From Brotaphodocola catenula (lineage in GTDB: Bacteria; Bacillota; Clostridia; Lachnospirales; Lachnospiraceae), in assembly GCA_020686985.1 (NCBI GenBank), contig JAJEPU010000001.1, forward strand, positions 124,001-188,000: a DNA stretch of 64,000 nt, in the 5' to 3' direction. The notes under the pieces are model-generated. The model searched no databases, was not told the origin of the DNA, and saw only the letters and a program-made list of their open reading frames with translations. Positions 1 through 64,000 of the stretch are shown here, in pieces; within the stretch, counting starts at the first letter, position 1; every line of letters begins with the position of its first letter. The position numbers and the translations under genes are program-made.

Positions 1-297
1 GATGGAAAGGCAGAGATCCTTGAGGCGGGTGAGCTTCCCGCCGGGGTTCTGCCGGGAGCTGAGCCGTCCCTGCTTTCGCGAAAACTCTGGGATGGAGATC
101 GAATTGTGATGATGACGGACGGGGTGTTGGAGGCCTGTCCGGGTGTATACAAAGAACAGTGTATGCAGGGTTTTCTCGAGGAGGTTTCCGCAAAAAGCCC
201 GCAGGATCTGGCCGAGCGGATCCTTGACTTTGCGAGCCAGGACGGAGGACGGGACGACATGACAGTGTTTGTCGCGGGAATCTGGAAAAAGCGCTGA
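1..297 (+). CDS. spoIIE: Stage II sporulation protein E, C-terminal fragment
   Basis: The window opens inside this gene; 98 codons up to the TGA at 295-297 are visible. They carry the end of a PP2C-type serine phosphatase domain: GDRIVMMTDGV and, near the C-terminus, GGRDDMTVFV, which holds the late metal-binding aspartates of this family. In spore formers SpoIIE dephosphorylates SpoIIAA at the asymmetric septum and so activates sigmaF. The identification leans on context, because the next genes are tilS, hpt and ftsH, the order found after spoIIE in Bacillus and Clostridia. Another PP2C phosphatase cannot be excluded from the fragment alone. Confidence 0.85.
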   Translation, partial: DGKAEILEAGELPAGVLPGAEPSLLSRKLWDGDRIVMMTDGVLEACPGVYKEQCMQGFLEEVSAKSPQDLAERILDFASQDGGRDDMTVFVAGIWKKR

Positions 298-414
298 AAG
301 AAAAATTTAGATAAAGAAAAAGCAGATAAAGAAAAAGCGGTCAGACAGCATATCGTTTGAGATGTGTGTCCGATCGTTTTTTTACGTGTTTGCAGGTTTT
401 CTTTGCAAAGTTTT

Positions 415-442
415 TTGCAAAATTGGAGATTTTTTGTATAAT
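415..442 (+). promoter_or_regulatory. SigmaA-type promoter before tilS
   Basis: A TTGCAA -35 box (415-420) and a perfect TATAAT -10 box (437-442) are separated by 16 bp, about 85 bp before the tilS start. This would give tilS-hpt-ftsH a vegetative promoter independent of the sporulation gene upstream. Confidence 0.6.
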
Positions 443-525
443 GAGGGTTGCATATGATTGGATATTAAGTGAAAATTGGAGATTTATTTTGAGGAGACAT
501 CAAGAAAGAGGAGAACAGTTCAGTT

Positions 526-2040
526 ATGAAAAATAAGGTGATTCGGTTTATCAGGGAGACTCATATGCTGAAACCGGGGGACCGGGTGATTGTGGCAGTG
601 TCGGGAGGGGCAGATTCGATCTGTCTTCTTTCGATTCTCGACCAACTTCGCGCGGTGATTCCGGTTTCTCTTCGTGTGATTCATGTCCACCACGGTCTGA
701 GAGGAATTGAGGCAGATCGCGATGAGGCGTGGGTGCAGGAAGTCTGCGGGCGCATGGAGATCCCGTTTTTTTCGGTTCATCGGGATGTGCGCACCTATGC
801 CGGGGAACATGGAATGTCGGAGGAGGAGGCAGGACGCATTCTGCGCTACGAGGCATTTGAGCAGATGGCGAGAGAGTGGGATGAGGAGAATTCCAAACTT
901 CATTTGATTGAAAATCCCAAGAATCGCACAGATCGTGTAAGCTCTGTAAGTTTTGCAAAAATCGCGCTCGCGCATCATCAGGAGGATCAGGCAGAGACGA
1001 TTCTTCACCATCTGCTTCGAGGAAGCGGGCTTCGCGGGTTGTCCGGCATGCATCCGGTTCAGGGACGCAGAATTCGTCCGCTCCTGTGCGCAGGGCGCGA
1101 GGAGATTCGCGAGTACTTGAAGAGCCAGAAACTTTTCTGGTGTGAGGACTCGACAAATGAGTCCGGCGATTACACTCGCAACCGGATTCGCAGGGAACTG
1201 CTTCCGCTGATGGAGAGTCTCGTGAATACGCGGGCGCAGGAGAATCTTTTGCATGCGGGAGAGCTGTTTGAACAGGCGGATGAGTATCTGGAACAGCAGG
1301 CGTTTGTTATCTGGGAACATGCCGGAATGGAGAATGTAGAGGGCGAGGAGGATGCGCCCACTGGTGCAGTCGCAGGAATCGCGCTTGACGCATTTCGGGG
1401 AGAAGCGCCGATCATCCGCTCCTATCTGATTCGGCTTTTGCTCGACCACGCGCAGCCGGGATGGAAGGACATCACGAGACGCCATTTTGACGGTCTTGAT
1501 CATCTCGCATTCGGCTCAGTTGGGGGCAGTGCGGATCTTCCGGGAGATCTGCGCGCGCAGACCGGATACCATTATCTCTGGATCTGTAAGACAGACAAAA
1601 ACGGCGAGAGAGAAGCAACAGAAAAGGGAAAATCGGGGAAAAACAAAGACAAAAGTGAGGAGATTTCCGAGGAGAAAAATCTGGAAGAAAAGAAACTTCC
1701 GACTCTGCAAATGCGGATTTTTCCACATGAAAAAGGTGCTGAATTTCCGAAAAACCTGTATACGAAATGGTTTGATTATGATAAAATTAAAAGTGCACTT
1801 TCGGTACGTTTCCGTGAAGAGGGTGATTATCTGAGTATTCCGGGCGGAAAGCGAAAGGCGATAACCCGATACATGATTGATGAGAAGATTCCGAGGCATC
1901 TGCGCGATCAGATTCCACTTCTTGCTGAGGGCAGTCATGTGCTCTGGGTGATTGGGTACCGAATCAGTGAATATTATAAGATTACGGATGATACAAAAAC
2001 GGTATTAGAGGTAATGGGAATATTGGACGGAGGAGAATGA
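526..2040 (+). CDS. tilS: tRNA(Ile)-lysidine synthase
   Basis: A 504-residue cytoplasmic ATP-dependent ligase that attaches lysine to C34 of the CAU-anticodon tRNA-Ile, so that it reads AUA. The PP-loop motif SGGADS lies at residues 26-31, followed by HVHHGLRG, ALAHHQEDQAET and a C-terminal TilS domain (VRFREEGDYL, PRHLRDQIPL). Between the middle and C-terminal domains (about residues 354-396) is a Lys/Glu-rich low-complexity insert that makes the protein longer than the usual 430-470 residues. The stop codon is followed by hpt after one base, implying one operon. Confidence 0.95.
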   Translation: MKNKVIRFIRETHMLKPGDRVIVAVSGGADSICLLSILDQLRAVIPVSLRVIHVHHGLRGIEADRDEAWVQEVCGRMEIPFFSVHRDVRTYAGEHGMSEEEAGRILRYEAFEQMAREWDEENSKLHLIENPKNRTDRVSSVSFAKIALAHHQEDQAETILHHLLRGSGLRGLSGMHPVQGRRIRPLLCAGREEIREYLKSQKLFWCEDSTNESGDYTRNRIRRELLPLMESLVNTRAQENLLHAGELFEQADEYLEQQAFVIWEHAGMENVEGEEDAPTGAVAGIALDAFRGEAPIIRSYLIRLLLDHAQPGWKDITRRHFDGLDHLAFGSVGGSADLPGDLRAQTGYHYLWICKTDKNGEREATEKGKSGKNKDKSEEISEEKNLEEKKLPTLQMRIFPHEKGAEFPKNLYTKWFDYDKIKSALSVRFREEGDYLSIPGGKRKAITRYMIDEKIPRHLRDQIPLLAEGSHVLWVIGYRISEYYKITDDTKTVLEVMGILDGGE

Positions 2041-2041
2041 A

Positions 2042-2569
2042 ATGGAAGATAAGATTCGTGTTCTTTTGACAGAAGAAGAGGTTAATAAGAGAATCAGTGA
2101 AGTGGCAGAGCAGATCAGCAGAGATTATGAGGGCAAGAGCCTTCATCTGATTTGTGTACTCAAGGGTGGAGTATTCTTTACCTGTGAGCTTGCAAAACGT
2201 CTGACTGTTCCGGTATCTCTCGACTTCATGTCGGTTTCCAGCTACGGTGACGACACCAAGTCAAGCGGAGTTGTCCGTATTGTAAAGGATCTTGATGAAC
2301 CGCTTGCAGGTAAGGAGGTTCTGATTGTCGAGGATATCATTGATTCCGGACGCACGCTGTCCTACCTGATTGAGGTGCTCAAGCAGAGAGGACCGAAGAG
2401 CATTCATCTGTGCACCCTTCTCGATAAGCCGGAGCGCCGTGTGAAGAAACAGGTCAAGGTTGATTACACCTGCTTTACGATTCCGGACGAGTTCGTTGTA
2501 GGATACGGACTGGATTATGCTCAGAAATACCGCAATCTGCCGTTTATCGGTGTGGTAGAACAGCAGTAA
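2042..2569 (+). CDS. hpt: Hypoxanthine phosphoribosyltransferase
   Basis: A 175-residue purine salvage enzyme that converts hypoxanthine or guanine with PRPP to IMP or GMP. The PRPP-binding loop VLIVEDIIDSGRTL is at about residues 93-106, with the flexible-loop segment SVSSYGDDTKSSG upstream and DEFVVGYGLDYAQKYRNLP near the C-terminus, all typical of bacterial HPRTs. It lies between tilS and ftsH, the conserved Firmicute order, and its ATG follows the GGAGG at the end of tilS. Confidence 0.97.
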   Translation: MEDKIRVLLTEEEVNKRISEVAEQISRDYEGKSLHLICVLKGGVFFTCELAKRLTVPVSLDFMSVSSYGDDTKSSGVVRIVKDLDEPLAGKEVLIVEDIIDSGRTLSYLIEVLKQRGPKSIHLCTLLDKPERRVKKQVKVDYTCFTIPDEFVVGYGLDYAQKYRNLPFIGVVEQQ

Positions 2570-2606
2570 GCAGTAAGACGGTATAGGTATAAGGAGGACT
2601 TGATAA

Positions 2607-4448
2607 GTGAAACAACAGACGTATCGAGGCACCGGGCTTCTGGTGCTCTTACTGCTGATTGCAGCTTTGTTTTTGATTCGTCTGCCGGGACAGAATGAGC
2701 AGGGAGAGCTGAGCAGTCAGCAGTTTGAGCAGGTTCTTGACGGTGGCGGAGTCCAGATGCTTGTGATTCATCAGAATGAACAGGTTCCGACGGGACGTGT
2801 TCAGATGCAGACAAGCGATGGAAGACAGTATGAGACCTATGTCTCCGATGTGAAGAAGACCGAGGAGATGCTTCAGGAAAAGGGAATTGATTTCACAATT
2901 CAGAATGTCTCTCAGAGCAGTTACTGGATGAGCGTGATCTTCCCGGTTGTGTTGTCGGTCGGCGGAGTTGCACTGATCATCTTTATGATGAATATGCGCG
3001 CCGGAGCCGGTGGCGGTGGAACGAATGCCAAGATGATGAATTTTGGAAAGAGCCGTGCACGGATGACACACAATAGCAATGTGACATTCAAGAATGTCGC
3101 AGGTCTTCAGGAAGAGAAGGAAGACCTCGAGGAGATGGTGGATTTCCTGAGAAACCCGCAGAAGTACACCGGAGTTGGAGCGAGAATTCCGAAAGGTGTG
3201 ATCCTTGTGGGACCTCCTGGAACCGGTAAGACTCTGCTTGCGAAGGCAGTTGCAGGAGAGGCGGGCGTTCCGTTCTTCTCGATTTCCGGTTCTGACTTTG
3301 TGGAGATGTTTGTCGGTGTCGGTGCTTCCCGTGTCCGCGACCTGTTTGAGGATGCAAAGAAAAATGCTCCGTGTATCGTTTTTATCGATGAGATCGATGC
3401 CGTTGCACGTCGGAGAGGAACCGGCATGGGCGGTGGTCATGATGAGAGAGAGCAGACACTCAATCAGCTCCTTGTTGAGATGGATGGTTTCGGTGTCAAT
3501 GAGGGCATTATCGTGATGGCGGCGACGAACCGTGTGGATATTCTTGATCCGGCAATTCTTCGTCCGGGTCGTTTTGATCGCAAGGTCGCAGTCGGTCGTC
3601 CGGATGTGAAGGGACGCGAGGAGATCCTCATGGTTCATTCCAGAGAGAAACCGCTCGCTGAGGATGTGGATTTACAGCGTGTCGCTCGGACAACTTCCGG
3701 ATTTACCGGAGCAGATCTTGAGAACCTGATGAATGAGGCGGCAATCCTTGCAGCTCGCGAGAACCGCAGTTACATCCGCCAGAGTGATATTGACCGTTCC
3801 TTCGTAAAAGTCGGAATCGGTGCAGAGAAGAAGAGCCGTGTGATCTCCGACAGGGAAAAGAAAATCACGGCTTACCACGAGTCAGGTCATGCGATCCTCT
3901 TCCATATTCTTCCGGATGTCGGACCGGTGCACACCGTCTCGATCATTCCGACCGGAGTTGGGGCAGCGGGTTACACAATGCCTCTGCCGGGGGACGATGA
4001 GATGTTCAACACAAAGGGCAAGATGCTTCAGGATATCATGGTGTCCCTTGGCGGACGAATCGCCGAAGAGATCATTTTCAAGGATGTGACGACCGGAGCT
4101 TCCCAGGATATCAAGCATGCGACGAAGATCGCGCGCGCGATGGTGACTCAGTACGGTATGTCCGACAAGATCGGTATGATCGATTACGGAACCGATGACG
4201 ATGAGGTGTTTATCGGACGAGATCTCGCTCATACGAGAAGTTATGGTGAGGGTGTTGCCACTGAGATCGATGAGGAAGTAAAGCGAATCATCGACGAGTG
4301 TTATCAGAAGGCAAAAGAGATTATTTTGGAATACCGCGATGTTCTGGATAGTTCCAGTGCCCTGCTGATCGAGAGGGAGAAGATCGGTCAGGAAGAGTTT
4401 GAGGCACTGTTTGAAAATCGGAAAGTCAACCTGAGCAAGGAAAACTAA
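2607..4448 (+). CDS. ftsH: ATP-dependent zinc metalloprotease FtsH
   Basis: A 613-residue membrane-anchored AAA+ protease that degrades misfolded membrane and regulatory proteins. Two membrane segments (about residues 8-24 and 108-128) flank an extracytoplasmic FtsH_ext domain. Walker A GPPGTGKT is at 202-209, followed by Walker B ([11 protein letters not shown]), the second region of homology and the zinc motif HESGH. The GTG start at 2607 was chosen because AAGGAGG ends 9 bases upstream and the N-terminus matches the family. It is the last gene of the tilS-hpt-ftsH unit. Confidence 0.97.
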
Positions 4449-4520
4449 GAGATTAGGAGATTTGAGAGGGGAGAGCACGTTAAGTCGCAAGAGAGTGAGA
4501 TGAGACGACAGAACTAGACA

Positions 4521-4555
4521 ACATGCACAAAAAAAGTTGTAAAATTTGTGCATGT
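4521..4555. repeat. Inverted repeat downstream of ftsH
   Basis: Perfect 11-bp arms (ACATGCACAAA, 4521-4531, and TTTGTGCATGT, 4545-4555) enclose 13 bp. No T-run follows on the + strand, so it may be an operator rather than a terminator. Confidence 0.5.
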
Positions 4556-4662
4556 TTGTGCACACTTCGGATGAGGTTTATGGTACTATAATTAGCGTAA
4601 ACCCCCCAATACATTATATAGTTTTTTGCTACACCCCATAAGAAACGAAATACCTTCTCCTG

Positions 4663-4690
4663 AAAGAGCCAGCTACCCCGCTGGCTCTTT
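4663..4690 (+). terminator. Rho-independent terminator
   Basis: A perfect 11-bp stem (AAAGAGCCAGC/GCTGGCTCTTT) with a 6-base loop, followed by a T-rich tract. It ends either ftsH read-through or a short RNA starting after a possible -10 box TATAAT at 4587-4592. The rest of 4449-4977 holds no supported gene. Confidence 0.85.
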
Positions 4691-4904
4691 CGCATTTCTG
4701 GATTTTTTCTGGGTTTTTATTTTTTCCCTGAAATTTGAGACTAGATTGAAATACAGTTATTTTCGCTTGCCTTGTCATGTTTTATTTTCTTTGCTATGTT
4801 TTATTTTACGTTCATCATGTTGTCGTGATTCTGGAGTTTCTTTTAAAAAATTTCCCCGTGTACAGAAAACAGAGCGATCCTGTTTTTTGAGTTTGGAAAA
4901 AGAG

Positions 4905-4933
4905 TTGTAAGTTTTCAGATAATTGTATACAAT
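4905..4933 (+). promoter_or_regulatory. Promoter of the GH13 gene
   Basis: TTGTAA (4905-4910), a 17-bp spacer and TACAAT (4928-4933), 45 bp before the start codon. Confidence 0.6.
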
Positions 4934-4977
4934 AGTAGAAGATATAGTTTAAAAAAGATTGAAAGAGAAGTAGAGTA

Positions 4978-7047
4978 ATGATGGCAAAAGAAAAACGAAT
5001 TAACAGACGAGCATTGTTTGCAGATGAGACACAGGATTATCGGATTCCGGAGGAACCGGATTCCGGGGAGATGACAGAACTGCGATTTCGGACGGGAGCG
5101 GGCGAGGCACAGCAGGTATTCTGTGTGGTGATGGAGACTGGCGAGCATCTGGAAATGAAAAAAATGGCTTCGGATGGACGGTTTGATTTCTTTCAGACGA
5201 CGATGAGAGTCGGGGACGATGCCATTCATTATTGCTTTTTTGTGCAGGGTGAGGGAGACTCCTGCTTTTTTGGGCGACTCGGGGCATCAAAGCATGCAGA
5301 ACTCTGTGGACCGTTTGTGATTACTCCCGGCTTTCATACGCCGGAGTGGGCAAAGGGTGCGGTGATGTACCAGATTTTTGTGGATCGCTTCTGCAATGGA
5401 GATCCGGACAACGATGTGAAGGAGCGGGAGTACGTCTATATCGGGCGTCCGGTTCACAAGGTTGAGAACTGGGAGCAGAATCCGTCGACGATGGATGTCG
5501 GCTGTTTCTATGGCGGAGATTTGGCGGGGGTTTGTGAAAAACTCGATTATCTTCAGTACCTCGGTGTCGAGGTCATTTACTTCAATCCGCTCTTTGTCTC
5601 TCCGTCCAATCACAAGTATGACAGTCAGGACTATGAGCACATTGATCCGCATTACGGAGTCATCGTGAAGGATGGCGGGGAGGTTGTTGCAGAGAATGCG
5701 GTTTCCAATGAGGAAGCAACCTGCTATCAGAGACGCAGTGCCGATCCGGCAAATCTGACGGCAAGTGATCAGCTGTTTGCGGATCTCGTGAAGGAGATGC
5801 ACGAGCGCGGGATGCGAGTGATTATCGACGGTGTGTTCAACCACTGTGGTTCGTTTAACAAGTGGCTCGACAGGGAGAAAATCTATCTGCATCAGGGCGG
5901 ATATGAGGCGGGTGCTTATCTGAGCGAGAAGAGCCCTTACCGTAGTTTCTTTCATTTCAATAATGAAAACGCAAATGCATGGCCGGACAATGGAAGCTAT
6001 GACGGCTGGTGGGGACATGACACGCTCCCGAAGCTCAATTATGAGGAGTCTCCGAAACTGTATGAGTATGTGATGCAGATTGCGCGCAGATGGGTCTCAG
6101 AGCCGTTCTGCGTCGATGGATGGCGTCTTGATGTGGCGGCAGACCTCGGTCACAGCAGTGAATTCAATCACAAGTTCTGGAAGGATTTTCGTGCAAATGT
6201 AAAGCTGGCAAATCCGGAGGCGGTGATTCTTGCGGAGCACTACGGAGATCCGAGCAGTTGGCTTCAGGGCGATGAGTGGGATACGATCATGAACTATGAT
6301 GCGTTCATGGAGCCGTTGACGTGGTTTCTGACTGGAATGGAGAAGCACAGCGACAGCTCAAACAGCGCGCTCTACGGGGACGGGGAGAGCTTTTTCCGCT
6401 CGATGCACTATCACATGAGCCGGATGCAGGGACAGTCGGTGATGACGGCGATGAACCAGCTCTCGAATCACGATCACAGCCGTTTCCTGACGAGAACGAA
6501 CCAGATGGTCGGACGAATCGGAACGATGGGTGCGGAGATGGCATCGATCGGCGTGAATTACGGAGTCTTCCGCGAGGCGGTTATCGTTCAGATGACATGG
6601 CCGGGAGCGCCGACGCTGTACTATGGAGATGAGACCGGAGTCTGCGGGTGGACCGACCCGGATAACCGCAGAACCTACCCATGGGGACATGAGGATTTTG
6701 AGCTGATTGAGTTTCATCGATATATGATTGACCTGCACAAACGCCTTCCGGCGCTTCGCAGAGGTTCGGTCAAGGAGCTGCTTGCGGATCGCCAGCTGAT
6801 CGCCTACGGGCGGATGCGCGGGGAGAACAGGTGCGTGATTGTGATCAATAACCGCAGAGACAGCCGTGTTGTTCATGTGCCGGTTTGGGAGCTTGGAATC
6901 TCGGATCAGGAGACATTGACGAGAATGATGCTCTCGCATGCGCAGGGCTACAATGCCGGACAGATCGCCTATCACGCGGAGGATGGCGTGCTGACGCTTG
7001 AGCTTCCGGCGAGCAGTGGAATTCTGCTGACGACAGGGCGGTATTGA
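4978..7047 (+). CDS. GH13 alpha-amylase-family enzyme (neopullulanase / cyclomaltodextrinase type)
   Basis: A 689-residue alpha-glucan hydrolase without a signal peptide, so probably acting on imported maltodextrins in the cytoplasm. An N-terminal beta-sandwich (about residues 1-120) precedes the barrel. The GH13 regions are visible: VIIDGVFNHCG (about 281), DGWRLDVAAD with the nucleophile Asp (about 384), ILAEHYGD with the acid/base Glu (about 421) and LSNHDHSRF (about 497). VYQIFVDRFCNGDP is typical of the neopullulanase/cyclomaltodextrinase group. A second in-frame ATG at 4981 could also serve as start. The gene stands alone, with its own promoter; no sugar transporter or regulator lies next to it, so the exact substrate is open. 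Confidence 0.9.
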   Translation: MMAKEKRINRRALFADETQDYRIPEEPDSGEMTELRFRTGAGEAQQVFCVVMETGEHLEMKKMASDGRFDFFQTTMRVGDDAIHYCFFVQGEGDSCFFGRLGASKHAELCGPFVITPGFHTPEWAKGAVMYQIFVDRFCNGDPDNDVKEREYVYIGRPVHKVENWEQNPSTMDVGCFYGGDLAGVCEKLDYLQYLGVEVIYFNPLFVSPSNHKYDSQDYEHIDPHYGVIVKDGGEVVAENAVSNEEATCYQRRSADPANLTASDQLFADLVKEMHERGMRVIIDGVFNHCGSFNKWLDREKIYLHQGGYEAGAYLSEKSPYRSFFHFNNENANAWPDNGSYDGWWGHDTLPKLNYEESPKLYEYVMQIARRWVSEPFCVDGWRLDVAADLGHSSEFNHKFWKDFRANVKLANPEAVILAEHYGDPSSWLQGDEWDTIMNYDAFMEPLTWFLTGMEKHSDSSNSALYGDGESFFRSMHYHMSRMQGQSVMTAMNQLSNHDHSRFLTRTNQMVGRIGTMGAEMASIGVNYGVFREAVIVQMTWPGAPTLYYGDETGVCGWTDPDNRRTYPWGHEDFELIEFHRYMIDLHKRLPALRRGSVKELLADRQLIAYGRMRGENRCVIVINNRRDSRVVHVPVWELGISDQETLTRMMLSHAQGYNAGQIAYHAEDGVLTLELPASSGILLTTGRY

Positions 7048-7107
7048 GATTCGGAAGGAATGGCAAATGAAATCAGAGTGGTTATGTTAAAAAATTTGAA
7101 AAAACAC

Positions 7108-7136
7108 TTGATTTTTTGAAAAATCCATGATATGAT
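7108..7136 (+). promoter_or_regulatory. Promoter of the tRNA cluster
   Basis: TTGATT (7108-7113), a 17-bp spacer and TATGAT (7131-7136), 26 bp before tRNA-Tyr. Confidence 0.65.
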
Positions 7137-7161
7137 TTTACTCGCTTGTTAAGGTCAGTAT

Positions 7162-7243
7162 GGATGGGTTCCCGAGTGGCCAAAGGGGGCAGACTGTAAA
7201 TCTGTTAGCTGTGCTTTCGGTGGTTCGAATCCACCTCCATCCA
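7162..7243 (+). tRNA. tRNA-Tyr (anticodon GTA)
   Basis: Acceptor stem GGATGGG pairs with TCCATCC, with discriminator A. The anticodon loop is CTGTAAA, there is a long variable arm, and the T loop is TTCGAAT. The 3' CCA is not encoded. First of five clustered tRNA genes. Confidence 0.95.
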
Positions 7244-7273
7244 TTCGCAAAGCATTTCGATGCTGAGCGGTGC

Positions 7274-7359
7274 GCCGTAGTGGCGGAACTGGCAGACGCA
7301 CAGGACTTAAAATCCTGCGGGACTAATCTCCCGTGCCGGTTCGATTCCGGCCTACGGCA
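7274..7359 (+). tRNA. tRNA-Leu (anticodon TAA)
   Basis: Acceptor GCCGTAG/CTACGGC, anticodon loop CTTAAAA in stem CAGGA/TCCTG, a long class II variable arm and T loop TTCGATT. CCA is not encoded. Confidence 0.95.
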
Positions 7360-7377
7360 TTTTGATCTTGACAGCGG

Positions 7378-7450
<73 letters not shown>

Positions 7451-7477
7451 CTGAGGGAAACCTCAAAGGCAGGATTT

Positions 7478-7548
7478 GCGGGCGTAGTTCAATGGTAGAA
7501 CACCAGCCTTCCAAGCTGGATACGTGGGTTCGATTCCCATCGCCCGCT
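7478..7548 (+). tRNA. tRNA-Gly (anticodon TCC)
   Basis: Acceptor GCGGGCG/CGCCCGC, anticodon loop CTTCCAA in stem CCAGC/GCTGG; 71 nt with discriminator T. Confidence 0.95.
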
Positions 7549-7573
7549 TCACGAAAAAAATTGTAAAAAGTAG

Positions 7574-7602
7574 TTGCAATTTTCGCAAAAGTATGATACA
7601 AT
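7574..7602 (+). promoter_or_regulatory. Second promoter inside the tRNA cluster
   Basis: TTGCAA (7574-7579), a 17-bp spacer and TACAAT (7597-7602), just before tRNA-Gly(GCC), which may therefore be transcribed separately. Confidence 0.65.
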
Positions 7603-7628
7603 TCATTTCGTTGAAAACAACAACATAT

Positions 7629-7701
7629 GCGCGAGTGGCTCAGTTGGTGGAGCACGACCTTGCCAAGGTCGGGGTCGCGGGTTCGAGTCCCGTCTCGCGC
7701 T
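7629..7701 (+). tRNA. tRNA-Gly (anticodon GCC)
   Basis: Acceptor GCGCGAG/CTCGCGC, anticodon loop TTGCCAA in stem CGACC/GGTCG and T loop TTCGAGT; last tRNA of the cluster. Confidence 0.95.
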
Positions 7702-7711
7702 CTATTAGAAG

Positions 7712-7742
7712 CGGATTCCGATCATTTCGGAGTCCGTTTTTT
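7712..7742 (+). terminator. Terminator of the tRNA cluster
   Basis: Stem CGGATTCCGA/TTCGGAGTCCG with a short loop, followed by TTTTTT. Confidence 0.85.
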
Positions 7743-7799
7743 CGTTTTATAGGAAATTAGAAATAGGAAACCGGAAAAAGAGGAAAAAGGAAAAGAAAG

Positions 7800-8870
7800 A
7801 TGGAAATCATATATTCAAGATGGAAAGAAGATCAGATTCAAATCGATAAGATTCCGGAGCCGGATTCTGTGGTTTTGATTCCGGAGGAGGAAGAGGGGCT
7901 TTCGGTCACGGCGCTCGGCGCCTATGTCTGCTCGGGAAGTGAGATCGAGGAGGTCCACATTCCGATCGCGGTCAAAAAAATCGGCGCCTATGCGTTTTAC
8001 GGCTGTCAGAAATTAAAGGCAGTTTACATGGGAGGACGGGCACTTGATCTTGGTACCGGTCTTTTTGCGGACACTCCACTGATCCGATTTCTTGATTTTA
8101 CAGAATTTGAAGGCGAGCGCTCCTGCTTTAAGGATATTCTCTCGGAGATCAGACAGACGCTTCGCGTTCGCGTACACAAGGGCGACAAGGAGGCGCGCCT
8201 GATCTTCCCTGAGTATTTTGAGGAGTCTGTGGAAAATACGCCTGCGCGAATTCTCGTGACGGAGACGCACGGCTGTGGTCACCGCTATCGCTATTGTTTT
8301 GCGAACCGGGAATTTCAGTTTGCAGGTTACGATGAGCTCTTTCCTCATGTGAAGGTGCAGGAGTCGGAGGAGCTTGTGACCGAGCTTGCGATCGGCAGAA
8401 TCCTCTATCCGTGGGGACTTTCCGAGAAGCGCTGTCAGATGTATCTTGACTATGTCAGAGAGCACTGGAAATGCGCGGGAAGTCTGTTAATTCAGGCGGA
8501 CAGCCCAAAGCGGGATCAGGTGACAAATTTGGAACCGGGAATGTTGCCCTGGCTTGTCGAGACGGTGCTTGCGGATGAGACTCAGAATCCGGAAACGCTT
8601 GCAGAGAAGCTCACGGAGCTGATTGCGATCGCGCAGGAGAAGGGCGATACGGAGATGGTCAGCTGGCTGATGAATTATCGTCATTTTCATGCTTTGGGAG
8701 TTTCTCATTCAGAATTTTTGCTTTCTTCTGAGAGGGATAAAGCATCGGAGAAAAGATCAGAGAAGGCATCAGAGAAAGCGCCGGAGAATCCCGCTGATGT
8801 TGCAGAACGTGTAAAGAGTGCGGAAGCGGAGCCAAAGACGAGAGCGCGCCGTCGCAGGTTTGAACTTTAA
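7800..8870 (+). CDS. Cytoplasmic leucine-rich-repeat (LRR_5-like) protein
   Basis: A 356-residue protein. Residues about 20-85 contain LRR_5/BspA-like repeats: IEEVHIPIAVKKIGAYAFYGC followed by KLKAVYMGG. Most such repeats sit in secreted surface proteins, but here there is no signal peptide or membrane segment. The middle part (about 100-290) is not recognised. The C-terminus (about 305-356) is a Lys/Glu/Ser-rich tail ending in RARRRRF. It starts a tight cassette: the VWA gene begins 21 bp downstream. I infer an adaptor or recognition role in a MoxR/VWA complex; no function is demonstrated. Confidence 0.75.
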   Translation: MEIIYSRWKEDQIQIDKIPEPDSVVLIPEEEEGLSVTALGAYVCSGSEIEEVHIPIAVKKIGAYAFYGCQKLKAVYMGGRALDLGTGLFADTPLIRFLDFTEFEGERSCFKDILSEIRQTLRVRVHKGDKEARLIFPEYFEESVENTPARILVTETHGCGHRYRYCFANREFQFAGYDELFPHVKVQESEELVTELAIGRILYPWGLSEKRCQMYLDYVREHWKCAGSLLIQADSPKRDQVTNLEPGMLPWLVETVLADETQNPETLAEKLTELIAIAQEKGDTEMVSWLMNYRHFHALGVSHSEFLLSSERDKASEKRSEKASEKAPENPADVAERVKSAEAEPKTRARRRRFEL

Positions 8871-8890
8871 AGAAGAGGGAGGGGTCAACC

Positions 8891-10249
8891 ATGATTGATC
8901 CGGTCAGACAGAGACAATTGGATGAGTTGAATACGGTGGAACTCTGCACGAGAATTCTGATGAATTCGAGAAATGAGCTTTATCTGAATATGCGTTATCT
9001 CGATGTCTCTTTGTGCAGTCTCGGATTTGAGGCGGTGCCGGGATGTGGGGGAATCGGGACGGACGGCTTTATCATTAATTATGATCCCGATTATCTGTGT
9101 GGTCTCTACAAGAGCGGGCGTGTGCATGTAAATCGCGCCTATCTCCATATGTTGCTCCATTGTCTGTTTTCGCATATGGATACGAGAGGAAAGAGAGAGA
9201 AAGAACTCTGGAATCTTGCATGTGACATTGCAGTGGAGTCGGTGATTGACGGAATCTACATGAAATGTTTGCACGTCGCAATGACGCCGTTTCGGATGGA
9301 CTGGTACGGGAGACTGAGAAAGAAACTTAAGGTTTTGAATGCGGAGGGCATCTACCGGGTTCTGAGAGAGGCGGATCTCAAAGACCAGCAGTATCGGAGA
9401 ATCGCGCAGGAGTTCTATGTCGACGATCACCGGTTCTGGAAATTGCCGGATGATGCGCCAAAGGACAGCATTGTGCGCCAGAATCAGTGGAGTGACAACC
9501 GGGACAAGATTCAGACCGAGATGGAGACGATGGGAAACCAGCAGGATGAGGACTCAAAGAGTCTTCTCGAGCAGGTTCAGGTTGAAAACCGGGAACGCTA
9601 CGATTACCGGCGGTTTCTGCGCCGTTTCTCTGTGCTTCGCGAGGAGATGCAGGTCGATCCGGATTCATTTGACTATATTTTTTATACGTATGGGCTGTCT
9701 CTTTATGGAAATATGCCCCTTGTTGAACCTCTTGAGTCGAAGGAGGTCAGCCGAATCGAGGATTTTGTGATCGTCATCGACACCTCGATGTCGTGTTCGG
9801 GGGATCTCGTGCGCCGGTTCCTTGAGGAGACTTACGATATTCTCTGTGAGTCGGACAGTTATTTTAAGAAGACGAACATTCACATCATCCAGTGCGATGA
9901 ACAGGTGCAGGAGGATCGCCTGATCACGAACCGCGAGGAGATGGAAGCCTACATGAAGGAGTTTACGGTGATCGGAAATGGCGGAACGGATTTTCGCCCG
10001 GCATTTGAGCATGTGAATCAGTTGGCGAATCAGGGAGCATTTCATCGGCTGAAAGGACTTTTGTATTTTACGGATGGAATGGGCATCTATCCGGTGAAGA
10101 AGCCGTTTTACGATACAGCTTTTGTGTTTGTCAAAGATCAGTATGTCGATATCTCTGTTCCACCGTGGGCAATCAAGCTGATTCTTGAGCCGGAGCAAAT
10201 TTTGGAGGAGAGAAAACATGTTTTGGGAAGTGGAGGAGAAGAATCATGA
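8891..10249 (+). CDS. VWA-domain protein with N-terminal metallopeptidase-like region (DUF2201-like)
   Basis: A 452-residue protein. The N-terminal half resembles the putative metallopeptidase domain often paired with VWA-like domains, but the usual HExxH reads HMLLH (residues 86-90, next His at 95), so the catalytic glutamate is missing and proteolysis is unlikely. The C-terminal half is a VWA domain with an intact MIDAS: DTSMS (297-301), GGTDFRP and YFTDG. The start ATG follows GGAGGGG. The stop overlaps the ATG of the AAA gene (ATGA), implying coupled translation and a complex with the ATPase, as in other MoxR-VWA pairs. Confidence 0.85.
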   Translation: MIDPVRQRQLDELNTVELCTRILMNSRNELYLNMRYLDVSLCSLGFEAVPGCGGIGTDGFIINYDPDYLCGLYKSGRVHVNRAYLHMLLHCLFSHMDTRGKREKELWNLACDIAVESVIDGIYMKCLHVAMTPFRMDWYGRLRKKLKVLNAEGIYRVLREADLKDQQYRRIAQEFYVDDHRFWKLPDDAPKDSIVRQNQWSDNRDKIQTEMETMGNQQDEDSKSLLEQVQVENRERYDYRRFLRRFSVLREEMQVDPDSFDYIFYTYGLSLYGNMPLVEPLESKEVSRIEDFVIVIDTSMSCSGDLVRRFLEETYDILCESDSYFKKTNIHIIQCDEQVQEDRLITNREEMEAYMKEFTVIGNGGTDFRPAFEHVNQLANQGAFHRLKGLLYFTDGMGIYPVKKPFYDTAFVFVKDQYVDISVPPWAIKLILEPEQILEERKHVLGSGGEES

Positions 10250-11751
10250 ATATCAAACGTGCAAAACAGGAAATTAAGGATACAATCGAGGCATACCTGG
10301 CGAAGGATGAGTACGGGGCATATGCGATTCCGTCAATTCGCCAGAGACCGATGCTTCTGATCGGACCTCCGGGAATCGGAAAAACGCAGATCATGGAGCA
10401 GATCTCTCAGGAGTGCCAGATTGGTCTTGTCGCATACACGATCACGCACCACACGAGACAGAGTGCGATTGGACTTCCGTTTATCGAGCACAAGAATTAC
10501 GGCGGAAAAGAGTATGCGGTGACGGAGTACACGATGAGTGAGATTGTCGCTTCGATCTATGATAAGATTGAGCAGACCGGACTCTCTGAGGGACTTCTGT
10601 TCATCGATGAGATCAACTGCGTATCGGAGACGCTTGCGCCGACGATGCTCCAGTTTCTTCAGGGAAAGACGTTTGGAAATCACAAGATTCCGCAGGGATG
10701 GATCATCGTTGCAGCGGGAAATCCGCCGGAGTACAACAAGTCGGTACGGGAGTTTGACATCGTGACGATGGATCGAATTCGACGAATGGATGTCGAGGCA
10801 GATCTCGGTGTCTGGATGGAGTATGCGGTGCGCGTAAATGTGCATCCGGCAATTCGTTCTTATCTGGGAATTCGCAAGGAGAATTTCTGTCGGATTGAGA
10901 CGACGGTCGATGGTCGGATTTTTGCGACTCCGCGAGGATGGGAGGATCTGTCGGAGCTGATCTGGATCTATGAGAAACAGGGCAAGAAGGTTGACCGCGA
11001 GCTTGTTGCAGAGTACATCCAGTTTCCGAAGATTGCGAAGGATTTTGCGAATTATCTGGAACTCTATTATAAGTATCAGAATGATTATCAGGTTGCTGAG
11101 ATTCTTGATGGAAAGATTTCGGAGCCGGTTGTGGAGAAACTTCAGAAAGCGCCTTTTGATGAGAAGATCAGCGTTGTCGGACTGCTCTTATCCGGACTCA
11201 ATGATGGCTTTCGTGAGGTTGTCCGGACGCAGGAGCGGATGCAGATTCAGATGAAGCAGATGAAGGAGCTTCAGATGTCGGGAGCGTTTGAGACGTCTGT
11301 GATTTCGGCAGTTCGCGTGTTTGCGGAAAAGGTTGAAGCCTTTCGTGCCGATTGGGAGAAGCGTCTTGCGGACGGGCTTCTCGCAAGAACCACGCTTTCT
11401 GATTGTCGGGCAGTCTCTGCAAAGATTGAGGCAGATCTTCAGGCGGTTCGCAGTGGGGACTTTGCAAACGGTGCAGAAGCCTGGGAGGCGATTCGCAAGC
11501 GTTTCGGAGCGGACAGCGATGCGTATGAGAATCTCGTGGATCAGAGTGGGGCGCGCCTTGAGCATGCGTTTGATTTCATGGAGGCGACATTTGGAGGAAG
11601 TCAGGAGATGGTGCTGTTTGTCACGGAGCTGAATACAGGATTTTACAGCGTGCAGTTCTTGCAGGAGTATGAGTGCGAGAGGTACTATGAGTATAATCGG
11701 AATCTGCTGTTCTCTGAGGAGGAGAAGGAGATAGGAAAATTACTTTCTTAG
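10246..11751 (+). CDS. MoxR-type AAA+ ATPase
   Basis: A 501-residue ATPase. Walker A GPPGIGKT is near residue 45, Walker B LLFIDEIN near 121, and the sensor segment VAAGNPPEYN near 157, as in the MoxR branch. After about residue 270 there is a long, mainly helical C-terminal extension that I do not recognise. It overlaps the VWA gene by four bases. MoxR ATPases usually remodel or activate partners through a VWA protein and metal binding; the target here is unknown and may be named by the LRR protein. Confidence 0.88.
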   Translation: MNIKRAKQEIKDTIEAYLAKDEYGAYAIPSIRQRPMLLIGPPGIGKTQIMEQISQECQIGLVAYTITHHTRQSAIGLPFIEHKNYGGKEYAVTEYTMSEIVASIYDKIEQTGLSEGLLFIDEINCVSETLAPTMLQFLQGKTFGNHKIPQGWIIVAAGNPPEYNKSVREFDIVTMDRIRRMDVEADLGVWMEYAVRVNVHPAIRSYLGIRKENFCRIETTVDGRIFATPRGWEDLSELIWIYEKQGKKVDRELVAEYIQFPKIAKDFANYLELYYKYQNDYQVAEILDGKISEPVVEKLQKAPFDEKISVVGLLLSGLNDGFREVVRTQERMQIQMKQMKELQMSGAFETSVISAVRVFAEKVEAFRADWEKRLADGLLARTTLSDCRAVSAKIEADLQAVRSGDFANGAEAWEAIRKRFGADSDAYENLVDQSGARLEHAFDFMEATFGGSQEMVLFVTELNTGFYSVQFLQEYECERYYEYNRNLLFSEEEKEIGKLLS

Positions 11752-11840
11752 GGAGTGTGTGGAGTGATAAGCTCCTCCGGAGCTTTGTCAGATATGCTTT
11801 ATAACTCAGAGATTTTTCATAAAAAAGGGAGAGAATAGCC

Positions 11841-12812
11841 ATGATATTTCACACAATAACAGGATTGGGGGAACTGACGTCTTTCCTGACTGCCACTGGG
11901 GATGTGGCGGAGACGAGTGCATCGGCGCTCACCGATATTTTGACGGCGACACCGGCTTCGGCGGAGATTCAGCAGGATCTTCAGCAGTTGAAGCCGAATG
12001 TGATTCTTGAGACAATTAAGGGGTGGACACCGGGACTTTTTGCTCTTGGTTACCGCCTTCTTGCAGCGGGTATCATCATGTTCATCGGAACGAGAGCTGC
12101 GCAGTTTGTCCGCAGTTTCTTAAAGAGAACATTTCAGCGAATGGATCTCGATCTGAGCGTCAGCAAGTTTTTGCTGTCCGTTGTGAATGCCGGAATCTAT
12201 GCGATTTTTGCATTCGTTGCTCTTGATAAACTCGGCGTTCCGTCGGCGTCAATCGTCGCCCTGCTCGGTTCTGCCGGTCTGGCAATCGGTCTCTCTCTTC
12301 AGGGAAGCCTCGGAAACGTCGCTGGCGGAATTCTGATTATGATGACGAGACCGTTCAAACTGCATGACTACATTGTATTTGGCGGTATGGAGGGAACGGT
12401 TCAGAGTATTGGTCTTGCCTATACGACACTGACGACTGTGGACAACAAGAAGATCACAATTCCGAACGGAAGTATTTCAAATGGAACGATTGTTAACGTG
12501 ACAGCTCAGGAGAAGCGCCGTGTGGATGTGTCGGTTGGAATCTCCTACGAGTCGGATCTGAAATTGGCGAAGAATGTGCTTCGCGAGATCTATGAGAATA
12601 ACGAGTGGATTCTCAAGGATGAGGATATTACCGTGTTTGTGTCAGAACTTGCAGACAGCGCTGTGATGATCGGTGCGAGAGGCTGGGTCAAAACTGCGGA
12701 TTATTGGAGTGCATACTTTGATATTACGGAGAAGATTAAGCTCGAGTTTGACCGTGCAGGAATTGAGATTCCTTATAACAAGATGGATGTGACGATCAAA
12801 AAAGGAAATTAA
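11841..12812 (+). CDS. mscS: Small-conductance mechanosensitive channel, MscS family
   Basis: A 323-residue membrane channel that releases solutes on osmotic downshock. It has an N-terminal extension (about residues 1-60), then transmembrane helices at about 65-85 and 110-130, and the glycine/alanine-rich pore helix (ALLGSAGLAIGLSLQGSLGNVAGG). The cytoplasmic beta domain follows (RPFKLHDYIVFGGMEGTVQSI, ITIPNGSISNGTIVN). Its own RBS (GGGAGAG) lies before the ATG. No link with the preceding AAA cassette is apparent. Confidence 0.93.
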   Translation: MIFHTITGLGELTSFLTATGDVAETSASALTDILTATPASAEIQQDLQQLKPNVILETIKGWTPGLFALGYRLLAAGIIMFIGTRAAQFVRSFLKRTFQRMDLDLSVSKFLLSVVNAGIYAIFAFVALDKLGVPSASIVALLGSAGLAIGLSLQGSLGNVAGGILIMMTRPFKLHDYIVFGGMEGTVQSIGLAYTTLTTVDNKKITIPNGSISNGTIVNVTAQEKRRVDVSVGISYESDLKLAKNVLREIYENNEWILKDEDITVFVSELADSAVMIGARGWVKTADYWSAYFDITEKIKLEFDRAGIEIPYNKMDVTIKKGN

Positions 12813-12844
12813 AGGCAAGAGAATAAAAAATTTTTCGTACACTC

Positions 12845-12873
12845 TTGCAAACAGGAAAAACATATGTTATATT
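12845..12873 (+). promoter_or_regulatory. Promoter of the dnaJ-like leader
   Basis: TTGCAA (12845-12850), a 17-bp spacer and TATATT (12868-12873). It starts 32 bp after the mscS stop and gives a leader of about 200 nt before the chaperone gene. Confidence 0.75.
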
Positions 12874-12892
12874 ACGAATAGAACATAATGAC

Positions 12893-12963
12893 AACGGGGC
12901 TGGAAATGAACGTGATGTCCACACATAGTGCGGACAGATATTCAGGAGAAAGCCCCGTTTCTT
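12893..12963 (+). promoter_or_regulatory. Structured RNA element in the dnaJ-like leader
   Basis: An outer stem ACGGGGCT/AGCCCCGT encloses an inner hairpin GTCCACAC/GTGCGGAC and unpaired conserved-looking segments. The 3' side continues as TTTCTT, a weak terminator tail. I compared it mentally with common riboswitch classes and found no match. A second hairpin (TGTACTCT/AGAGTACA, 13031-13055) lies just before the RBS. Confidence 0.5.
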
Positions 12964-13078
12964 ATAAAAAGTGAAAAGGTCATTATGAGCAGTTAGTTAT
13001 CAGGAAAAGATTTTAAACAAGAGATCAATATGTACTCTTGGAATCCGAGAGTACATCAATATCAGGTAGGTGATTAAG

Positions 13079-14074
13079 ATGGCAAAGAGAGATTATTATG
13101 AGATCCTTGGAATAGACAGAAGTGCGGATGCGTCCACGATTAAAAAGGCGTACCGAAAACTCGCAAAGAAGTACCATCCGGACAGCAATCCGAACAATGC
13201 AGAGGCAGCGGAGAAGTTTAAGGATGTGACCGAGGCATATGAGATCCTCAGCGATCCGGAGAAGAAGAAACTGTACGACCAATACGGTTCGGCAGCTTTT
13301 GACGGAACCGGTTCAGCAAACGGCGCAGGTGGCTTTGGCGGTGCAAACGGAGGCTGGCAGGAGTTCCATTTCAATGGCGGAAGCGGTGGAATGGATGATA
13401 TGTTTGGTGACATCTTCGGCAATATGTTCGGCGGTGGAAGCAGTCGAAAGAGCCGTGGATTCAGCGGTTTTAGCGGAGGTCACTTCGGCGGAGGTTTCGG
13501 TCAGGAGGGCTTTGGCGGAAGTCGTTCACGCCGTGGAAGTGATTTGACGGCGGAGATGACGATCAGTTTCGATGAGGCAGTCTCCGGATGCGACAAGATG
13601 GTCAACTTAAAGGGCGCAGACGGAAAGACCCACACGCTTCAGGTTCACATTCCGGCGGGCATTGAGAGTGGAAAATCGATTCGCCTGAAAGGAAAGGGCA
13701 ATCCTGGTAGTGGAAATGCCGAGGCAGGAGACCTTTTGATCAAGATGACGGTTCTTGACCGTGCCGGATTTGAACGCAAGGGCATGGATGTATACACGAC
13801 GGTCTCGATTCCGTTCACGACGGCAGTGTTTGGCGGAGAGGCAGTACTTCAGACACTTTCTGGAAGGGTTTCATGTAAGATTAAGCCGGGAACCCAGTCT
13901 GGCTCAAAGATTCGCCTGAGAGGAAAGGGCATCGTCTCAATGAAGGATGCTTCTGTGCACGGAGATCAATATGTGACGGTTCAGATTGAAGTGCCTCAGA
14001 ACTTAAGCCCGGAGGCAAAACAGAAACTGAGAGAGTTTGAGGAGATCTGTGCGGGAAGCAGAGTTACTTATTAA
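13079..14074 (+). CDS. DnaJ/CbpA-like co-chaperone (no zinc finger)
   Basis: A 331-residue Hsp40 protein. The J domain (residues about 4-68) carries the HPD motif in KKYHPDSNP, which stimulates DnaK ATPase. A Gly/Phe-rich region follows (about 75-155), then C-terminal substrate-binding domains with [21 protein letters not shown]. The four CxxCxGxG repeats of DnaJ are absent, so it is a type II (CbpA-like) protein. The ATG at 13079 was chosen over a GTG three codons upstream because AGGTAGG ends 8 bases before it. No dnaK or grpE is nearby. Confidence 0.9.
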
Positions 14075-14154
14075 TTAATTTTTGAATATGAGTAGTTTTC
14101 GTAACTGTGAAGTTACGGAACAGTTACTGATTTTCCAGGATGGGAATAGTGAGA

Positions 14155-14199
14155 AGAGGACATAAAGTGGAACAAAATTCCAGATTATGTCCTCTTTTT
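14155..14199 (+). terminator. Terminator after dnaJ-like gene
   Basis: AGAGGACATAA pairs with TTATGTCCTCT across a 19-base loop, then TTTTT. Confidence 0.8.
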
Positions 14200-14379
14200 C
14201 CTTTTTGTGGGAGCATCCCGTGTCCGTGCTCCGGGGAAAGAGTGACACATTTAATTTATTTTGTTCAGAATAGACAGGAAAAATGGGAAATGCGTGGGAA
14301 TTTTACTTTATTTTGTAAGGGAAACCAGAAAAAGAGACCGTATTTCCCGTACAGTTGTGCGTGTGGCACACTATAATGC

Positions 14380-14408
14380 TTGACGAATTAAACTGTCGAT
14401 GTTACAAT
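14380..14408 (+). promoter_or_regulatory. Promoter in the opp leader
   Basis: TTGACG (14380-14385), a 17-bp spacer and TACAAT (14403-14408). It is the best promoter seen between the dnaJ terminator and the opp operon. Confidence 0.7.
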
Positions 14409-14418
14409 AAAAGACAGC

Positions 14419-14457
14419 GGCGAAGATTAGCTTCAGGCTATTATCTTCGCCTTTTTT
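14419..14457 (+). terminator. Strong hairpin terminator immediately after the promoter
   Basis: GGCGAAGAT pairs with ATCTTCGCC, followed by TTTTTT. It lies only about 10 bp after the -10 box, so it would release an RNA of roughly 45 nt or act as an attenuator for the opp genes. Confidence 0.75.
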
Positions 14458-14548
14458 CTTTCAGCAGGAGCAGATCTTGATATCTTTGTTTTCATATCAT
14501 CAGATGGAGATCAGATAACGGAACGATTTTGCAGAGGGAAGATGGAAA

Positions 14549-14629
14549 GTTACTGTTCAGAAGTAGGCATTTTTGGAACCGAAAGTGCCGTAAAATTCCA
14601 TTACTGGGCATGTGCGCGTGAACAGTAAC
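14549..14629 (+). repeat. GTTACTG/CAGTAAC palindromic repeat, copy A (81 bp)
   Basis: Perfect 11-bp terminal inverted repeats GTTACTGTTCA (14549-14559) and TGAACAGTAAC (14619-14629). Inside is the family's GGCA...TGCC hairpin (AGTAGGCATTTTT, then GAAAGTGCCG). The next 40 bp also resemble the inner part of the 132-bp form, so this copy may be rearranged. Confidence 0.8.
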
Positions 14630-14678
14630 GATGGAGATTTTGCCAGTTTGAAGTGCGTAGGATTGGTAGAATCTGTTT

Positions 14679-14806
14679 TATATGATAGGAAATTGCGTCC
14701 TATCATACAAAAACGCTCCGCGAGGATGCGCACTCGGCTCAGGGGAAGATGGTTGCCGAAGCAACCGCGCCTCGGCGCGAGAATGTGCCAGGGCACATTC
14801 TTTTTT
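14679..14806 (+). repeat. TATGATAGGA hairpin repeat, copy 1, ending in a terminator-like hairpin
   Basis: A perfect 10-bp inverted repeat TATGATAGGA/TCCTATCATA (14681-14707) is followed by a GC-rich segment and by GAATGTGCC/GGCACATTC plus TTTTTT (14781-14806). The second copy (22041-22111) shares both hairpins but lacks most of the middle. The terminator-like end lies only 30 bp before the oppA-like start codon. Confidence 0.75.
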
Positions 14807-14836
14807 ATGCAATAGAAAGGAAGGAGAATATTTGCA

Positions 14837-16777
14837 ATGAGAAAAAACACAGCACGTCTGGCAGCACTTGCGCTCGCATCAGCCATGGTACTGACTGCAT
14901 GCGGAGGAAGCTCCAGCCAGAATACCGGCAGTAATGACGGCGGAAACACAGATGCAGGAAATACATCTGCGATCAAGGATCTGGTAACTTATGAGGCTCC
15001 GATTCGTGAGCAGGAGGGATTCTTTATCCTGAACACGGAGAAGGCAGCAGATCTGAATGTACTGTGTAATATGTACTCTCCGCTTCTGGAGGTTGACGCT
15101 AACGGACAGCTTCGCGCAGCTGTTGCGAAAGAGTGGGGCACCGAGGACGGTGGTCTTACCTGGACCTTCAAACTCAGAGACGACGTAAAATGGGTAGACA
15201 TCAATGGAAATGAGAAAGCTGACTGTACTGCACAGGACTGGATCACCGCAATGGAGTGGATTTTAAACTTCCACAAGAACGGTGGAAACAACGCCTCTAT
15301 GCCTCTGGCACTGATTGAAGGCGCTGAGGACTACTACAACTACACGAAGGATCTCCCGGAGGCAGAGGCAAAGGCTCTCGACACTTCCAAGATGCTTGAG
15401 ATGGTTGGCATTGAGGCACCGGATGACTACACCCTGGTTTACCACTGCACAACGAACGCTCCGTATTTCGATACCGTGATGACTTCTGCATGCATGTACC
15501 CGATCTCTCAGGGTCTGATCGATGAGCTCGGCGTTGACGGCATGATCGGTATGACGAATGAGAACATGTGGTACAACGGACCGTACTTCGAGACCACCTT
15601 CACGATGAACAACGAGAAGATTCTCACGAAGAACGATTCTTACTGGGATAAGGATGCAACCCTGTTCGATACCGTTACGATCCGTATGGTCGATGCAACC
15701 CAGCAGTATCAGCTGTGGCAGAACGGCGAGCTTGACAACATCTCCCTGTCTGAGGCAGATTTGAGAACGATCTACGATGACGAGAACAACAAAGACCACG
15801 CATATCTGGCTGAGACCCGCCCGAAGAAGTTCTCCTATCAGATGCATTTGAACTATGCAAAGAACAACGAGGATGGAACTCCGGATACCAACTGGAATAC
15901 CGCAGTTGCAAACGAGGCATTCCGTCTTTCCCTGTACTATGGTCTGGACTTAACGAAGTACTGGTCAAGATCCAACTTCATCAACCCGCTCCACAACGAG
16001 AATGTGTGCTACACGATGAAGGGTCTGTTAAAGTACTCTGATGGAAGAGACTACACCGATAAGGTTCAGGAGCTTCTTGGCATGTCGGAGTCTGACGGTG
16101 AGCACATGAGAAGATACGACAAGGAGAAGGCTGAGGCTTACAAGAAGCAGGCAATCGAAGAGCTGACTGCTCAGGGCGTTACCTTCCCGATCCAGATCGA
16201 CTACTACATCGTTTCCGGTGACCAGAATGCTCTGGATACCCAGACGATCATGAAGCAGATCTTCTCTGAGTGCCTTGGCGATGACTATGTAAACTTCAAC
16301 ATCAAGACCTTCGTATCTAGCGTGACGAAAGAGGTTATTCAGCCGGGTATCCACTCCTACTACATCAGTGGATGGGGCGCAGACTACGGTGATCCGGCAA
16401 ACTTCCTCGATCAGGAGCGTTATGGCTATGACGGCGCTTACTACTCCAAGAACTACTCCAGAATCAATCAGGCAACTGATGAGAATCTGATTGCGACCTA
16501 CAAGGAGTTCTCTGACATGGTAGAGAAGGCTGGCGAGATCTGTGACGATATGGATCAGCGTTACGATGCATTTGCTGAGGCTGAGGCATATATGCTTGAG
16601 CATGCTCTGACGATCCCGGTTCAGTACGAGACCCAGTGGCAGTTGACGAAGGTCAATGATTACACCAAGATGAATGCGATGTACGGCGCCCAGAACTATA
16701 CTTACAAGAATTGGGAGACTTCTACCACTCCGTATACAACTGAGCAGTATGAGGCTTTTGCAGCGGAGGCGAAGTAA
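14837..16777 (+). CDS. Oligopeptide ABC transporter substrate-binding lipoprotein
   Basis: A 646-residue extracellular solute-binding protein of family 5 (OppA/DppA-like). The N-terminus is a lipoprotein signal with lipobox LTAC, cysteine at residue 22, then a Ser/Gly/Asn linker. The family signature appears around LNVLCNMYSPLLEVDANGQL and the late GWGADYGDPANFL. It captures peptides for the permeases encoded next. AAGGAAGGAG precedes the ATG. At 646 residues it is longer than typical OppA. Ligand specificity cannot be read from sequence. Confidence 0.93.
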   Translation: MRKNTARLAALALASAMVLTACGGSSSQNTGSNDGGNTDAGNTSAIKDLVTYEAPIREQEGFFILNTEKAADLNVLCNMYSPLLEVDANGQLRAAVAKEWGTEDGGLTWTFKLRDDVKWVDINGNEKADCTAQDWITAMEWILNFHKNGGNNASMPLALIEGAEDYYNYTKDLPEAEAKALDTSKMLEMVGIEAPDDYTLVYHCTTNAPYFDTVMTSACMYPISQGLIDELGVDGMIGMTNENMWYNGPYFETTFTMNNEKILTKNDSYWDKDATLFDTVTIRMVDATQQYQLWQNGELDNISLSEADLRTIYDDENNKDHAYLAETRPKKFSYQMHLNYAKNNEDGTPDTNWNTAVANEAFRLSLYYGLDLTKYWSRSNFINPLHNENVCYTMKGLLKYSDGRDYTDKVQELLGMSESDGEHMRRYDKEKAEAYKKQAIEELTAQGVTFPIQIDYYIVSGDQNALDTQTIMKQIFSECLGDDYVNFNIKTFVSSVTKEVIQPGIHSYYISGWGADYGDPANFLDQERYGYDGAYYSKNYSRINQATDENLIATYKEFSDMVEKAGEICDDMDQRYDAFAEAEAYMLEHALTIPVQYETQWQLTKVNDYTKMNAMYGAQNYTYKNWETSTTPYTTEQYEAFAAEAK

Positions 16778-16783
16778 TAAGAT

Positions 16784-17734
16784 ATGACAAAATACACAAT
16801 CAAACGACTGTTACAGTCACTTGTAACAGTCCTGGTTGTGGCAACGATTGTTTTCCTGCTCATGCGGATGCTTCCGACGGACTACTACTTTACAGAGGAC
16901 CAGGTCATGAAGCTCACGGAGGAACAGAAGAACGATCAGTTGTTAGCAGCCGGACTGTTAGATCCGATCGGACAGCAGTTGCTCCGCTTTTACGGACAGC
17001 TTCTGCATTTTGACTTCGGTGTTTCCCGTCGAATTCAGACGGGTGCTCCGGTTCTGAAGGTAATCGGAACGAAATTTGCGATTTCCATGCGTCTCGGATG
17101 TACCGCGCTGGTTATCGCCCTGATCATTGGTGTGTTCTTAGGCGTGATGCAGGCCCGTCACAAGGACCGCATTTTCGACCACATTGGAACGGCATACACC
17201 ATTTTTGTAAACGCAGTTCCGCCACTGGTATCCTACTCCCTCGTGCTTGCGTTCGGTGCTCATGTGCTGAACCTGCCGACGCTCTATTCCACGAGAAATG
17301 TTGGAAAATCCAGTATTCTGCCCATCGTCTGTCTCGCTCTGGCATCTATCGCTCACTATGCGCTGTGGACCAGACGTTACATGGTTGATGAGCTGAACAA
17401 AGATTATATCAAGCTCGCCCGCATCAAGGGCATGGCATTTAAGGACATCATGGTAAAGCATGTGCTCAAGAATGCATTTGTACCTCTGGTACAGTATATC
17501 CCGGCATCGTTCCTGATGACGATCAGTGGTTCTCTTCTGGCAGAGCGTTTCTTCTCTGTTCCGGGAATGGGCCCGCTTCTGACTGATGCCATCACCCGTT
17601 ATGATTTGAATGTGGTTCAGACCCTGGTAATCATTTATGCGGCTCTGGGAGTTCTGGGCGTGTTCCTCGGTGATGTGCTGATGATGCTTCTCGACCCGAG
17701 AATCAAACTGGCGGACAAAGGAGGCAGTCGATGA
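16784..17734 (+). CDS. Oligopeptide ABC transporter permease, OppB type
   Basis: A 316-residue inner-membrane permease. The N-terminus (YTIKRLLQSLVTVLVVATIVF) is the typical OppB first helix, and the binding-protein-dependent transport domain follows with about six helices. The EAA-like loop reads DYIKLARIKGMAFKDIMVKHVLKNA. It starts 7 bp after the binding-protein gene and overlaps the next permease gene by four bases. Confidence 0.94.
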   Translation: MTKYTIKRLLQSLVTVLVVATIVFLLMRMLPTDYYFTEDQVMKLTEEQKNDQLLAAGLLDPIGQQLLRFYGQLLHFDFGVSRRIQTGAPVLKVIGTKFAISMRLGCTALVIALIIGVFLGVMQARHKDRIFDHIGTAYTIFVNAVPPLVSYSLVLAFGAHVLNLPTLYSTRNVGKSSILPIVCLALASIAHYALWTRRYMVDELNKDYIKLARIKGMAFKDIMVKHVLKNAFVPLVQYIPASFLMTISGSLLAERFFSVPGMGPLLTDAITRYDLNVVQTLVIIYAALGVLGVFLGDVLMMLLDPRIKLADKGGSR

Positions 17735-18684
17735 GCGAACAGAATCAGAAACAGAATCAGAATGAGAATCCGAGCAATGGATTTGAATTTGTGGAGTATT
17801 CTCCGGAGGCAGCAGAGCGCATCGGATACTCCGATTATTCTTATTGGAAATCCGTATTTCAGAATTTCCTCAAGAAGAAATCGGCAGTGTTCATGGCGTT
17901 TGTGTTCTTTGCCCTTGTTATTTTTTCCTTTATTGCGCTGAAAATCGGAAAGTACGATTATTCTTCCGCGCAGATCATGTCAGATGCATCTCTGGCATTC
18001 ACGTCCCCGAACGGAGAGTTCTGGTTCGGAACGGATAACCTCGGACGTGACTACTGGTGTCAGGTATGGTACGCAGCTCAGATCTCGATTAAGCTGGCAC
18101 TGATTGTTGCACTCGGAGAGTGCGTGCTCGGTGTGACGATCGGATGTATCTGGGGCTATGTGCGCAGTCTTGACCGCATCATGACAGAGATTTACAACGT
18201 CATCAACAACATCCCGACGATCATCTACATGACGCTCGCAGCTCTGCTTTTCGGACAGAGCTTCCGCAACATGGCGATCGCAATGATCACGGTCGGCTGG
18301 CTTGTGATGGCGAGAAACGTCAGAAACCTCGTGCTGATGTACCGCGACCGCGAGTACAACCTGGCATCGAGATGTCTCGGAACACCGGTATGGCGAATTC
18401 TTGTGAAGAATATTTTCCCGTATCTGATCAGCGTGATCATCCTGCGTCTGGCTCTGTCGATCCCGCAGACGATCGCTCTGGAGTCCACTCTGTCCTACCT
18501 TGGACTCGGACTCGACGTGAATACGCCGTCCCTCGGCATTCTCTTGAGAAATGCCCGCAACTACTTCTTGCAGTATCCGTACCTGCTGATTTTCCCGGCG
18601 GTCATCGTATCCCTGATTACCATCACTTTCTATCTGGTGGGAAATGCATTCTCGGATGCGGCAGATCCTAGAAACCATGTATAA
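17731..18684 (+). CDS. Oligopeptide ABC transporter permease, OppC type
   Basis: A 317-residue permease with an Asn/Gln-rich hydrophilic N-terminus, the OppC_N segment with the first helix at about residues 48-70, the FGTDNLGRDYWCQVWYAAQIS signature typical of OppC/DppC, and the transport domain (LASRCLGTPVWRILVKNIFP). It pairs with the upstream OppB-like subunit to form the channel. Its ATG overlaps the preceding stop. Confidence 0.94.
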   Translation: MSEQNQKQNQNENPSNGFEFVEYSPEAAERIGYSDYSYWKSVFQNFLKKKSAVFMAFVFFALVIFSFIALKIGKYDYSSAQIMSDASLAFTSPNGEFWFGTDNLGRDYWCQVWYAAQISIKLALIVALGECVLGVTIGCIWGYVRSLDRIMTEIYNVINNIPTIIYMTLAALLFGQSFRNMAIAMITVGWLVMARNVRNLVLMYRDREYNLASRCLGTPVWRILVKNIFPYLISVIILRLALSIPQTIALESTLSYLGLGLDVNTPSLGILLRNARNYFLQYPYLLIFPAVIVSLITITFYLVGNAFSDAADPRNHV

Positions 18685-18726
18685 GAAAATCAAATACTAA
18701 TTTGGAAAAATTTGGAGGAAACGGAT

Positions 18727-19788
18727 ATGGCAAATGCTAATATGGAAAAAGCGCCGATTCTGTCCGCCAGAGACGTTGAGATTCAGTTCAGCCTGCGTGG
18801 CAAGAAACTGAAGGCGATCCGCAAGTGCTCTCTCGATCTTTATCAGGGAGAGACGCTCGCGATCGTGGGCGAGTCTGGATCAGGCAAATCGGTATTTACA
18901 AAGTCCTTTCTCGGCATGCTTGATGCGAATGGAAGCATTGTCGGTGGAAGCATCCAGTATGACGGAAAGGATCTTGCAACTTACAAGACAGAGAAGGATT
19001 GGATGACGATCCGCGGAAAGAAGATCTCGATGGTCATGCAGGATCCGATGACTTCGTTGAACCCGTTAAAGAAGATCGGTCGCCAGATTGAGGAGAGTAT
19101 CGAGCTCAATCAGGGAATCAAGGGACCGGAGGCAAAGGCGAAGGCACTCGATATGCTCCGTAAGGTTGGAATCCCGGATGCTGAGCGCCGTTATAACCAG
19201 TATCCGCACGAGTTTTCCGGCGGTATGCGCCAGCGAGTTGTCATCGCGATCGCGGTTGCCTGCCACCCGGAGATCCTGATCTGTGACGAGCCGACGACGG
19301 CTCTCGACGTGACGATTCAGGCTCAGATTCTTGATCTGATTCGCAGTCTTCAGAAAGAGCTGAACATGACGGTTGTCTACATCACTCATGATCTCGGAGT
19401 TGTGGCAAATGTCGCTGATCGCGTTGCAGTTATGTACGCAGGACAGATTGTCGAGTACGGTATGGTCGAGGAGATTTTCTACGACGCATGGCATCCGTAC
19501 ACCTGGGCTTTGCTGTCTGCACTTCCACAGCTCGGCGTCAAGGGTGAGGCACTTCCGACAATCGACGGAACTCCGCCAAACCTGTTTAACGAGGTTAAGG
19601 GCGATGCGTTCGCACCAAGAAACAAGCGTGCACTCGCAATCGACTTTGTCGAGGAACCACCGTTCTTTGAGGTGTCTCCGACACACAAGGCAAAGACCTG
19701 GTATCTCGATCCGAGAGCGCCGAAGATCGAACAGCCGGATTCCATCCGCAGACTGCGCGAGAAGATGAAGTTAAAGGAAAGGGGGTAA
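18727..19788 (+). CDS. Oligopeptide ABC transporter ATPase, OppD type
   Basis: A 353-residue ATPase. Walker [10 protein letters not shown]-loop [11 protein letters not shown], signature SGGMRQR and Walker [13 protein letters not shown] are all present, followed by the oligopeptide-transporter C-terminal region ([11 protein letters not shown]). The ATG at 18727 is preferred over an upstream TTG because the GGAGGA lies just before it. Confidence 0.94.
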
Positions 19789-19794
19789 GATGCG

Positions 19795-20736
19795 GTGGCT
19801 GAGAAAGAGAAATTAATTGAAATCAAAGATTTGCAGATTACCTTCGGAAGCGGAAAGAAGAAATTCGTCGCTGTCGACCATGTAAATTTTGATATTTATA
19901 AGGGAGAGACGTTCTCACTCGTAGGAGAGTCCGGTTCCGGAAAGACGACGATCGGAAGAGCGATCACTCGAATCAATCCGGTATCTGCCGGTGAGATTCT
20001 CTACCGCGGAAAGCGGATCAGCGGAAAGATCTCAAAAGACCTTGACCGTGAGGTCGTAAAGACCTGCCAGATGATTTTCCAAGACCCGATGGCATCATTG
20101 AATGAGCGTGCGAAGGTCGACTACATCATCTCCGAGGGTCTGATCAATTTCCACATGTACAAGGACGAGGAAGACCGCAAGCGCAAGGTTGCAGAGGCAC
20201 TTCGCGAGGTTGGACTTCTGCCGGAGTTCGCTTCCCGCTTCCCGCACGAGTTCTCGGGTGGTCAGCGTCAGCGTATCGGAATTGCGCGTGCGCTGATCAT
20301 GGAGCCGGAGTTCGTCGTAGCCGATGAGCCGATTTCCGCCCTCGACGTCTCGATCCGTGCACAGGTACTGAACCTGCTGAACAACTTAAAGAAGAGCCGT
20401 GGACTGACGTATCTGTTCATCGCTCATGATCTCTCTGTTGTTCGCTTTATCTCTGACCGAATCGCGGTTATTCACAAGGGTCGTATCGTGGAGCTTGCTG
20501 AGGCTGAGGAGCTTTTCCTCCATCCGCTTCACCCGTACACGAAGGCACTTTTGTCCGCAGTTCCGATTCCTGATCCGGAGCTTGAGAAGAACAAGAAACT
20601 TCTCGTCTACGATCCGTCAATCCATGATTACAGCGTCGACGGACCGGTCTGGGAGGAGATTCTTCCGGGACATTTCGTTTACGGAAATCAGAAGGAGCTC
20701 GACGGTTACCGAAAGGAAATTGAGGAATCCAGATAA
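19795..20736 (+). CDS. Oligopeptide ABC transporter ATPase, OppF type
   Basis: A 313-residue second ATPase of the same importer. Walker [34 protein letters not shown] and Walker [11 protein letters not shown] are intact, followed by [19 protein letters not shown]. The start is GTG at 19795, with GGGGG about 10 bases upstream. The stop overlaps the next ATG (TAATGA), suggesting coupling with the small membrane protein that follows. Confidence 0.93.
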
Positions 20737-21149
20737 TGAAAAAGTGGTTGTCGTATTACCAGTCCTATATGGTTCGCCCGATTCTCTACAAGGTCGTGGC
20801 GAGAAGTGCGATTGCAGTTGCAGTCCTGCTTTTATGGAACCGGTACGTCAACACGGGAGGACAGCTGTCTCTGGGAAGAGACGGCTGTTTTGTCGTTGGG
20901 GTACTGTTTCTGGCGTTTGCGTGGTTTTCCTATCTGAAATTCGACGGGGTCTCCTTCCACCATCTCTTTGAAAAGCGAGAAGGAGAAAAAAAGAAACCGG
21001 TCCGCAGGGGAACAAGCGACATCGTCGATTTTGCAGATGAGCACATCGTGTCGTTTGCGGAGCTGAGTGAGAGAGAGCAGGCACTTTGCAGTCTGACCGC
21101 AAGTCTGATCTGCACGGTGATCTTTGTGGTTGTCTCAGTTTTGTTTTAA
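20736..21149 (+). CDS. Small membrane protein coupled to oppF (unrecognised)
   Basis: A 137-residue protein with three predicted membrane segments, at about residues 23-35, 50-65 and 118-136, and a charged stretch between the second and third (EKREGEKKKP). I do not recognise the family. Its ATG overlaps the oppF stop codon, so it is part of the transporter operon and may assist or regulate the importer. Confidence 0.75.
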   Translation: MKKWLSYYQSYMVRPILYKVVARSAIAVAVLLLWNRYVNTGGQLSLGRDGCFVVGVLFLAFAWFSYLKFDGVSFHHLFEKREGEKKKPVRRGTSDIVDFADEHIVSFAELSEREQALCSLTASLICTVIFVVVSVLF

Positions 21150-21163
21150 GATATTTAGGTGGG

Positions 21164-21230
21164 AATCAAAAAATCCCTCTGTGTGGGTGCGAGGAGAAAA
21201 TCGCATCGGCATAGGGGGATTTTTTTGATT
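21164..21230 (+). terminator. Terminator of the opp operon
   Basis: AATCAAAAAATCCC pairs with GGGGGATTTTTTTGATT around a branched loop. A/T runs on both sides could make it bidirectional. Confidence 0.75.
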
Positions 21231-21258
21231 GATGAGTTCACAAAATGTTCACAAAAAA

Positions 21259-21301
21259 TTAGCACTCACCTCTTGACATTGCTAATAATGCGTGCTATAT
21301 T
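21259..21301 (+). promoter_or_regulatory. hsp20 promoter overlapped by a CIRCE operator
   Basis: The left CIRCE arm TTAGCACTC (21259-21267), nine bases, then CATTGCTAA (21277-21285; 7 of 9 match GAGTGCTAA). TTGACA (21273-21278), a 17-bp spacer and TATATT (21296-21301) form the promoter, so bound HrcA would cover the -35 box. A 5' UTR of about 165 nt with several small hairpins follows. Confidence 0.8.
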
Positions 21302-21473
21302 ACAGATAGAACAAAGGAGAGGGAAACAGAGAGGAAGATCAGGAAGCCCGAGAAGATCGGAGCGAGAGGTTTTCTGAAAGGTTTCCGAAGTATCCAGAGT
21401 TCGGAGGATGTCGAAAGGCATCCGAGACAAACTTGCTGATTAAGATTTTAGATAGATAAAGGAGAGATGACTT

Positions 21474-21932
21474 ATGTTAATGCCGAGTATTTTTGGTCAG
21501 AGTTTATTTGATGATTTTATGAGTGATTTCCCGTTTGACAACAGAGATATGGAAAAGATGGAGCGTAAGCTCTACGGTCATCATGCAAAGAACGTGATGA
21601 AAACCGATATTAAGGAAGTAGAGAATGGTTACGAGTTTGAGATTGATCTGCCGGGATTCACGAAAGATGAAGTAACCGCAGAGCTCAAGGATGGTTATCT
21701 GACGATCACCGCTTCAAAGGGTGTCGACAAGGATGAGCAGGAGAAGGATACTGGCAAGTACATCCGCAAGGAGCGTTATGCAGGTGCTTGCGAGCGCAGC
21801 TTCTATGTCGGCGAAGATGTAACCGAGGAAGATATTAAGGCTCAGTTCCAGCACGGAATTCTGAAGTTGTTCGTTCCGAAGAAGGAAGCAAAGCCGGCAG
21901 TAGAGCAGAAGAAGTACATTTCGATTGAATAA
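21474..21932 (+). CDS. Small heat shock protein, Hsp20 family
   Basis: A 152-residue alpha-crystallin-type holdase that binds unfolding proteins without ATP. The alpha-crystallin domain spans about residues 42-140, with YEFEIDLPGFTKDEVTAELKDGYLTI and the conserved GILKLFVPK near the end. AAGGAGAG precedes the ATG. It is preceded by a CIRCE-overlapped promoter and followed by clpB under the same type of control, so both belong to one heat-shock response. Confidence 0.95.
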   Translation: MLMPSIFGQSLFDDFMSDFPFDNRDMEKMERKLYGHHAKNVMKTDIKEVENGYEFEIDLPGFTKDEVTAELKDGYLTITASKGVDKDEQEKDTGKYIRKERYAGACERSFYVGEDVTEEDIKAQFQHGILKLFVPKKEAKPAVEQKKYISIE

Positions 21933-22002
21933 TCGATCCAATCCGTTCCTGTTGGTGCAATGCATGAATGGGAACAGGAAATCAAGATAAGAGTGTGAGA
22001 GG

Positions 22003-22042
22003 GACAGTCGGTTCCGGGAAATCCGGGGCGGCTGTCTTTTTA
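22003..22042 (+). terminator. Terminator after hsp20
   Basis: GACAGTCG pairs with CGGCTGTC, followed by TTTTT. Confidence 0.75.
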
Positions 22043-22111
22043 TATGATAGGAAATTGCGTCCTATCATATAAAAAAAGCTCCGCCAGAATGCGCCAAGGC
22101 ACATTCTTTTT
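22041..22111 (+). repeat. TATGATAGGA hairpin repeat, copy 2, with terminator-like hairpin
   Basis: TATGATAGGA/TCCTATCATA (22043-22069) is the same perfect palindrome as at 14681, including the loop AATTGCG. It is followed by GCTCCGC and by GAATGCGCC/GGCACATTC with a T-run (22087-22111), which insulates the clpB promoter from hsp20 transcription. Confidence 0.8.
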
Positions 22112-22121
22112 ACAAAAAAAA

Positions 22122-22164
22122 TTAGCACTCACATCTTGACAGTGCTAACAACATGTGTTATAGT
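22122..22164 (+). promoter_or_regulatory. clpB promoter overlapped by a CIRCE operator
   Basis: TTAGCACTC (22122-22130), nine bases, then CAGTGCTAA (22140-22148; 8 of 9 match). TTGACA (22136-22141), a 17-bp spacer and TATAGT (22159-22164) form the promoter. The layout is base for base the same as upstream of hsp20. Confidence 0.88.
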
Positions 22165-22298
22165 ACTGACAGAACAAAGAGACAAAGAAAAAAGATAAAT
22201 AAAGAGAAAGCAACAAAAGAGTAAACAGACAACAGACATATTTCTGATTATGGAATGTGTAAACAATAACAGAAGCACCGAGGAATGGAGGCGAGTGT

Positions 22299-24902
22299 AT
22301 GAATATCAATAAATTTACCCAGAAATCCATGGAAGCAGTGCAAAATTGTGAGAAGCTGGCATATGAGTATGGCAACCAGCAGATTGAACAGGAGCATTTG
22401 TTTTACAGTCTCCTCAAGCTGGATGACAGCCTGATTTTGAAGCTGTTGACAAAGATGGGAATCAGCAAAGAGCTGATTATGAATGAGGCTGAACAGAAGG
22501 TAGCCGGTCTGCCGAAGGTAAGCGGTGGTGGTCAGGTCTACATCAGCAATGATTTGAATAAAGTGTTGATTCATGCGGAAGATGAGTCGAAGGGAATGGG
22601 CGATGAGTATGTATCGGTTGAGCACATTTTCCTCGCACTGATGAAGTACGCAGACAGAATGATGAAGGAGCTCTTCCGTCAGCACGGAATCACGAAGGAT
22701 GCCTTTTTGCAGGCATTGTCCACGGTTCGAGGAAATCAGAGAGTTGTCAGCGACAACCCGGAGGCAACATATGACACGCTTGAGAAATATGGATACGATC
22801 TGGTGGAGCGTGCGAGAGATCAGAAGCTCGACCCGGTCATCGGCAGAGACAGTGAGATCCGAAATGTGATCCAGATTCTTTCCCGTAAGACGAAGAACAA
22901 CCCGGTTCTGATCGGTGAACCTGGTGTTGGTAAGACCGCAGTTGTCGAGGGTCTTGCACAGCGTATCGTTCGCGGGGATGTTCCGCAGGGACTGAAAGAC
23001 CGCAAGCTGTTTGCGCTTGATATGGGTGCACTGATTGCAGGTGCAAAGTACCGTGGTGAATTTGAGGAGCGTCTGAAAGCTGTTCTTGAGGAAGTCAAAA
23101 AGAGTGAGGGCAAGATCATCCTCTTTATCGATGAGCTTCACACAATCGTTGGCGCGGGTAAGACCGAAGGGTCGATGGATGCGGGAAACCTCTTAAAGCC
23201 GATGCTTGCGAGAGGCGAACTGCATTGTATCGGTGCAACGACTCTTGATGAGTACCGCAAGTACATCGAGAAGGATGCAGCGCTTGAGCGTCGTTTCCAG
23301 CCGGTTCTCGTTGACCAGCCGACTGTGGAGGATACAATCTCGATTCTTCGAGGAATCAAGGATCGGTATGAGGTTTACCACGGTGTAAAGATCACGGACT
23401 CGGCTCTCGTCGCAGCGGCAGTCCTGTCAGATCGTTATATCACTGACCGCTTCCTGCCGGATAAGGCGATCGACCTTGTCGATGAGGCATGTGCACTGAT
23501 CAAGACTGAGATGGATTCGATGCCGACCGAGCTTGATGAGCTTTCGAGAAAGATCATGCAGATGGAGATCGAGGAGACCGCACTCAAGAAGGAGACGGAT
23601 CGTCTGAGTCAGGAGCGTCTGGAGGATCTTCAGAAGAATCTGGCAGAGCTTCATGACGAATTTAGCGCAAAGAAGGCACAGTGGGAGAACGAGAAGTCTT
23701 CGGTTGATAAGTTGTCTTCCCTGCGTGAGGAGATTGAGCAGGTCAATCGCGACATCGCTCAGGCACAGCAACAGTACGACTTAAACAAAGCCGCAGAGCT
23801 TCAATATGGCAAGCTTCCTCAGCTTCAGAAAGAGTTGGAGGCAGAGGAAGAGAAGGTGAAGAACCAGGATCTGAGTCTTGTCCATGAGAGTGTGACGGAC
23901 GATGAGATCGCGAGAATCATCTCTCGCTGGACGGGAATTCCGGTCAGCAAGCTGAATGAGAGCGAGCGCAACAAGGTGCTTCATCTGGACGAAGTTCTGC
24001 ACAAGAGAGTGGTTGGACAGGATGAAGCAGTCGAGAAAGTGACCGAGGCAATCCTGCGCTCAAAGGCAGGAATCAAGGACCCGACGAAGCCGATAGGCTC
24101 CTTCCTGTTCCTTGGACCGACAGGTGTCGGCAAGACCGAGCTTGCAAAGGCTCTTGCGGAGTCGCTGTTTGACGATGAGAACAATATGGTTCGTATTGAT
24201 ATGAGTGAATACATGGAGAAGCACTCTGTGGCACGACTGATCGGAGCACCTCCGGGATACGTTGGATACGAGGAGGGCGGTCAGCTTACAGAGGCAGTAC
24301 GCCGGAAACCGTATTCGGTTGTTCTTTTTGATGAGGTGGAGAAAGCTCATCCGGATGTATTCAATGTTCTGCTTCAGGTTCTCGATGACGGACGAATCAC
24401 CGATTCGACCGGAAAGACCGTGGACTTCAAGAACACGATTCTGATCATGACCTCCAACATTGGATCTCAGTACCTTCTCGACGGAATCGATGAGAACGGT
24501 GAGATTCGTCAGGATGCAAGAAATCTTGTCATGAATGACCTTCATGCACACTTCCGTCCGGAATTCCTGAACCGTCTCGATGAGACGATCATGTTCAAGC
24601 CGTTGACGAAGGATAACATCGGTCACATTGTGGATCTGATGCTTGCCGATGTCAACAAGCGTCTGGCTGATCGTGAGCTGACGATCAAGCTGACTGACCG
24701 TGCAAAGGTTTATGTCACGAACAATGGCTATGACCCGGCTTATGGTGCACGTCCTCTGCGCAGATATTTACAGAAGAATGTGGAGACTCTGGCAGCAAGA
24801 ATCATTCTCGAGGGTGAGATCAGTGAGGGTCAGACGATTCTGATTGACACAACCGAGGATGGAAGTGCTCTGACTGCGAAAATTGAGCAGGAAGCAAAGT
24901 AA
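22299..24902 (+). CDS. clpB: ATP-dependent chaperone ClpB
   Basis: An 867-residue Hsp100 disaggregase that works with DnaK to rescue aggregated proteins. Order: N domain (1-140), first AAA module with Walker A GEPGVGKT, the long coiled-coil middle domain (about 400-530) that separates ClpB from ClpC/ClpA, and second AAA module with GPTGVGKT and [14 protein letters not shown]. Length and domain order match the family. The 5' UTR is about 130 nt. Confidence 0.97.
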
Positions 24903-24950
24903 GATTTGAGATAGTTTGAGATTTATCTAAGACAAAGAAATTTGGATAAA

Positions 24951-24992
24951 AAAATTCCCTGTACATCGCGATGGTGTGCAGGGAATTTTTTT
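24951..24992 (+). terminator. Terminator after clpB
   Basis: AAAATTCCCTG pairs with CAGGGAATTTT, then a T-run. It lies between the convergent clpB and malic enzyme genes. Confidence 0.85.
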
Positions 24993-25035
24993 GTTTTATA
25001 CGGAAATTGCGCCCGATCAAAGCAGATTTAGATTC

Positions 25036-26223
25036 TTATTTGATCTCCGTGTACGGAATTCGGCTGATGCCCTCTTTCTCAGCTTCCTTTGCAACTGCGT
25101 TTGCGACAGCGAGTGCCACACGCTTGTCAAAGGAGGACGGGATGACGTACTCGGTTGTCAGCTCCTCCTCCGGGATTACAGCTGCGATTGCATGGGAGGC
25201 GGCAACCTTCATGCCCTCGGTGATGTCCTTTGCGCGGACAGCGAGAACGCCCTTGAACAGACCTGGGAAGACGAGAACGTTGTTGATCTGGTTCGGGAAA
25301 TCGGAACGACCGGTGCCGACAACGACAGCTCCGCCTTCTTTTGCCTCATCCGGCATAATCTCCGGAACCGGATTTGCCATTGCAAAGACGATACCGTTGT
25401 TCATCGTTGCAACCATCTCCTTAGTCACGAGCTTCGGCTTGGAAACGCCAACGAAGATGTCTGCACCCTTGAGAGCATCAGCCAGCTTGCCGTGCTCCTT
25501 GTTCTTGTTGCTGATGTGGGAGATCTCTTCCTGACCGGAGTTTAAGTTCTCATCGCCCTCGCAGATGATACCGTTGATGTCGCACATGATGATGTTGCCA
25601 AAGCCCATGGAGATCAGCTGTTTGCCGATTGCAACGCCGGCAGCACCTGCACCGTTGATGACAACGCGCAGTTCGCCCATCTTCTTGCCGGTTACCTTTA
25701 CAGCGTTTAACAGGGCAGCACCTACGACGATAGCGGTTCCGTGCTGGTCATCGTGGAAGATCGGAATATCGCAGACTTCTTTCAGCTTGCGCTCGATCTC
25801 GAAGCAACGCGGTGCGGCGATGTCCTCCAGATTGATTCCGCCGAAGCTCTTGGAGATCAGGGCGATCGTCTGCACGATTGTGTCGACATCCTTGGAGTTT
25901 ACGCAGATCGGGAAAGCATCGACATCTGCAAATGCCTTGAACAGGGCACATTTTCCCTCCATAACTGGCATTCCGGCAGAAGGACCGATGTCGCCAAGTC
26001 CGAGTACAGCGGTTCCGTCGGTGATAACGGCAACGAGGTTGCCCTTGCGGGTGAACTCATAAGCTCTCTCCTCATCCTCTGCAATCAGAAGGCAGGGCTC
26101 TGCAACTCCCGGGGTGTAAGCGATGGAGAGATCCTCCGGAGTCTTCACGTCGACTCTGGAAACGACCTCGATTTTTCCTTTCCATTCTCTGTGTTTCTCA
26201 ATCGCAAGCTGTTTCTTATCCAT
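25036..26223 (-). CDS. NAD(P)-dependent malic enzyme
   Basis: A 395-residue enzyme that decarboxylates malate oxidatively to pyruvate and CO2. The N-terminal catalytic part contains YTPGVAEPC and GDIGPSAGMPVMEGK, and the metal-binding segment is IFHDDQHGTAIV. The NAD-binding Rossmann domain (VVINGAGAAGVAIGKQL) follows. The short form without a phosphotransacetylase domain is usual in Firmicutes. A GAGGAGG precedes the ATG. It is downstream of the glycosylase gene on the same strand, 70 bp away, and may share its transcript. Confidence 0.95.
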   Translation of the reverse strand: MDKKQLAIEKHREWKGKIEVVSRVDVKTPEDLSIAYTPGVAEPCLLIAEDEERAYEFTRKGNLVAVITDGTAVLGLGDIGPSAGMPVMEGKCALFKAFADVDAFPICVNSKDVDTIVQTIALISKSFGGINLEDIAAPRCFEIERKLKEVCDIPIFHDDQHGTAIVVGAALLNAVKVTGKKMGELRVVINGAGAAGVAIGKQLISMGFGNIIMCDINGIICEGDENLNSGQEEISHISNKNKEHGKLADALKGADIFVGVSKPKLVTKEMVATMNNGIVFAMANPVPEIMPDEAKEGGAVVVGTGRSDFPNQINNVLVFPGLFKGVLAVRAKDITEGMKVAASHAIAAVIPEEELTTEYVIPSSFDKRVALAVANAVAKEAEKEGISRIPYTEIK

Positions 26224-26293
26224 GAAAAAACTTCCTCCTCTTTAATGTATCTCATGACTTATAAAAGTATTTTAATCCACAATCGGGAAAGCG

Positions 26294-27187
26294 TCAATGA
26301 CTGCTGTTTAAATCATAGTAAAAGATATACTGCTGAAGAACACCTTCGTATCCCGAGTAAGATTCAAATGGAAATCCGTCCGGATAGTGGGAGGTCAGCA
26401 CCTGGCGGATGTGGGTGTCGATCGGGAAGGCTTCGAGGTGATGAAGTCCGAAGAGACAGATGCAGTCTGCAACTTTTGCACCCACTCCGCAAAGCTTTAA
26501 GAGTTCTGTGCGCGCCGAAGGATAGTCCATCGATTTGAGTGCGTCAAGAGAGATCTCTCCGGAAGCGATTGAGCGTGCAGTTTCGACAAGATATCGGCTT
26601 CGGTAACCGAGTCCGAGCGCGCGCAGTTCGTCTTCCGTTGCAGTTGCAAGCTGTTCCGGTGTCGGAAAGAGATAGAAGGAGTCTGAGCATGTGTTGACAT
26701 CATTTATATGATCAATCTTTGTGCCGTAATGCGTGCAGATCGTCTCAATGCACTTGCGGATTCGGCGGATGTTGTTCTGTTGAGAGATGATGAAGCTGAT
26801 GATCATCTCCCAGAGATCCTGTCGCAGAATCCGGATTCCGCTTCCGTAGGCAACCGCAGATTGGAGATAGGTGTCAGCGGGATCGATGCCGGTCAGAAAA
26901 CGGCGGTAATCGGTGTTGAGATCGAAATAAGATTTCCAGATTGTCTGAAAATCCGCCTCGGAGCAGTCCATCAAAATGACGCTGTTTTTTTGGCATTTAT
27001 TAGAGGTTGAGGGCTGTTCTTGTTTTAAGCGAAGGCGCTGTCCGTTTGCGATCACCTGAAACCAGCCTCCTTCTTGTTCTGTCATGCGGAAACACTGACC
27101 GGAGGCGCTGATCTGAGCGATTGAGAAATTTGTTCCGTCTACGCGGATGTATTCGCCGGAGTTATAAGAGTGTGTGTGAGTTGTCAT
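26294..27187 (-). CDS. 8-oxoguanine DNA glycosylase (OGG1-like)
   Basis: A 297-residue base-excision repair enzyme that removes oxidised guanine. An N-terminal OGG_N domain (about 1-115) precedes the HhH-GPD fold. The hairpin-helix-hairpin LCGVGAKVADCICLFGL carries the catalytic lysine, and AFPIDTHI the essential aspartate, as in human OGG1. OGG1-type rather than MutM-type proteins are common in Clostridia. The upstream leader holds a probable structured RNA with its own promoter and terminator. Confidence 0.93.
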   Translation of the reverse strand: MTTHTHSYNSGEYIRVDGTNFSIAQISASGQCFRMTEQEGGWFQVIANGQRLRLKQEQPSTSNKCQKNSVILMDCSEADFQTIWKSYFDLNTDYRRFLTGIDPADTYLQSAVAYGSGIRILRQDLWEMIISFIISQQNNIRRIRKCIETICTHYGTKIDHINDVNTCSDSFYLFPTPEQLATATEDELRALGLGYRSRYLVETARSIASGEISLDALKSMDYPSARTELLKLCGVGAKVADCICLFGLHHLEAFPIDTHIRQVLTSHYPDGFPFESYSGYEGVLQQYIFYYDLNSSH

Positions 27188-27292
27188 AGTTGTAGTGTCC
27201 CTTCTGTCTGCTTGTAAAATAAATCATGGATTGTGATTATCATTTATGGTTTATGGGATTCACAGTGGGGAGATTTATGCTTTTCAGGTAAC

Positions 27293-27497
27293 AAAAAAGG
27301 AGCTCCCTTCCCCCACAGAAGGTTGCTCCTATTCACGATCAGAAACCGTTACATGATATAGTTTTTCTGGTATCCCCACACCAGTTACGGAAAGAAAAAG
27401 CGCCGGTCATCCGGTGCTTAAAGGGTTTCATTATGGAAACTCTTATCTGGTTTACCATTCCCCAATAGAAAACCAGAATGTCGCTCTCTTCGTACGA
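27293..27497 (-). ncRNA. Probable noncoding or leader RNA of about 200 nt (unclassified)
   Basis: On the minus strand a strong promoter (27503-27531) is followed by about 200 nt with no open frame and a clear intrinsic terminator: AGGAGC(AA)CCTTC pairs with GAAGG(G)AGCTCCT and ends in TTTTTT (27330-27293). Internal hairpins include CTGGTTT/AAACCAG, AAGCACCGG/CCGGCGCTT and CTGGT/ACCAG, and three predicted loops display GGGG. ACCAG and CTGGT can also pair alternatively. 6S RNA was considered because of size but the ends do not pair. It could equally be an attenuated leader of the glycosylase gene, 105 bp downstream. Confidence 0.65.
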
Positions 27498-27502
27498 GAA
27501 AT

Positions 27503-27531
27503 AATATACCATTTTTAAACAAAAATGTCAA
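27503..27531 (-). promoter_or_regulatory. Promoter of the minus-strand RNA
   Basis: Read on the minus strand: TTGACA (27531-27526), a 17-bp spacer and TATATT (27508-27503). Confidence 0.8.
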
Positions 27532-27748
27532 CGCTGTTTTGTGCAATATATTGTATACATGAAAAACGCATCGACAAAAAACTGCAAAAAATGCATAGCA
27601 CAAAACTGGGATTTAATTATGCAATGTATAAAAAAATCAAAAACGGGCACACTGGAATCGATGCCATGATTTAACAAAACGCAAAAAAACATTGAAAAAA
27701 GATTAACAAGAAAGCGCAAAAACAACTGGGAAGAGAGAGGGCGATTGG

Positions 27749-29170
27749 ATGGAGTTTTCGGCGGATCTGACGGCGAATCTGGATCATCTCAAACAGGTGC
27801 TCCAGACAGATGAAAATTTTGATGTTGTGTACCGGATGGCAGAGTTTGGCGGGCGTCGCGCCTGCCTGTTTTTTGTGGACGGATTCACGAAAGATGAGGT
27901 GCTCTTGAAGATGCTTCAGTCATGGTGGAGCATAAAACCGGAGGATATGCCTTCTGATGCAAAGGGATTTTCGGAGAAATATGTGCCTTATGGAGAAGCG
28001 GGACTGATCAAGGAGGACACCGAGATGATTGTTCAGCTTCTCTCCGGAGTGACCTGTCTCTTTATAGACGGCTATGAGGAGTGCATGTCGATCGACTGTC
28101 GGACTTATCCGGCGCGCGGAGTCGGGGAACCGGAGAAAGATAAGGTGATGCGCGGTTCGAGAGATGGATTTGTCGAGACGTTGATTTTTAATACAGCTCT
28201 GATCCGCAGGCGAATCCGCGATCCGAAACTCACGATGGAGATCTTGACTGCGGGGGAGAGCTCTCATACCGATATTGCGGTATGCTATATGAAGGGACGA
28301 GTCGATGAAGATCTTCTTGATCGAATTCGAAAGAAAATTCAGTCCTTGAAAGTGGATGCACTGACGATGAACCAGGAGAGTCTTGCGGAGGGAATTTTCC
28401 CGCATAAATGGTACAATCCGTTTCCAAAATTCAAGTTCTCAGAGCGCCCCGACACTGCGGCGGCATGTATTCTTGAGGGAAATATCGTGATTCTCGTGGA
28501 CAATTCTCCTGCGGCGATGGTGCTTCCGTCTTCGGTATTTGACATTATTGAGGAAGCGGATGACTACTATTTTCCACCGGTGACGGGAACCTACCTGCGT
28601 CTGTCTCGTATGATGACTGCGTTCTTGTGTCTGTTTCTGACACCGACGTGGTTGTTGCTGATGATGCATTCGGACAGTCTTCCAAAATGGTTGGAATTTA
28701 CGAAACTATCAGATCAGGTTTATGTGCCGTTGATTTTTCAGTTATTAATTCTTGAGTTTGCGATTGATGGTCTGCGTTTGGCGGCTGTCAACACGCCGAA
28801 CATGCTGACGACACCGCTAAGTGTAATTGCGGGTATTGTGCTCGGGGAGTACTCGGTGAAGTCAGGGTGGTTCAATTCGGAGACGATGCTTTATATGGCG
28901 TTTGTGACGATTGCCAATTACAGTCAGGCGAGCTTTGAATTGGGATATGCGCTCAAATTTATGCGAGTGTTGATTTTGATTCTGACGAGCCTGTTTGATT
29001 TCTGGGGATTTTGGATGGGAGTCATAATCTCTGTGTGTGCGATCGTGTTCAACCGGACGATTGCGGGAAAGAGTTATATTTATCCGTTGATTCCGTTTCA
29101 TTGGAGAGAGCTTAAGAAGCGTTTCTTCCGTGGAAGATTGCCGGTGCTGAAGAAGAGCGAGGAGCGGTGA
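27749..29170 (+). CDS. spoVAF: Spore germination protein, GerA family (SpoVAF-like)
   Basis: A 473-residue membrane protein of spores. The N-terminal cytoplasmic half holds the family signature TYPARGVGEPEKDKVMRGSR followed by DGFVETLIFNTALIRRRIR, closest to SpoVAF. About five membrane segments follow in the C-terminal part (about 285-440), and the tail is basic. In Bacillus, SpoVAF acts with FigP as an ion channel that amplifies germination; here no spoVA genes, gerB or gerC accompany it. The ATG at 27749 has a GAGAGAGGG about 8 bases upstream. Assignment to GerA family is firm, the subtype less so. Confidence 0.88.
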   Translation: MEFSADLTANLDHLKQVLQTDENFDVVYRMAEFGGRRACLFFVDGFTKDEVLLKMLQSWWSIKPEDMPSDAKGFSEKYVPYGEAGLIKEDTEMIVQLLSGVTCLFIDGYEECMSIDCRTYPARGVGEPEKDKVMRGSRDGFVETLIFNTALIRRRIRDPKLTMEILTAGESSHTDIAVCYMKGRVDEDLLDRIRKKIQSLKVDALTMNQESLAEGIFPHKWYNPFPKFKFSERPDTAAACILEGNIVILVDNSPAAMVLPSSVFDIIEEADDYYFPPVTGTYLRLSRMMTAFLCLFLTPTWLLLMMHSDSLPKWLEFTKLSDQVYVPLIFQLLILEFAIDGLRLAAVNTPNMLTTPLSVIAGIVLGEYSVKSGWFNSETMLYMAFVTIANYSQASFELGYALKFMRVLILILTSLFDFWGFWMGVIISVCAIVFNRTIAGKSYIYPLIPFHWRELKKRFFRGRLPVLKKSEER

Positions 29171-29383
29171 CGGAAGAAAGTACTTGTCAGCGGAATGGAA
29201 GAACTGTATGATGAGAAAGTAGGCAGGTATAAGCATGTGGTAGGCAGATGCTTGTAAGTGAAACCGGTGCAAAAAGATTGTCATGGAGACAAAAGTTTTG
29301 TAAACTAGAGCTTGTGAAAATGCTGGATAGTTACAAAAGAATAGAATTAAAATATGATTGGAAAATGCAGAGGAGGAGAAAAA

Positions 29384-29563
29384 ATGAGCAGTATTCCGAA
29401 AGATCCGGTGATGTTGATGAGTTATTTAAATACACAGCTTCGCGATAATTATGCGTCCCTGGAGGAGTTGTGCAGAAGCCTTGATCTCGATCAGGCTGAG
29501 GTGGAGAAGAAACTTGCGCAGATTGATTACCATTATGAGGAAGGAAGCAATCAATTTAAGTAA
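29384..29563 (+). CDS. DUF4250 domain protein
   Basis: A 59-residue protein starting MSSIPKDPVMLMSYLN, with LRDNYASLEELCRSLDLD and EGSNQF at the end, the pattern of the DUF4250 family found in Lachnospiraceae and relatives. AGGAGG lies 8 bases before the ATG at 29384, which decides this start over an upstream in-frame ATG. The central part looks like a small helix-turn-helix (SLEELCRSLDLDQAEVEKKL), but no function is known. Confidence 0.85.
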   Translation: MSSIPKDPVMLMSYLNTQLRDNYASLEELCRSLDLDQAEVEKKLAQIDYHYEEGSNQFK

Positions 29564-29642
29564 ATACAAGAGTATAAGAGTGAAGGTTCCTTCAAAGCTG
29601 GAAACATAAAAAATCAAAGAGTGATGCATAAAGGAATCCTCC

Positions 29643-30098
29643 ATGTCACATATTAAGGACATGGAAAGGATAAAGAGATTACCAACAGATTTTTTGAAAT
29701 GCGGGATTACGGGATGGTGTCTGGAAGTGATTTTTACTTCTGTGGAGTCGATTCTGAATCACGACTGGAGACTGATGGGGCGGACTTCGCTTCTGATGTT
29801 TCCGATTTATGGATGCGGGGCGCTTTTAGGACCACTCGGAAGTCTGGCAGATCGGTGGATCGGAGAGAGTGAGCTTCGGGTCACGGATCGAATGATTCGT
29901 CATGGGATGATTTACATGGTTCTGATTTTTACGGCGGAGTACATTTCGGGGAGTTTTCTGAGGGCGAGAGGAATTTGTCCGTGGGATTACACCGGGAAGA
30001 GTGCAAATGTGGATGGACTTATCCGTCTGGATTTTGCACCACTTTGGTTTGGTGTGGGGCTTTTGTTTGAGCAAATCACAAAAAAGAGAGGCAGATGA
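29643..30098 (+). CDS. Putative membrane protein, ABC_trans_CmpB (PF06541-like) family
   Basis: A 151-residue protein with about four membrane segments. WCLEVIFTSVESI, the GRTSLLMFPIYGCGALLGPL segment and CPWDYTGKSANVDGLIRLDFAP are typical of this family, which is annotated as a putative ABC transporter permease although no ATPase partner is established. None lies next to it here either. An ATG seven codons downstream is an alternative start. Confidence 0.75.
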   Translation: MSHIKDMERIKRLPTDFLKCGITGWCLEVIFTSVESILNHDWRLMGRTSLLMFPIYGCGALLGPLGSLADRWIGESELRVTDRMIRHGMIYMVLIFTAEYISGSFLRARGICPWDYTGKSANVDGLIRLDFAPLWFGVGLLFEQITKKRGR

Positions 30099-30122
30099 CT
30101 TGTTTTTGCCTTTCTTTTTTTA
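30080..30122 (+). terminator. Terminator after the CmpB-like gene
   Basis: A 14-bp stem (AAAAAAGAGAGGCA/TGCCTTTCTTTTTT, one G-T pair) with a built-in T-run. Confidence 0.75.
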
Positions 30123-30265
30123 TATACTGAAGATTAAAACAGTGCTGAATTTCAAAGGGAAAACGTTCTTTCAAAATAGATTTTTTAAAGGGATGAGAAC
30201 GGATTTTCAGGAAAGAATCTGTCAATGATGGGGATGTGATTGATTTGAAATTCAGTAGAAAAGAC

Positions 30266-30321
30266 GTTGCTGTACACGGGGAGATATTTTCTGAACTGAA
30301 AATACTGTATGATACAGTAAC
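30266..30321 (+). repeat. GTTACTG/CAGTAAC palindromic repeat, short copy in the plsC leader (56 bp)
   Basis: Ends GTTGCTGTA and TACAGTAAC are inverted repeats, and the core TTTTCTGAACTGAAAAT is identical to the copies at 45091 and 59968. It lies 25 bp before the plsC start and would form a hairpin in the 5' UTR. Confidence 0.75.
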
Positions 30322-30346
30322 GAAAAACAAAGAGAAAGGATTTATT

Positions 30347-31093
30347 ATGATACGATTAATTCTGGTTGCATTTTTTCTCATCGCATTTTTGATTCTGAGT
30401 GCGATTCCGCTTCTGATCGGAGAGTACCTGATCTACAAAAATGATGAGAAAAAACAGCAGGAATATTGTCTGAAAGTGGCTCAGGCGATGTTTCGTATGC
30501 TTCTGCGTCTGACCGGCAGTAAAATTACGGTCAGGGGAAGGGAGAGAATCCCGGAGGGGGCGGTGCTCTATGTGGGAAATCACCGCAGTTATTTTGATAT
30601 TCTCGTTGGATATACGATGGTTCCGGGACTGACCGGATTTGTCGCAAAGAAGGAGATGGAGACCTGGCCGATCCTTTCGGACTGGATGCGCAATGTAAAT
30701 TGTCTGTTTTTGAATCGTAAAGACATCAAAGAGGGATTGAAAACGATTCTCGAGGGAATTGAGAAAGTAAAATCCGGGGTTTCGATTTGGATCTTCCCGG
30801 AGGGAACCCGTTGTCAGGAGAAAGATCCACTCAAGATGCTTCCGTTTAAGGAGGGAAGCATGAAGATTGCAGAGAAGTCCGGTTGCCCGGTGATTCCAGT
30901 TGCAATTACCGGAACGAGAGATATCTGGGAGAATCATCTGCCGTTTATCCGTCCGTCAAAGATAACGATTGAATTTGGCGAACCGATTTACATAAAAGAA
31001 CTGCCGTTGGCAGATCGGAAACATCTTGGAGCGCTGGCGCAGAACCGCATTCTTGAGATGCTGGAAAAGGAACAGAAGATACGGAGGGCATAA
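30347..31093 (+). CDS. plsC: 1-acyl-sn-glycerol-3-phosphate acyltransferase
   Basis: A 248-residue membrane enzyme that acylates lysophosphatidic acid to phosphatidic acid. An N-terminal hydrophobic helix (MIRLILVAFFLIAFLILSAI) anchors it. The acyltransferase motifs NHRSYFD (NHxxxxD) and FPEGTR are intact, with KEGSMKIAEKSGCPVIPVAI following. The ATG at 30347 was chosen over a GTG 37 codons upstream because the extra residues would be encoded by the palindromic repeat and AGAAAGGA precedes this ATG. pheA follows after two bases. Confidence 0.92.
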   Translation: MIRLILVAFFLIAFLILSAIPLLIGEYLIYKNDEKKQQEYCLKVAQAMFRMLLRLTGSKITVRGRERIPEGAVLYVGNHRSYFDILVGYTMVPGLTGFVAKKEMETWPILSDWMRNVNCLFLNRKDIKEGLKTILEGIEKVKSGVSIWIFPEGTRCQEKDPLKMLPFKEGSMKIAEKSGCPVIPVAITGTRDIWENHLPFIRPSKITIEFGEPIYIKELPLADRKHLGALAQNRILEMLEKEQKIRRA

Positions 31094-31095
31094 TT

Positions 31096-32223
31096 GTGGA
31101 TTTACAGGAATGCAGAAAAGAACTGGATGGAATTGACCGTCAGTTGACAGAATTATTTGAGCGTCGGATGGAAATCTGTGGTCAGGTGGCACAGACAAAA
31201 ATTGCTTCCGGAAAGGCTGTCTATGATGGAGAGCGAGAAAAACAGAAACTTGATGCTGTGGAGGCGATGGCACATGGGGAGTTTAACCAGACTGGGGTGC
31301 GCGAGCTTTTTTCACAGATTATGACGATCAGCAGGCGGTATCAGTATCGCCTGCTTGCAGAGCACGGAAGGGGTGTCGATCTCGGCTTTGAGAAGATTCC
31401 GACACTCAAGATGAAAGATGTCCGTGTCGTCTATCAGGGAGTGGAGGGTGCTTACAGCCACGGTGCTGCGCTTCAGTTTTTCGGGGAAGATGCGAATGTC
31501 TACCATGTGGAGCGTTTTCAGGATGCAATGAAGGAGGTCTCCGAGGGACGCGCCGACTATGCGGTTCTTCCGATTGAGAATTCTTCCGCCGGAGCGGTTG
31601 TGGATATGTATGACCTCCTGACCGGATTTAACAATTACATTGTTGCAGAGACATTTCTTCCGGTCAATCATGCCCTGCTTGGTCTGCCGGATGCAGAGCT
31701 TTCCGACATTCGCACGGTTTATTCTCATCCGCAGGCGCTGATGCAGTCCTCGCGTTTCCTGAATGCACAGGAGGGCTGGCGTCAGGTGAGTTGTCTGAAC
31801 ACCGCAGTTGCTGCGTGCAAGGTGATTGAGGACAGGGACAAGAGTCAGGCAGCGGTTGCAAGCGAGATTGCTGGAAAACTGTACGGACTCAAGGTACTTA
31901 AGTCTTCGATTCAGAATAATCAGGGAAATACAACCCGCTTTGTCATTCTCGCAAACCGTCCGATTTATCGTGAGGGCGCATCTCGAATCAGCCTTTGCTT
32001 TGAGCTTCCGCACCAGAGCGGAACACTTTACAACATGCTCGGCAATTTCATCTTCAATCATGTTAACATGGTAATGATCGAATCAAGACCGATTCCGGGA
32101 CGCAACTGGGAATACCGCTTCTTTGTTGACATTGAGGGAAATCTTGAGGATTCTGCCATTGCCAATGCACTGAAGGGAATTTCCGCCGAAGCGTTAAACA
32201 TGCGCATTTTGGGAAATTACTAA
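31096..32223 (+). CDS. pheA: Bifunctional chorismate mutase / prephenate dehydratase
   Basis: A 375-residue enzyme for two steps of phenylalanine synthesis. Residues 1-90 are an AroQ chorismate mutase domain (LDGIDRQLTELFERRMEI). The dehydratase domain follows, with GVEGAYSHGAAL and the TTRFVIL motif. The C-terminal ACT domain (FELPHQSGTLYNML, ESRPIPGRNWEYRFFVDIEG) is the expected site of feedback by phenylalanine. GTG start at 31096, two bases after the plsC stop. Confidence 0.96.
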   Translation: MDLQECRKELDGIDRQLTELFERRMEICGQVAQTKIASGKAVYDGEREKQKLDAVEAMAHGEFNQTGVRELFSQIMTISRRYQYRLLAEHGRGVDLGFEKIPTLKMKDVRVVYQGVEGAYSHGAALQFFGEDANVYHVERFQDAMKEVSEGRADYAVLPIENSSAGAVVDMYDLLTGFNNYIVAETFLPVNHALLGLPDAELSDIRTVYSHPQALMQSSRFLNAQEGWRQVSCLNTAVAACKVIEDRDKSQAAVASEIAGKLYGLKVLKSSIQNNQGNTTRFVILANRPIYREGASRISLCFELPHQSGTLYNMLGNFIFNHVNMVMIESRPIPGRNWEYRFFVDIEGNLEDSAIANALKGISAEALNMRILGNY

Positions 32224-32459
32224 TTTAAAGTTAGAGCCGTTCCCCAAAACACCATTTCTTTTTTTATTTTCTTTGCTATTTTCTACATGAATTTTACAGA
32301 GATTTAACAAAACACCGGAATATTTCAGGTATAATGATAAGTAATGTATTATGAATTACATAACTCAGAACAGATAACCCCATAAATATCCCTTTGACAG
32401 GCAGGGGATGATAATTTCTCGCAGGGGAGACACAACGTAACGATTCGGGGAGGGAAAGT

Positions 32460-34019
32460 ATGGTACGCACATTTGCTGCGATCGATGTGGGATCGTTTGA
32501 ACTGGAACTTGGGATTTTTGAGATTTCCGACAAGAATGGAATTCGAGCTGTGGATCATGTAAAGCATATGATTGCGCTTGGAAGAGATACGTTCCGGGAC
32601 GGAAAGATCAGCTACCGCCTCGTGGAGGAGACTTGTGGTGTTCTGGAAGATTTTGTCCGAATCATGAAGGAATATCAGGTCGAGGACTACCGTGCCTACG
32701 CGACGAGTGCGATGCGTGAGGCGCGCAACAGCCAGATCGTGCTTGAGCAGATCCGTGTGCGGACAGGCATTGAGGTCAAGATCATCAGCAACTCCGAACA
32801 GCGTTTTATCAGTTACAAGGCGATTGCGGCGAAGGAGGCAGAATTTCAGAAAATCATCCAGCAGGGAACTGCGATCGTGGACGTCGGTTTCGGAAGTATG
32901 CAGGTATCTCTGTTTGACAAGGATGCACTTGTCATGACGCAGAGCCTTCCTCTCGGTGTTTTACGTCTGAAAGAATTTCTTGCAAATGCGCGTGCGAGTG
33001 CAGAAGTGGAGCATTCTCTGGTCAAAGAACTTGTGGACAATGAGCTGATGACATTTCGCAAGATGTACTTAAAAGACAGAGAATTTAAGAATGTGATTGC
33101 AATCGGAGAGCCGATTCTGACCCTCTACTACAAGACAGAGGCCGGAAAGCGAAAAGAACAGCTGACGGCGGAGGAGTTTGACCATTTTTATGCGAGAATC
33201 AAGTCGATGACAAAAGATCAGCTTGAGGATGCGTTTGATGTCAACGGAGAGTATGCACAGATGCTTTTCCCAACGGCGTCGATTTACAAGCGGATGCTTG
33301 ACATCACCGGCGCACAGATGATCTGGGTTCCGGGAATCCGCATGGTTGATGGCATGGCAGCAGAGTACGCCGAAGACAAGAAAATGTTGAAATTTAACCA
33401 CGATTTCTCGAACGACATCATTGTGGCATCGAAAAATATCGCAAGACGATACAAATGTCAGATGTCACACGTTCAGGCAGTTGAAGATTCTGCACTCAAG
33501 CTGTTTGACACGCTCAAGCGTTACCATGGAATGAAATCGAGAGAGCGCCTTCTGCTTCAGATTGCCGTGAATCTGCACGCATGCGGAAAATTTGTGACGA
33601 TGCGAGATGCCTTGGATTGTGCCTATAACATCATTATGTCGACGGAGATCATCGGTCTGTCCCATGTGGAGAGGGAGATCGTTGCCAATGTGGTCAAGTA
33701 TCACGATCAGAAATTCCGCTACAATGAGGTGGAAGTCTCCGCGAAGCCGTCGAGAGACAGCCGTCTGGTGAATCCGGAAAATCTGACATTGATGATCGCA
33801 AAGCTGACCGCAATTCTTCGACTCGCAAATTCGATGGACCGCAGTCACTTGAATAAGCTGGCGGACTGCAAGCTGAATGTGCGGGAAAATCAACTTGTGA
33901 TTTCAACGGATTACAGTGGAGATGTGACACTTGAGGCGATTTCCATTGCGGAGAAAGGTGATTTCTTCGAGGAAATTTTCGGAGTGCGTCCGGTACTTCG
34001 GCAGAAAAAGAAAGTGTAG
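32460..34019 (+). CDS. ppx: Exopolyphosphatase / GppA-type phosphatase
   Basis: A 519-residue enzyme of the actin-like ATPase fold. AAIDVGSFELELGI is the first phosphate loop, followed by AYATSAMREARN, and VDVGFGSMQVSLF replaces the usual VDIGGGS. After about residue 310 comes an HD-like domain (LLLQIAVNLHACGKF, SHVEREIVANVVKYH). It removes phosphate from polyphosphate or pppGpp. Its neighbour 3 bp downstream makes polyphosphate, so the pair controls polyphosphate level. Confidence 0.9.
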   Translation: MVRTFAAIDVGSFELELGIFEISDKNGIRAVDHVKHMIALGRDTFRDGKISYRLVEETCGVLEDFVRIMKEYQVEDYRAYATSAMREARNSQIVLEQIRVRTGIEVKIISNSEQRFISYKAIAAKEAEFQKIIQQGTAIVDVGFGSMQVSLFDKDALVMTQSLPLGVLRLKEFLANARASAEVEHSLVKELVDNELMTFRKMYLKDREFKNVIAIGEPILTLYYKTEAGKRKEQLTAEEFDHFYARIKSMTKDQLEDAFDVNGEYAQMLFPTASIYKRMLDITGAQMIWVPGIRMVDGMAAEYAEDKKMLKFNHDFSNDIIVASKNIARRYKCQMSHVQAVEDSALKLFDTLKRYHGMKSRERLLLQIAVNLHACGKFVTMRDALDCAYNIIMSTEIIGLSHVEREIVANVVKYHDQKFRYNEVEVSAKPSRDSRLVNPENLTLMIAKLTAILRLANSMDRSHLNKLADCKLNVRENQLVISTDYSGDVTLEAISIAEKGDFFEEIFGVRPVLRQKKKV

Positions 34020-34022
34020 GGA

Positions 34023-36305
34023 ATGAAGGTGACGGTGAAAATGGCAGAAAAAATGGTGGAAAAGAGTACAAAGACAGAGAAGATGACAAAAGTAGATAAG
34101 GCAGAAAAAACAGAGAAGACCGGGAAACAGGAAAAGCTGGAGAAAGCCGGAAAAGTGGACAAGATGGAGTTGGCAGAGAGAGATTACACCGATCCGAAAA
34201 ACTATGTAAACCGTGAACTCAGTTGGCTGGAGTTCGATTTTAGAATTTTGAATGAGGCGCGGGACAAATCGATTCTGCTGTTTGAGAGACTGAAGTTTTT
34301 AAGTATCACTGCCTCAAATCTCGATGAGTTTTTCATGGTTCGCGTGGCATCTCTGAAAGATCAGGTGCATGCGCGCTATAAGAAGCCGGATATTGCGGGT
34401 CTCAGACCGGAGGAACAGCTTGCAAAGATCGGAGAGAAGACGCATGAGTTTGTGAATCTTCAGTATTCGACATACAGCCGTTCTCTGCTCCCGGCGCTGA
34501 AACAGCAGGGACTTTGTGTCGTCTGGGAACACGAGGATCTCGACGAGAAGGATGGAGAGTTTGTTGACCGTTTCTTCCACGAGAATGTCTATCCGGTGCT
34601 GACACCGATGGCTGTGGATTCCTCCCGCCCGTTCCCGCTGATTCGCAACAAGTCGTTAAACATTGCGGCCCTCGTTCAGAAGAAGGGTGATGAGAAGGAG
34701 AAAGATCTCGAATTTGCGATGGTTCAGGTTCCGTCTGTGCTTCCGCGCATCGTGGAGCTGCCGGAGGGTGAGGATGGAGAGCACCGTGTGATCCTTCTCG
34801 AGGAGATCATTGAGCGCAATATGAAAGATCTCTTCCTGAACTATAATATCGTGAGTGCGCATCCGTTCCGCATCATGAGAAATGCCGATTTCACCCTCGA
34901 TGAGGAGGAGGCAGAAGACCTGCTTGTGGAGATCCAGAAACAGCTCAAGAAGCGCCAGTGGGGCGAGGTTATCCGTCTTGAGGTCGAGGAGAAAGTTGAC
35001 CGTCGTCTGTTGAAGATTCTCAAGCGCGAGCTCTCTGTCGGTGAGGAGGATATTTACGAGATCAATGGCCCCCTTGATTTGACCTTCCTGATGAAAATGT
35101 ATGGAATGGCAGGATTTGAGGGACTCAAATCCCCGTCTTACACGCCTCAGCCGGTTCCGGAATTGATGAATGACGACGATATTTTTGCAAACATCCGAAA
35201 AGGAGATATTCTCCTTCATCATCCATATGAGACCTTCGATCCGGTTGTGAATTTCGTGCGCTCTGCATCGAAAGACCCGAATGTGCTCGCAATTAAGCAG
35301 ACGCTTTACCGTGTCAGCGGTCATTCTCCGATCGTTGCGGCCCTTGCCGAGGCGGCAGACAACGGAAAACAGGTTTCCGTTCTCGTTGAGCTGAAAGCGC
35401 GATTTGATGAGGAAAATAATATCAACTGGGCAAAGATGCTTGAGAAGGCAGGCTGTCACGTTATCTATGGTCTTGTTGGTCTGAAGACTCACTGCAAGAT
35501 TACGCTTGTCGTGAGAAGAGAGGAAGACGGAATCCGCAGATATGTTCATCTTGGAACCGGAAACTACAACGATTCGACTGCAAAACTCTACACGGATTGC
35601 GGTCTCATGACCTGTGCGCCTCAGTATGGAGAGGACGCAACCGCGGTCTTCAATATGCTTTCGGGATATTCCGAGCCACCGACATGGAACAAGCTGTCCC
35701 TCGCACCGCTGTGGCTTCGCAGCCGTTTTATCAAGATGATCCGCAGAGAGACGGAGCATGCGCGCCAGGGACGGTCGGCACACATCATGGCGAAGATGAA
35801 TTCCCTGTGTGATAAGGAGATCATCGCAAATCTCTATGAGGCTTCGTGCGCGGGCGTGAAGATTGAGCTTGTCGTGCGCGGAATTTGCTGTCTGCGGGCA
35901 GGAGTTCCGGGGCTTTCCGAGAACATCAGTGTGCACTCGATCGTCGGAAATTTCCTTGAGCATGCAAGAATTTTCTACTTTGAAAATGATGGTTCCTCGG
36001 AGGTCTACATGGGAAGTGCAGACTGGATGCCGAGAAACCTTGACAAGCGTGTCGAGATCATGTTCCCGGTTGAAGATCCAGAACTCAAGGAACGAGTGAT
36101 TCACATTCTCAAAGTTCAGCTTGAGGACAATGTGAAGGCACACATTTTACAGCCGGATGGAACGTATGAGAAGGTAGACAAACGCGGAAAGACGCTTGTG
36201 ATGGCGCAGAACCAGTTTTGCGAGGAGGCAATTGCAAATGCCAGGGCGTACAGTGCAGGAAATGACGTTTACAACACGAGAGTTTTTGTGCCGGCAGAGG
36301 CATAG
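34023..36305 (+). CDS. ppk: Polyphosphate kinase 1
   Basis: A 760-residue enzyme that polymerises ATP gamma-phosphate into polyphosphate. The PPK N domain begins at YVNRELSWLEFDFRIL (about residue 61). The catalytic domain holds HLGTGNYND with the autophosphorylated histidine, and later the second conserved segment EHARIFYFENDGSSEVYMGSAD (shown only by its key residues H, Y, F, S, D). Residues 1-50 are a Lys/Glu/Thr-rich low-complexity extension unlike other PPK1 proteins; translation may instead begin at an internal ATG near residue 48. Confidence 0.95.
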   Translation: MKVTVKMAEKMVEKSTKTEKMTKVDKAEKTEKTGKQEKLEKAGKVDKMELAERDYTDPKNYVNRELSWLEFDFRILNEARDKSILLFERLKFLSITASNLDEFFMVRVASLKDQVHARYKKPDIAGLRPEEQLAKIGEKTHEFVNLQYSTYSRSLLPALKQQGLCVVWEHEDLDEKDGEFVDRFFHENVYPVLTPMAVDSSRPFPLIRNKSLNIAALVQKKGDEKEKDLEFAMVQVPSVLPRIVELPEGEDGEHRVILLEEIIERNMKDLFLNYNIVSAHPFRIMRNADFTLDEEEAEDLLVEIQKQLKKRQWGEVIRLEVEEKVDRRLLKILKRELSVGEEDIYEINGPLDLTFLMKMYGMAGFEGLKSPSYTPQPVPELMNDDDIFANIRKGDILLHHPYETFDPVVNFVRSASKDPNVLAIKQTLYRVSGHSPIVAALAEAADNGKQVSVLVELKARFDEENNINWAKMLEKAGCHVIYGLVGLKTHCKITLVVRREEDGIRRYVHLGTGNYNDSTAKLYTDCGLMTCAPQYGEDATAVFNMLSGYSEPPTWNKLSLAPLWLRSRFIKMIRRETEHARQGRSAHIMAKMNSLCDKEIIANLYEASCAGVKIELVVRGICCLRAGVPGLSENISVHSIVGNFLEHARIFYFENDGSSEVYMGSADWMPRNLDKRVEIMFPVEDPELKERVIHILKVQLEDNVKAHILQPDGTYEKVDKRGKTLVMAQNQFCEEAIANARAYSAGNDVYNTRVFVPAEA

Positions 36306-36347
36306 AGAAGGAGAGATCCGACTAATTTCAGAGTATTCGACAGATTT

Positions 36348-36376
36348 AGGGGAAGATGGAAAATCTTCCCCTTTTT
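36348..36376 (+). terminator. Terminator of ppx-ppk
   Basis: AGGGGAAGAT pairs with ATCTTCCCCT across a 5-base loop, then TTTTT. Confidence 0.9.
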
Positions 36377-36538
36377 GTTAGAAAAAAGTAAGGCACGGGC
36401 AGTTGTTTTATGTTAAAATTAAAGAGCAAATTATGACAAAAAATACAAAATCATTGATATACATAAACAGGATTGAATGAAGACAGAGAAAAACAGCCGA
36501 ACATTTTCGGTTGTATTTTGTATGGGGAGGAAAAAGAA

Positions 36539-37243
36539 ATGGCAGAGACTAGCATTCTGGTAGTGGATGATGAGCAGGAGATCGCGGATCTCGTGGAGAT
36601 TTATCTGGTCAGCGACGGGTATAAGGTATTTAAGGCAAACAATGCGCAGGAGGGACTTGAGATCCTCGACAAGGAGGACATTCAGCTTTGCCTTTTGGAT
36701 ATCATGATGCCGGGGATGAACGGTCTTGAGATGTGCAAGAAGATCCGTGAGACGAACAACATTCCGATCATCATGCTGAGCGCGAAGTCCACGGATCTCG
36801 ACAAGATTCTGGGACTTGGAACCGGAGCTGATGACTATGTGGTCAAACCGTTTAATCCGCTTGAGCTTACCGCGCGAGTTAAGTCCCAGCTTCGCCGTTA
36901 CACGCAGTTTAATCCGAACAGCACTGTGCATGAGACGGTGAAGAATGAGATCAGCATCCGCGGTCTGACGATCAACAAGGACAATCATAAGGTGACGGTC
37001 TATGGGGAGGAAGTCAAGCTGACGCCGATCGAATTCGACATCCTCTATCTGCTGGCGTCGAATCCGGGAAAAGTCTTCAGCACCGATGAGATTTTCGAGA
37101 AGGTCTGGAATGAGAAGGTGTATGAGGCAAATAACACTGTCATGGTACATATCCGTCGTCTGCGTGGCAAGATGAAGGAAGATGAACGTCAGGATAAGAT
37201 TATCACCACCGTTTGGGGGGTAGGATATAAAATTGAAAAATAA
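36539..37243 (+). CDS. OmpR/VanR-type response regulator
   Basis: A 234-residue transcription factor. The receiver domain has acidic VDDE near residue 9, the phospho-acceptor Asp54 in LCLLDIMMPG and Lys in VKPFNPLE. The C-terminal winged helix ends with HIRRLRGKM and TVWGVGYKIEK. GGGGAGG lies before the ATG at 36539. It overlaps the kinase gene by 11 bases. The genes just downstream (an exporter cassette) are its likely target. Confidence 0.94.
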   Translation: MAETSILVVDDEQEIADLVEIYLVSDGYKVFKANNAQEGLEILDKEDIQLCLLDIMMPGMNGLEMCKKIRETNNIPIIMLSAKSTDLDKILGLGTGADDYVVKPFNPLELTARVKSQLRRYTQFNPNSTVHETVKNEISIRGLTINKDNHKVTVYGEEVKLTPIEFDILYLLASNPGKVFSTDEIFEKVWNEKVYEANNTVMVHIRRLRGKMKEDERQDKIITTVWGVGYKIEK

Positions 37244-38378
37244 AAAGAACAGCCGGCAGGATTTCTCACATCGCTATCAGACCAGGATGATTGCGAATAT
37301 TGTATACAGCACACTTCTCGCCTGTCTCGTGGAGATGTTTCTTGTGACGAATCTGACAATGCTGGCAGGATATGCGAAAAAATCGGAGTGGGACAATGCA
37401 CTCCTTGGCATGATCGGGGAATCAGATGTGATCATTGTGCTCGGCTATGTGCTGGTGGGAATTCTTGTGTTTTCCGTCACGTTTCTGATGCTTCAGGACC
37501 GGTCTGTCCGGTATGTGGGAAAGATTTCCGATGCGATGAACAGCATTGCGGAGGGAGATTTAAACACGACAGTTGATGTGGTCGGGGACGATGAGTTCTC
37601 GTCGATGGCGGAGAGTCTGAACAAGATGGTTGAGGAGATCCGCAAACTCATGGACAAGGAGAGGGAGTCGGAGCGGACGAAAAATGAGCTGATCACGAAC
37701 GTCGCTCATGATCTGCGAACGCCTCTGACCTCGATCATCGGTTATCTCGAACTCTTGTCGGGAAATGTACAGCTTCCGCCGGAGATGCAGAAGAAATATA
37801 TCGATATTGCATACAGCAAGTCGAGACGCCTTGAAAAGCTGATTGAGGATCTGTTTGGATTTACAAAGATGAATTACGGAAAAATTGCGATGCATGTGTC
37901 TCAGGTGGACATCGTGAAACTTTTGGGACAGCTTCTTGAGGAATTCTATCCGAATTTTGCGGATAAGGGACTCTCCTATGAGCTACAGAGCAATGTTCCG
38001 GCAAAGATCATCACAGCAGATGGAAATCTGCTTGCGAGACTTTTTGACAATCTGATCAACAATGCAATCAAGTATGGCGCAGAGGGAAAACGGATCATCC
38101 TGAAGATCAATGCGGAGGATGAGACGGTTCAGATCTCAGTGACGAACTATGGATATGTGATTCCGGCGGAGGAACTTCCGCTGATCTTTGAGAAGTTTTA
38201 CCGCGTGGAGCAGTCGCGTTCGACACACACCGGAGGCACCGGACTGGGGCTTGCGATTGTGAAGAATATCGTGGATATGCACGGTGGAACGATCAGCGTA
38301 AAGAGTGATCTTGACGGAACTGTGTTTACGGTTGTGCTCCAGGTAAATTTTGATGTAAATCGGGAGCATTTTGGATGA
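37233..38378 (+). CDS. VanS-type sensor histidine kinase
   Basis: A 381-residue membrane kinase. Two membrane helices (about 22-46 and 66-86) enclose a short outer loop of about 20 residues. A HAMP domain follows, then the H box NVAHDLRTPLTS with His159, N box FDNLINNAIKYG and G boxes ending TGLGLAIVKNIV. The start is TTG at 37233, with GGGGGGTAGG just upstream. The small outer loop suggests it senses the membrane or a partner protein rather than a soluble ligand. Confidence 0.92.
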   Translation: MKNKKNSRQDFSHRYQTRMIANIVYSTLLACLVEMFLVTNLTMLAGYAKKSEWDNALLGMIGESDVIIVLGYVLVGILVFSVTFLMLQDRSVRYVGKISDAMNSIAEGDLNTTVDVVGDDEFSSMAESLNKMVEEIRKLMDKERESERTKNELITNVAHDLRTPLTSIIGYLELLSGNVQLPPEMQKKYIDIAYSKSRRLEKLIEDLFGFTKMNYGKIAMHVSQVDIVKLLGQLLEEFYPNFADKGLSYELQSNVPAKIITADGNLLARLFDNLINNAIKYGAEGKRIILKINAEDETVQISVTNYGYVIPAEELPLIFEKFYRVEQSRSTHTGGTGLGLAIVKNIVDMHGGTISVKSDLDGTVFTVVLQVNFDVNREHFG

Positions 38379-38482
38379 GTGAAGAAGAGCGACCGAAAAA
38401 AGCAAGAAGTAAAAAGCAGGAAGCAAAAGCAGAAAGTAAAAAGCAAGTAGCAGAAAGCAAGAAGCAAGTTAGAAAGAGGTGA
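38375..38482 (+). CDS. Possible 35-residue Lys/Glu-rich peptide
   Basis: An ATG overlaps the kinase stop (ATGA) and opens a 35-codon frame ending TGA at 38480-38482. The peptide is highly charged and contains a near-exact repeat (ESKKQV-AESKKQV). It fills the gap between the kinase and the next gene, whose TTG follows 6 bases later. Translation coupling is plausible, but the DNA is a purine-rich simple sequence, and the frame may be accidental. Confidence 0.35.
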   Translation: MSEEERPKKARSKKQEAKAESKKQVAESKKQVRKR

Positions 38483-38488
38483 GAGGGG

Positions 38489-41101
38489 TTGAACCTTCAA
38501 ACATATTTCAAATCGGCAAAATCAGGGAGAAGGAAGATGGCTAAGACAGTAGCTGTCTTCCTCCTTTGTGGTTTTGCGATCGGAATAGCAGGAAAATGGG
38601 AAACGAGTTATGGAATGACGGCAGAAACATTTGTGCCGTCTTTTACAGAGACGAGAGGGACAAAAACAGTTTCCGGGTCAGAAGAAACAGAAACAGCTGA
38701 AAATGAGACGAAGCAGGTAGGAACAAACAGTGACGGGGCGGAGAATACGCAGGAAGAGAATGCGGGAATCTCGATGGAAATCGCCTACGGCTATGACAAT
38801 ACTGCAAAGGGAGGACGCTATCTGCCTCTCGCTGTCAAGATTGGCAATACCCGGGACACAAGTTTAAATGGAACGATTCAGGTAAAGTCAGCGGAGTCGG
38901 ACGGAACGGTTTACCGCTATGATTATGAGATTGAAGTTGCAGGAGCGGAGACATGCAAGAAGACGTACTATATTCCGGTCGGAACCGGGGCGAGTCGTCT
39001 CTATGTGACACTTCTTGCGGAGGATGGGACGGAACTTCTGACAAAGACGGTGAAACTCAATGTAAACCGGGATGTGCCGGAGATGTTTATCGGAATTCTG
39101 TCCGATCATCCGGAAGAGCTTGAGTATTTTAACGGAGTCGGGATTCGTTACAGCACACTTCGCACGAGAACCTTTGATCTGCCTGGGGAGGAGTTTCCGG
39201 AGGATGATGTGGGATTAAATCTTCTCGATGTGCTGATTGTCAACGATTACAAGCTGAGAAAGCTCTCAGAACGCCAGACTGCGGCGATCATGGACTGGGT
39301 ACACGACGGAGGGCTTCTGATTCTCGGAACCGGAGCGAGGGTCGATGACACGCTCGGTCGTTTTGCGCCGGAGCTTCTCGACGATTCCTACGGAACACCG
39401 AGTCTCCGCCATATCAATCTCGGGGAAGGATTTGCACTCGAAGATCCGAGTGAGGGAATGCTTGCGCTCTCGTGTGTGGATTTCTCGCTTCATGGGGGAA
39501 ATGTGATTCTCTCAAGCAATGGACTCTCTCTGCTGACGGCGACTGCGAAGGAGCAGGGAATCATTGCGGTCGCCTCGTTTGATCTGGGTGATATTCAGTC
39601 ATTCTGTGAGGCTCATCCCTCCTATGTGGATCACTTTTTCACGAGTTTGCTCGGGGACAGCCGGATCAATCAGCTCTCGGAGCTGGTTTACAGCGGAAAT
39701 TCCTCAAAGTTCTGGTCGATGCAAAGCCTGATCAATACCGGAGATGTGAACAAACTGCCGAATCTTGCGCTCTATGTCTGCGTTGTCGTCGTCTATCTCG
39801 GCGTTCTCGGACCAGGCATGTATCTCTTTTTGAGAGATCGGGAATTGCAGGGGTATTACCGAAGAGGAGTTGTTGTGCTCTCGGTTGTGTTTGCCGGACT
39901 GATCTATCTGCTCGGGAGCCGGACGCGTTTCCGCTCAACATTTTATACTTACGCGTCGATTCGCGATGTGACGGCGGACTATGTGACAGACAACACTTAT
40001 GTCAATATTCGCAATCCTTACAACCGACCGTACACGGTTGAGCTGAGTCCGGAGTATTCCATTCTTCCGATTACGCGAAGCTCGCTTTACAACGACTCAT
40101 CGGAGCAGTCAGATTTTTCCAGTACAACGCTGAGCCAGATTGTTGTGAGCTATTTAGAGGATGAGACGAGAATCCAGGGACAGGGGATCCCGGCATTTGC
40201 TCCGCGCTATTTCCAGCTTGAGCGCAAACAGGAGAACAGTGAGCAGGTTGGAATCACGGGCGAGGTTCGCTATTTTGAGGGAAAAATCAGCGGAAGTATC
40301 ACGAATCACTTTCCGTTTGCACTCGAAAATACGACGCTGATGCTTTATGGAACGATGGTGAAAATCGGTCCGATGGAGGCAGGGGAGACGAAAAAGTTAA
40401 ACGATCTGGAACTGATTCGTTTTCCGCTCGGAGATTCTTATGTCGTCGCAGACCAGATCTCGGGAGAGAGCGCGTTTACCGCGACGGACATTCGGAATAA
40501 GGAGTATCTGCTGGCGCTCGAGCGCTCAAATCTCCTCAAATTTTATCTTGACAATTATTTAAACGGGTATACGGCGGATGCGAGAGTGCTTGCATTCAGC
40601 ACGGAGAAAGAGGAATCCGCATTTTTGAAAACCCCGTCTGAGGACACCTATGGTCTGACGCTTCTGACCTCGTCTTTGGCAGTGAATTATTCAAGTGATC
40701 CGATGATCTACCGTTCGGCGCTGATGAAGGCTCCGACTGTGATCAGCGGAACGTATGAGGAGCAGACAAACACGATGGGGGCTTCGGAACCGCTGACGCT
40801 TGAGTATCAGCTTGGCGGGGATATTGAGGTGGAAAGCCTGACGCTTGAGCCGATTTCAGAGATTTTCCTCAAAAATGGCGGAGGTTACAGCGAGGCATTT
40901 TCCGGTGGAATTTATTTCTACAACTATGGAAGCGGAAACTATGATCTCATTGACCTTGATGGACAGACGATGACGGTTGATCAGCTCAAACTTTATCTGT
41001 CACCGGCAAATACAATCACGGTGCGCTACGTCTATGACGGATCGGGAGGATACAGTTCCATTCAGCTTCCGATGCCGATGGTAGCGGGAAAGGAGCGCTG
41101 A
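38489..41101 (+). CDS. Large membrane-anchored protein of an ABC exporter cassette
   Basis: An 870-residue protein. A signal anchor lies at about 18-34, then an acidic linker and an extracytoplasmic region (about 90-410). This includes a segment resembling a glutamine-amidotransferase-like fold (DVLIVNDYKLRKLS, MDWVHDGGLLILGTGA), as in DUF4350-type proteins. Two membrane helices lie at about 427-445 and 459-475, followed by a long C-terminal outer domain. Start TTG at 38489 with GAGGTGAGAGGGG upstream. The ABC ATPase gene starts 6 bp later. Function is unknown; it may be the periplasmic-type partner of the exporter. Confidence 0.75.
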   Translation: MNLQTYFKSAKSGRRKMAKTVAVFLLCGFAIGIAGKWETSYGMTAETFVPSFTETRGTKTVSGSEETETAENETKQVGTNSDGAENTQEENAGISMEIAYGYDNTAKGGRYLPLAVKIGNTRDTSLNGTIQVKSAESDGTVYRYDYEIEVAGAETCKKTYYIPVGTGASRLYVTLLAEDGTELLTKTVKLNVNRDVPEMFIGILSDHPEELEYFNGVGIRYSTLRTRTFDLPGEEFPEDDVGLNLLDVLIVNDYKLRKLSERQTAAIMDWVHDGGLLILGTGARVDDTLGRFAPELLDDSYGTPSLRHINLGEGFALEDPSEGMLALSCVDFSLHGGNVILSSNGLSLLTATAKEQGIIAVASFDLGDIQSFCEAHPSYVDHFFTSLLGDSRINQLSELVYSGNSSKFWSMQSLINTGDVNKLPNLALYVCVVVVYLGVLGPGMYLFLRDRELQGYYRRGVVVLSVVFAGLIYLLGSRTRFRSTFYTYASIRDVTADYVTDNTYVNIRNPYNRPYTVELSPEYSILPITRSSLYNDSSEQSDFSSTTLSQIVVSYLEDETRIQGQGIPAFAPRYFQLERKQENSEQVGITGEVRYFEGKISGSITNHFPFALENTTLMLYGTMVKIGPMEAGETKKLNDLELIRFPLGDSYVVADQISGESAFTATDIRNKEYLLALERSNLLKFYLDNYLNGYTADARVLAFSTEKEESAFLKTPSEDTYGLTLLTSSLAVNYSSDPMIYRSALMKAPTVISGTYEEQTNTMGASEPLTLEYQLGGDIEVESLTLEPISEIFLKNGGGYSEAFSGGIYFYNYGSGNYDLIDLDGQTMTVDQLKLYLSPANTITVRYVYDGSGGYSSIQLPMPMVAGKER

Positions 41102-41107
41102 TCAGAG

Positions 41108-42094
41108 ATGGCAGATACAGATACAGTAAATATGTTAAAGATACGAAATTTAAAGAAGAAATTTGGAAATTACCGCGTTCTTGAGGACATGAATATGGAG
41201 ATCAAGGCGGGAGCGCTCTACGGCTTTGTCGGACCGAACGGAGCGGGAAAGACGACGACGATCCGCATCATGAGTGGGCTTCTGTTGCCGGACGCAGGGG
41301 AAGTCGAGATTGACGGCGTCGATGCGATCAGGGAGCCGGAGCGGGTAAAAGAGAAGTTTGGATATGTGCCGGATCATTTTGGCGTGTATGACAATCTCAA
41401 GGTTTCGGAATATATGGAGTTCTTTGCATCCTGTTACGGGATGGAGGGACTCAAGGCGAGGAAGCGGGCGGAGATTCTGCTTGAGCAGGTGGGACTTGGA
41501 GACAAGAGAGATTTCTTTGTTGACAGCCTTTCGAGGGGAATGAAACAGCGTCTCTGTCTGGCGAGAGCGCTGATCCATGATCCGCAGTTCTTGATTATGG
41601 ATGAGCCGACGGCAGGGCTTGATCCGCGGACGAGACTCGAATTTCGGGATACGGTGCAGGAGCTTCATGAGCAGGGAAAGACGATTCTGATCAGTTCACA
41701 TCTGCTCTCAGATCTCTCAGAACTCTGCACGGATATCGGAATCATCGATTCTGGAAAACTTGTTTTGAGCGGAACGATGGATCAGATTATGAACCAGATT
41801 CATACATCCAGACCGCTTATTATCACGGTTCAGGAAAATCTTCCGACCGCGATGCAGCTGCTCAAGGAGGAGGTTCTTGTGCGGACGATCAGTGTGCGCG
41901 ATCAGGAGATTGTCGCCGGATTTGACGGGGATGCTGAGGCGGAGTGTGAGCTTCTTCGCAGACTCGTCGAGGCAGGTGTAAAAATTCGGGGATTTGTGCG
42001 CGAGGCAGGAAGTCTTGAGGCGTTGTTTATGCAGATTACAAATCACCAGAAGGAAAGGGTGGTGCTCTCTTATGAAGACGAATCCGGTCTATAA
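41108..42094 (+). CDS. ABC transporter ATP-binding protein
   Basis: A 328-residue ATPase of the ABC-2 exporter class. Walker A GPNGAGKTTT, signature SLSRGMKQRLCLARAL, Walker B FLIMDEPTAGLD and the switch histidine in ILISSHLLSDL are present. A C-terminal extension of about 80 residues follows the ATPase core. It overlaps the permease gene by 23 bases. Confidence 0.92.
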   Translation: MADTDTVNMLKIRNLKKKFGNYRVLEDMNMEIKAGALYGFVGPNGAGKTTTIRIMSGLLLPDAGEVEIDGVDAIREPERVKEKFGYVPDHFGVYDNLKVSEYMEFFASCYGMEGLKARKRAEILLEQVGLGDKRDFFVDSLSRGMKQRLCLARALIHDPQFLIMDEPTAGLDPRTRLEFRDTVQELHEQGKTILISSHLLSDLSELCTDIGIIDSGKLVLSGTMDQIMNQIHTSRPLIITVQENLPTAMQLLKEEVLVRTISVRDQEIVAGFDGDAEAECELLRRLVEAGVKIRGFVREAGSLEALFMQITNHQKERVVLSYEDESGL

Positions 42095-42965
42095 ACGCGA
42101 GATTATGGTCAGTGCGAGAAGTTTTAAGCTCGCGCTGATGTTGCTGGTCTTTAACGGAATTCTGGCGCTTGTGGCACTGCTCAATATGTATTCCAATCTC
42201 GCACAGGTGCGGATGACGGCGGAGGTTCAGTACTCGAGCTTTCTTGATCTCTATCTGTTTGTCGCGGTTCTGGAATTTATGATGCTGATTTTTATCATGC
42301 CGGCGATCACATCCGGGAGCATCAGCGGAGAGCGGGAACGTCAGACGCTTGAACTTATGCTGACAACGAAAATGAAGCCGTCGGAGATTGTGCTTGGAAA
42401 GCTCGCATCGGCGCTGAGCACAGTTTTTCTGATGATTGTGTCGAGTTTTCCGATTGTATCACTCGTTTTTGTCTACGGAGGAGTGACACTGAAGGATGTC
42501 GGGCTTTTGATGATCTGTTATCTGGCATCGGCGCTTTTTGTCGGAAGTCTTGGAATTAGCTGTTCTGCAATTTTTGGGCGTTCGACACTGGCGACTGCAG
42601 TCTCATATGGAATCACGGCTCTGAGTGTTGTCGGAACTTATGGGATCAATGAGTTTGTCTATTATCTGAGCGGGATGAATATGGACAGTTATCTGGTTTC
42701 GATGGGGCGGAGTGTAGGCTCGGCGAGCTCTGGAAATTTCCTGTATCTGATGCTGATTAATCCACTTTCCACGTTTCTTTTGACGATTGCGCGCCTGACA
42801 GGAAGAGAACAGCAGGCAGTGAATGTGACGGACTGGTTTGGCGATCATGGATGGAATCTGGTGACGGCAAACTGGACGGTGATCAGTGTTGTCCTGCAGT
42901 TTGTGTGTGCGGGCCTTTTGATTCTGGTCGCGATTCGCTGTGTGGAGTCGTGGAAGCGGAGATAA
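42072..42965 (+). CDS. ABC-2 type permease
   Basis: A 297-residue membrane protein with six hydrophobic helices (first at about 20-40; last at about 268-288). The loop SISGERERQTLELMLTTKM after helix 2 and KLASALSTVFLMIVSSFPI match ABC-2/GldF-like permeases. The ATG at 42072 lies inside the end of the ATPase gene. With the preceding two genes it forms an exporter of unknown substrate under the adjacent two-component system. Confidence 0.87.
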   Translation: MKTNPVYKREIMVSARSFKLALMLLVFNGILALVALLNMYSNLAQVRMTAEVQYSSFLDLYLFVAVLEFMMLIFIMPAITSGSISGERERQTLELMLTTKMKPSEIVLGKLASALSTVFLMIVSSFPIVSLVFVYGGVTLKDVGLLMICYLASALFVGSLGISCSAIFGRSTLATAVSYGITALSVVGTYGINEFVYYLSGMNMDSYLVSMGRSVGSASSGNFLYLMLINPLSTFLLTIARLTGREQQAVNVTDWFGDHGWNLVTANWTVISVVLQFVCAGLLILVAIRCVESWKRR

Positions 42966-43075
42966 AGGTGTTTGGCTTCGGATGTTTGTGCCAGAAGGGG
43001 AGGGATCGGAAATCTTGGGGGGAGGAGAAAGGAGAGAGAATAGCCTTTCAAGGGAGTCTTCAAGGAAAAGTTTCA

Positions 43076-43103
43076 GGGGGCTTCAAGAGGCTCCCCTTTT
43101 TTT
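43076..43103 (+). terminator. Terminator of the exporter operon
   Basis: GGGGGCTT/AGGCTCCCC hairpin followed by seven T; a larger stem with GGGAGTCTT upstream is also possible. Confidence 0.7.
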
Positions 43104-43281
43104 GAGGTAAGAGTTAAATTTGTTCGAATCACTGCGGGGCAATACATGAATTGTAATGAAAAACAGGTTGCGGGAAAAGGTAGATCAGAGTAAAATAGAG
43201 ACAGAATGTAGCTGGAAAATCAGAGAGTTGTGATGGAACAGTTATGGCAGGATCAAAATACGAGAAAAGGAAGGAAATAAC

Positions 43282-43701
43282 ATGAAAGACGTAAATTGCG
43301 CATATTGTATGCAGGGAGAACTGGTTGCAAAGTTTGCATATCCGGTTTGCAAGATGGACACCGGTTTTCTGTATGTATTTAAGGAGCAGAGCCATCCGGG
43401 TCGTCTGATTCTTGCTCATGACAAGCACATCAGCGAGATGATTGAGCTGACGGATGAGGAGAGAAATGCTTTCTTTGCAGATGTTGCAAAGGCTTCTCGT
43501 GCAATTCATAAGGTATTCCATCCGGAGAAGGTAAACTACGGTGCATACGGTGATACCGGTTGCCATCTGCACATGCATCTGGTTCCGAAGTACAAGGATC
43601 AGTACGAGTGGGGCGGTACATTTGAGATGAATCCGGGCAAGGTAACTCTGACGGATGCCGAGTATGAGGAGATCGCAGAGAAGATCCGCCAGGCACTGTA
43701 A
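43282..43701 (+). CDS. HIT-family nucleotide-binding protein
   Basis: A 139-residue histidine-triad hydrolase or transferase. The triad is HLHMHLVPK near residue 95. Cysteines near the N-terminus (CAYCMQGE) may bind zinc. The final WGGTFEMNPGKVTLTDAEYEEIA is common in Clostridial HIT proteins. It stands alone with its own RBS (AAGGAAGG) and terminator. Substrate is not predictable. Confidence 0.9.
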   Translation: MKDVNCAYCMQGELVAKFAYPVCKMDTGFLYVFKEQSHPGRLILAHDKHISEMIELTDEERNAFFADVAKASRAIHKVFHPEKVNYGAYGDTGCHLHMHLVPKYKDQYEWGGTFEMNPGKVTLTDAEYEEIAEKIRQAL

Positions 43702-43726
43702 GATCTGAAAAACACATAAATATTAA

Positions 43727-43770
43727 AAAGTAGCAGATTCCGCCGGGAATGCGGGTCTGCTACTTTTTTT
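43727..43770 (+). terminator. Terminator after the HIT gene
   Basis: An 11-bp stem AAAGTAGCAGA/TCTGCTACTTT followed by T residues. Confidence 0.9.
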
Positions 43771-43824
43771 TGGGAAAGAGTCTGTTATCAAATAAAAATA
43801 TGTGGTGGGATAGCCACATGTTTG

Positions 43825-43965
43825 CTAACAGCTAAGTGGAATGTGGTGGACAATCTTGCGGTAGATTTTCCACACGACGATTGCAGGAATTCCGATCACC
43901 ATGGAAAGTGTTGAAAGACCACCAATGATACCATACAAAATTAAAATAAGCCACAATCCAATCAT
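43825..43965 (-). CDS. Small membrane protein, 46 residues
   Basis: Starting at MIGLWLILILYGIIGGLSTL (43965), this peptide is almost one long hydrophobic hairpin and ends with a basic tail (VWKIYRKIVHHIPLSC). A perfect AGGAGG lies 6 bases before the ATG, which rejects the longer frame with a start 48 codons upstream. I do not recognise the family. It is monocistronic, between the HIT gene terminator and tRNA-Gly. Confidence 0.65.
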   Translation of the reverse strand: MIGLWLILILYGIIGGLSTLSMVIGIPAIVVWKIYRKIVHHIPLSC

Positions 43966-44244
43966 GTCGCACCTCCTGTCAATCATCTGCCGAATAGAGA
44001 TGGGATATATTCCATAGATATGTATCTCTTTTCGATCCAGTTCATATTGTACATGAAAAACAAAAAAATAAAAGAGATATTGACACTTCTTAACAAAATC
44101 CATACACAATATAAAGAAAATATAAAAATAGTCTGTTAAAAAGTTGTTAAGGAAATGTTAAGAACGTATAAAGATTGCGATGAGGAGAATGCGCCTTTTG
44201 TAGAGTGAAAATGGATGGAAAAATAGTTTCATTTTAGTTCCGGA

Positions 44245-44276
44245 CAAAAAAAGAACCCTTGTAAAATAAGGGTTCT
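44245..44276 (-). terminator. Terminator of tRNA-Gly(CCC)
   Basis: On the minus strand AGAACCCTT pairs with AAGGGTTCT, followed by seven T. Between 43966 and 44507 nothing else but the tRNA gene is seen. Confidence 0.85.
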
Positions 44277-44288
44277 TCTGGCATATGA

Positions 44289-44359
44289 AGCAGATAACGG
44301 GAATCGAACCCGCCTCCTCAGCTTGGGAAGCTGATGTTCTACCGATGAACTATATCTGC
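44289..44359 (-). tRNA. tRNA-Gly (anticodon CCC)
   Basis: Read on the minus strand: acceptor GCAGATA/TATCTGC, anticodon loop TTCCCAA in stem TCAGC/GCTGA, T loop TTCGATT; 71 nt, no CCA. It completes a set of three Gly isoacceptors in the window. Confidence 0.95.
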
Positions 44360-44507
44360 AGTTGGAACTTTTTTATTGTATCATAAAAGAGGGGGAATTT
44401 CAACCGAGAAAAAACGAGAAAACTGTTTGGAAAACAAGAATTTTGGTGTATACTGAATCAGACATAAGAAATCGACATAGGAAATGAAATTTTGGAGGCG
44501 ATTTGCG

Positions 44508-45107
44508 ATGGAAAGAGTATCGAAACTGACGCGGGAAGAGGCTCTGGCACTTCTTCAGAAATACAACAAGGAACCATTTCACATTCTGCACGGTCTGACG
44601 GTGGAAGGTGTGATGAGATGGTATTCAGAGAAGCTCGGCTATGGCGATGAGGCAGAGTACTGGGGAATCACCGGACTGCTTCACGATGTGGATTTTGAGC
44701 AGTATCCGGAGCAGCACTGCATCAAGGCACCGGAACTTCTGCGCGAGGCAGGAGTGGGGGAGGATATGATTACTTCGATCTGCTCTCATGGATATGGAAT
44801 TTGCTGTGAGGTGGAGCCGAAACATGAGATGGAGAAGGTGTTGTTTGCATCGGATGAGCTGACTGGTCTGATCGGTGCAACGGCGAAAATGCGCCCGTCA
44901 AAGAGTACGAAAGACATGGAAGTTTCCAGCCTGAAAAAGAAGTTCAAGGATAAGAAATTTGCAGCGGGATGCTCCCGTGATGTGATTCGGACCGGCGCAG
45001 AGCGTCTGGGATGGGAACTTGATCAGCTCTTTGCTGATACGATTGAGGCAATGCGTTCCTGCGAAGATTCTGTAAATGAAGAAATGGAGCGTTACTGTAC
45101 ACGGTAG
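44508..45107 (+). CDS. HD-domain (HDIG) hydrolase
   Basis: A 199-residue protein. The conserved His of FHILHGLTVEGVMRWY and the metal pair in GLLHDVDFEQYPEQH mark an HD phosphohydrolase fold, with CSHGYG later in the domain. The ATG at 44508 follows TTGGAGG at a better distance than an upstream ATG. The last codons and the TAG stop (end CTR, 45099-45107) come from the left end of a palindromic repeat, so the original C-terminus may have been altered by its insertion. Confidence 0.82.
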   Translation: MERVSKLTREEALALLQKYNKEPFHILHGLTVEGVMRWYSEKLGYGDEAEYWGITGLLHDVDFEQYPEQHCIKAPELLREAGVGEDMITSICSHGYGICCEVEPKHEMEKVLFASDELTGLIGATAKMRPSKSTKDMEVSSLKKKFKDKKFAAGCSRDVIRTGAERLGWELDQLFADTIEAMRSCEDSVNEEMERYCTR

Positions 45108-45222
45108 GCATTTTCTGAACTGAAAATGCCGTATGATACAGTGATGGTAGCAGATTTTGCCGATTTGGAATGCGAAGCATCGGCAAAATCCGTTGCTGTT
45201 TGCGCAAAGCGTGAACAGTAAC
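45091..45222 (+). repeat. GTTACTG/CAGTAAC palindromic repeat, long copy B (132 bp)
   Basis: Ends GTTACTGTACA (45091-45101) and TGAACAGTAAC (45212-45222). Inside are hairpin GGCATTTT/AAAATGCC (45113-45130) and a 12-bp stem GATTTTGCCGAT/ATCGGCAAAATC flanked by AGCA/TGCT. It overlaps the end of the HD gene. The copy at 59968 has the same length and nearly the same sequence. Confidence 0.88.
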
Positions 45223-45268
45223 GATGGAGCGTCCGGGTCTGAAGTAATCGGATCAGCAATGTCTTGTC

Positions 45269-45496
45269 TTATAATTCCACAAAGATTTCACCGACTGTCT
45301 CCCGACGCAGTGCGATAACGGATTTGTTGATCCGATAGGCACTCATTCCGTAACGGGTCGGTTTCAGAACGCAGATCAGGCAGGCTCCCGGAGCAATCCC
45401 CTGATCTGCAAGGCGCTGGCGCATAAGCAGATCGCTGGCAATCCAGACTACGCGCCCTTCCTCGCCGGATTTTAAATAGGTGAGCGGAAGGACCAT
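45269..45496 (-). CDS. FeoA-domain protein
   Basis: A 75-residue beta-barrel protein of the FeoA/DtxR-C SH3-like fold: MPLTYL-type start, then GEEGRVVWI, RRL-type QRLADQGIAPGA and the closing GETVGEIFVEL-like end. FeoA supports the ferrous iron transporter FeoB, but no feoB is adjacent. GAGGAGA lies 7 bases before the ATG. The 235 bp upstream hold only a small repeat fragment. Confidence 0.8.
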   Translation of the reverse strand: MVLPLTYLKSGEEGRVVWIASDLLMRQRLADQGIAPGACLICVLKPTRYGMSAYRINKSVIALRRETVGEIFVEL

Positions 45497-45624
45497 GCCA
45501 GTCTCCTCTTGAAAGCCGTGTTGGAATCAGAATATGCTGGATCATGGAGGAATGTGCGGGTCATACTCTGTTCCTGTTTATAAAAATAAAAAAGTAGGCA
45601 GGAATCAAACAAGACGAAAAGTTT

Positions 45625-45655
45625 GTTACTGTTTGTGCAATGCGTGGATAGTAAC
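45625..45655 (+). repeat. Solo 31-bp fragment of the palindromic repeat
   Basis: GTTACTGTTT...GATAGTAAC matches the last 31 bp of long copy B (GTTGCTGTTTGCGCAAAGCG then TGAACAGTAAC) with about six differences and keeps the terminal inverted repeat. Confidence 0.55.
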
Positions 45656-45731
45656 GGGTGTTCTTATGGAATCAGTCATGAGGAGATTTCATGGGAACGT
45701 GCATGAATGAATAAAAAAAGGAGAAAGAAAT

Positions 45732-47285
45732 TTGAGTATTTTAAATGTTGAACATCTCAGCCACGGATTTGGAGACCGTGCAATTTTTCAGGATGTTTCC
45801 TTCCGACTTTTAAAAGGAGAGCACATTGGACTTGTCGGCGCGAACGGAGAGGGAAAATCTACGTTCATGAGCATTATCACTGGAAAACTTCAGCCTGATG
45901 AGGGAAAAGTTGAGTGGGCGAAGCACGTTCGCGCCGGTTATCTTGACCAGCATACGGTTCTTGAGAAGGGGATGACAATCCGCGATGTCCTGAAGAGCGC
46001 ATTTTCTTATCTGTTCGAGATGGAAACTCAGATGAATGAGATCTGTGACCGAATGGGTATGGCATCTGAGGATGAGATGAATGAGATGATGGAGGAGCTT
46101 GGCACGATTCAGGATCTTCTGATGGCACACGATTTTTATATCATTGACAGTAAGGTTGAGGAGGTTGCGCGCGCACTCGGACTGCTTGAGATCGGATTGG
46201 ATAAGGATGTGTCGGAATTGTCTGGAGGTCAGAGAACCAAGGTTCTTCTCGGCAAGCTGTTGCTTGAAAAGCCGGATATTCTGCTTCTCGACGAGCCGAC
46301 AAACTATCTCGATGAACAGCATATTGAATGGCTCAAGCGCTATCTTCAGGAGTATGAAAATGCGTTTATCCTGATTTCTCACGATGTGCCGTTCATGAAC
46401 AGCGTTATCAACCTTGTTTACCATATGGAGAATCAGAAACTCGACCGCTATGTGGGTGATTACCACCACTTTGAGGAGGTTTATGCGGCAAAGAAAGCCC
46501 AGCTTGAGGCGGCTTACAAGCGTCAGCAACAGGAGATCGCGGAACTTGAGGATTTTGTTGCGAGAAATAAGGCGCGCGTCTCAACGAGAAATATGGCGAT
46601 GTCCCGTCAGAAGAAGCTCGACAAGATGGAAGTCATTGAGCTTGCGAAGGAGAAGCCGAAGCCAGAGTTTCAGTTTATGGAGGCGAGAACCTCCGGAAAG
46701 CTGATTTTTGAGACGAAGGATCTTGTGATTGGTTATGACGAACCGCTGACGAAACCGGTGAATCTGATGATGGAGCGCGGGGAGAAAGTTGTTCTGCGCG
46801 GAGCAAATGGAATCGGAAAGACAACTCTCTTGAAAAGTATTCTTGGACTGATCCCGTCTCTCTCTGGCAGTGTGGAACTTGGAGATTATCTCTATACCGG
46901 ATATTTTGAACAGGAGATGGCTCCGGGCAACACGACGACCTGTATCGAGGAGATCTGGAAGGAATTCCCGTCGTACACCCAGTATCAGGTGCGTTCCGCT
47001 CTTGCAAAATGCGGTCTGACAACGAAGCATATCGAGAGTCAGGTGCGTGTGCTCAGCGGTGGTGAGCAGGCGAAGGTGCGTCTGTGCAAGCTGATGAACC
47101 GTGAGACCAATGTCCTGCTTCTCGACGAGCCGACAAACCATCTCGATGTGGAGGCAAAGGAAGAACTTAAGCGGGCGCTGAAGGCATACAAGGGCAGTAT
47201 TCTTCTGATCTGCCATGAGCCGGAATTCTATGAGGGACTGGCAACCCGCGTTGTGGATTGCAGTGAGTTCTGTCTCAGAGGTTAA
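45732..47285 (+). CDS. ABC-F family ATPase (YkpA/Ybit-like)
   Basis: A 517-residue cytoplasmic protein with two ATPase domains and no membrane part. Domain one has GANGEGKST, LSGGQRTKVLLGKLLL and LLLDEPTNYLD. The charged linker (about 235-310) is the region that reaches into the ribosome. Domain two has GANGIGKTT, LSGGEQAKVRLCKLM and LLLDEPTNHLD. Such proteins act on stalled or antibiotic-bound ribosomes; the subtype resembles housekeeping YkpA/Ybit more than resistance proteins. TTG start at 45732 with AAGGAG upstream. Confidence 0.9.
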   Translation: MSILNVEHLSHGFGDRAIFQDVSFRLLKGEHIGLVGANGEGKSTFMSIITGKLQPDEGKVEWAKHVRAGYLDQHTVLEKGMTIRDVLKSAFSYLFEMETQMNEICDRMGMASEDEMNEMMEELGTIQDLLMAHDFYIIDSKVEEVARALGLLEIGLDKDVSELSGGQRTKVLLGKLLLEKPDILLLDEPTNYLDEQHIEWLKRYLQEYENAFILISHDVPFMNSVINLVYHMENQKLDRYVGDYHHFEEVYAAKKAQLEAAYKRQQQEIAELEDFVARNKARVSTRNMAMSRQKKLDKMEVIELAKEKPKPEFQFMEARTSGKLIFETKDLVIGYDEPLTKPVNLMMERGEKVVLRGANGIGKTTLLKSILGLIPSLSGSVELGDYLYTGYFEQEMAPGNTTTCIEEIWKEFPSYTQYQVRSALAKCGLTTKHIESQVRVLSGGEQAKVRLCKLMNRETNVLLLDEPTNHLDVEAKEELKRALKAYKGSILLICHEPEFYEGLATRVVDCSEFCLRG

Positions 47286-48020
47286 ATAATAAGAGAAAAA
47301 AAGAAAGATTGATTAAGAAACAGGAGAAAGAAGTTTAGAATTTGCCAGCTGTCATCTCTGAGCGTTTTTTTGTGACTCAGAGTGGATGGCGGGCAGGTTC
47401 TGCCTCTTTATCTCATATGATATAGTTTTTGCAACGCATGAACGATAACCGGGGCATGAGTGGCAGTGGATTTTTTGACAGAGAAAAACAGTTGCAATCT
47501 GCCGGTTCCTGTGCTATCATATCTGTTGCGTATCCGAAAATCTTGAGGATCTGAACGTCAGAGATTGTCTGAATCCGTTATCATTCATAATTGGGAGTTT
47601 CATTATTTTATTATTTAATAAAAGTTTGAAGCAGTTTGGGAGCAGTGTGTTTTGCATGCAGAAAAAGCAAATCGAATGTCCGCAAAGGGATGTTGGTCTG
47701 TGAAAAATCAGGTTAGCGTCAAGATAAATGCGGAAGATGAGAGGTGTGCGATGTCTGGCATGGCAAATGGATAGATGGGTAAGATGTATTTGAGTGAGTT
47801 TTTGCAGTAAAAAGATTTAGATTTAATTATTAAGAAATCAGTCTGTGTAAAATCATGACCGGAAAACGGTTATCTGAAAATCAAAAAATCTGAGTGTTCA
47901 TAACGGTTCAGTACTTTAGTTGAGTTATAAGAAGTTCAAGTCGACGCAAGCATCGACTTGGCGCGTGATTTTGTTATATAGGAAGTTTCGTGTCAGGAAA
48001 AATTCTGAAGTGGCACCGCA

Positions 48021-48295
48021 AAGTTCGGTGTGACATACGATACGGATGAGGCGTTTCAGACTCAGCGTTCCGTGCGGATGCGCCATATCCCGATCTGGAT
48101 GAGCGAGTAGTTGTGTATGAAAGCGAGATTCCGGAAGTTTTGTTGTGCAAAAATGCGTGACATCAGCAGATGAAAGTGTCTGAGGATAGTGCGTGCAGAC
48201 CGATCAATTCCCATGCATTTCTGGAATGGATGGATGTATTCGTTATGCGCAGAGCTTTCGTCAGGCTGAGGGAAAATATTGAGATACGAGATTGA
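48021..48295 (+). pseudogene. Possible decayed coding remnant
   Basis: One frame reads KFGVTYDTDEAFQTQRSV from 48021. After a frame change near 48076 the next frame reads DAPYPDLDERVVVYESEIPE and stays open, apart from a single TGA at 48158, to 48295. The amino-acid composition looks protein-like and unlike random sequence, but I do not recognise a family. Confidence 0.3.
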
Positions 48296-48394
48296 ACTAG
48301 CAGGCTATCATGCTGAGGCAAAGAAAAAAATGTAAGAAAGAGAATACAGGGAGACCATTACCTAATATAAGATAATAAAAAAGAGTATAAAAAG

Positions 48395-48431
48395 TCTGCC
48401 GGGTGAACGTTTCGCTCGTCCACCCGGCAGA
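48395..48431 (+). terminator. Strong hairpin, possible terminator
   Basis: TCTGCCGGGTG pairs with CACCCGGCAGA, then only TTT. It could end a transcript in the gene-poor region or shape the mreB leader. Confidence 0.5.
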
Positions 48432-48755
48432 TTTGGGAATGGTAGGTATACAAATAAAAGAAAATGGTTTTTAGGGGGGCCTGCCAGGATCGCCCCTGGC
48501 AGGTATGAGTATGAAAAAGCTTTGTAATTTCAAGTATGCACTTGAAACAAAGGTTCCATTACCCTTTCGGATAATGTACTTAAAGTATAAAAAATAATTG
48601 TGACTAAAATGTGTCGGCACGATAAAAAATGTATAAACATAATAAAAAATAAAAAAACCCTTTCAAAAAGGGACGCGATTGTATATAATAAGAGAGATTA
48701 ATCTGGAATATTTGTGCGAATAGGATTTGTGAGGAAGCAAACAGGAGGAAAAGAG

Positions 48756-49760
48756 ATGTTAGTGTCTAATGACATCGGTATCGATTTAGGTACGGCGAGC
48801 ATTTTGGTATATATAAGAGGAAAAGGCGTTGTTCTCAAGGAGCCGTCCGTTGTTGCGATTGATCGTGACAGCAATAAGATCATGGCAATCGGTGAAGAGG
48901 CGCGTCTGATGATCGGAAGAACTCCGGGTAATATCATCGCAGTACGTCCACTGCGCCAGGGTGTTATTTCTGATTATACCGTAACAGAAAAGATGCTGAA
49001 GTACTTCATCAACAAGGCTGTCGGCAAGCGTACCCTGCGCAAACCGCGCATTGCTGTCTGCATTCCGAGCGGAGCAACTGAGGTAGAGCGCAAGGCGGTA
49101 GAAGATGCAACTTATCAGGCAGGCGCGCGTGAGGTATCAATCATCGAGGAGCCGGTTGCGGCTGCAATTGGAGCCGGAATTGATATTTCCAAGGCATGCG
49201 GAAATATGATCGTTGATATCGGAGGCGGTACCGCAGATATCGCTGTGATTTCTTTGGGTGGAACCGTAGTAAGCACATCGATCAAGATCGCCGGTGATGA
49301 TTTTGATGAGGCACTTGTTCGTTATATGAGAAAGAAACACAATCTTCTGATCGGTGAGAGAACCGCAGAGGAAATCAAGATCAACATTGGTTCCGCTTAC
49401 CGTCGTCCGGAAGTTCTGACGATGGAAGTAAGAGGAAGAAACCTTGTGACAGGACTCCCGAAGACGATTGTGGTTACCTCTGAGGAGACGTTAGAAGCTC
49501 TTCGTGAGCCGGCAATTCAGATCGTGGATGCCGTTCACAATGTGCTCGAGCGCACTCCGCCGGAGCTTGCAGCAGATATCTTTGACCGCGGTATTGTGAT
49601 GACCGGTGGTGGCTCTCTGCTCAACGGTCTTGATCAGCTGATCGAGGAGAAGACCGGAATTACCACCGTTGTTGCGGAAGATCCGTTGACCGCAGTGGCA
49701 ATTGGAACTGGAAAATTTATTGAGTTTCAGCATGGTGATTCTAAGCCACAGGAATACTAG
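48756..49760 (+). CDS. mreB: Rod shape-determining protein, MreB/Mbl family
   Basis: A 334-residue bacterial actin that guides lateral cell-wall synthesis. Phosphate-1 motif IGIDLGTASILVYI, phosphate-2 IVDIGGGTADIAVI and the adenosine motif VMTGGGSLLNG are all clear. The ATG at 48756 has AGGAGG 7 bases upstream, which excludes a GTG 14 codons earlier. It stands alone, without mreC or mreD, as Mbl or MreBH genes often do. Confidence 0.93.
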   Translation: MLVSNDIGIDLGTASILVYIRGKGVVLKEPSVVAIDRDSNKIMAIGEEARLMIGRTPGNIIAVRPLRQGVISDYTVTEKMLKYFINKAVGKRTLRKPRIAVCIPSGATEVERKAVEDATYQAGAREVSIIEEPVAAAIGAGIDISKACGNMIVDIGGGTADIAVISLGGTVVSTSIKIAGDDFDEALVRYMRKKHNLLIGERTAEEIKINIGSAYRRPEVLTMEVRGRNLVTGLPKTIVVTSEETLEALREPAIQIVDAVHNVLERTPPELAADIFDRGIVMTGGGSLLNGLDQLIEEKTGITTVVAEDPLTAVAIGTGKFIEFQHGDSKPQEY

Positions 49761-49818
49761 GAAGTCCTGAGAATACGAAGGACGACCAGGTCGATTTCCT
49801 GTTGTGGAAGAAGGGGAG

Positions 49819-49857
49819 ATCCCGTATCCGTAGTATGATGGATGCGGGATTTTCGTT
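49819..49857 (+). terminator. Terminator after mreB
   Basis: An 11-bp stem ATCCCGTATCC/GGATGCGGGAT with a 10-base loop, then TTTCGTTT. Confidence 0.8.
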
Positions 49858-49999
49858 TATGTATGTATTAAGGACGCCCAGAGGACACGTTTGATGATTC
49901 TGTGATTTTATTTGGATAGGAGTATCTATCTGTGATTAAAATTTCTGCTTTTGGGGGCAGGAAATCAGATATGGACTGAAATTTCAGGACGGAGAATTT

Positions 50000-52243
50000 A
50001 TGGCAACAGTTAAGGGTTATGTGGAAAAAATCAAATTTCGCAATGAGGACAACGGATACTCGATTTTGAGTGTATTTGCGGATGGGGAGGACTATATTCT
50101 TGTTGGAATCTTTCCTTATATCGGGGAGGGAGACTACATAGAAGCTACTGGACGCGAGGTGGCACATCCGGTCTACGGTGATCAGATTCAGGTGGAGCAC
50201 TATGAGATGAAGGCGCCGGAGGACACTGCCTCGATGGAGCGCTATTTGGGATCGGGCGCAATCAAGGGGGTCGGAGGTGCGTTAGCTGCAAGAATTGTAA
50301 AACGGTTCAAGGCGGATACGTTTCGCATCATCGAGGAAGAGCCGGAGCGTCTTGCGGAAGTCAAGGGTGTCAGCGAGAAGATGGCGATCTCGATCTCCGA
50401 GCAGATGGAGGAGAAGAAGGAGATGCGAGAGGCGATGATGTTTCTTCAGGAGTATGGCATCTCAATGAATCTCTCTCTGCGAATCTATAAGGAGTACGGT
50501 GCGCGACTCTATGGAATTATTCGGGAAAATCCGTATCGTCTGGCGGATGATATTCAGGGAATCGGATTTAAGATGGCGGATGAGATTGCGCGTCAGTCAG
50601 GAATTTTCACGGACTCGGATTTTAGAATCCGGAGTGGTCTGCTCTACACGCTTCAGCAGTCGGTTGCAAGCGGTCATACCTATCTGCCAAAGGAGGAGCT
50701 TCTGCGCGGGGCTTCTGAACTCCTCCATGTCAATATTGAGTCAATGGAAAAACATTTGATGGATCTTCAGATGGAGAAGAAGATCGTTGTGAAGCTCAAT
50801 GAGGATGGGCAGGAATCATGTCATGTTTACGCCTCCCAGTATTATTACACGGAGCTGAATTCTGCGAGGATGCTTCATGATCTGAATATTCGTGGAAATG
50901 AGCCGGAAAAGGCGATTCGCAAGCGCTTAAAAAAGATCTGTGCAGAAGAGCATATCGAGGCAGATGAACTTCAGATTCAGGCGGTGATTGAGGCGGTCAA
51001 CAGTGGACTCCTAATTATCACCGGAGGACCGGGAACCGGAAAGACAACGACGATCAACACGATCATTCGGTATTTTGAGGAAGAGGAGATGGAGATCCTG
51101 CTTGGCGCACCGACAGGGCGCGCGGCGAAACGAATGACGGAGGCAACCGGATATGAGGCAAAGACGATACATCGCCTTCTCGAACTCAACGGAGTTCCAG
51201 ACGAGAATGGTGGAACGATGGGGATGCATTTTGAGCGAAATGAGGAAAATCCGCTCGATGCCGATGCAATCATTATCGATGAGACTTCGATGGTCGATGT
51301 CTATCTGATGCACGCGCTTTTGCGGGCAATCAATCCGGGGACAAGACTGATTCTTGTCGGTGATGTGAACCAGCTTCCGAGTGTCGGACCGGGAAATGTG
51401 CTTCGGGATATGATCGCATCGGGCGCATTCAATGTCGTGAAACTGTCGCGAATTTTCCGCCAGGCAAAGGAGAGCGACATCATTGTTAATGCACATCGCA
51501 TCAATGATGGAGAGCAGATTCCACTCGGAAAACGAAGCAAGGATTTTCTGTTTATTCGCCGGGAGAACCCGGATGCGATCATCAGTGCGATGATCACATT
51601 AATTCGGGAGAAACTTCCCAATTATGTTCAGGCAGATCCGTTTGACATTCAGATTATGACACCGATGCGCCGGGGTGCTCTCGGCGTGGAGAGACTCAAC
51701 ACGATTCTTCAGGAATATCTGAATCCAAAGTCTGAGAACAAGGCGGAGAAAGAGTCCGGGGGAACCGTTTACCGTGTCGGTGATAAGGTCATGCAGATCA
51801 AGAACAACTACCAGATCGAGTGGGAGATCCGCAGTTCGCGCGGAATTCCGGTGGAATCCGGCACGGGAGTGTTTAATGGGGATATCGGCATCATCCGGGA
51901 GATCAATCGTTTTGCGGATACGGTTACCGTGGAGTTTGATGAGCGAAAAATGGTGGAATACGGATTTAAACAGCTTGAGGAGCTGGAACTTGCATATGCA
52001 ATCACAATCCACAAATCTCAGGGAAGTGAGTATCCGGCAGTCATTATCCCGGTTCATTCCGGTCCGAGAATGTTGATGACGAGAAATCTGATCTACACGG
52101 CTGTCACGAGAGCGAGAAAGTGTGTCTGCCTGGTCGGAATTCCAGAAACATTTCAGGCGATGGTCAACAATGACACCGAGCAACAGCGATATACGGGGCT
52201 GAAACAGAGAATCCGGGAAGTCATGGAGACCGAGCTTGAGTAG
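50000..52243 (+). CDS. recD2: RecD2-type ATP-dependent DNA helicase
   Basis: A 747-residue SF1B helicase used in repair and replication in bacteria without RecBC. The long N-terminal region (about 1-320) contains helix-hairpin-helix-like segments (GVGGALAARIVKRF, IQGIGFKMADEIA). The motor has Walker A GGPGTGKTTT (about 340), DETSMVDVYLM and the late YAITIHKSQGSEYPAVIIP. It is not linked to other rec genes here. Confidence 0.95.
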   Translation: MATVKGYVEKIKFRNEDNGYSILSVFADGEDYILVGIFPYIGEGDYIEATGREVAHPVYGDQIQVEHYEMKAPEDTASMERYLGSGAIKGVGGALAARIVKRFKADTFRIIEEEPERLAEVKGVSEKMAISISEQMEEKKEMREAMMFLQEYGISMNLSLRIYKEYGARLYGIIRENPYRLADDIQGIGFKMADEIARQSGIFTDSDFRIRSGLLYTLQQSVASGHTYLPKEELLRGASELLHVNIESMEKHLMDLQMEKKIVVKLNEDGQESCHVYASQYYYTELNSARMLHDLNIRGNEPEKAIRKRLKKICAEEHIEADELQIQAVIEAVNSGLLIITGGPGTGKTTTINTIIRYFEEEEMEILLGAPTGRAAKRMTEATGYEAKTIHRLLELNGVPDENGGTMGMHFERNEENPLDADAIIIDETSMVDVYLMHALLRAINPGTRLILVGDVNQLPSVGPGNVLRDMIASGAFNVVKLSRIFRQAKESDIIVNAHRINDGEQIPLGKRSKDFLFIRRENPDAIISAMITLIREKLPNYVQADPFDIQIMTPMRRGALGVERLNTILQEYLNPKSENKAEKESGGTVYRVGDKVMQIKNNYQIEWEIRSSRGIPVESGTGVFNGDIGIIREINRFADTVTVEFDERKMVEYGFKQLEELELAYAITIHKSQGSEYPAVIIPVHSGPRMLMTRNLIYTAVTRARKCVCLVGIPETFQAMVNNDTEQQRYTGLKQRIREVMETELE

Positions 52244-52432
52244 AATCTGTGCAGAAGAGAACTTTGAAAAAAATGGAAGAGCTAAATGCTTGTATAAATT
52301 GTAATAACGTAATAATTAGAGAAATAAAACAGGTGATAAAAATAAATCGGACAGACATAATGAAGATAATAAATTTGGTAAAGACAGGGGGAGGATAAAA
52401 TAAAAAACATATCAAAAGTAGGAAAAAAATGG

Positions 52433-53158
52433 TTGAGGAGCGGTCAGGCAGAACCGCTCTTAAACCTGCTCTTTCCGAGACGCTGTCCCGTCTGTGGGGA
52501 GATTGTGGAGCCATATGGAGAAAAAATCTGTCCGGAGTGCGTTAGAGCGCTCTCGCCGGTGAGGGAACCCTGTTGCAAGAAATGCGGAAAAGAGATTTCG
52601 GATCGACAGGGGGAGTACTGTCCAGACTGTATGCGTCGTCCAAAAACGTTTGATTCGGGTGCATCGCTCTTGAATTACAATGAGACGGCGCGGTGGTCAA
52701 TGGCATCGATCAAGTATAAGAATCGCCGGGAGTATCTTGATTTTTATGCACAGGCGATGAATATTCGGTTTGCGAAGAGAGTGCGGGTCTGGGGAGCTGA
52801 GGCACTCGTGCCGGTTCCGATTCATTCGTCGAGAAGACGAGAACGTGGTTTTAACCAGGCAGAAGAGTTCGCAGAACGGTTGTCGGACTGCTGGGGACTT
52901 CCGGTTGATACGAAACTTCTGGTCCGAAAAAAGAAAACACTTCCGCAGAGAGACCTCGGTCCGTCTCAGCGATTAAAAAATCTTCAGGAGGCATTTGCCC
53001 TCCATCCGTCCGTTTTGGACAAAATTCCAAAATCCGTGATTATAATAGATGATATTTATACAACAGGAAGCACCGTGGAAGCGTGCAGTCGTATCCTCAA
53101 AAAAGCAGGGGTGAAGCGTATTTATTTTCTCGCAATCTGTATTGGAAAAGGAAAATAG
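52433..53158 (+). CDS. comF: ComF family phosphoribosyltransferase-like protein
   Basis: A 241-residue protein linked to DNA uptake. The N-terminal zinc ribbon has CPVCGEI, CPECVR, CKKCGK and CPDCM. The C-terminal PRT domain has VIIIDDIYTTGSTVEAC. The start is uncertain: the TTG at 52433 has AGGA 9 bases upstream, whereas the strong GGGGGAGG at 52387-52393 faces an in-frame ATA at 52400. An ATG at 52429 is out of frame. comFA is not next to it. Confidence 0.88.
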   Translation: MRSGQAEPLLNLLFPRRCPVCGEIVEPYGEKICPECVRALSPVREPCCKKCGKEISDRQGEYCPDCMRRPKTFDSGASLLNYNETARWSMASIKYKNRREYLDFYAQAMNIRFAKRVRVWGAEALVPVPIHSSRRRERGFNQAEEFAERLSDCWGLPVDTKLLVRKKKTLPQRDLGPSQRLKNLQEAFALHPSVLDKIPKSVIIIDDIYTTGSTVEACSRILKKAGVKRIYFLAICIGKGK

Positions 53159-53272
53159 TGAGAAGATTGCGGAGCCCGTATAGGTGTAACTGAGAATGGC
53201 CAGATAAAAAGAATTCCACAGTTATAGTTGTATAGGGCGATAAAGTGCGCTATACTCGTGAAAAGAAAAAAT

Positions 53273-53629
53273 ATGTCTGCAAAAAATGATAATAGAGGGA
53301 TGGAAAAATGTATGAGTGAAAATGGGAATGAGGATCGCTCTCCTAAAACGGATGCCGAATTTTGGGAGTGGCTTGTGGCTCATCAGGGAGAGGTGTTTTT
53401 CACGGCAAAACATCTTGCGTTTACCTACCAGATCCGGGGCGGAGAGATGTTTGTCGACCGCAGATCAAAATCAATCACCCGCGCGACTGTCTGCGGGGCG
53501 TTTGCGAGGATTCTTGCGGATCAGAACCATGAGATCTGCGGACCGAAGGCGCTCAACTGTTTTGGCGCTCCGTATCTCTGGGCGATTCTCGTCCAACTCG
53601 GTCTTGCAATCCCGGGAAAGAAAAAATAG
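53273..53629 (+). CDS. Conserved small hypothetical protein
   Basis: About 118 residues. The core EFWEWLVAHQGEVFFTAKHL, GGEMFVDRRSKSITRATV and NCFGAPYLWAILVQLG looks well conserved and resembles a small helical protein common in Lachnospiraceae. I know no function. The start is open: in-frame ATG codons at 53273, 53300 and 53312 are possible, none with an ideal RBS. It stands alone between comF and rpmG. Confidence 0.65.
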   Translation: MSAKNDNRGMEKCMSENGNEDRSPKTDAEFWEWLVAHQGEVFFTAKHLAFTYQIRGGEMFVDRRSKSITRATVCGAFARILADQNHEICGPKALNCFGAPYLWAILVQLGLAIPGKKK

Positions 53630-53718
53630 AAACGAAAAGCATAAATGTAAAATACAAATAATAAAATCCAAACAAAAACCCAAAACAAAAACAGGGGAAA
53701 AGCCTAATAAAATAAAGG

Positions 53719-53747
53719 TTGACGGATTACTTTTCGTGTGATATAGT
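53719..53747 (+). promoter_or_regulatory. Promoter of rpmG-secE-nusG
   Basis: TTGACG (53719-53724), a 17-bp spacer and TATAGT (53742-53747), 125 bp before rpmG. Confidence 0.75.
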
Positions 53748-53871
53748 AATGTGGCGAATGGAAGAGCTTAGGTCTTTTTTTTATGCTCAAATTTTGCCGG
53801 AGTCCGGCGAAGCAGAGAGCAGGGAAAGAAGAGACTGAAAAACAACGAAAATTTAAGTGGAGGTGGAAGTC

Positions 53872-54021
53872 GTGCGCACAAAGATTACACTGGCATGTAC
53901 GGTTTGCAAACAACGTAACTACAACATGACGAAGGATAAGAAGACCCATCCGGACCGCATGGAAACTAAGAAGTATTGTAGATTCTGCAAGACTCATACT
54001 TTGCACAAAGAGACCAAATAA
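53872..54021 (+). CDS. rpmG: 50S ribosomal protein L33
   Basis: A 49-residue protein with GTG start and GGAGG 7 bases upstream. The zinc cysteines are intact: [11 protein letters not shown] and [13 protein letters not shown], so this is the zinc-binding form. It precedes secE by 12 bp, the standard Firmicute order. It is shorter than 60 residues but matches the family's length. Confidence 0.95.
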
Positions 54022-54033
54022 GGAGTGTGAACT

Positions 54034-54237
54034 ATGGGAGAGGCTGCAGGAACTGAAAAAGCTCCGGTCAAGAGTTTTTTCAAGGGTTTTAAAGCTGAGT
54101 TCAAGAAGATCGTATGGCCCGACCAGGAGACGGTTGTGAAACAGACGGTTTCGGTGACAGTAATCAGCATCTTGCTGGGCGCGGTTATCGCAATCCTTGA
54201 TTTCATCATCAAATGGGGCCTCAGCTTCATTATTTAA
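54034..54237 (+). CDS. secE: Preprotein translocase subunit SecE
   Basis: A 67-residue membrane protein that clamps SecY. The amphipathic helix FFKGFKAEFKKIVWP is followed by one transmembrane helix (about 40-62). The single-helix form is usual in Gram-positive bacteria. It lies between rpmG and nusG. Confidence 0.95.
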   Translation: MGEAAGTEKAPVKSFFKGFKAEFKKIVWPDQETVVKQTVSVTVISILLGAVIAILDFIIKWGLSFII

Positions 54238-54256
54238 CTAAGGCGAGGGTGATAAG

Positions 54257-54772
54257 ATGTCAGAAGCAAAGTGGTATGTAGTTCATACCTATTCAGGCTA
54301 CGAGAACAAGGTAAAAGTTGACATTGAGAAGACGATCGAGAACCGTAACCTTCAGGATCAGATCCTGGAAGTGTCCGTCCCGATGCTGGAAGTAGCAGAG
54401 CTCAAAAACGGCGTAGAGAAGCTGGCAGACAAGAAAATGTTTCCAGGCTATGTGCTGATTCACATGATCATGAACGATGATACATGGTATGTGGTTCGCA
54501 ATACGCGCGGTGTAACTGGCTTTGTAGGACCGGGTTCCAAACCTGTACCGTTAAGCGATGCAGAGATGGAGAGCCTTGGATTCAACAAGACAGAGCTTGC
54601 AGTAGACTTCGAGATTGGCGATATGGTGGCAGTAACTGCCGGCGCCTGGAAGGATACAATCGGTGCGATCAAGTCGATCAATGAGAGCAAGAAAACCCTT
54701 ACGATCAGCGTCGAAATGTTCGGCCGGGAGACTCCGGTTGAACTGAACTTCACTGAAGTGAAGAAAATGTAA
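54257..54772 (+). CDS. nusG: Transcription termination/antitermination protein NusG
   Basis: A 171-residue factor that binds RNA polymerase and links it to ribosomes or Rho. The NGN domain starts AKWYVVHTYSGYENKV and has FPGYVLIHM; the C-terminal KOW domain has GDMVAVTAGAWKDTIGAIKS. Operon position between secE and rplK is conserved. Confidence 0.97.
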   Translation: MSEAKWYVVHTYSGYENKVKVDIEKTIENRNLQDQILEVSVPMLEVAELKNGVEKLADKKMFPGYVLIHMIMNDDTWYVVRNTRGVTGFVGPGSKPVPLSDAEMESLGFNKTELAVDFEIGDMVAVTAGAWKDTIGAIKSINESKKTLTISVEMFGRETPVELNFTEVKKM

Positions 54773-54802
54773 CAGCAAACTAGGCTGGCATTGTGCCGGC
54801 TG

Positions 54803-54830
54803 GTGGGAGGGAAATCCCCGACAATACCAC
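54803..54830 (+). promoter_or_regulatory. Predicted L1-binding mRNA site before rplK
   Basis: A 28-nt element: outer stem GTGG/CCAC, inner AGGG-AAAT-CCCC hairpin, asymmetric GACAATA side. It resembles the L1-binding leader of L11-L1 operons and is repeated exactly before rplA. Confidence 0.8.
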
Positions 54831-54850
54831 AATATTAGGAGGTCATTATC

Positions 54851-55276
54851 ATGGCAAAGAAAGTAACTGGCTACATCAAATTACAGATTCCGGCAGGCAA
54901 GGCTACTCCGGCTCCGCCAGTAGGTCCTGCACTGGGTCAGCACGGCGTTAACATCGTGCAGTTTACCAAGGAGTTCAACGCAAGAACCGCAGACAAGGGC
55001 GATCTGATCATCCCGGTTGTTATCACGGTTTATGCAGATAGAAGCTTCAGCTTCATCACCAAGACTCCGCCGGCTGCAGTTCTGTTAAAGAAGGCCTGCA
55101 AGATCAAATCCGGTTCCGCAACCCCGAACAAGACGAAGGTAGCTACCATCTCCAAGGAAGATCTGCAGAAGATCGCAGAGACCAAGATGCCTGACTTAAA
55201 CGCAGCAAGCCTCGAGGCAGCAATGAGCATGATCGCAGGTACTGCAAGAAGCATGGGTATCACTGTTGAGGAGTAA
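54851..55276 (+). CDS. rplK: 50S ribosomal protein L11
   Basis: A 141-residue ribosomal protein of the GTPase-associated centre. The N-terminal [20 protein letters not shown] and [14 protein letters not shown] are universal L11 signatures; the C-terminal rRNA-binding domain ends in [17 protein letters not shown] precedes the ATG. Confidence 0.98.
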
Positions 55277-55290
55277 GTCGATTTAGAAAC

Positions 55291-55318
55291 GTGGGAGGGA
55301 AATCCCCGACAATACCAC
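55291..55318 (+). promoter_or_regulatory. Second predicted L1-binding mRNA site, before rplA
   Basis: Identical over all 28 bases to the element at 54803-54830, ending 3 bp before the RBS of rplA. L1 bound here would block its own translation start directly. Confidence 0.8.
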
Positions 55319-55334
55319 TAGGAGGTTATTTATA

Positions 55335-56030
55335 ATGAAACATGGAAAAAGATACGCGGAAGCAGCAAAAGCAGTAGACCGTTCCGTATTATATGATGCA
55401 GCAGACGCAATTGCACTCGTAAAGAAGAATGCATCTGCAAAATTTGATGAGACCGTTGAGGCTCATTTCAGAACCGGATGTGACGGACGTCACGCAGATC
55501 AGCAGATCCGTGGTGCAGTAGTTCTGCCGCACGGAACCGGTAAAGTTACCAGAATCCTTGTATTCGCTAAGGGTGTTAAGGCTGATGAGGCTCAGGCAGC
55601 TGGTGCAGATTACGTTGGAGCTGAGGAGCTTATTCCGAAGATCCAGAACGAGGGATGGCTGGATTTTGACGTTGTTGTAGCTACTCCGGATATGATGGGC
55701 GTTGTTGGTCGTCTGGGTCGTGTACTTGGACCGAAGGGCTTAATGCCGAACCCGAAGGCTGGTACCGTTACTATGGACGTAACCAAGGCTATCAACGAGA
55801 TCAAAGCTGGTAAGATTGAGTACAGACTTGATAAGACCAATATTATCCACGTGCCGGTGGGTAAGGCTTCTTTCACAGAGGAGCAGTTAGCGGACAACTT
55901 CCAGACGCTTATGGATGCAATCAACAAGGCTAAGCCGGCTACTCTGAAGGGCGCATACATCAAGAGCGCAACCCTGACCTCTACCATGGGCCCGGGCGTT
56001 AAGCTGAATGTTGTAAAGCTGGTTCAGTAA
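55335..56030 (+). CDS. rplA: 50S ribosomal protein L1
   Basis: A 231-residue protein of the ribosomal L1 stalk and repressor of its own operon. Signatures [35 protein letters not shown] and KAGTVTMDV are present. AGGAGG lies before the ATG. Confidence 0.98.
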
Positions 56031-56046
56031 TAGCAGTAAAAAAAGA

Positions 56047-56075
56047 TTGACAATCCAGATATAGTATGTTATTAT
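56047..56075 (+). promoter_or_regulatory. Promoter of rplJ-rplL
   Basis: TTGACA (56047-56052), a 17-bp spacer and TATTAT (56070-56075), just after rplA. Confidence 0.75.
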
Positions 56076-56084
56076 ACACAAGTA

Positions 56085-56200
56085 TTGACTGCCGAAGACA
56101 GCAGGTGCCGTAAGGCATAAGGTGAAAACGCCTGCCGAGGAACGTACAATTCTTTAGATTGAATTTGTAGAGCCTCTCTGTCTTGACGGAGAGGCTTTTT
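56085..56200 (+). promoter_or_regulatory. Ribosomal protein L10 leader with attenuator
   Basis: The segment GACTGCCGAAGACAGCAGG, AAGGCATAAGG and CCTGCCGAGGAACGTACAAT matches the conserved L10 leader, to which L10(L12)4 binds. It is followed by an intrinsic terminator (AGCCTCTC/GAGAGGCT plus T-run, 56171-56200) 38 bp before rplJ, so excess L10 would lower read-through. Confidence 0.9.
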
Positions 56201-56238
56201 CCGTGCAGTCTCCAAAATATTATAGGAGGAAGACATTC

Positions 56239-56730
56239 ATGGCAAAGGTAGAGTTAAAGCAGCCGGTAGTGGCTGAGATCTCTGAATTGCTGAACGGTGC
56301 TGCATCCGCAGTAGTGGTTGACTATCGTGGACTGACCGTTGCTCAGGATACTGAGCTTCGTAAAGCCCTGAGACAGGCCGGCGTTTCCTACAAGGTATAC
56401 AAGAATACCCTGATCAAGCGCGCTGCTGAAGGCACTGAGTTCGCAGCTCTGGATCCCAACCTTGAGGGACCGACCGCAATCGCAGTATCTAAGGACGATG
56501 CAACCGCACCGGCAAGAGTTCTGGCTGAGTTCGCAAAGAAGGCTGACAAGCTGGAAATCAAGGGCGGCGTTATCGAGGGTACTTACTACGATGCAAAGGG
56601 AATGCAGGTTATCGCAACCATCCCGTCCAGAGAGGTTCTGCTTGGCAAGCTGCTTGGCAGCATCCAGTCTCCAATCACCAACCTGGCTCGCGTCCTGAAT
56701 CAGATCGCAGAGAAGCAGGCAGAGGCTTAA
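56239..56730 (+). CDS. rplJ: 50S ribosomal protein L10
   Basis: A 163-residue base of the L7/L12 stalk. It begins MAKVELKQPVVAEI and has VVVDYRGLTVAQDTELRKAL and YKVYKNTLIKRA. The ATG at 56239 follows ATAGGAGG; an in-frame ATG 12 codons upstream is inside the attenuator spacer and is rejected. Confidence 0.98.
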   Translation: MAKVELKQPVVAEISELLNGAASAVVVDYRGLTVAQDTELRKALRQAGVSYKVYKNTLIKRAAEGTEFAALDPNLEGPTAIAVSKDDATAPARVLAEFAKKADKLEIKGGVIEGTYYDAKGMQVIATIPSREVLLGKLLGSIQSPITNLARVLNQIAEKQAEA

Positions 56731-56820
56731 TTCGAGGATTTATTCCTCAACTGAGACAGTGTGCATAGCATGCTGACGAAATTCAACAAAACCCAATTAA
56801 AATTAATGGAGGAAAATAAA

Positions 56821-57195
56821 ATGGCAAAGTTAACCACCGCAGAGTTTATCGACGCTATCAAAGAGTTATCCGTATTAGAGCTGAACGAGCTGGTAAAGGC
56901 TTGTGAGGAAGAGTTCGGCGTATCTGCAGCAGCAGGCGTTGTTGTAGCAGCAGCAGGTGCTGGTGAGGCAGCAGCTGAGGAGAAGACCGAGTTCGACGTA
57001 GAGCTGACCGAGGTTGGCGCTAACAAGGTTAAGGTTATCAAGGTTGTTCGTGAAGTAACCGGTCTGGGCCTGAAGGAAGCTAAGGACGTTGTTGACGGCG
57101 CACCGAAGGTTCTGAAAGAGGGCGCTTCTAAGGAAGAGGCTGAGGATATCAAGACCAAGCTTGAGGCTGAGGGAGCAAAGGTTACCCTGAAGTAA
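56821..57195 (+). CDS. rplL: 50S ribosomal protein L7/L12
   Basis: A 124-residue acidic stalk protein that recruits translation factors. N-terminal dimer domain ([20 protein letters not shown]), Ala-rich hinge ([15 protein letters not shown]), C-terminal domain with [25 protein letters not shown] precedes the ATG at 56821. In most Firmicutes rpoB follows, but here the operon ends at a terminator and csp follows. Confidence 0.98.
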
Positions 57196-57232
57196 TTCAG
57201 AGAATCTTAAAACTCGTGATGATATCACAGAT

Positions 57233-57263
57233 GGACTGCGGATTTGTTCCGCAGTCCGTTTTT
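57233..57263 (+). terminator. Terminator after rplL
   Basis: GGACTGCGG/CCGCAGTCC with a 7-base loop and TTTTT. Confidence 0.92.
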
Positions 57264-57264
57264 A

Positions 57265-57327
57265 GTTACTGGGCACGTTATCTTACGGCACTTTCGGTTC
57301 AAAAAGTGCCTACCTCTAAACAGTAAC
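57265..57327 (-). repeat. GTTACTG/CAGTAAC palindromic repeat, copy D (63 bp, reverse orientation)
   Basis: Bounded by GTTACTG (57265) and CAGTAAC (57321-57327). Its reverse complement follows copy A closely: GGTAGGCA, then GAACCGAAAGTGCCGTAA. It begins one base after the rplL terminator. Confidence 0.75.
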
Positions 57328-57353
57328 CGTTTTTATCTTCTTTCTGAAACTGC

Positions 57354-57382
57354 TTGACAGAAACCTTGTTGGGTGTTAAACT
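57354..57382 (+). promoter_or_regulatory. Promoter of the cold-shock gene
   Basis: TTGACA (57354-57359), a 17-bp spacer and TAAACT (57377-57382). Confidence 0.7.
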
Positions 57383-57411
57383 GAATTCGTATTTTGATAT
57401 GAGCTTTTGAT

Positions 57412-57472
57412 TCACATATTTTTGTAAGTCATGAAGTGCATTTCATGATTCACAAAAATATGTGATTTTTTT
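57412..57472 (+). terminator. Long terminator-like hairpin in the csp leader
   Basis: TCACATATTTTTGT...TCATGAA pairs with TTTCATGA...CACAAAAATATGTGA, over 20 bp with few mismatches, and is followed by TTTTTTT. It lies between the promoter and the csp RBS, so it could act as a conditional terminator or as an RNA switch for cold induction. Confidence 0.7.
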
Positions 57473-57517
57473 GTTTCATGAGAAATACAAATATTTATCT
57501 ATATAGGAGGCAGTACT

Positions 57518-57724
57518 ATGAATAAGGGTACCGTTAAGTGGTTCAACGCAACGAAGGGATATGGTTTCATCACCAACGATGAGTCCGGTGAGGAAGTATT
57601 CGTACATTTCTCCGGTATCGTAGCTGATGGCTACAAGACTCTGGAAGATGGCCAGAAGGTTACCTTCGATACCGCTGAGGGCAATCGTGGTCTGCAGGCT
57701 GTAAACGTACACGTTGTAGCTTAA
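57518..57724 (+). CDS. Cold-shock protein, CspA family
   Basis: A 68-residue single-strand RNA/DNA chaperone. [18 protein letters not shown] contains RNP1 (KGYGFI) and EVFVHFSGI contains RNP2. TAGGAGG precedes the ATG. Its 5' UTR of about 130 nt contains a terminator-like hairpin. Confidence 0.96.
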
Positions 57725-57749
57725 TCAGAGATTTCTGCAAGAGCTGAGA

Positions 57750-57797
57750 GGACCGTGCACCGGATGAGTGATCGTTCGATGCATGGTCTTCTTTTTT
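57750..57797 (+). terminator. Terminator after csp
   Basis: GACCGTGCA pairs with TGCATGGTC (one G-T), then a T-run. Confidence 0.8.
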
Positions 57798-57898
57798 GTA
57801 TGATAGGAAAAATCAGGAAAAGTTTCGTTTATAGGAAAGAAACCGGCGCATACCTTATAGAGATATAGAGAATTTGAAAAATCGGAGATGCAGGTCGG

Positions 57899-58642
57899 GT
57901 GAAGATAAGATGGGCAAAAAGACTGCTGTTTGCGATTGTTTTGTTCGACGGACTGTTATTTGGCACTGCGATTGCAGTCGTCCAAACTGAGATTCAACCC
58001 CAAATGTCCATTCGGGAGAATTCTCCCGATTCTCATAAAGAAAAGATCGTTCAGGCGGGGATTGGAGACGAAGGAATTTGGGAGACACAGAAACTGCTTG
58101 CGCTGACGTTTGATGACGGACCCTCCCTGGAGTGCACCGGGAGACTGTTGGACGGCTTAAAAAAGCGCGGGATTCACGCGACGTTTTTTCTTATGGGAGA
58201 AAATATTCCAGGCAAGGAGGAACTCGTCCTGCGCATGAAGACGGAGGGGCATCTGATTGCCAATCACGGCTACCGCCATGTCCAGATGACACATGAGGGC
58301 GAGGATGCAGTCGCAGAGTCTGTGGAGAAGGCGCAGGAGATGATTGAGGCGATTACCGGGGAGAAGCCCGAGTTTCTCAGACCACCTTACGGGGATTGGA
58401 ATGAAAAGCTCGCGGAGCGCTGTGATCTGACAACGGTGTTCTGGAATGTGGATTCTCTCGACTGGAAGCTCAGAAATGTGGAAAAAATCGTGAGACGGGT
58501 GAAAAAACAGGTTAAAAACGGAGATATCATCCTGATGCACGATATTTTTCCGGAGTCCGTGGAGGCATCGCTGGAACTTGCCGATCAGCTGAGTGCGGAG
58601 GGCTATGCATTTGTGACGGTGGATGAATTGTTGATTGACTGA
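57899..58642 (+). CDS. Polysaccharide deacetylase (NodB family), membrane-anchored
   Basis: A 247-residue enzyme. An N-terminal helix (about 6-26) anchors it outside the membrane. The NodB domain has LALTFDDGPS with the catalytic Asp and metal Asp, NHGYRHVQ (metal His) and LRPPYGDWN. It probably removes acetyl groups from peptidoglycan or chitin-like chains; PdaB-type proteins act in sporulation, but the subtype is unclear. GTG start at 57899 with AGGTCGGG upstream; rarA starts 15 bp after its stop. Confidence 0.88.
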   Translation: MKIRWAKRLLFAIVLFDGLLFGTAIAVVQTEIQPQMSIRENSPDSHKEKIVQAGIGDEGIWETQKLLALTFDDGPSLECTGRLLDGLKKRGIHATFFLMGENIPGKEELVLRMKTEGHLIANHGYRHVQMTHEGEDAVAESVEKAQEMIEAITGEKPEFLRPPYGDWNEKLAERCDLTTVFWNVDSLDWKLRNVEKIVRRVKKQVKNGDIILMHDIFPESVEASLELADQLSAEGYAFVTVDELLID

Positions 58643-58657
58643 AAAAGGGGCATTGGA

Positions 58658-59977
58658 ATGGATTTATTTGATTATATGAGAAGCTCGACGCAGGAGAAGG
58701 AGTCTCCTCTGGCATCGAGAATGAGACCGACAACGCTCGATGAGGTTGTGGGTCAGAAGCATATTATTGGAAAAGACAAACTGCTTTACCGTGCGATCAA
58801 GGCGGATCAGCTGGGCTCTCTGATTTTTTACGGACCGCCGGGAACAGGAAAGACGACGCTCGCAAAGGTGATTGCAAACACGACAAAGGCAGAATTCAAG
58901 CAGATCAATGCGACGGTCGCAGGCAAGAAAGACATGGAGGAAGTTGTCTGCGAGGCAAAGGACGCACTCGGCATGTATGGACGAAAGACGATCCTTTTTG
59001 TGGATGAGATTCACCGTTTCAACAAGAGCCAGCAGGACTATCTTCTTCCGTATGTCGAGGACGGAACTCTGATTTTGATCGGTGCGACGACGGAGAATCC
59101 GTATTTTGAGGTTAACAGTGCACTTCTCTCTCGCTCCCGCATTTTTGAGCTCAAGGCGCTTGAGCGGGACGATGTGAAAGAGCTGATTTACCGTGCTGTA
59201 AACGATGTGCAGAAGGGAATGGGAAGCTACCGTGCGGTGATCGATGAAACAGCAGTTGATTTCCTTGCGGACGTCTCGGGCGGGGACGCGAGATCGGCGT
59301 TGAATGCAGTCGAGCTTGGTATCATGACGACAGAGCGAGACCCGGCGGATGGTCTGATTCACTTCACACTTGAGGTGGCGCAGGAGTGCATCCAGAAGCG
59401 TGCAGTCAACTATGACAAGGACGGGGACAATCACTATGATACGATCTCCGCATTTATTAAGAGCATGAGAGGTTCCGATCCGGATGCAACGGTCTATTAT
59501 CTTGCGCGGATGCTCTATGCGGGCGAGGACATCAAGTTCATTGCGCGCAGAATCATGATCTGTGCGTCGGAGGATGTCGGAAATGCCGATCCGCAGGCAC
59601 TCACGGTCGCAGTCAGCGCATCCCAGGCAGTCGAGCGCCTTGGAATGCCGGAGGCGAGAATTGTGCTCTCTCAGGCTGCACTCTATGTGGCAACGGCGCC
59701 GAAGAGCAATTCCGCGATCTGTGCGATTGATGAGGCGATGGAGGCTGTGAAAAATCAGCACGCAATGCCGGTTCCGGTTCACTTGAGGGACAGACATTAC
59801 AAGGGAGCTGAGGCGCTCGGTCATGGGGATGGATATAAGTATGCACATGACTATCCGAACCATTACGTCAGACAGCAGTATCTTCCGGATGGCATGGAGG
59901 GACAGACGTTTTATTGCCCGTCTGAAAACGGTTATGAGCGCCAGATTCAGGAACATATGAAGTTTTTATTACAGTAA
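58658..59977 (+). CDS. rarA: Replication-associated recombination protein RarA (MgsA)
   Basis: A 439-residue AAA+ ATPase acting at stalled forks. [17 protein letters not shown], Walker [10 protein letters not shown], Walker [17 protein letters not shown] and sensor [12 protein letters not shown] are intact, and the C-terminal MgsA domain contains [19 protein letters not shown]. The TAA stop (59975-59977) and the final residues lie in the left arm of a palindromic repeat. Confidence 0.96.
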
Positions 59978-60099
59978 CGGGTAGGCATTTTCTGAACTGA
60001 AAATGCCGTATGATAAAGTGGAAGTAGCAGATTTTGCCGATTTGGAATGCGAAGTATCGGCAAAATCCGTTGCTGTTTGTAGGGTGCGTGAACAGTAAC
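59968..60099 (+). repeat. GTTACTG/CAGTAAC palindromic repeat, long copy C (132 bp)
   Basis: Same length as copy B and closely similar: identical TAGGCATTTTCTGAACTGAA core, GATTTTGCCGAT/ATCGGCAAAATC stem, right end TGAACAGTAAC (60089-60099). The left arm reads ATTACAGTAAC. The remaining 60100-60400 holds the rho promoter and leader only. Confidence 0.88.
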
Positions 60100-60160
60100 G
60101 AGTTTTTGACCGGAAATGAGGACGACATAAACTAGTCTTCTGAAGGTGCAGGGGTGCCGG

Positions 60161-60189
60161 TTGCTTTTTTTTGAAATTCGTTTTATAAT
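60161..60189 (+). promoter_or_regulatory. Promoter of rho
   Basis: TTGCTT (60161-60166), a 17-bp spacer and TATAAT (60184-60189). A leader of about 205 nt follows, with a GAGGAC/GTCCTC hairpin near its start. Confidence 0.7.
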
Positions 60190-60400
60190 GTAGAGGACGA
60201 CAGGGGGACCGCGGAAGGTCCTCCGTAAGTTCGTGATCCGTGATCAGAGTTTTCTTATATCTGTTTTGATACCCAACTATTTTTGGATAAAATTAAAAAT
60301 ACAAATAAAGAGAAGTAAAATCGGAAATAGAAATTCCATATTTAAAATCTGAATATCACAAAGAACACACAACAGCAAGGAAAGAGACTGGAGAGATTGT

Positions 60401-62401
60401 ATGCGAGAAAAATTACAGACTTTATCACTGCCCCAGCTGAAAGAAATGGCAAAAGCGCAGGGCATTAAGGGTTGTACAACGATGCGCAAGGCAGAAATTA
60501 TTGATACGCTGTGCAAGATTGCAGAGCAGGAGGAGATTATTAAGACGGCAGTTGCACCGAGAGCGACTTTAAATGCGATCAATGCGACTGCATCGAAGGC
60601 GTCTGAGACACCGGTGACGGCAGAGAACACAGGTGCAGAAGTGCAGGAAAACAGTGAGAATCGTGACGGTGCGGAGGGAGTAAGTCAGCAGGAGCCTGCG
60701 CGCACGAATCGTGTGGTGAGAGAGACTGCGGATGGACGTGAGAGAAGAGACAGCCGGGATACTCGAGACAATCGAGAGGCTCGCGATAATTATCGGGAAA
60801 ATAATCGGGACGGTGGTCGTGAGAATAGCCGTGAGAACAATCGCGAGAATACCCGTGAGAATCGTTATAACAGAAATTCCCGGGATAATAACGGCGAAAA
60901 TCGTTACACCCGAAATAACTACAATAATAATTACAACCGTGAAAATTATACCCGCGACAATTCCTACTCTGGACGCGACAATTCCTCAGAGCCGAGAGAA
61001 AATAAATATAGCCGAGAGGCTTATATGATGCGCGAGAACCGCGAGAATCGAGATGGCCGGGACAGCAGAGATCTGCGAGACAGCCGGGATACTCGTGAAA
61101 ATCTGTCCGACAACCGCTATTACAATGATAACAATAGCCGTAGCTCGGCAGAGGGAAATCCGATCGAGGAGCAGGATGGCGTAGAGATGCGCTACGGTCG
61201 CGAGATGCGCCAGGCGCGCCCGATGATGCGCCAGCCGGAGACTCTGACGGCTCAGGAGGTTGCAGAGCTTGATAGCGGAAAGGAAGCGCAGGGAATTCTT
61301 GAGGTTATGCCGGACGGATTTGGATTCATCCGCTGTGACAACTTCCTTCCGGGTGAGAACGATGTCTATGTTGCTCCGTCCCAGATCCGCCGATTTAACT
61401 TAAAGACCGGAGATATTATCTGCGGAAACCAGAGGGTGAAGACAGCGGCAGAGAAATTCGCAGCTCTTTTATACATCCGCAATGTCAACGGCTATCCGAT
61501 CAGCGTGATCGAGAAGCGCCCGAATTTTGAGAGTCTGACTCCGGTATTCCCGAACCAGCGTCTTCACATGGAGACTCCGGGAAAGAGCAGCACGGCGATG
61601 AGAATTCTTGATCTGCTTGCTCCAGTCGGAAAGGGACAGAGAGGTATGATTGTGTCTCCGCCGAAGGCAGGAAAGACGACCCTGCTCAAGCAGGTGGCTC
61701 AGGCAGTCACGACGAATCATCCGGATATGCATGTGATCATTCTGCTGATCGATGAGCGTCCGGAGGAGGTGACGGACATTAAGGAGTCCGTTGTGGGACC
61801 GGAGGTCGAGGTCATTTATTCGACGTTTGATGAGCTTCCGGAGCGCCATAAGCGTGTGTCGGAGATGGTGATCGAGAGAGCGAAGCGTCTCGTCGAGCAT
61901 GGCAGAGATGTCATTATCCTTCTCGACAGCATCACCCGTCTTGCGCGCGCCTACAACCTCGTCGTTCCGCCGAGTGGACGTACCCTCTCCGGTGGTCTTG
62001 ATCCGACGGCTCTTCATATGCCGAAGAGATTCTTTGGTGCAGCGCGAAATATGCGTGAGGGAGGAAGCCTGACGATTCTGGCGACGGCACTCGTTGACAC
62101 CGGAAGCCGTATGGACGACGTGATTTACGAGGAGTTCAAGGGAACAGGAAACATGGAACTTGTGCTCGATCGAAAACTCTCTGAGAAGCGAATTTTCCCG
62201 GCGATCGACATCCTCAAGTCGGGTACGCGTCGTGATGATCTGCTTCTGACGAAGGAGGAGGCAGAGGCGGTTGACGTCATCCGCAAGGCGACGAATACGA
62301 TGAAACCGGAGGAGTCGGTGGAGAAGATTCTCGATCTGTTTGCTCGCACGAAAACGAATAGGGAATTCGTGGAAAATGCTAAGAAAATGCGGTTTTATTG
62401 A
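60401..62401 (+). CDS. rho: Transcription termination factor Rho with long Arg/Asn-rich insert
   Basis: A 666-residue hexameric RNA helicase. The Rho_N domain spans about 1-45; residues about 107-245 are an Arg, Asn, Asp, Glu and Tyr-rich disordered stretch built of short REN/RDN units. The cold-shock-like RNA-binding domain begins near 297 ([13 protein letters not shown]). The ATPase has Walker [11 protein letters not shown], Walker [17 protein letters not shown] and the Q/R loop region ending SGTRRDDLL. Rho proteins of some Clostridia and Actinobacteria carry comparable inserts, linked to RNA binding, phase separation or prion-like behaviour. Confidence 0.97.
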
Positions 62402-62411
62402 TGAAAGCTAC

Positions 62412-62440
62412 TTGTCAACGGAGCGTTTGTGTGGTATACT
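62412..62440 (+). promoter_or_regulatory. Promoter of rpmE
   Basis: TTGTCA (62412-62417), a 17-bp spacer and TATACT (62435-62440). Confidence 0.75.
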
Positions 62441-62538
62441 AACAAAGCTGTTTATAGGCGTGACGTGATTTTAACTGTTCAAGGAGCGGTTAGATGATCA
62501 CAATAGTATAGAATTGAGAAAGTGAAGAGGTGAAAATC

Positions 62539-62742
62539 ATGAGAGAAGGAATCCATCCGGCATACTATCAGGCAAAGGTTACCTGCAACTGCGGTAATGA
62601 GTTCGTAACCGGTTCTACCAAGAGCGAGATCCACGTAGAGGTTTGCTCCAAGTGCCACTCTTTCTACACTGGTCAGCAGAAGGCTGCTGCTGCTCGTGGT
62701 CGTATCGATAAGTTCAACAAGAAGTACGGCGTTCAGGCATAA
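62539..62742 (+). CDS. rpmE: 50S ribosomal protein L31
   Basis: A 67-residue ribosomal protein of the zinc-binding (C+) type: TCNCGNEF and [11 protein letters not shown] hold the cysteines. It starts [11 protein letters not shown] at 62539, with GAGGTG about 7 bases upstream; a GTG three codons earlier is less likely. The position after rho is conserved. Confidence 0.97.
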
Positions 62743-62756
62743 GCATAACGTAAGCC

Positions 62757-62806
62757 AAACAAGGTTGAGACGGAAGTGGAGACACTTTGTCTCAACCTTG
62801 TTTTTG
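62757..62806 (+). terminator. Terminator after rpmE
   Basis: A 15-bp stem AAACAAGGTTGAGAC/GTCTCAACCTTGTTT followed by TTT. Confidence 0.93.
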
Positions 62807-63030
62807 TTTCAGAGGAAAATAGTTGTTCTTCTACTGTACATGATCGGGGATTTTCTGGATTTTCTAATTTTGTATGATGTAATTTTATGATCTGAGTGGA
62901 AGAGTATGAGTGGAAGATTCTGTATGATACCATGGTATATGATAGAGTGGCACAGTAAGGAGAACAGATTTTGGCAGGGGCTTTTTCAGTGGCAGATTAG
63001 TGACAGAGATTTGCAAGGAGATTGTGATTA

Positions 63031-64000
63031 ATGAAATATTCCGGTATCGGCGGTCAGGCCGTCATTGAAGGAATTATGATGAAAAATAAGGACGATTACG
63101 CGACGGCGGTTCGCAGACCGGACGGCGTGATCGAGGTGAAAAAGGACACCTATGTGAGCCTGGCGGAGAAAGTAAAATTCTTCTCGCTTCCGTTTGTGCG
63201 AGGTGTCTTCAGTTTTGCGGATTCGATGATCCTCGGCATGAGGAGTCTGAGCTTTTCGGCGAGCTTTTTCGAGGATGACGAGGAGGATGCAAATTCCGAG
63301 CCGTCGAAGCTCGAACTCTGGTTAGACAAGACATTCGGAGAGAAGACGGAGAAGGCATTGATGGGATTTGTGATGGCGATCTCATTTTTGTTTGCGATCG
63401 TGATCTTCATGATTGTTCCGATGCTGATTGCGAATGCATGCCGAAAAGTGATTCATTCGGATACGCTGATGGCGATTCTCGAGGGCGTGATCCGAATTGC
63501 TGTGTTTGTGGCATATATCAAAGTGATTTCGAGGATGGAGGACATCAGCAGGACGTTCCAGTACCACGGTGCAGAACACAAGTGCATCAACTGCATTGAG
63601 CATGGAATGACGCTGACGGTCGATCATGTGCGGGAGAGTTCCCGTTTTCACAAGCGCTGTGGAACGAGCTTCCTGATCATTGTCATGCTGATCAGTATTT
63701 TGTTCTTCATGGTGATTCGTGTCGATAACGTATGGCTTCGCATGGTCAGCCGAATTCTTCTGATTCCGGTGATTGCGGGAGTGTCCTACGAGTTTCTTCG
63801 TCTTGCAGGGCGCAGTGATAACTGTCTCGTCAATCTGTTCAGCAAGCCGGGACTGTGGATGCAGGGACTGACGACGAGCGAGCCGGACGATGGAATGATC
63901 GAGGTCGCAATTCAGGCAGTTGAGGCGGTCTTTGACTGGAAGGCATACCTGCGTGAGAACTTCCCGGAGACCGAGATTCCAGAAGATGGAGAGAAAACGG
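63031..64000 (+). CDS. DUF1385 (YqhQ-like) membrane protein, 3' end outside window
   Basis: The first 323 codons are present; no stop before the window ends. SGIGGQAVIEGIMMKNKDDY is the family's hallmark start, and YHGAEHKCINCIEHG with KRCGTSFL holds the conserved His/Cys residues. About four membrane helices are seen. CAAGGAG lies before the ATG. In Clostridia this gene follows rpmE and precedes prmC and prfA. Molecular function is not established. Confidence 0.9.
   Translation, partial: MKYSGIGGQAVIEGIMMKNKDDYATAVRRPDGVIEVKKDTYVSLAEKVKFFSLPFVRGVFSFADSMILGMRSLSFSASFFEDDEEDANSEPSKLELWLDKTFGEKTEKALMGFVMAISFLFAIVIFMIVPMLIANACRKVIHSDTLMAILEGVIRIAVFVAYIKVISRMEDISRTFQYHGAEHKCINCIEHGMTLTVDHVRESSRFHKRCGTSFLIIVMLISILFFMVIRVDNVWLRMVSRILLIPVIAGVSYEFLRLAGRSDNCLVNLFSKPGLWMQGLTTSEPDDGMIEVAIQAVEAVFDWKAYLRENFPETEIPEDGEKT

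Follow-up and report, generated by a model that had tools for sequence, protein, structure and literature searches.

The window analysed here, a stretch of 64,000 nt, contains members of a dispersed family of palindromic elements whose identification as a MITE family is well supported. These elements have terminal inverted repeats, lie between target-site duplications of a fixed length (8 bp), are short (<500 bp) and non-coding, and occur in many dispersed, mostly intergenic copies. A reading of the window from its sequence only had offered a non-autonomous element that was either MITE-like or REP-like; the first description fits the features just named, while the second is weaker because of the duplications. 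In the account that we favor, at a probability of roughly 0.9, the family would be moved by a transposase made elsewhere, deletions would give rise to its short forms, and the fold of its interior would be kept.

The sequence-only reading had described six copies with shared GTTACTG/CAGTAAC ends and a hairpin. The described sequences are present at all six places, and all six are also placed by a covariance model of the long form (R1, an alignment of 21 copies), with E values from 9e-37 to 1.7e-4 (Table 1); a second model, R2, was built from an alignment of 18 of the 31-bp units. The window contains the word CAGTAAC 13 times, compared with a shuffle mean of 3.0, and 13 occurrences were reached in 0 of 100 shuffles. 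Both 132-bp copies were confirmed, copy E with a degenerate left end (ATTACAG). The piece at 45625-45655, which had been taken for a mere fragment, is instead a recurring 31-bp unit, 8 others of which stand alone in this genome; its flanks, when read, show no target duplication left.

Table 1. Elements of the family in the 64,000-nt window, with their parts and flanks.
Feature	Position	Strand	Model match	Details
Copy A, 81 bp	14549..14629	+	R1 14549-14629, E 1.5e-12	left end, hairpin 1 and right-end unit; without hairpin 2
Flanks of copy A	14541-14548; 14630-14637			GATGGAAA; GATGGAGA; 7/8 alike
Possible hairpin-2 remnant directly 3' of copy A, weak	14635..14673	+	R1 20.0 bits, E 0.0043	
Diverged stand-alone 31-bp end unit, weak	21945..21975	+	R2 E 6.5e-6	just past ORF end 21932
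Copy C, 56 bp	30266..30321	+	R1 30266-30405	right end follows left end and hairpin 1, junction at ACAGT; flanks 5/8 alike, no clear target duplication
Copy B, 132-bp long form	45091..45222	+	R1 45091-45222, E 9e-37, but copy is in R1 training set	
Flanks of copy B	45083-45090; 45223-45230			AATGGAGC; GATGGAGC; 7/8 alike
Hairpin 1 of copy B	45107..45130	+		9-bp stem, 6-nt loop; coordinates counted by hand
Hairpin 2 of copy B	45153..45190	+		12-bp stem by eye, 11 alignment pairs; coordinates counted by hand
Hairpin 3 of copy B (right-end unit), 31 bp	45192..45222	+	R2 E 4.1e-15	
Stand-alone 31-bp unit	45625..45655	+	R1 45570-45655; R2 E 1.2e-12, but unit is in R2 training set	
Diverged stand-alone 31-bp end unit, weak	47419..47449	+	R2 E 6e-4	
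Copy D, 63-bp short form	57265..57327	-	R1 57235-57327	perfect 8-bp duplication CGTTTTTA at 57257-57264 and 57328-57335
Copy E, 132-bp long form	59968..60099	+	R1 59968-60099, E 9.9e-31	degenerate left end
Flanks of copy E	59960-59967; 60100-60107			AAGTTTTT; GAGTTTTT; 7/8 alike

Judged by mechanical ORFs, the copies in the window lie between genes or at gene ends, as had been proposed. The stop codon of ORF 44484-45107, which has no Pfam match, falls inside copy B, and that of ORF 58658-59977, which encodes a RarA/MgsA-like AAA ATPase, inside copy E. The only ORF that copy A overlaps (14557-14976) is reverse and unsupported. Copy C lies within the 5' part of mechanical ORF 30236-31093; since the acyltransferase domain of this ORF starts only at residue 96, the copy is probably located upstream of the true start. 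(It should be noted that the window holds other repeats as well. At 14676-14713 and 22038-22075, A-rich sequence and GCTCCGC come after a hairpin containing GGAAATTGCGTCCT, with related pieces at 57790, 14776, and 22082; a similar module adjoins an element end in another genome, G149, part of it is also present in C. fessum (locus L038), and it looks like another dispersed, perhaps terminator-like, repeat. Two 67-bp copies with TTAGCACTC, 84% alike, at 21250-21316 and 22113-22179, are ones that we take, from the motif, to be probably CIRCE-type heat-shock operators.)

The search of the whole genome that the earlier reading had suggested, by nucleotide and by covariance model, finds the family dispersed. 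BLAST of the 3.32-Mb draft gave 60 matches, of which 40 have E values no higher than 3.4e-11, although two of these 40 places, each at the start of a contig, may represent a single copy split in half; the other 20 are the second hairpin, matched on the opposite strand within copies already counted. Among the 150 first-look candidates scored per genome, R1 has 104 matches at E up to 0.1 in this genome and 138 in Clostridium fessum SNUG30386. The two are taken as different species because two stretches compared between them align at 65-70% identity.

Evidence for transposition comes from the flanks. The scan for duplications used fetched loci with ends within one mismatch, giving 145 de-duplicated elements from 17 genomes and one viral contig. 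Direct repeats that agree at 7 or more of 8 bases flank 101 of these 145 copies, which were chosen by matching these ends or the long form and are thus not a random sample; re-pairing the left and right flanks gives an expectation of 0.84. The proportion is an underestimate, because 8 of the 145, counted as solo units in the scan, are right ends that do not stand alone but belong to longer copies. The length of the repeat is fixed: among 121 long copies, perfect repeats are exactly 8 bp in 70, 7 bp in 2, and 9 bp in 1. At least one copy with a 7-of-8 match is found in 17 of the 18 sources, and at least one perfect repeat in 14. The duplicated 8-mers are A+T-rich and show no clear motif. An uninterrupted relative of one site could also be identified, the one spanning match obtained from 141 queries: an element in genome G013 corresponds to an uninterrupted site in G149 in which the duplicated stretch is present in single copy, with 6 of the 8 duplicated bases alike and flanks that are about 70% identical.

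The duplications are unevenly distributed. Those of 7/8 or better are seen around 10 of 32 copies in this genome versus 50 of 61 in C. fessum, and 22 of the 44 copies without one belong to this genome; on this comparison the family looks older here and fresher in C. fessum. Thirteen of the first 15 C. fessum copies read have a perfect 8-bp duplication, and 53 oriented 133-bp copies there have a median pairwise identity of 0.955, with 15 identical pairs. So many near-identical copies point to recent movement in that species.

The positions of the elements are also nonrandom. Among long copies with clear duplications (a set of 92, two left out for short flanks), only 12 of 90 lie inside an ORF when the flanks are rejoined, and 7 of those 12 are within 5% of an ORF end, compared with 87% of random places; the ORFs here are mechanical rather than curated genes. 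Of 51 elements between co-directional genes, 35 have the same orientation as the genes (p 0.011), and convergent gene pairs account for 2 of 68, figures in which neither the copies nor the tests are independent.

Elements in the scan range from 29 to 147 bp, with long forms of 119-147 bp, and the two copies checked contain no open frame of more than 44 codons. The short forms look like deletion derivatives of the long form. In particular, copy C would have arisen when the long form lost the sequence between two ACAGT words; for copies A and D we infer other internal deletions. The 31-bp unit at the right end is an imperfect palindrome in which both ends stand back to back. Sixteen such units were scored as solo in the scan, but 8 are not alone, 7 being the right ends of longer copies that are damaged or cut off, and 1 lying in a composite (L056). 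The remaining 8 (L041, L044-L046, L051-L054) count as alone, and 3 of them have 7-8 of 8 flanking bases duplicated; one, L045, has hairpin-1-like remnants on both sides.

Related elements with other ends or sizes were encountered as well. C. fessum also has elements of 50-79 bp with ends GTAACTGTTCA, and all five of those found have a duplication of at least 7/8; in G139, which belongs to another genus, a 110-bp element whose right end is degenerate lies between two copies of ACTAATAA. Tandem pairs of elements that share one 8-bp target copy between them are present in C. fessum (L194:3328-3601, 274 bp) and in G254 (L179:2501-2798, 298 bp). At L166 of G260, two elements of different end type lie side by side (2304-2490 and 2501-2646), the first being 187 bp long, with ends GTAACAG and the 8-bp duplication TGAGTATT. 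Scans for pairs of ends also gave a 142-bp relative. G149 has a 233-bp element (L232:16916-17148) with ends GTAACTATTCAG and the perfect 8-bp duplication GAATCAAT, and a 502-bp stretch (contig C1, about 2302076-2302577) with ends GGTTCTTTCTGAA and the 8-bp repeat AACGTTTT; this stretch, whose ends we presume to be ISL3-like, is perhaps a separate MITE or a remnant.

The family extends well beyond one genus. A pattern of the two ends (GTTACTGTWCA, 97-127 bases, TGAACAGTAAC), which encloses 119-149 bp, is present in 16 of 395 genomes (this one included) and 12 of 303 genera, a lower bound since the pattern overlooks genomes such as G023, whose ends are variant; the reversed control gave 0. All 16 belong to the window's own family, which we take to be Lachnospiraceae in GTDB; NCBI places C. 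fessum under Clostridiaceae. BLAST of the 132-bp copy against 23 other genomes of the genus gave a single 29-bp match, which was discarded as it reads as coding sequence (L032 of G015). R1 has matches in 3 of 27 genomes (the 23 plus four others); it missed G016 and G022, in both of which the end pattern found elements. One viral contig carries an intact element. A C. fessum copy has no match in the plasmids and phages searched, the viral contigs gave none to a hairpin-2 or a 31-bp pattern, and one viral-contig pattern match (L132) was taken as chance. GTTACTGTTCA forms the left end of 17 of 21 representatives, and TGAACAGTAAC the right end of 19. The elements read show two interior layouts: type I, with three hairpins, in most of them, and type II, with a CCGCGAGG...CCCGAG module, in G183, G149, and G134.

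Within type I, the positions of the hairpins are kept while the letters of their stems turn over. In the 21-copy alignment, the three helices are paired in 96.8% of cells and 9 pairs show a change in both bases (0 of 500 shuffles); the right-end unit alone is 95.8% paired (0 of 500 shuffles), with 4 pairs changed on both sides, a number matched by 37 of 500 shuffles. Because related sequences can beat such shuffles without structure, the cross-species set carries more weight. There, in 21 type I representatives, the best stem within bases 9-62 starts at base 12-18 in every case. In the 16 distinct arm pairs of hairpin 1, 138 of 144 cells are Watson-Crick, a value that is high partly by construction, as the arms were selected as stems; the informative observations are that arms swapped between elements pair at only 0.43 and that 8 of the 9 positions carry three or four kinds of pair, with a mean 5'-arm identity of 0.42. 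Hairpins 2 and 3 were read by looser standards, and the automatic stem deviates in some elements (for example, G260_L166, G012_L135, and G187_L168). By eye, hairpin 2 contains an inner mini-hairpin, the core of which is apparently inverted in this genome and in C. fessum.

Such pairing might be produced without any function of the fold, through template switching during replication that copies one arm from the other. The arms match within subfamilies and differ between them, and the mismatches in hairpins 1 and 2 are without strand bias (G-U versus A-C, 7 versus 8 and 15 versus 11, respectively), both as arm copying would have it. Arm copying alone, however, does not explain why the start and loop size of hairpin 1, or the mini-hairpin of hairpin 2 as seen by eye, are kept across genera, and as the full explanation it is worth serious thought while falling well short of an even chance.

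If instead the hairpins formed a regulatory or attenuator-like RNA, selected by the host and spread as a mobile element, then the plus-strand RNA should show G-U pairs above A-C mismatches. Over all three hairpins this is seen (39 versus 19, p 0.012), and the covariation of the hairpins, the placement of elements close to genes, and their orientation bias in co-directional pairs agree with it. Yet the excess stems from hairpin 3 (17 versus 0), where it can be explained by common descent; for hairpins 1 and 2 (22 versus 19), an RNA function argued from wobble asymmetry is unsupported. Presence in 16 of 395 genomes is patchy for a host-selected RNA, and no Rfam family matches the elements at its curated cut-off in the window and 18 loci. 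Part of the 233-bp G149 relative does weakly match the Clostridiales-1 RNA model (RF01699), at 24.5 bits, half the cut-off of 48. This RNA has no match over the window or locus L003, none at the cut-off in the 18 loci, and none at the cut-off in 140 kb of G149, so as a parent it is a weak lead only; in the part of PMC2864571 drawn on here it occupies one table line. An RNA function of the elements is possible, but as the driver of the family it is rather improbable.

The target duplications weigh against palindromes of the REP/REPIN type, copied by a RAYT (Y1 HUH) transposase. Units of 31 bp that stand alone, hairpins, and an intergenic position are what that origin would lead one to expect. 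However, the 101 copies with 8-bp duplications have them flush with the conserved ends, and to our knowledge HUH enzymes make no target duplications and REPs are without them; in addition, the GTAG found beside hairpin 1 in this genome and in C. fessum is not shared by the representatives in general. Such an origin is very unlikely. A recent local duplication confined to the window, to which the 89% likeness of copies B and E, 15 kb apart, might have pointed, and which the sequence-only reading had named as the finding that would undo its proposal, can be dismissed, as copies occur throughout this genome and in C. fessum and other species.

For the MITE family, the following course of events is proposed. 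A transposase made elsewhere would recognize the ends GTTACTGTTCA/TGAACAGTAAC and move the element, cutting the target with an 8-base stagger; the resulting duplications are observed, and the enzyme and its DDE chemistry are what they would imply. Insertions that persist are mostly intergenic, and this observed bias could arise through target choice or through selection. Internal deletions would then yield short forms, some of them still mobile, as their sequences and the duplications around short copies suggest, and the 31-bp right-end unit may itself be a mobile minimum, given its duplications at 3 of the 8 lone units. Because the hairpins persist through sequence turnover, the fold would be maintained either by selection or by arm-to-arm copying. 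A bolder version can be put forward only tentatively, with the odds against it: a mobile class spanning the whole bacterial family that inherits its fold rather than its letters, with hairpins needed for transposition or for host tolerance, an undescribed transposase that recognizes GTTACTGTTCA and cuts with an 8-base stagger, and a right-end palindrome that is itself a 31-bp minimal transposon.

Duplications of 8 bp are made by ISL3 and IS1595. A source element was sought in several ways. Pairs of these ends with a spacing of >300 bp and a perfect 8-bp repeat were absent from 1.45 Mb of loci (partly overlapping, with some N) and from a further 0.4 Mb of G149. Pfam models of the IS66 and IS256 transposases have no match in the genomes of this organism or C. 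fessum, and the IS240/IS6 model has none in this genome; as these are drafts, such absence is not proof. Neither the end pattern with known copies excluded, applied to C. fessum, nor the scans of fetched loci for distant pairs of ends turned up an IS-sized element with these ends; pairs with other ends occur up to 4 kb apart. An ORF adjoining an end in G139 (L066) was not recognized as a transposase, as judged without a domain search. The partner could be hidden in 20 small C. fessum contigs that read as N.

In this group of Clostridia the elements account for a large class of repeats; two species each have more than 100 model matches in their genome. Many adjoin genes, and two in the window hold a gene's stop codon. 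The near-identical C. fessum copies with their fresh duplications make transposition there testable, and the turnover of stems under a kept layout provides a natural test for distinguishing folded DNA, RNA, and plain arm copying as the force that shapes small transposons. The 11-letter end, searched for in 5.39 million open papers (subscription papers lie outside this coverage), led to no title on such an element, and a search of open papers for MITEs with Lachnospiraceae gave no title on the subject. As far as the open literature was searched, the breadth of the family, its kept hairpin layout, and its missing mobilizer seem to be new.

Among known systems, REP/REPIN sequences, in the parts of PMC3116915 and PMC3733652 used here, are likewise short extragenic palindromes with single and composite forms, whereas the 8-bp target duplications and conserved ends belong to the present elements. 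Pneumococcal BOX elements, as far as the relevant part of PMC3049150 describes them, share a modular build, a structure if transcribed, terminal repeats, target duplications, lone modules, and a parasitic look; by that description BOX varies from 67 to 637 bp with module number, whereas here the long form has its three hairpins in a fixed order, with a palindromic right-end unit. There is a close likeness to prokaryotic MITEs in general, which the portion of PMC10969869 consulted describes as mostly intergenic elements of <500 bp with terminal inverted repeats, many copies, stable stem-loops, truncated derivatives, and flanking duplications in younger copies; size, ends, copy number, duplications, mostly intergenic position, stem-loops, and derivatives are all common to the elements described here. 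What sets the present family apart from MITEs in general is that the searches made turned up no source IS for it, and that, across genera, its stem sequences turn over under a hairpin layout that stays the same.
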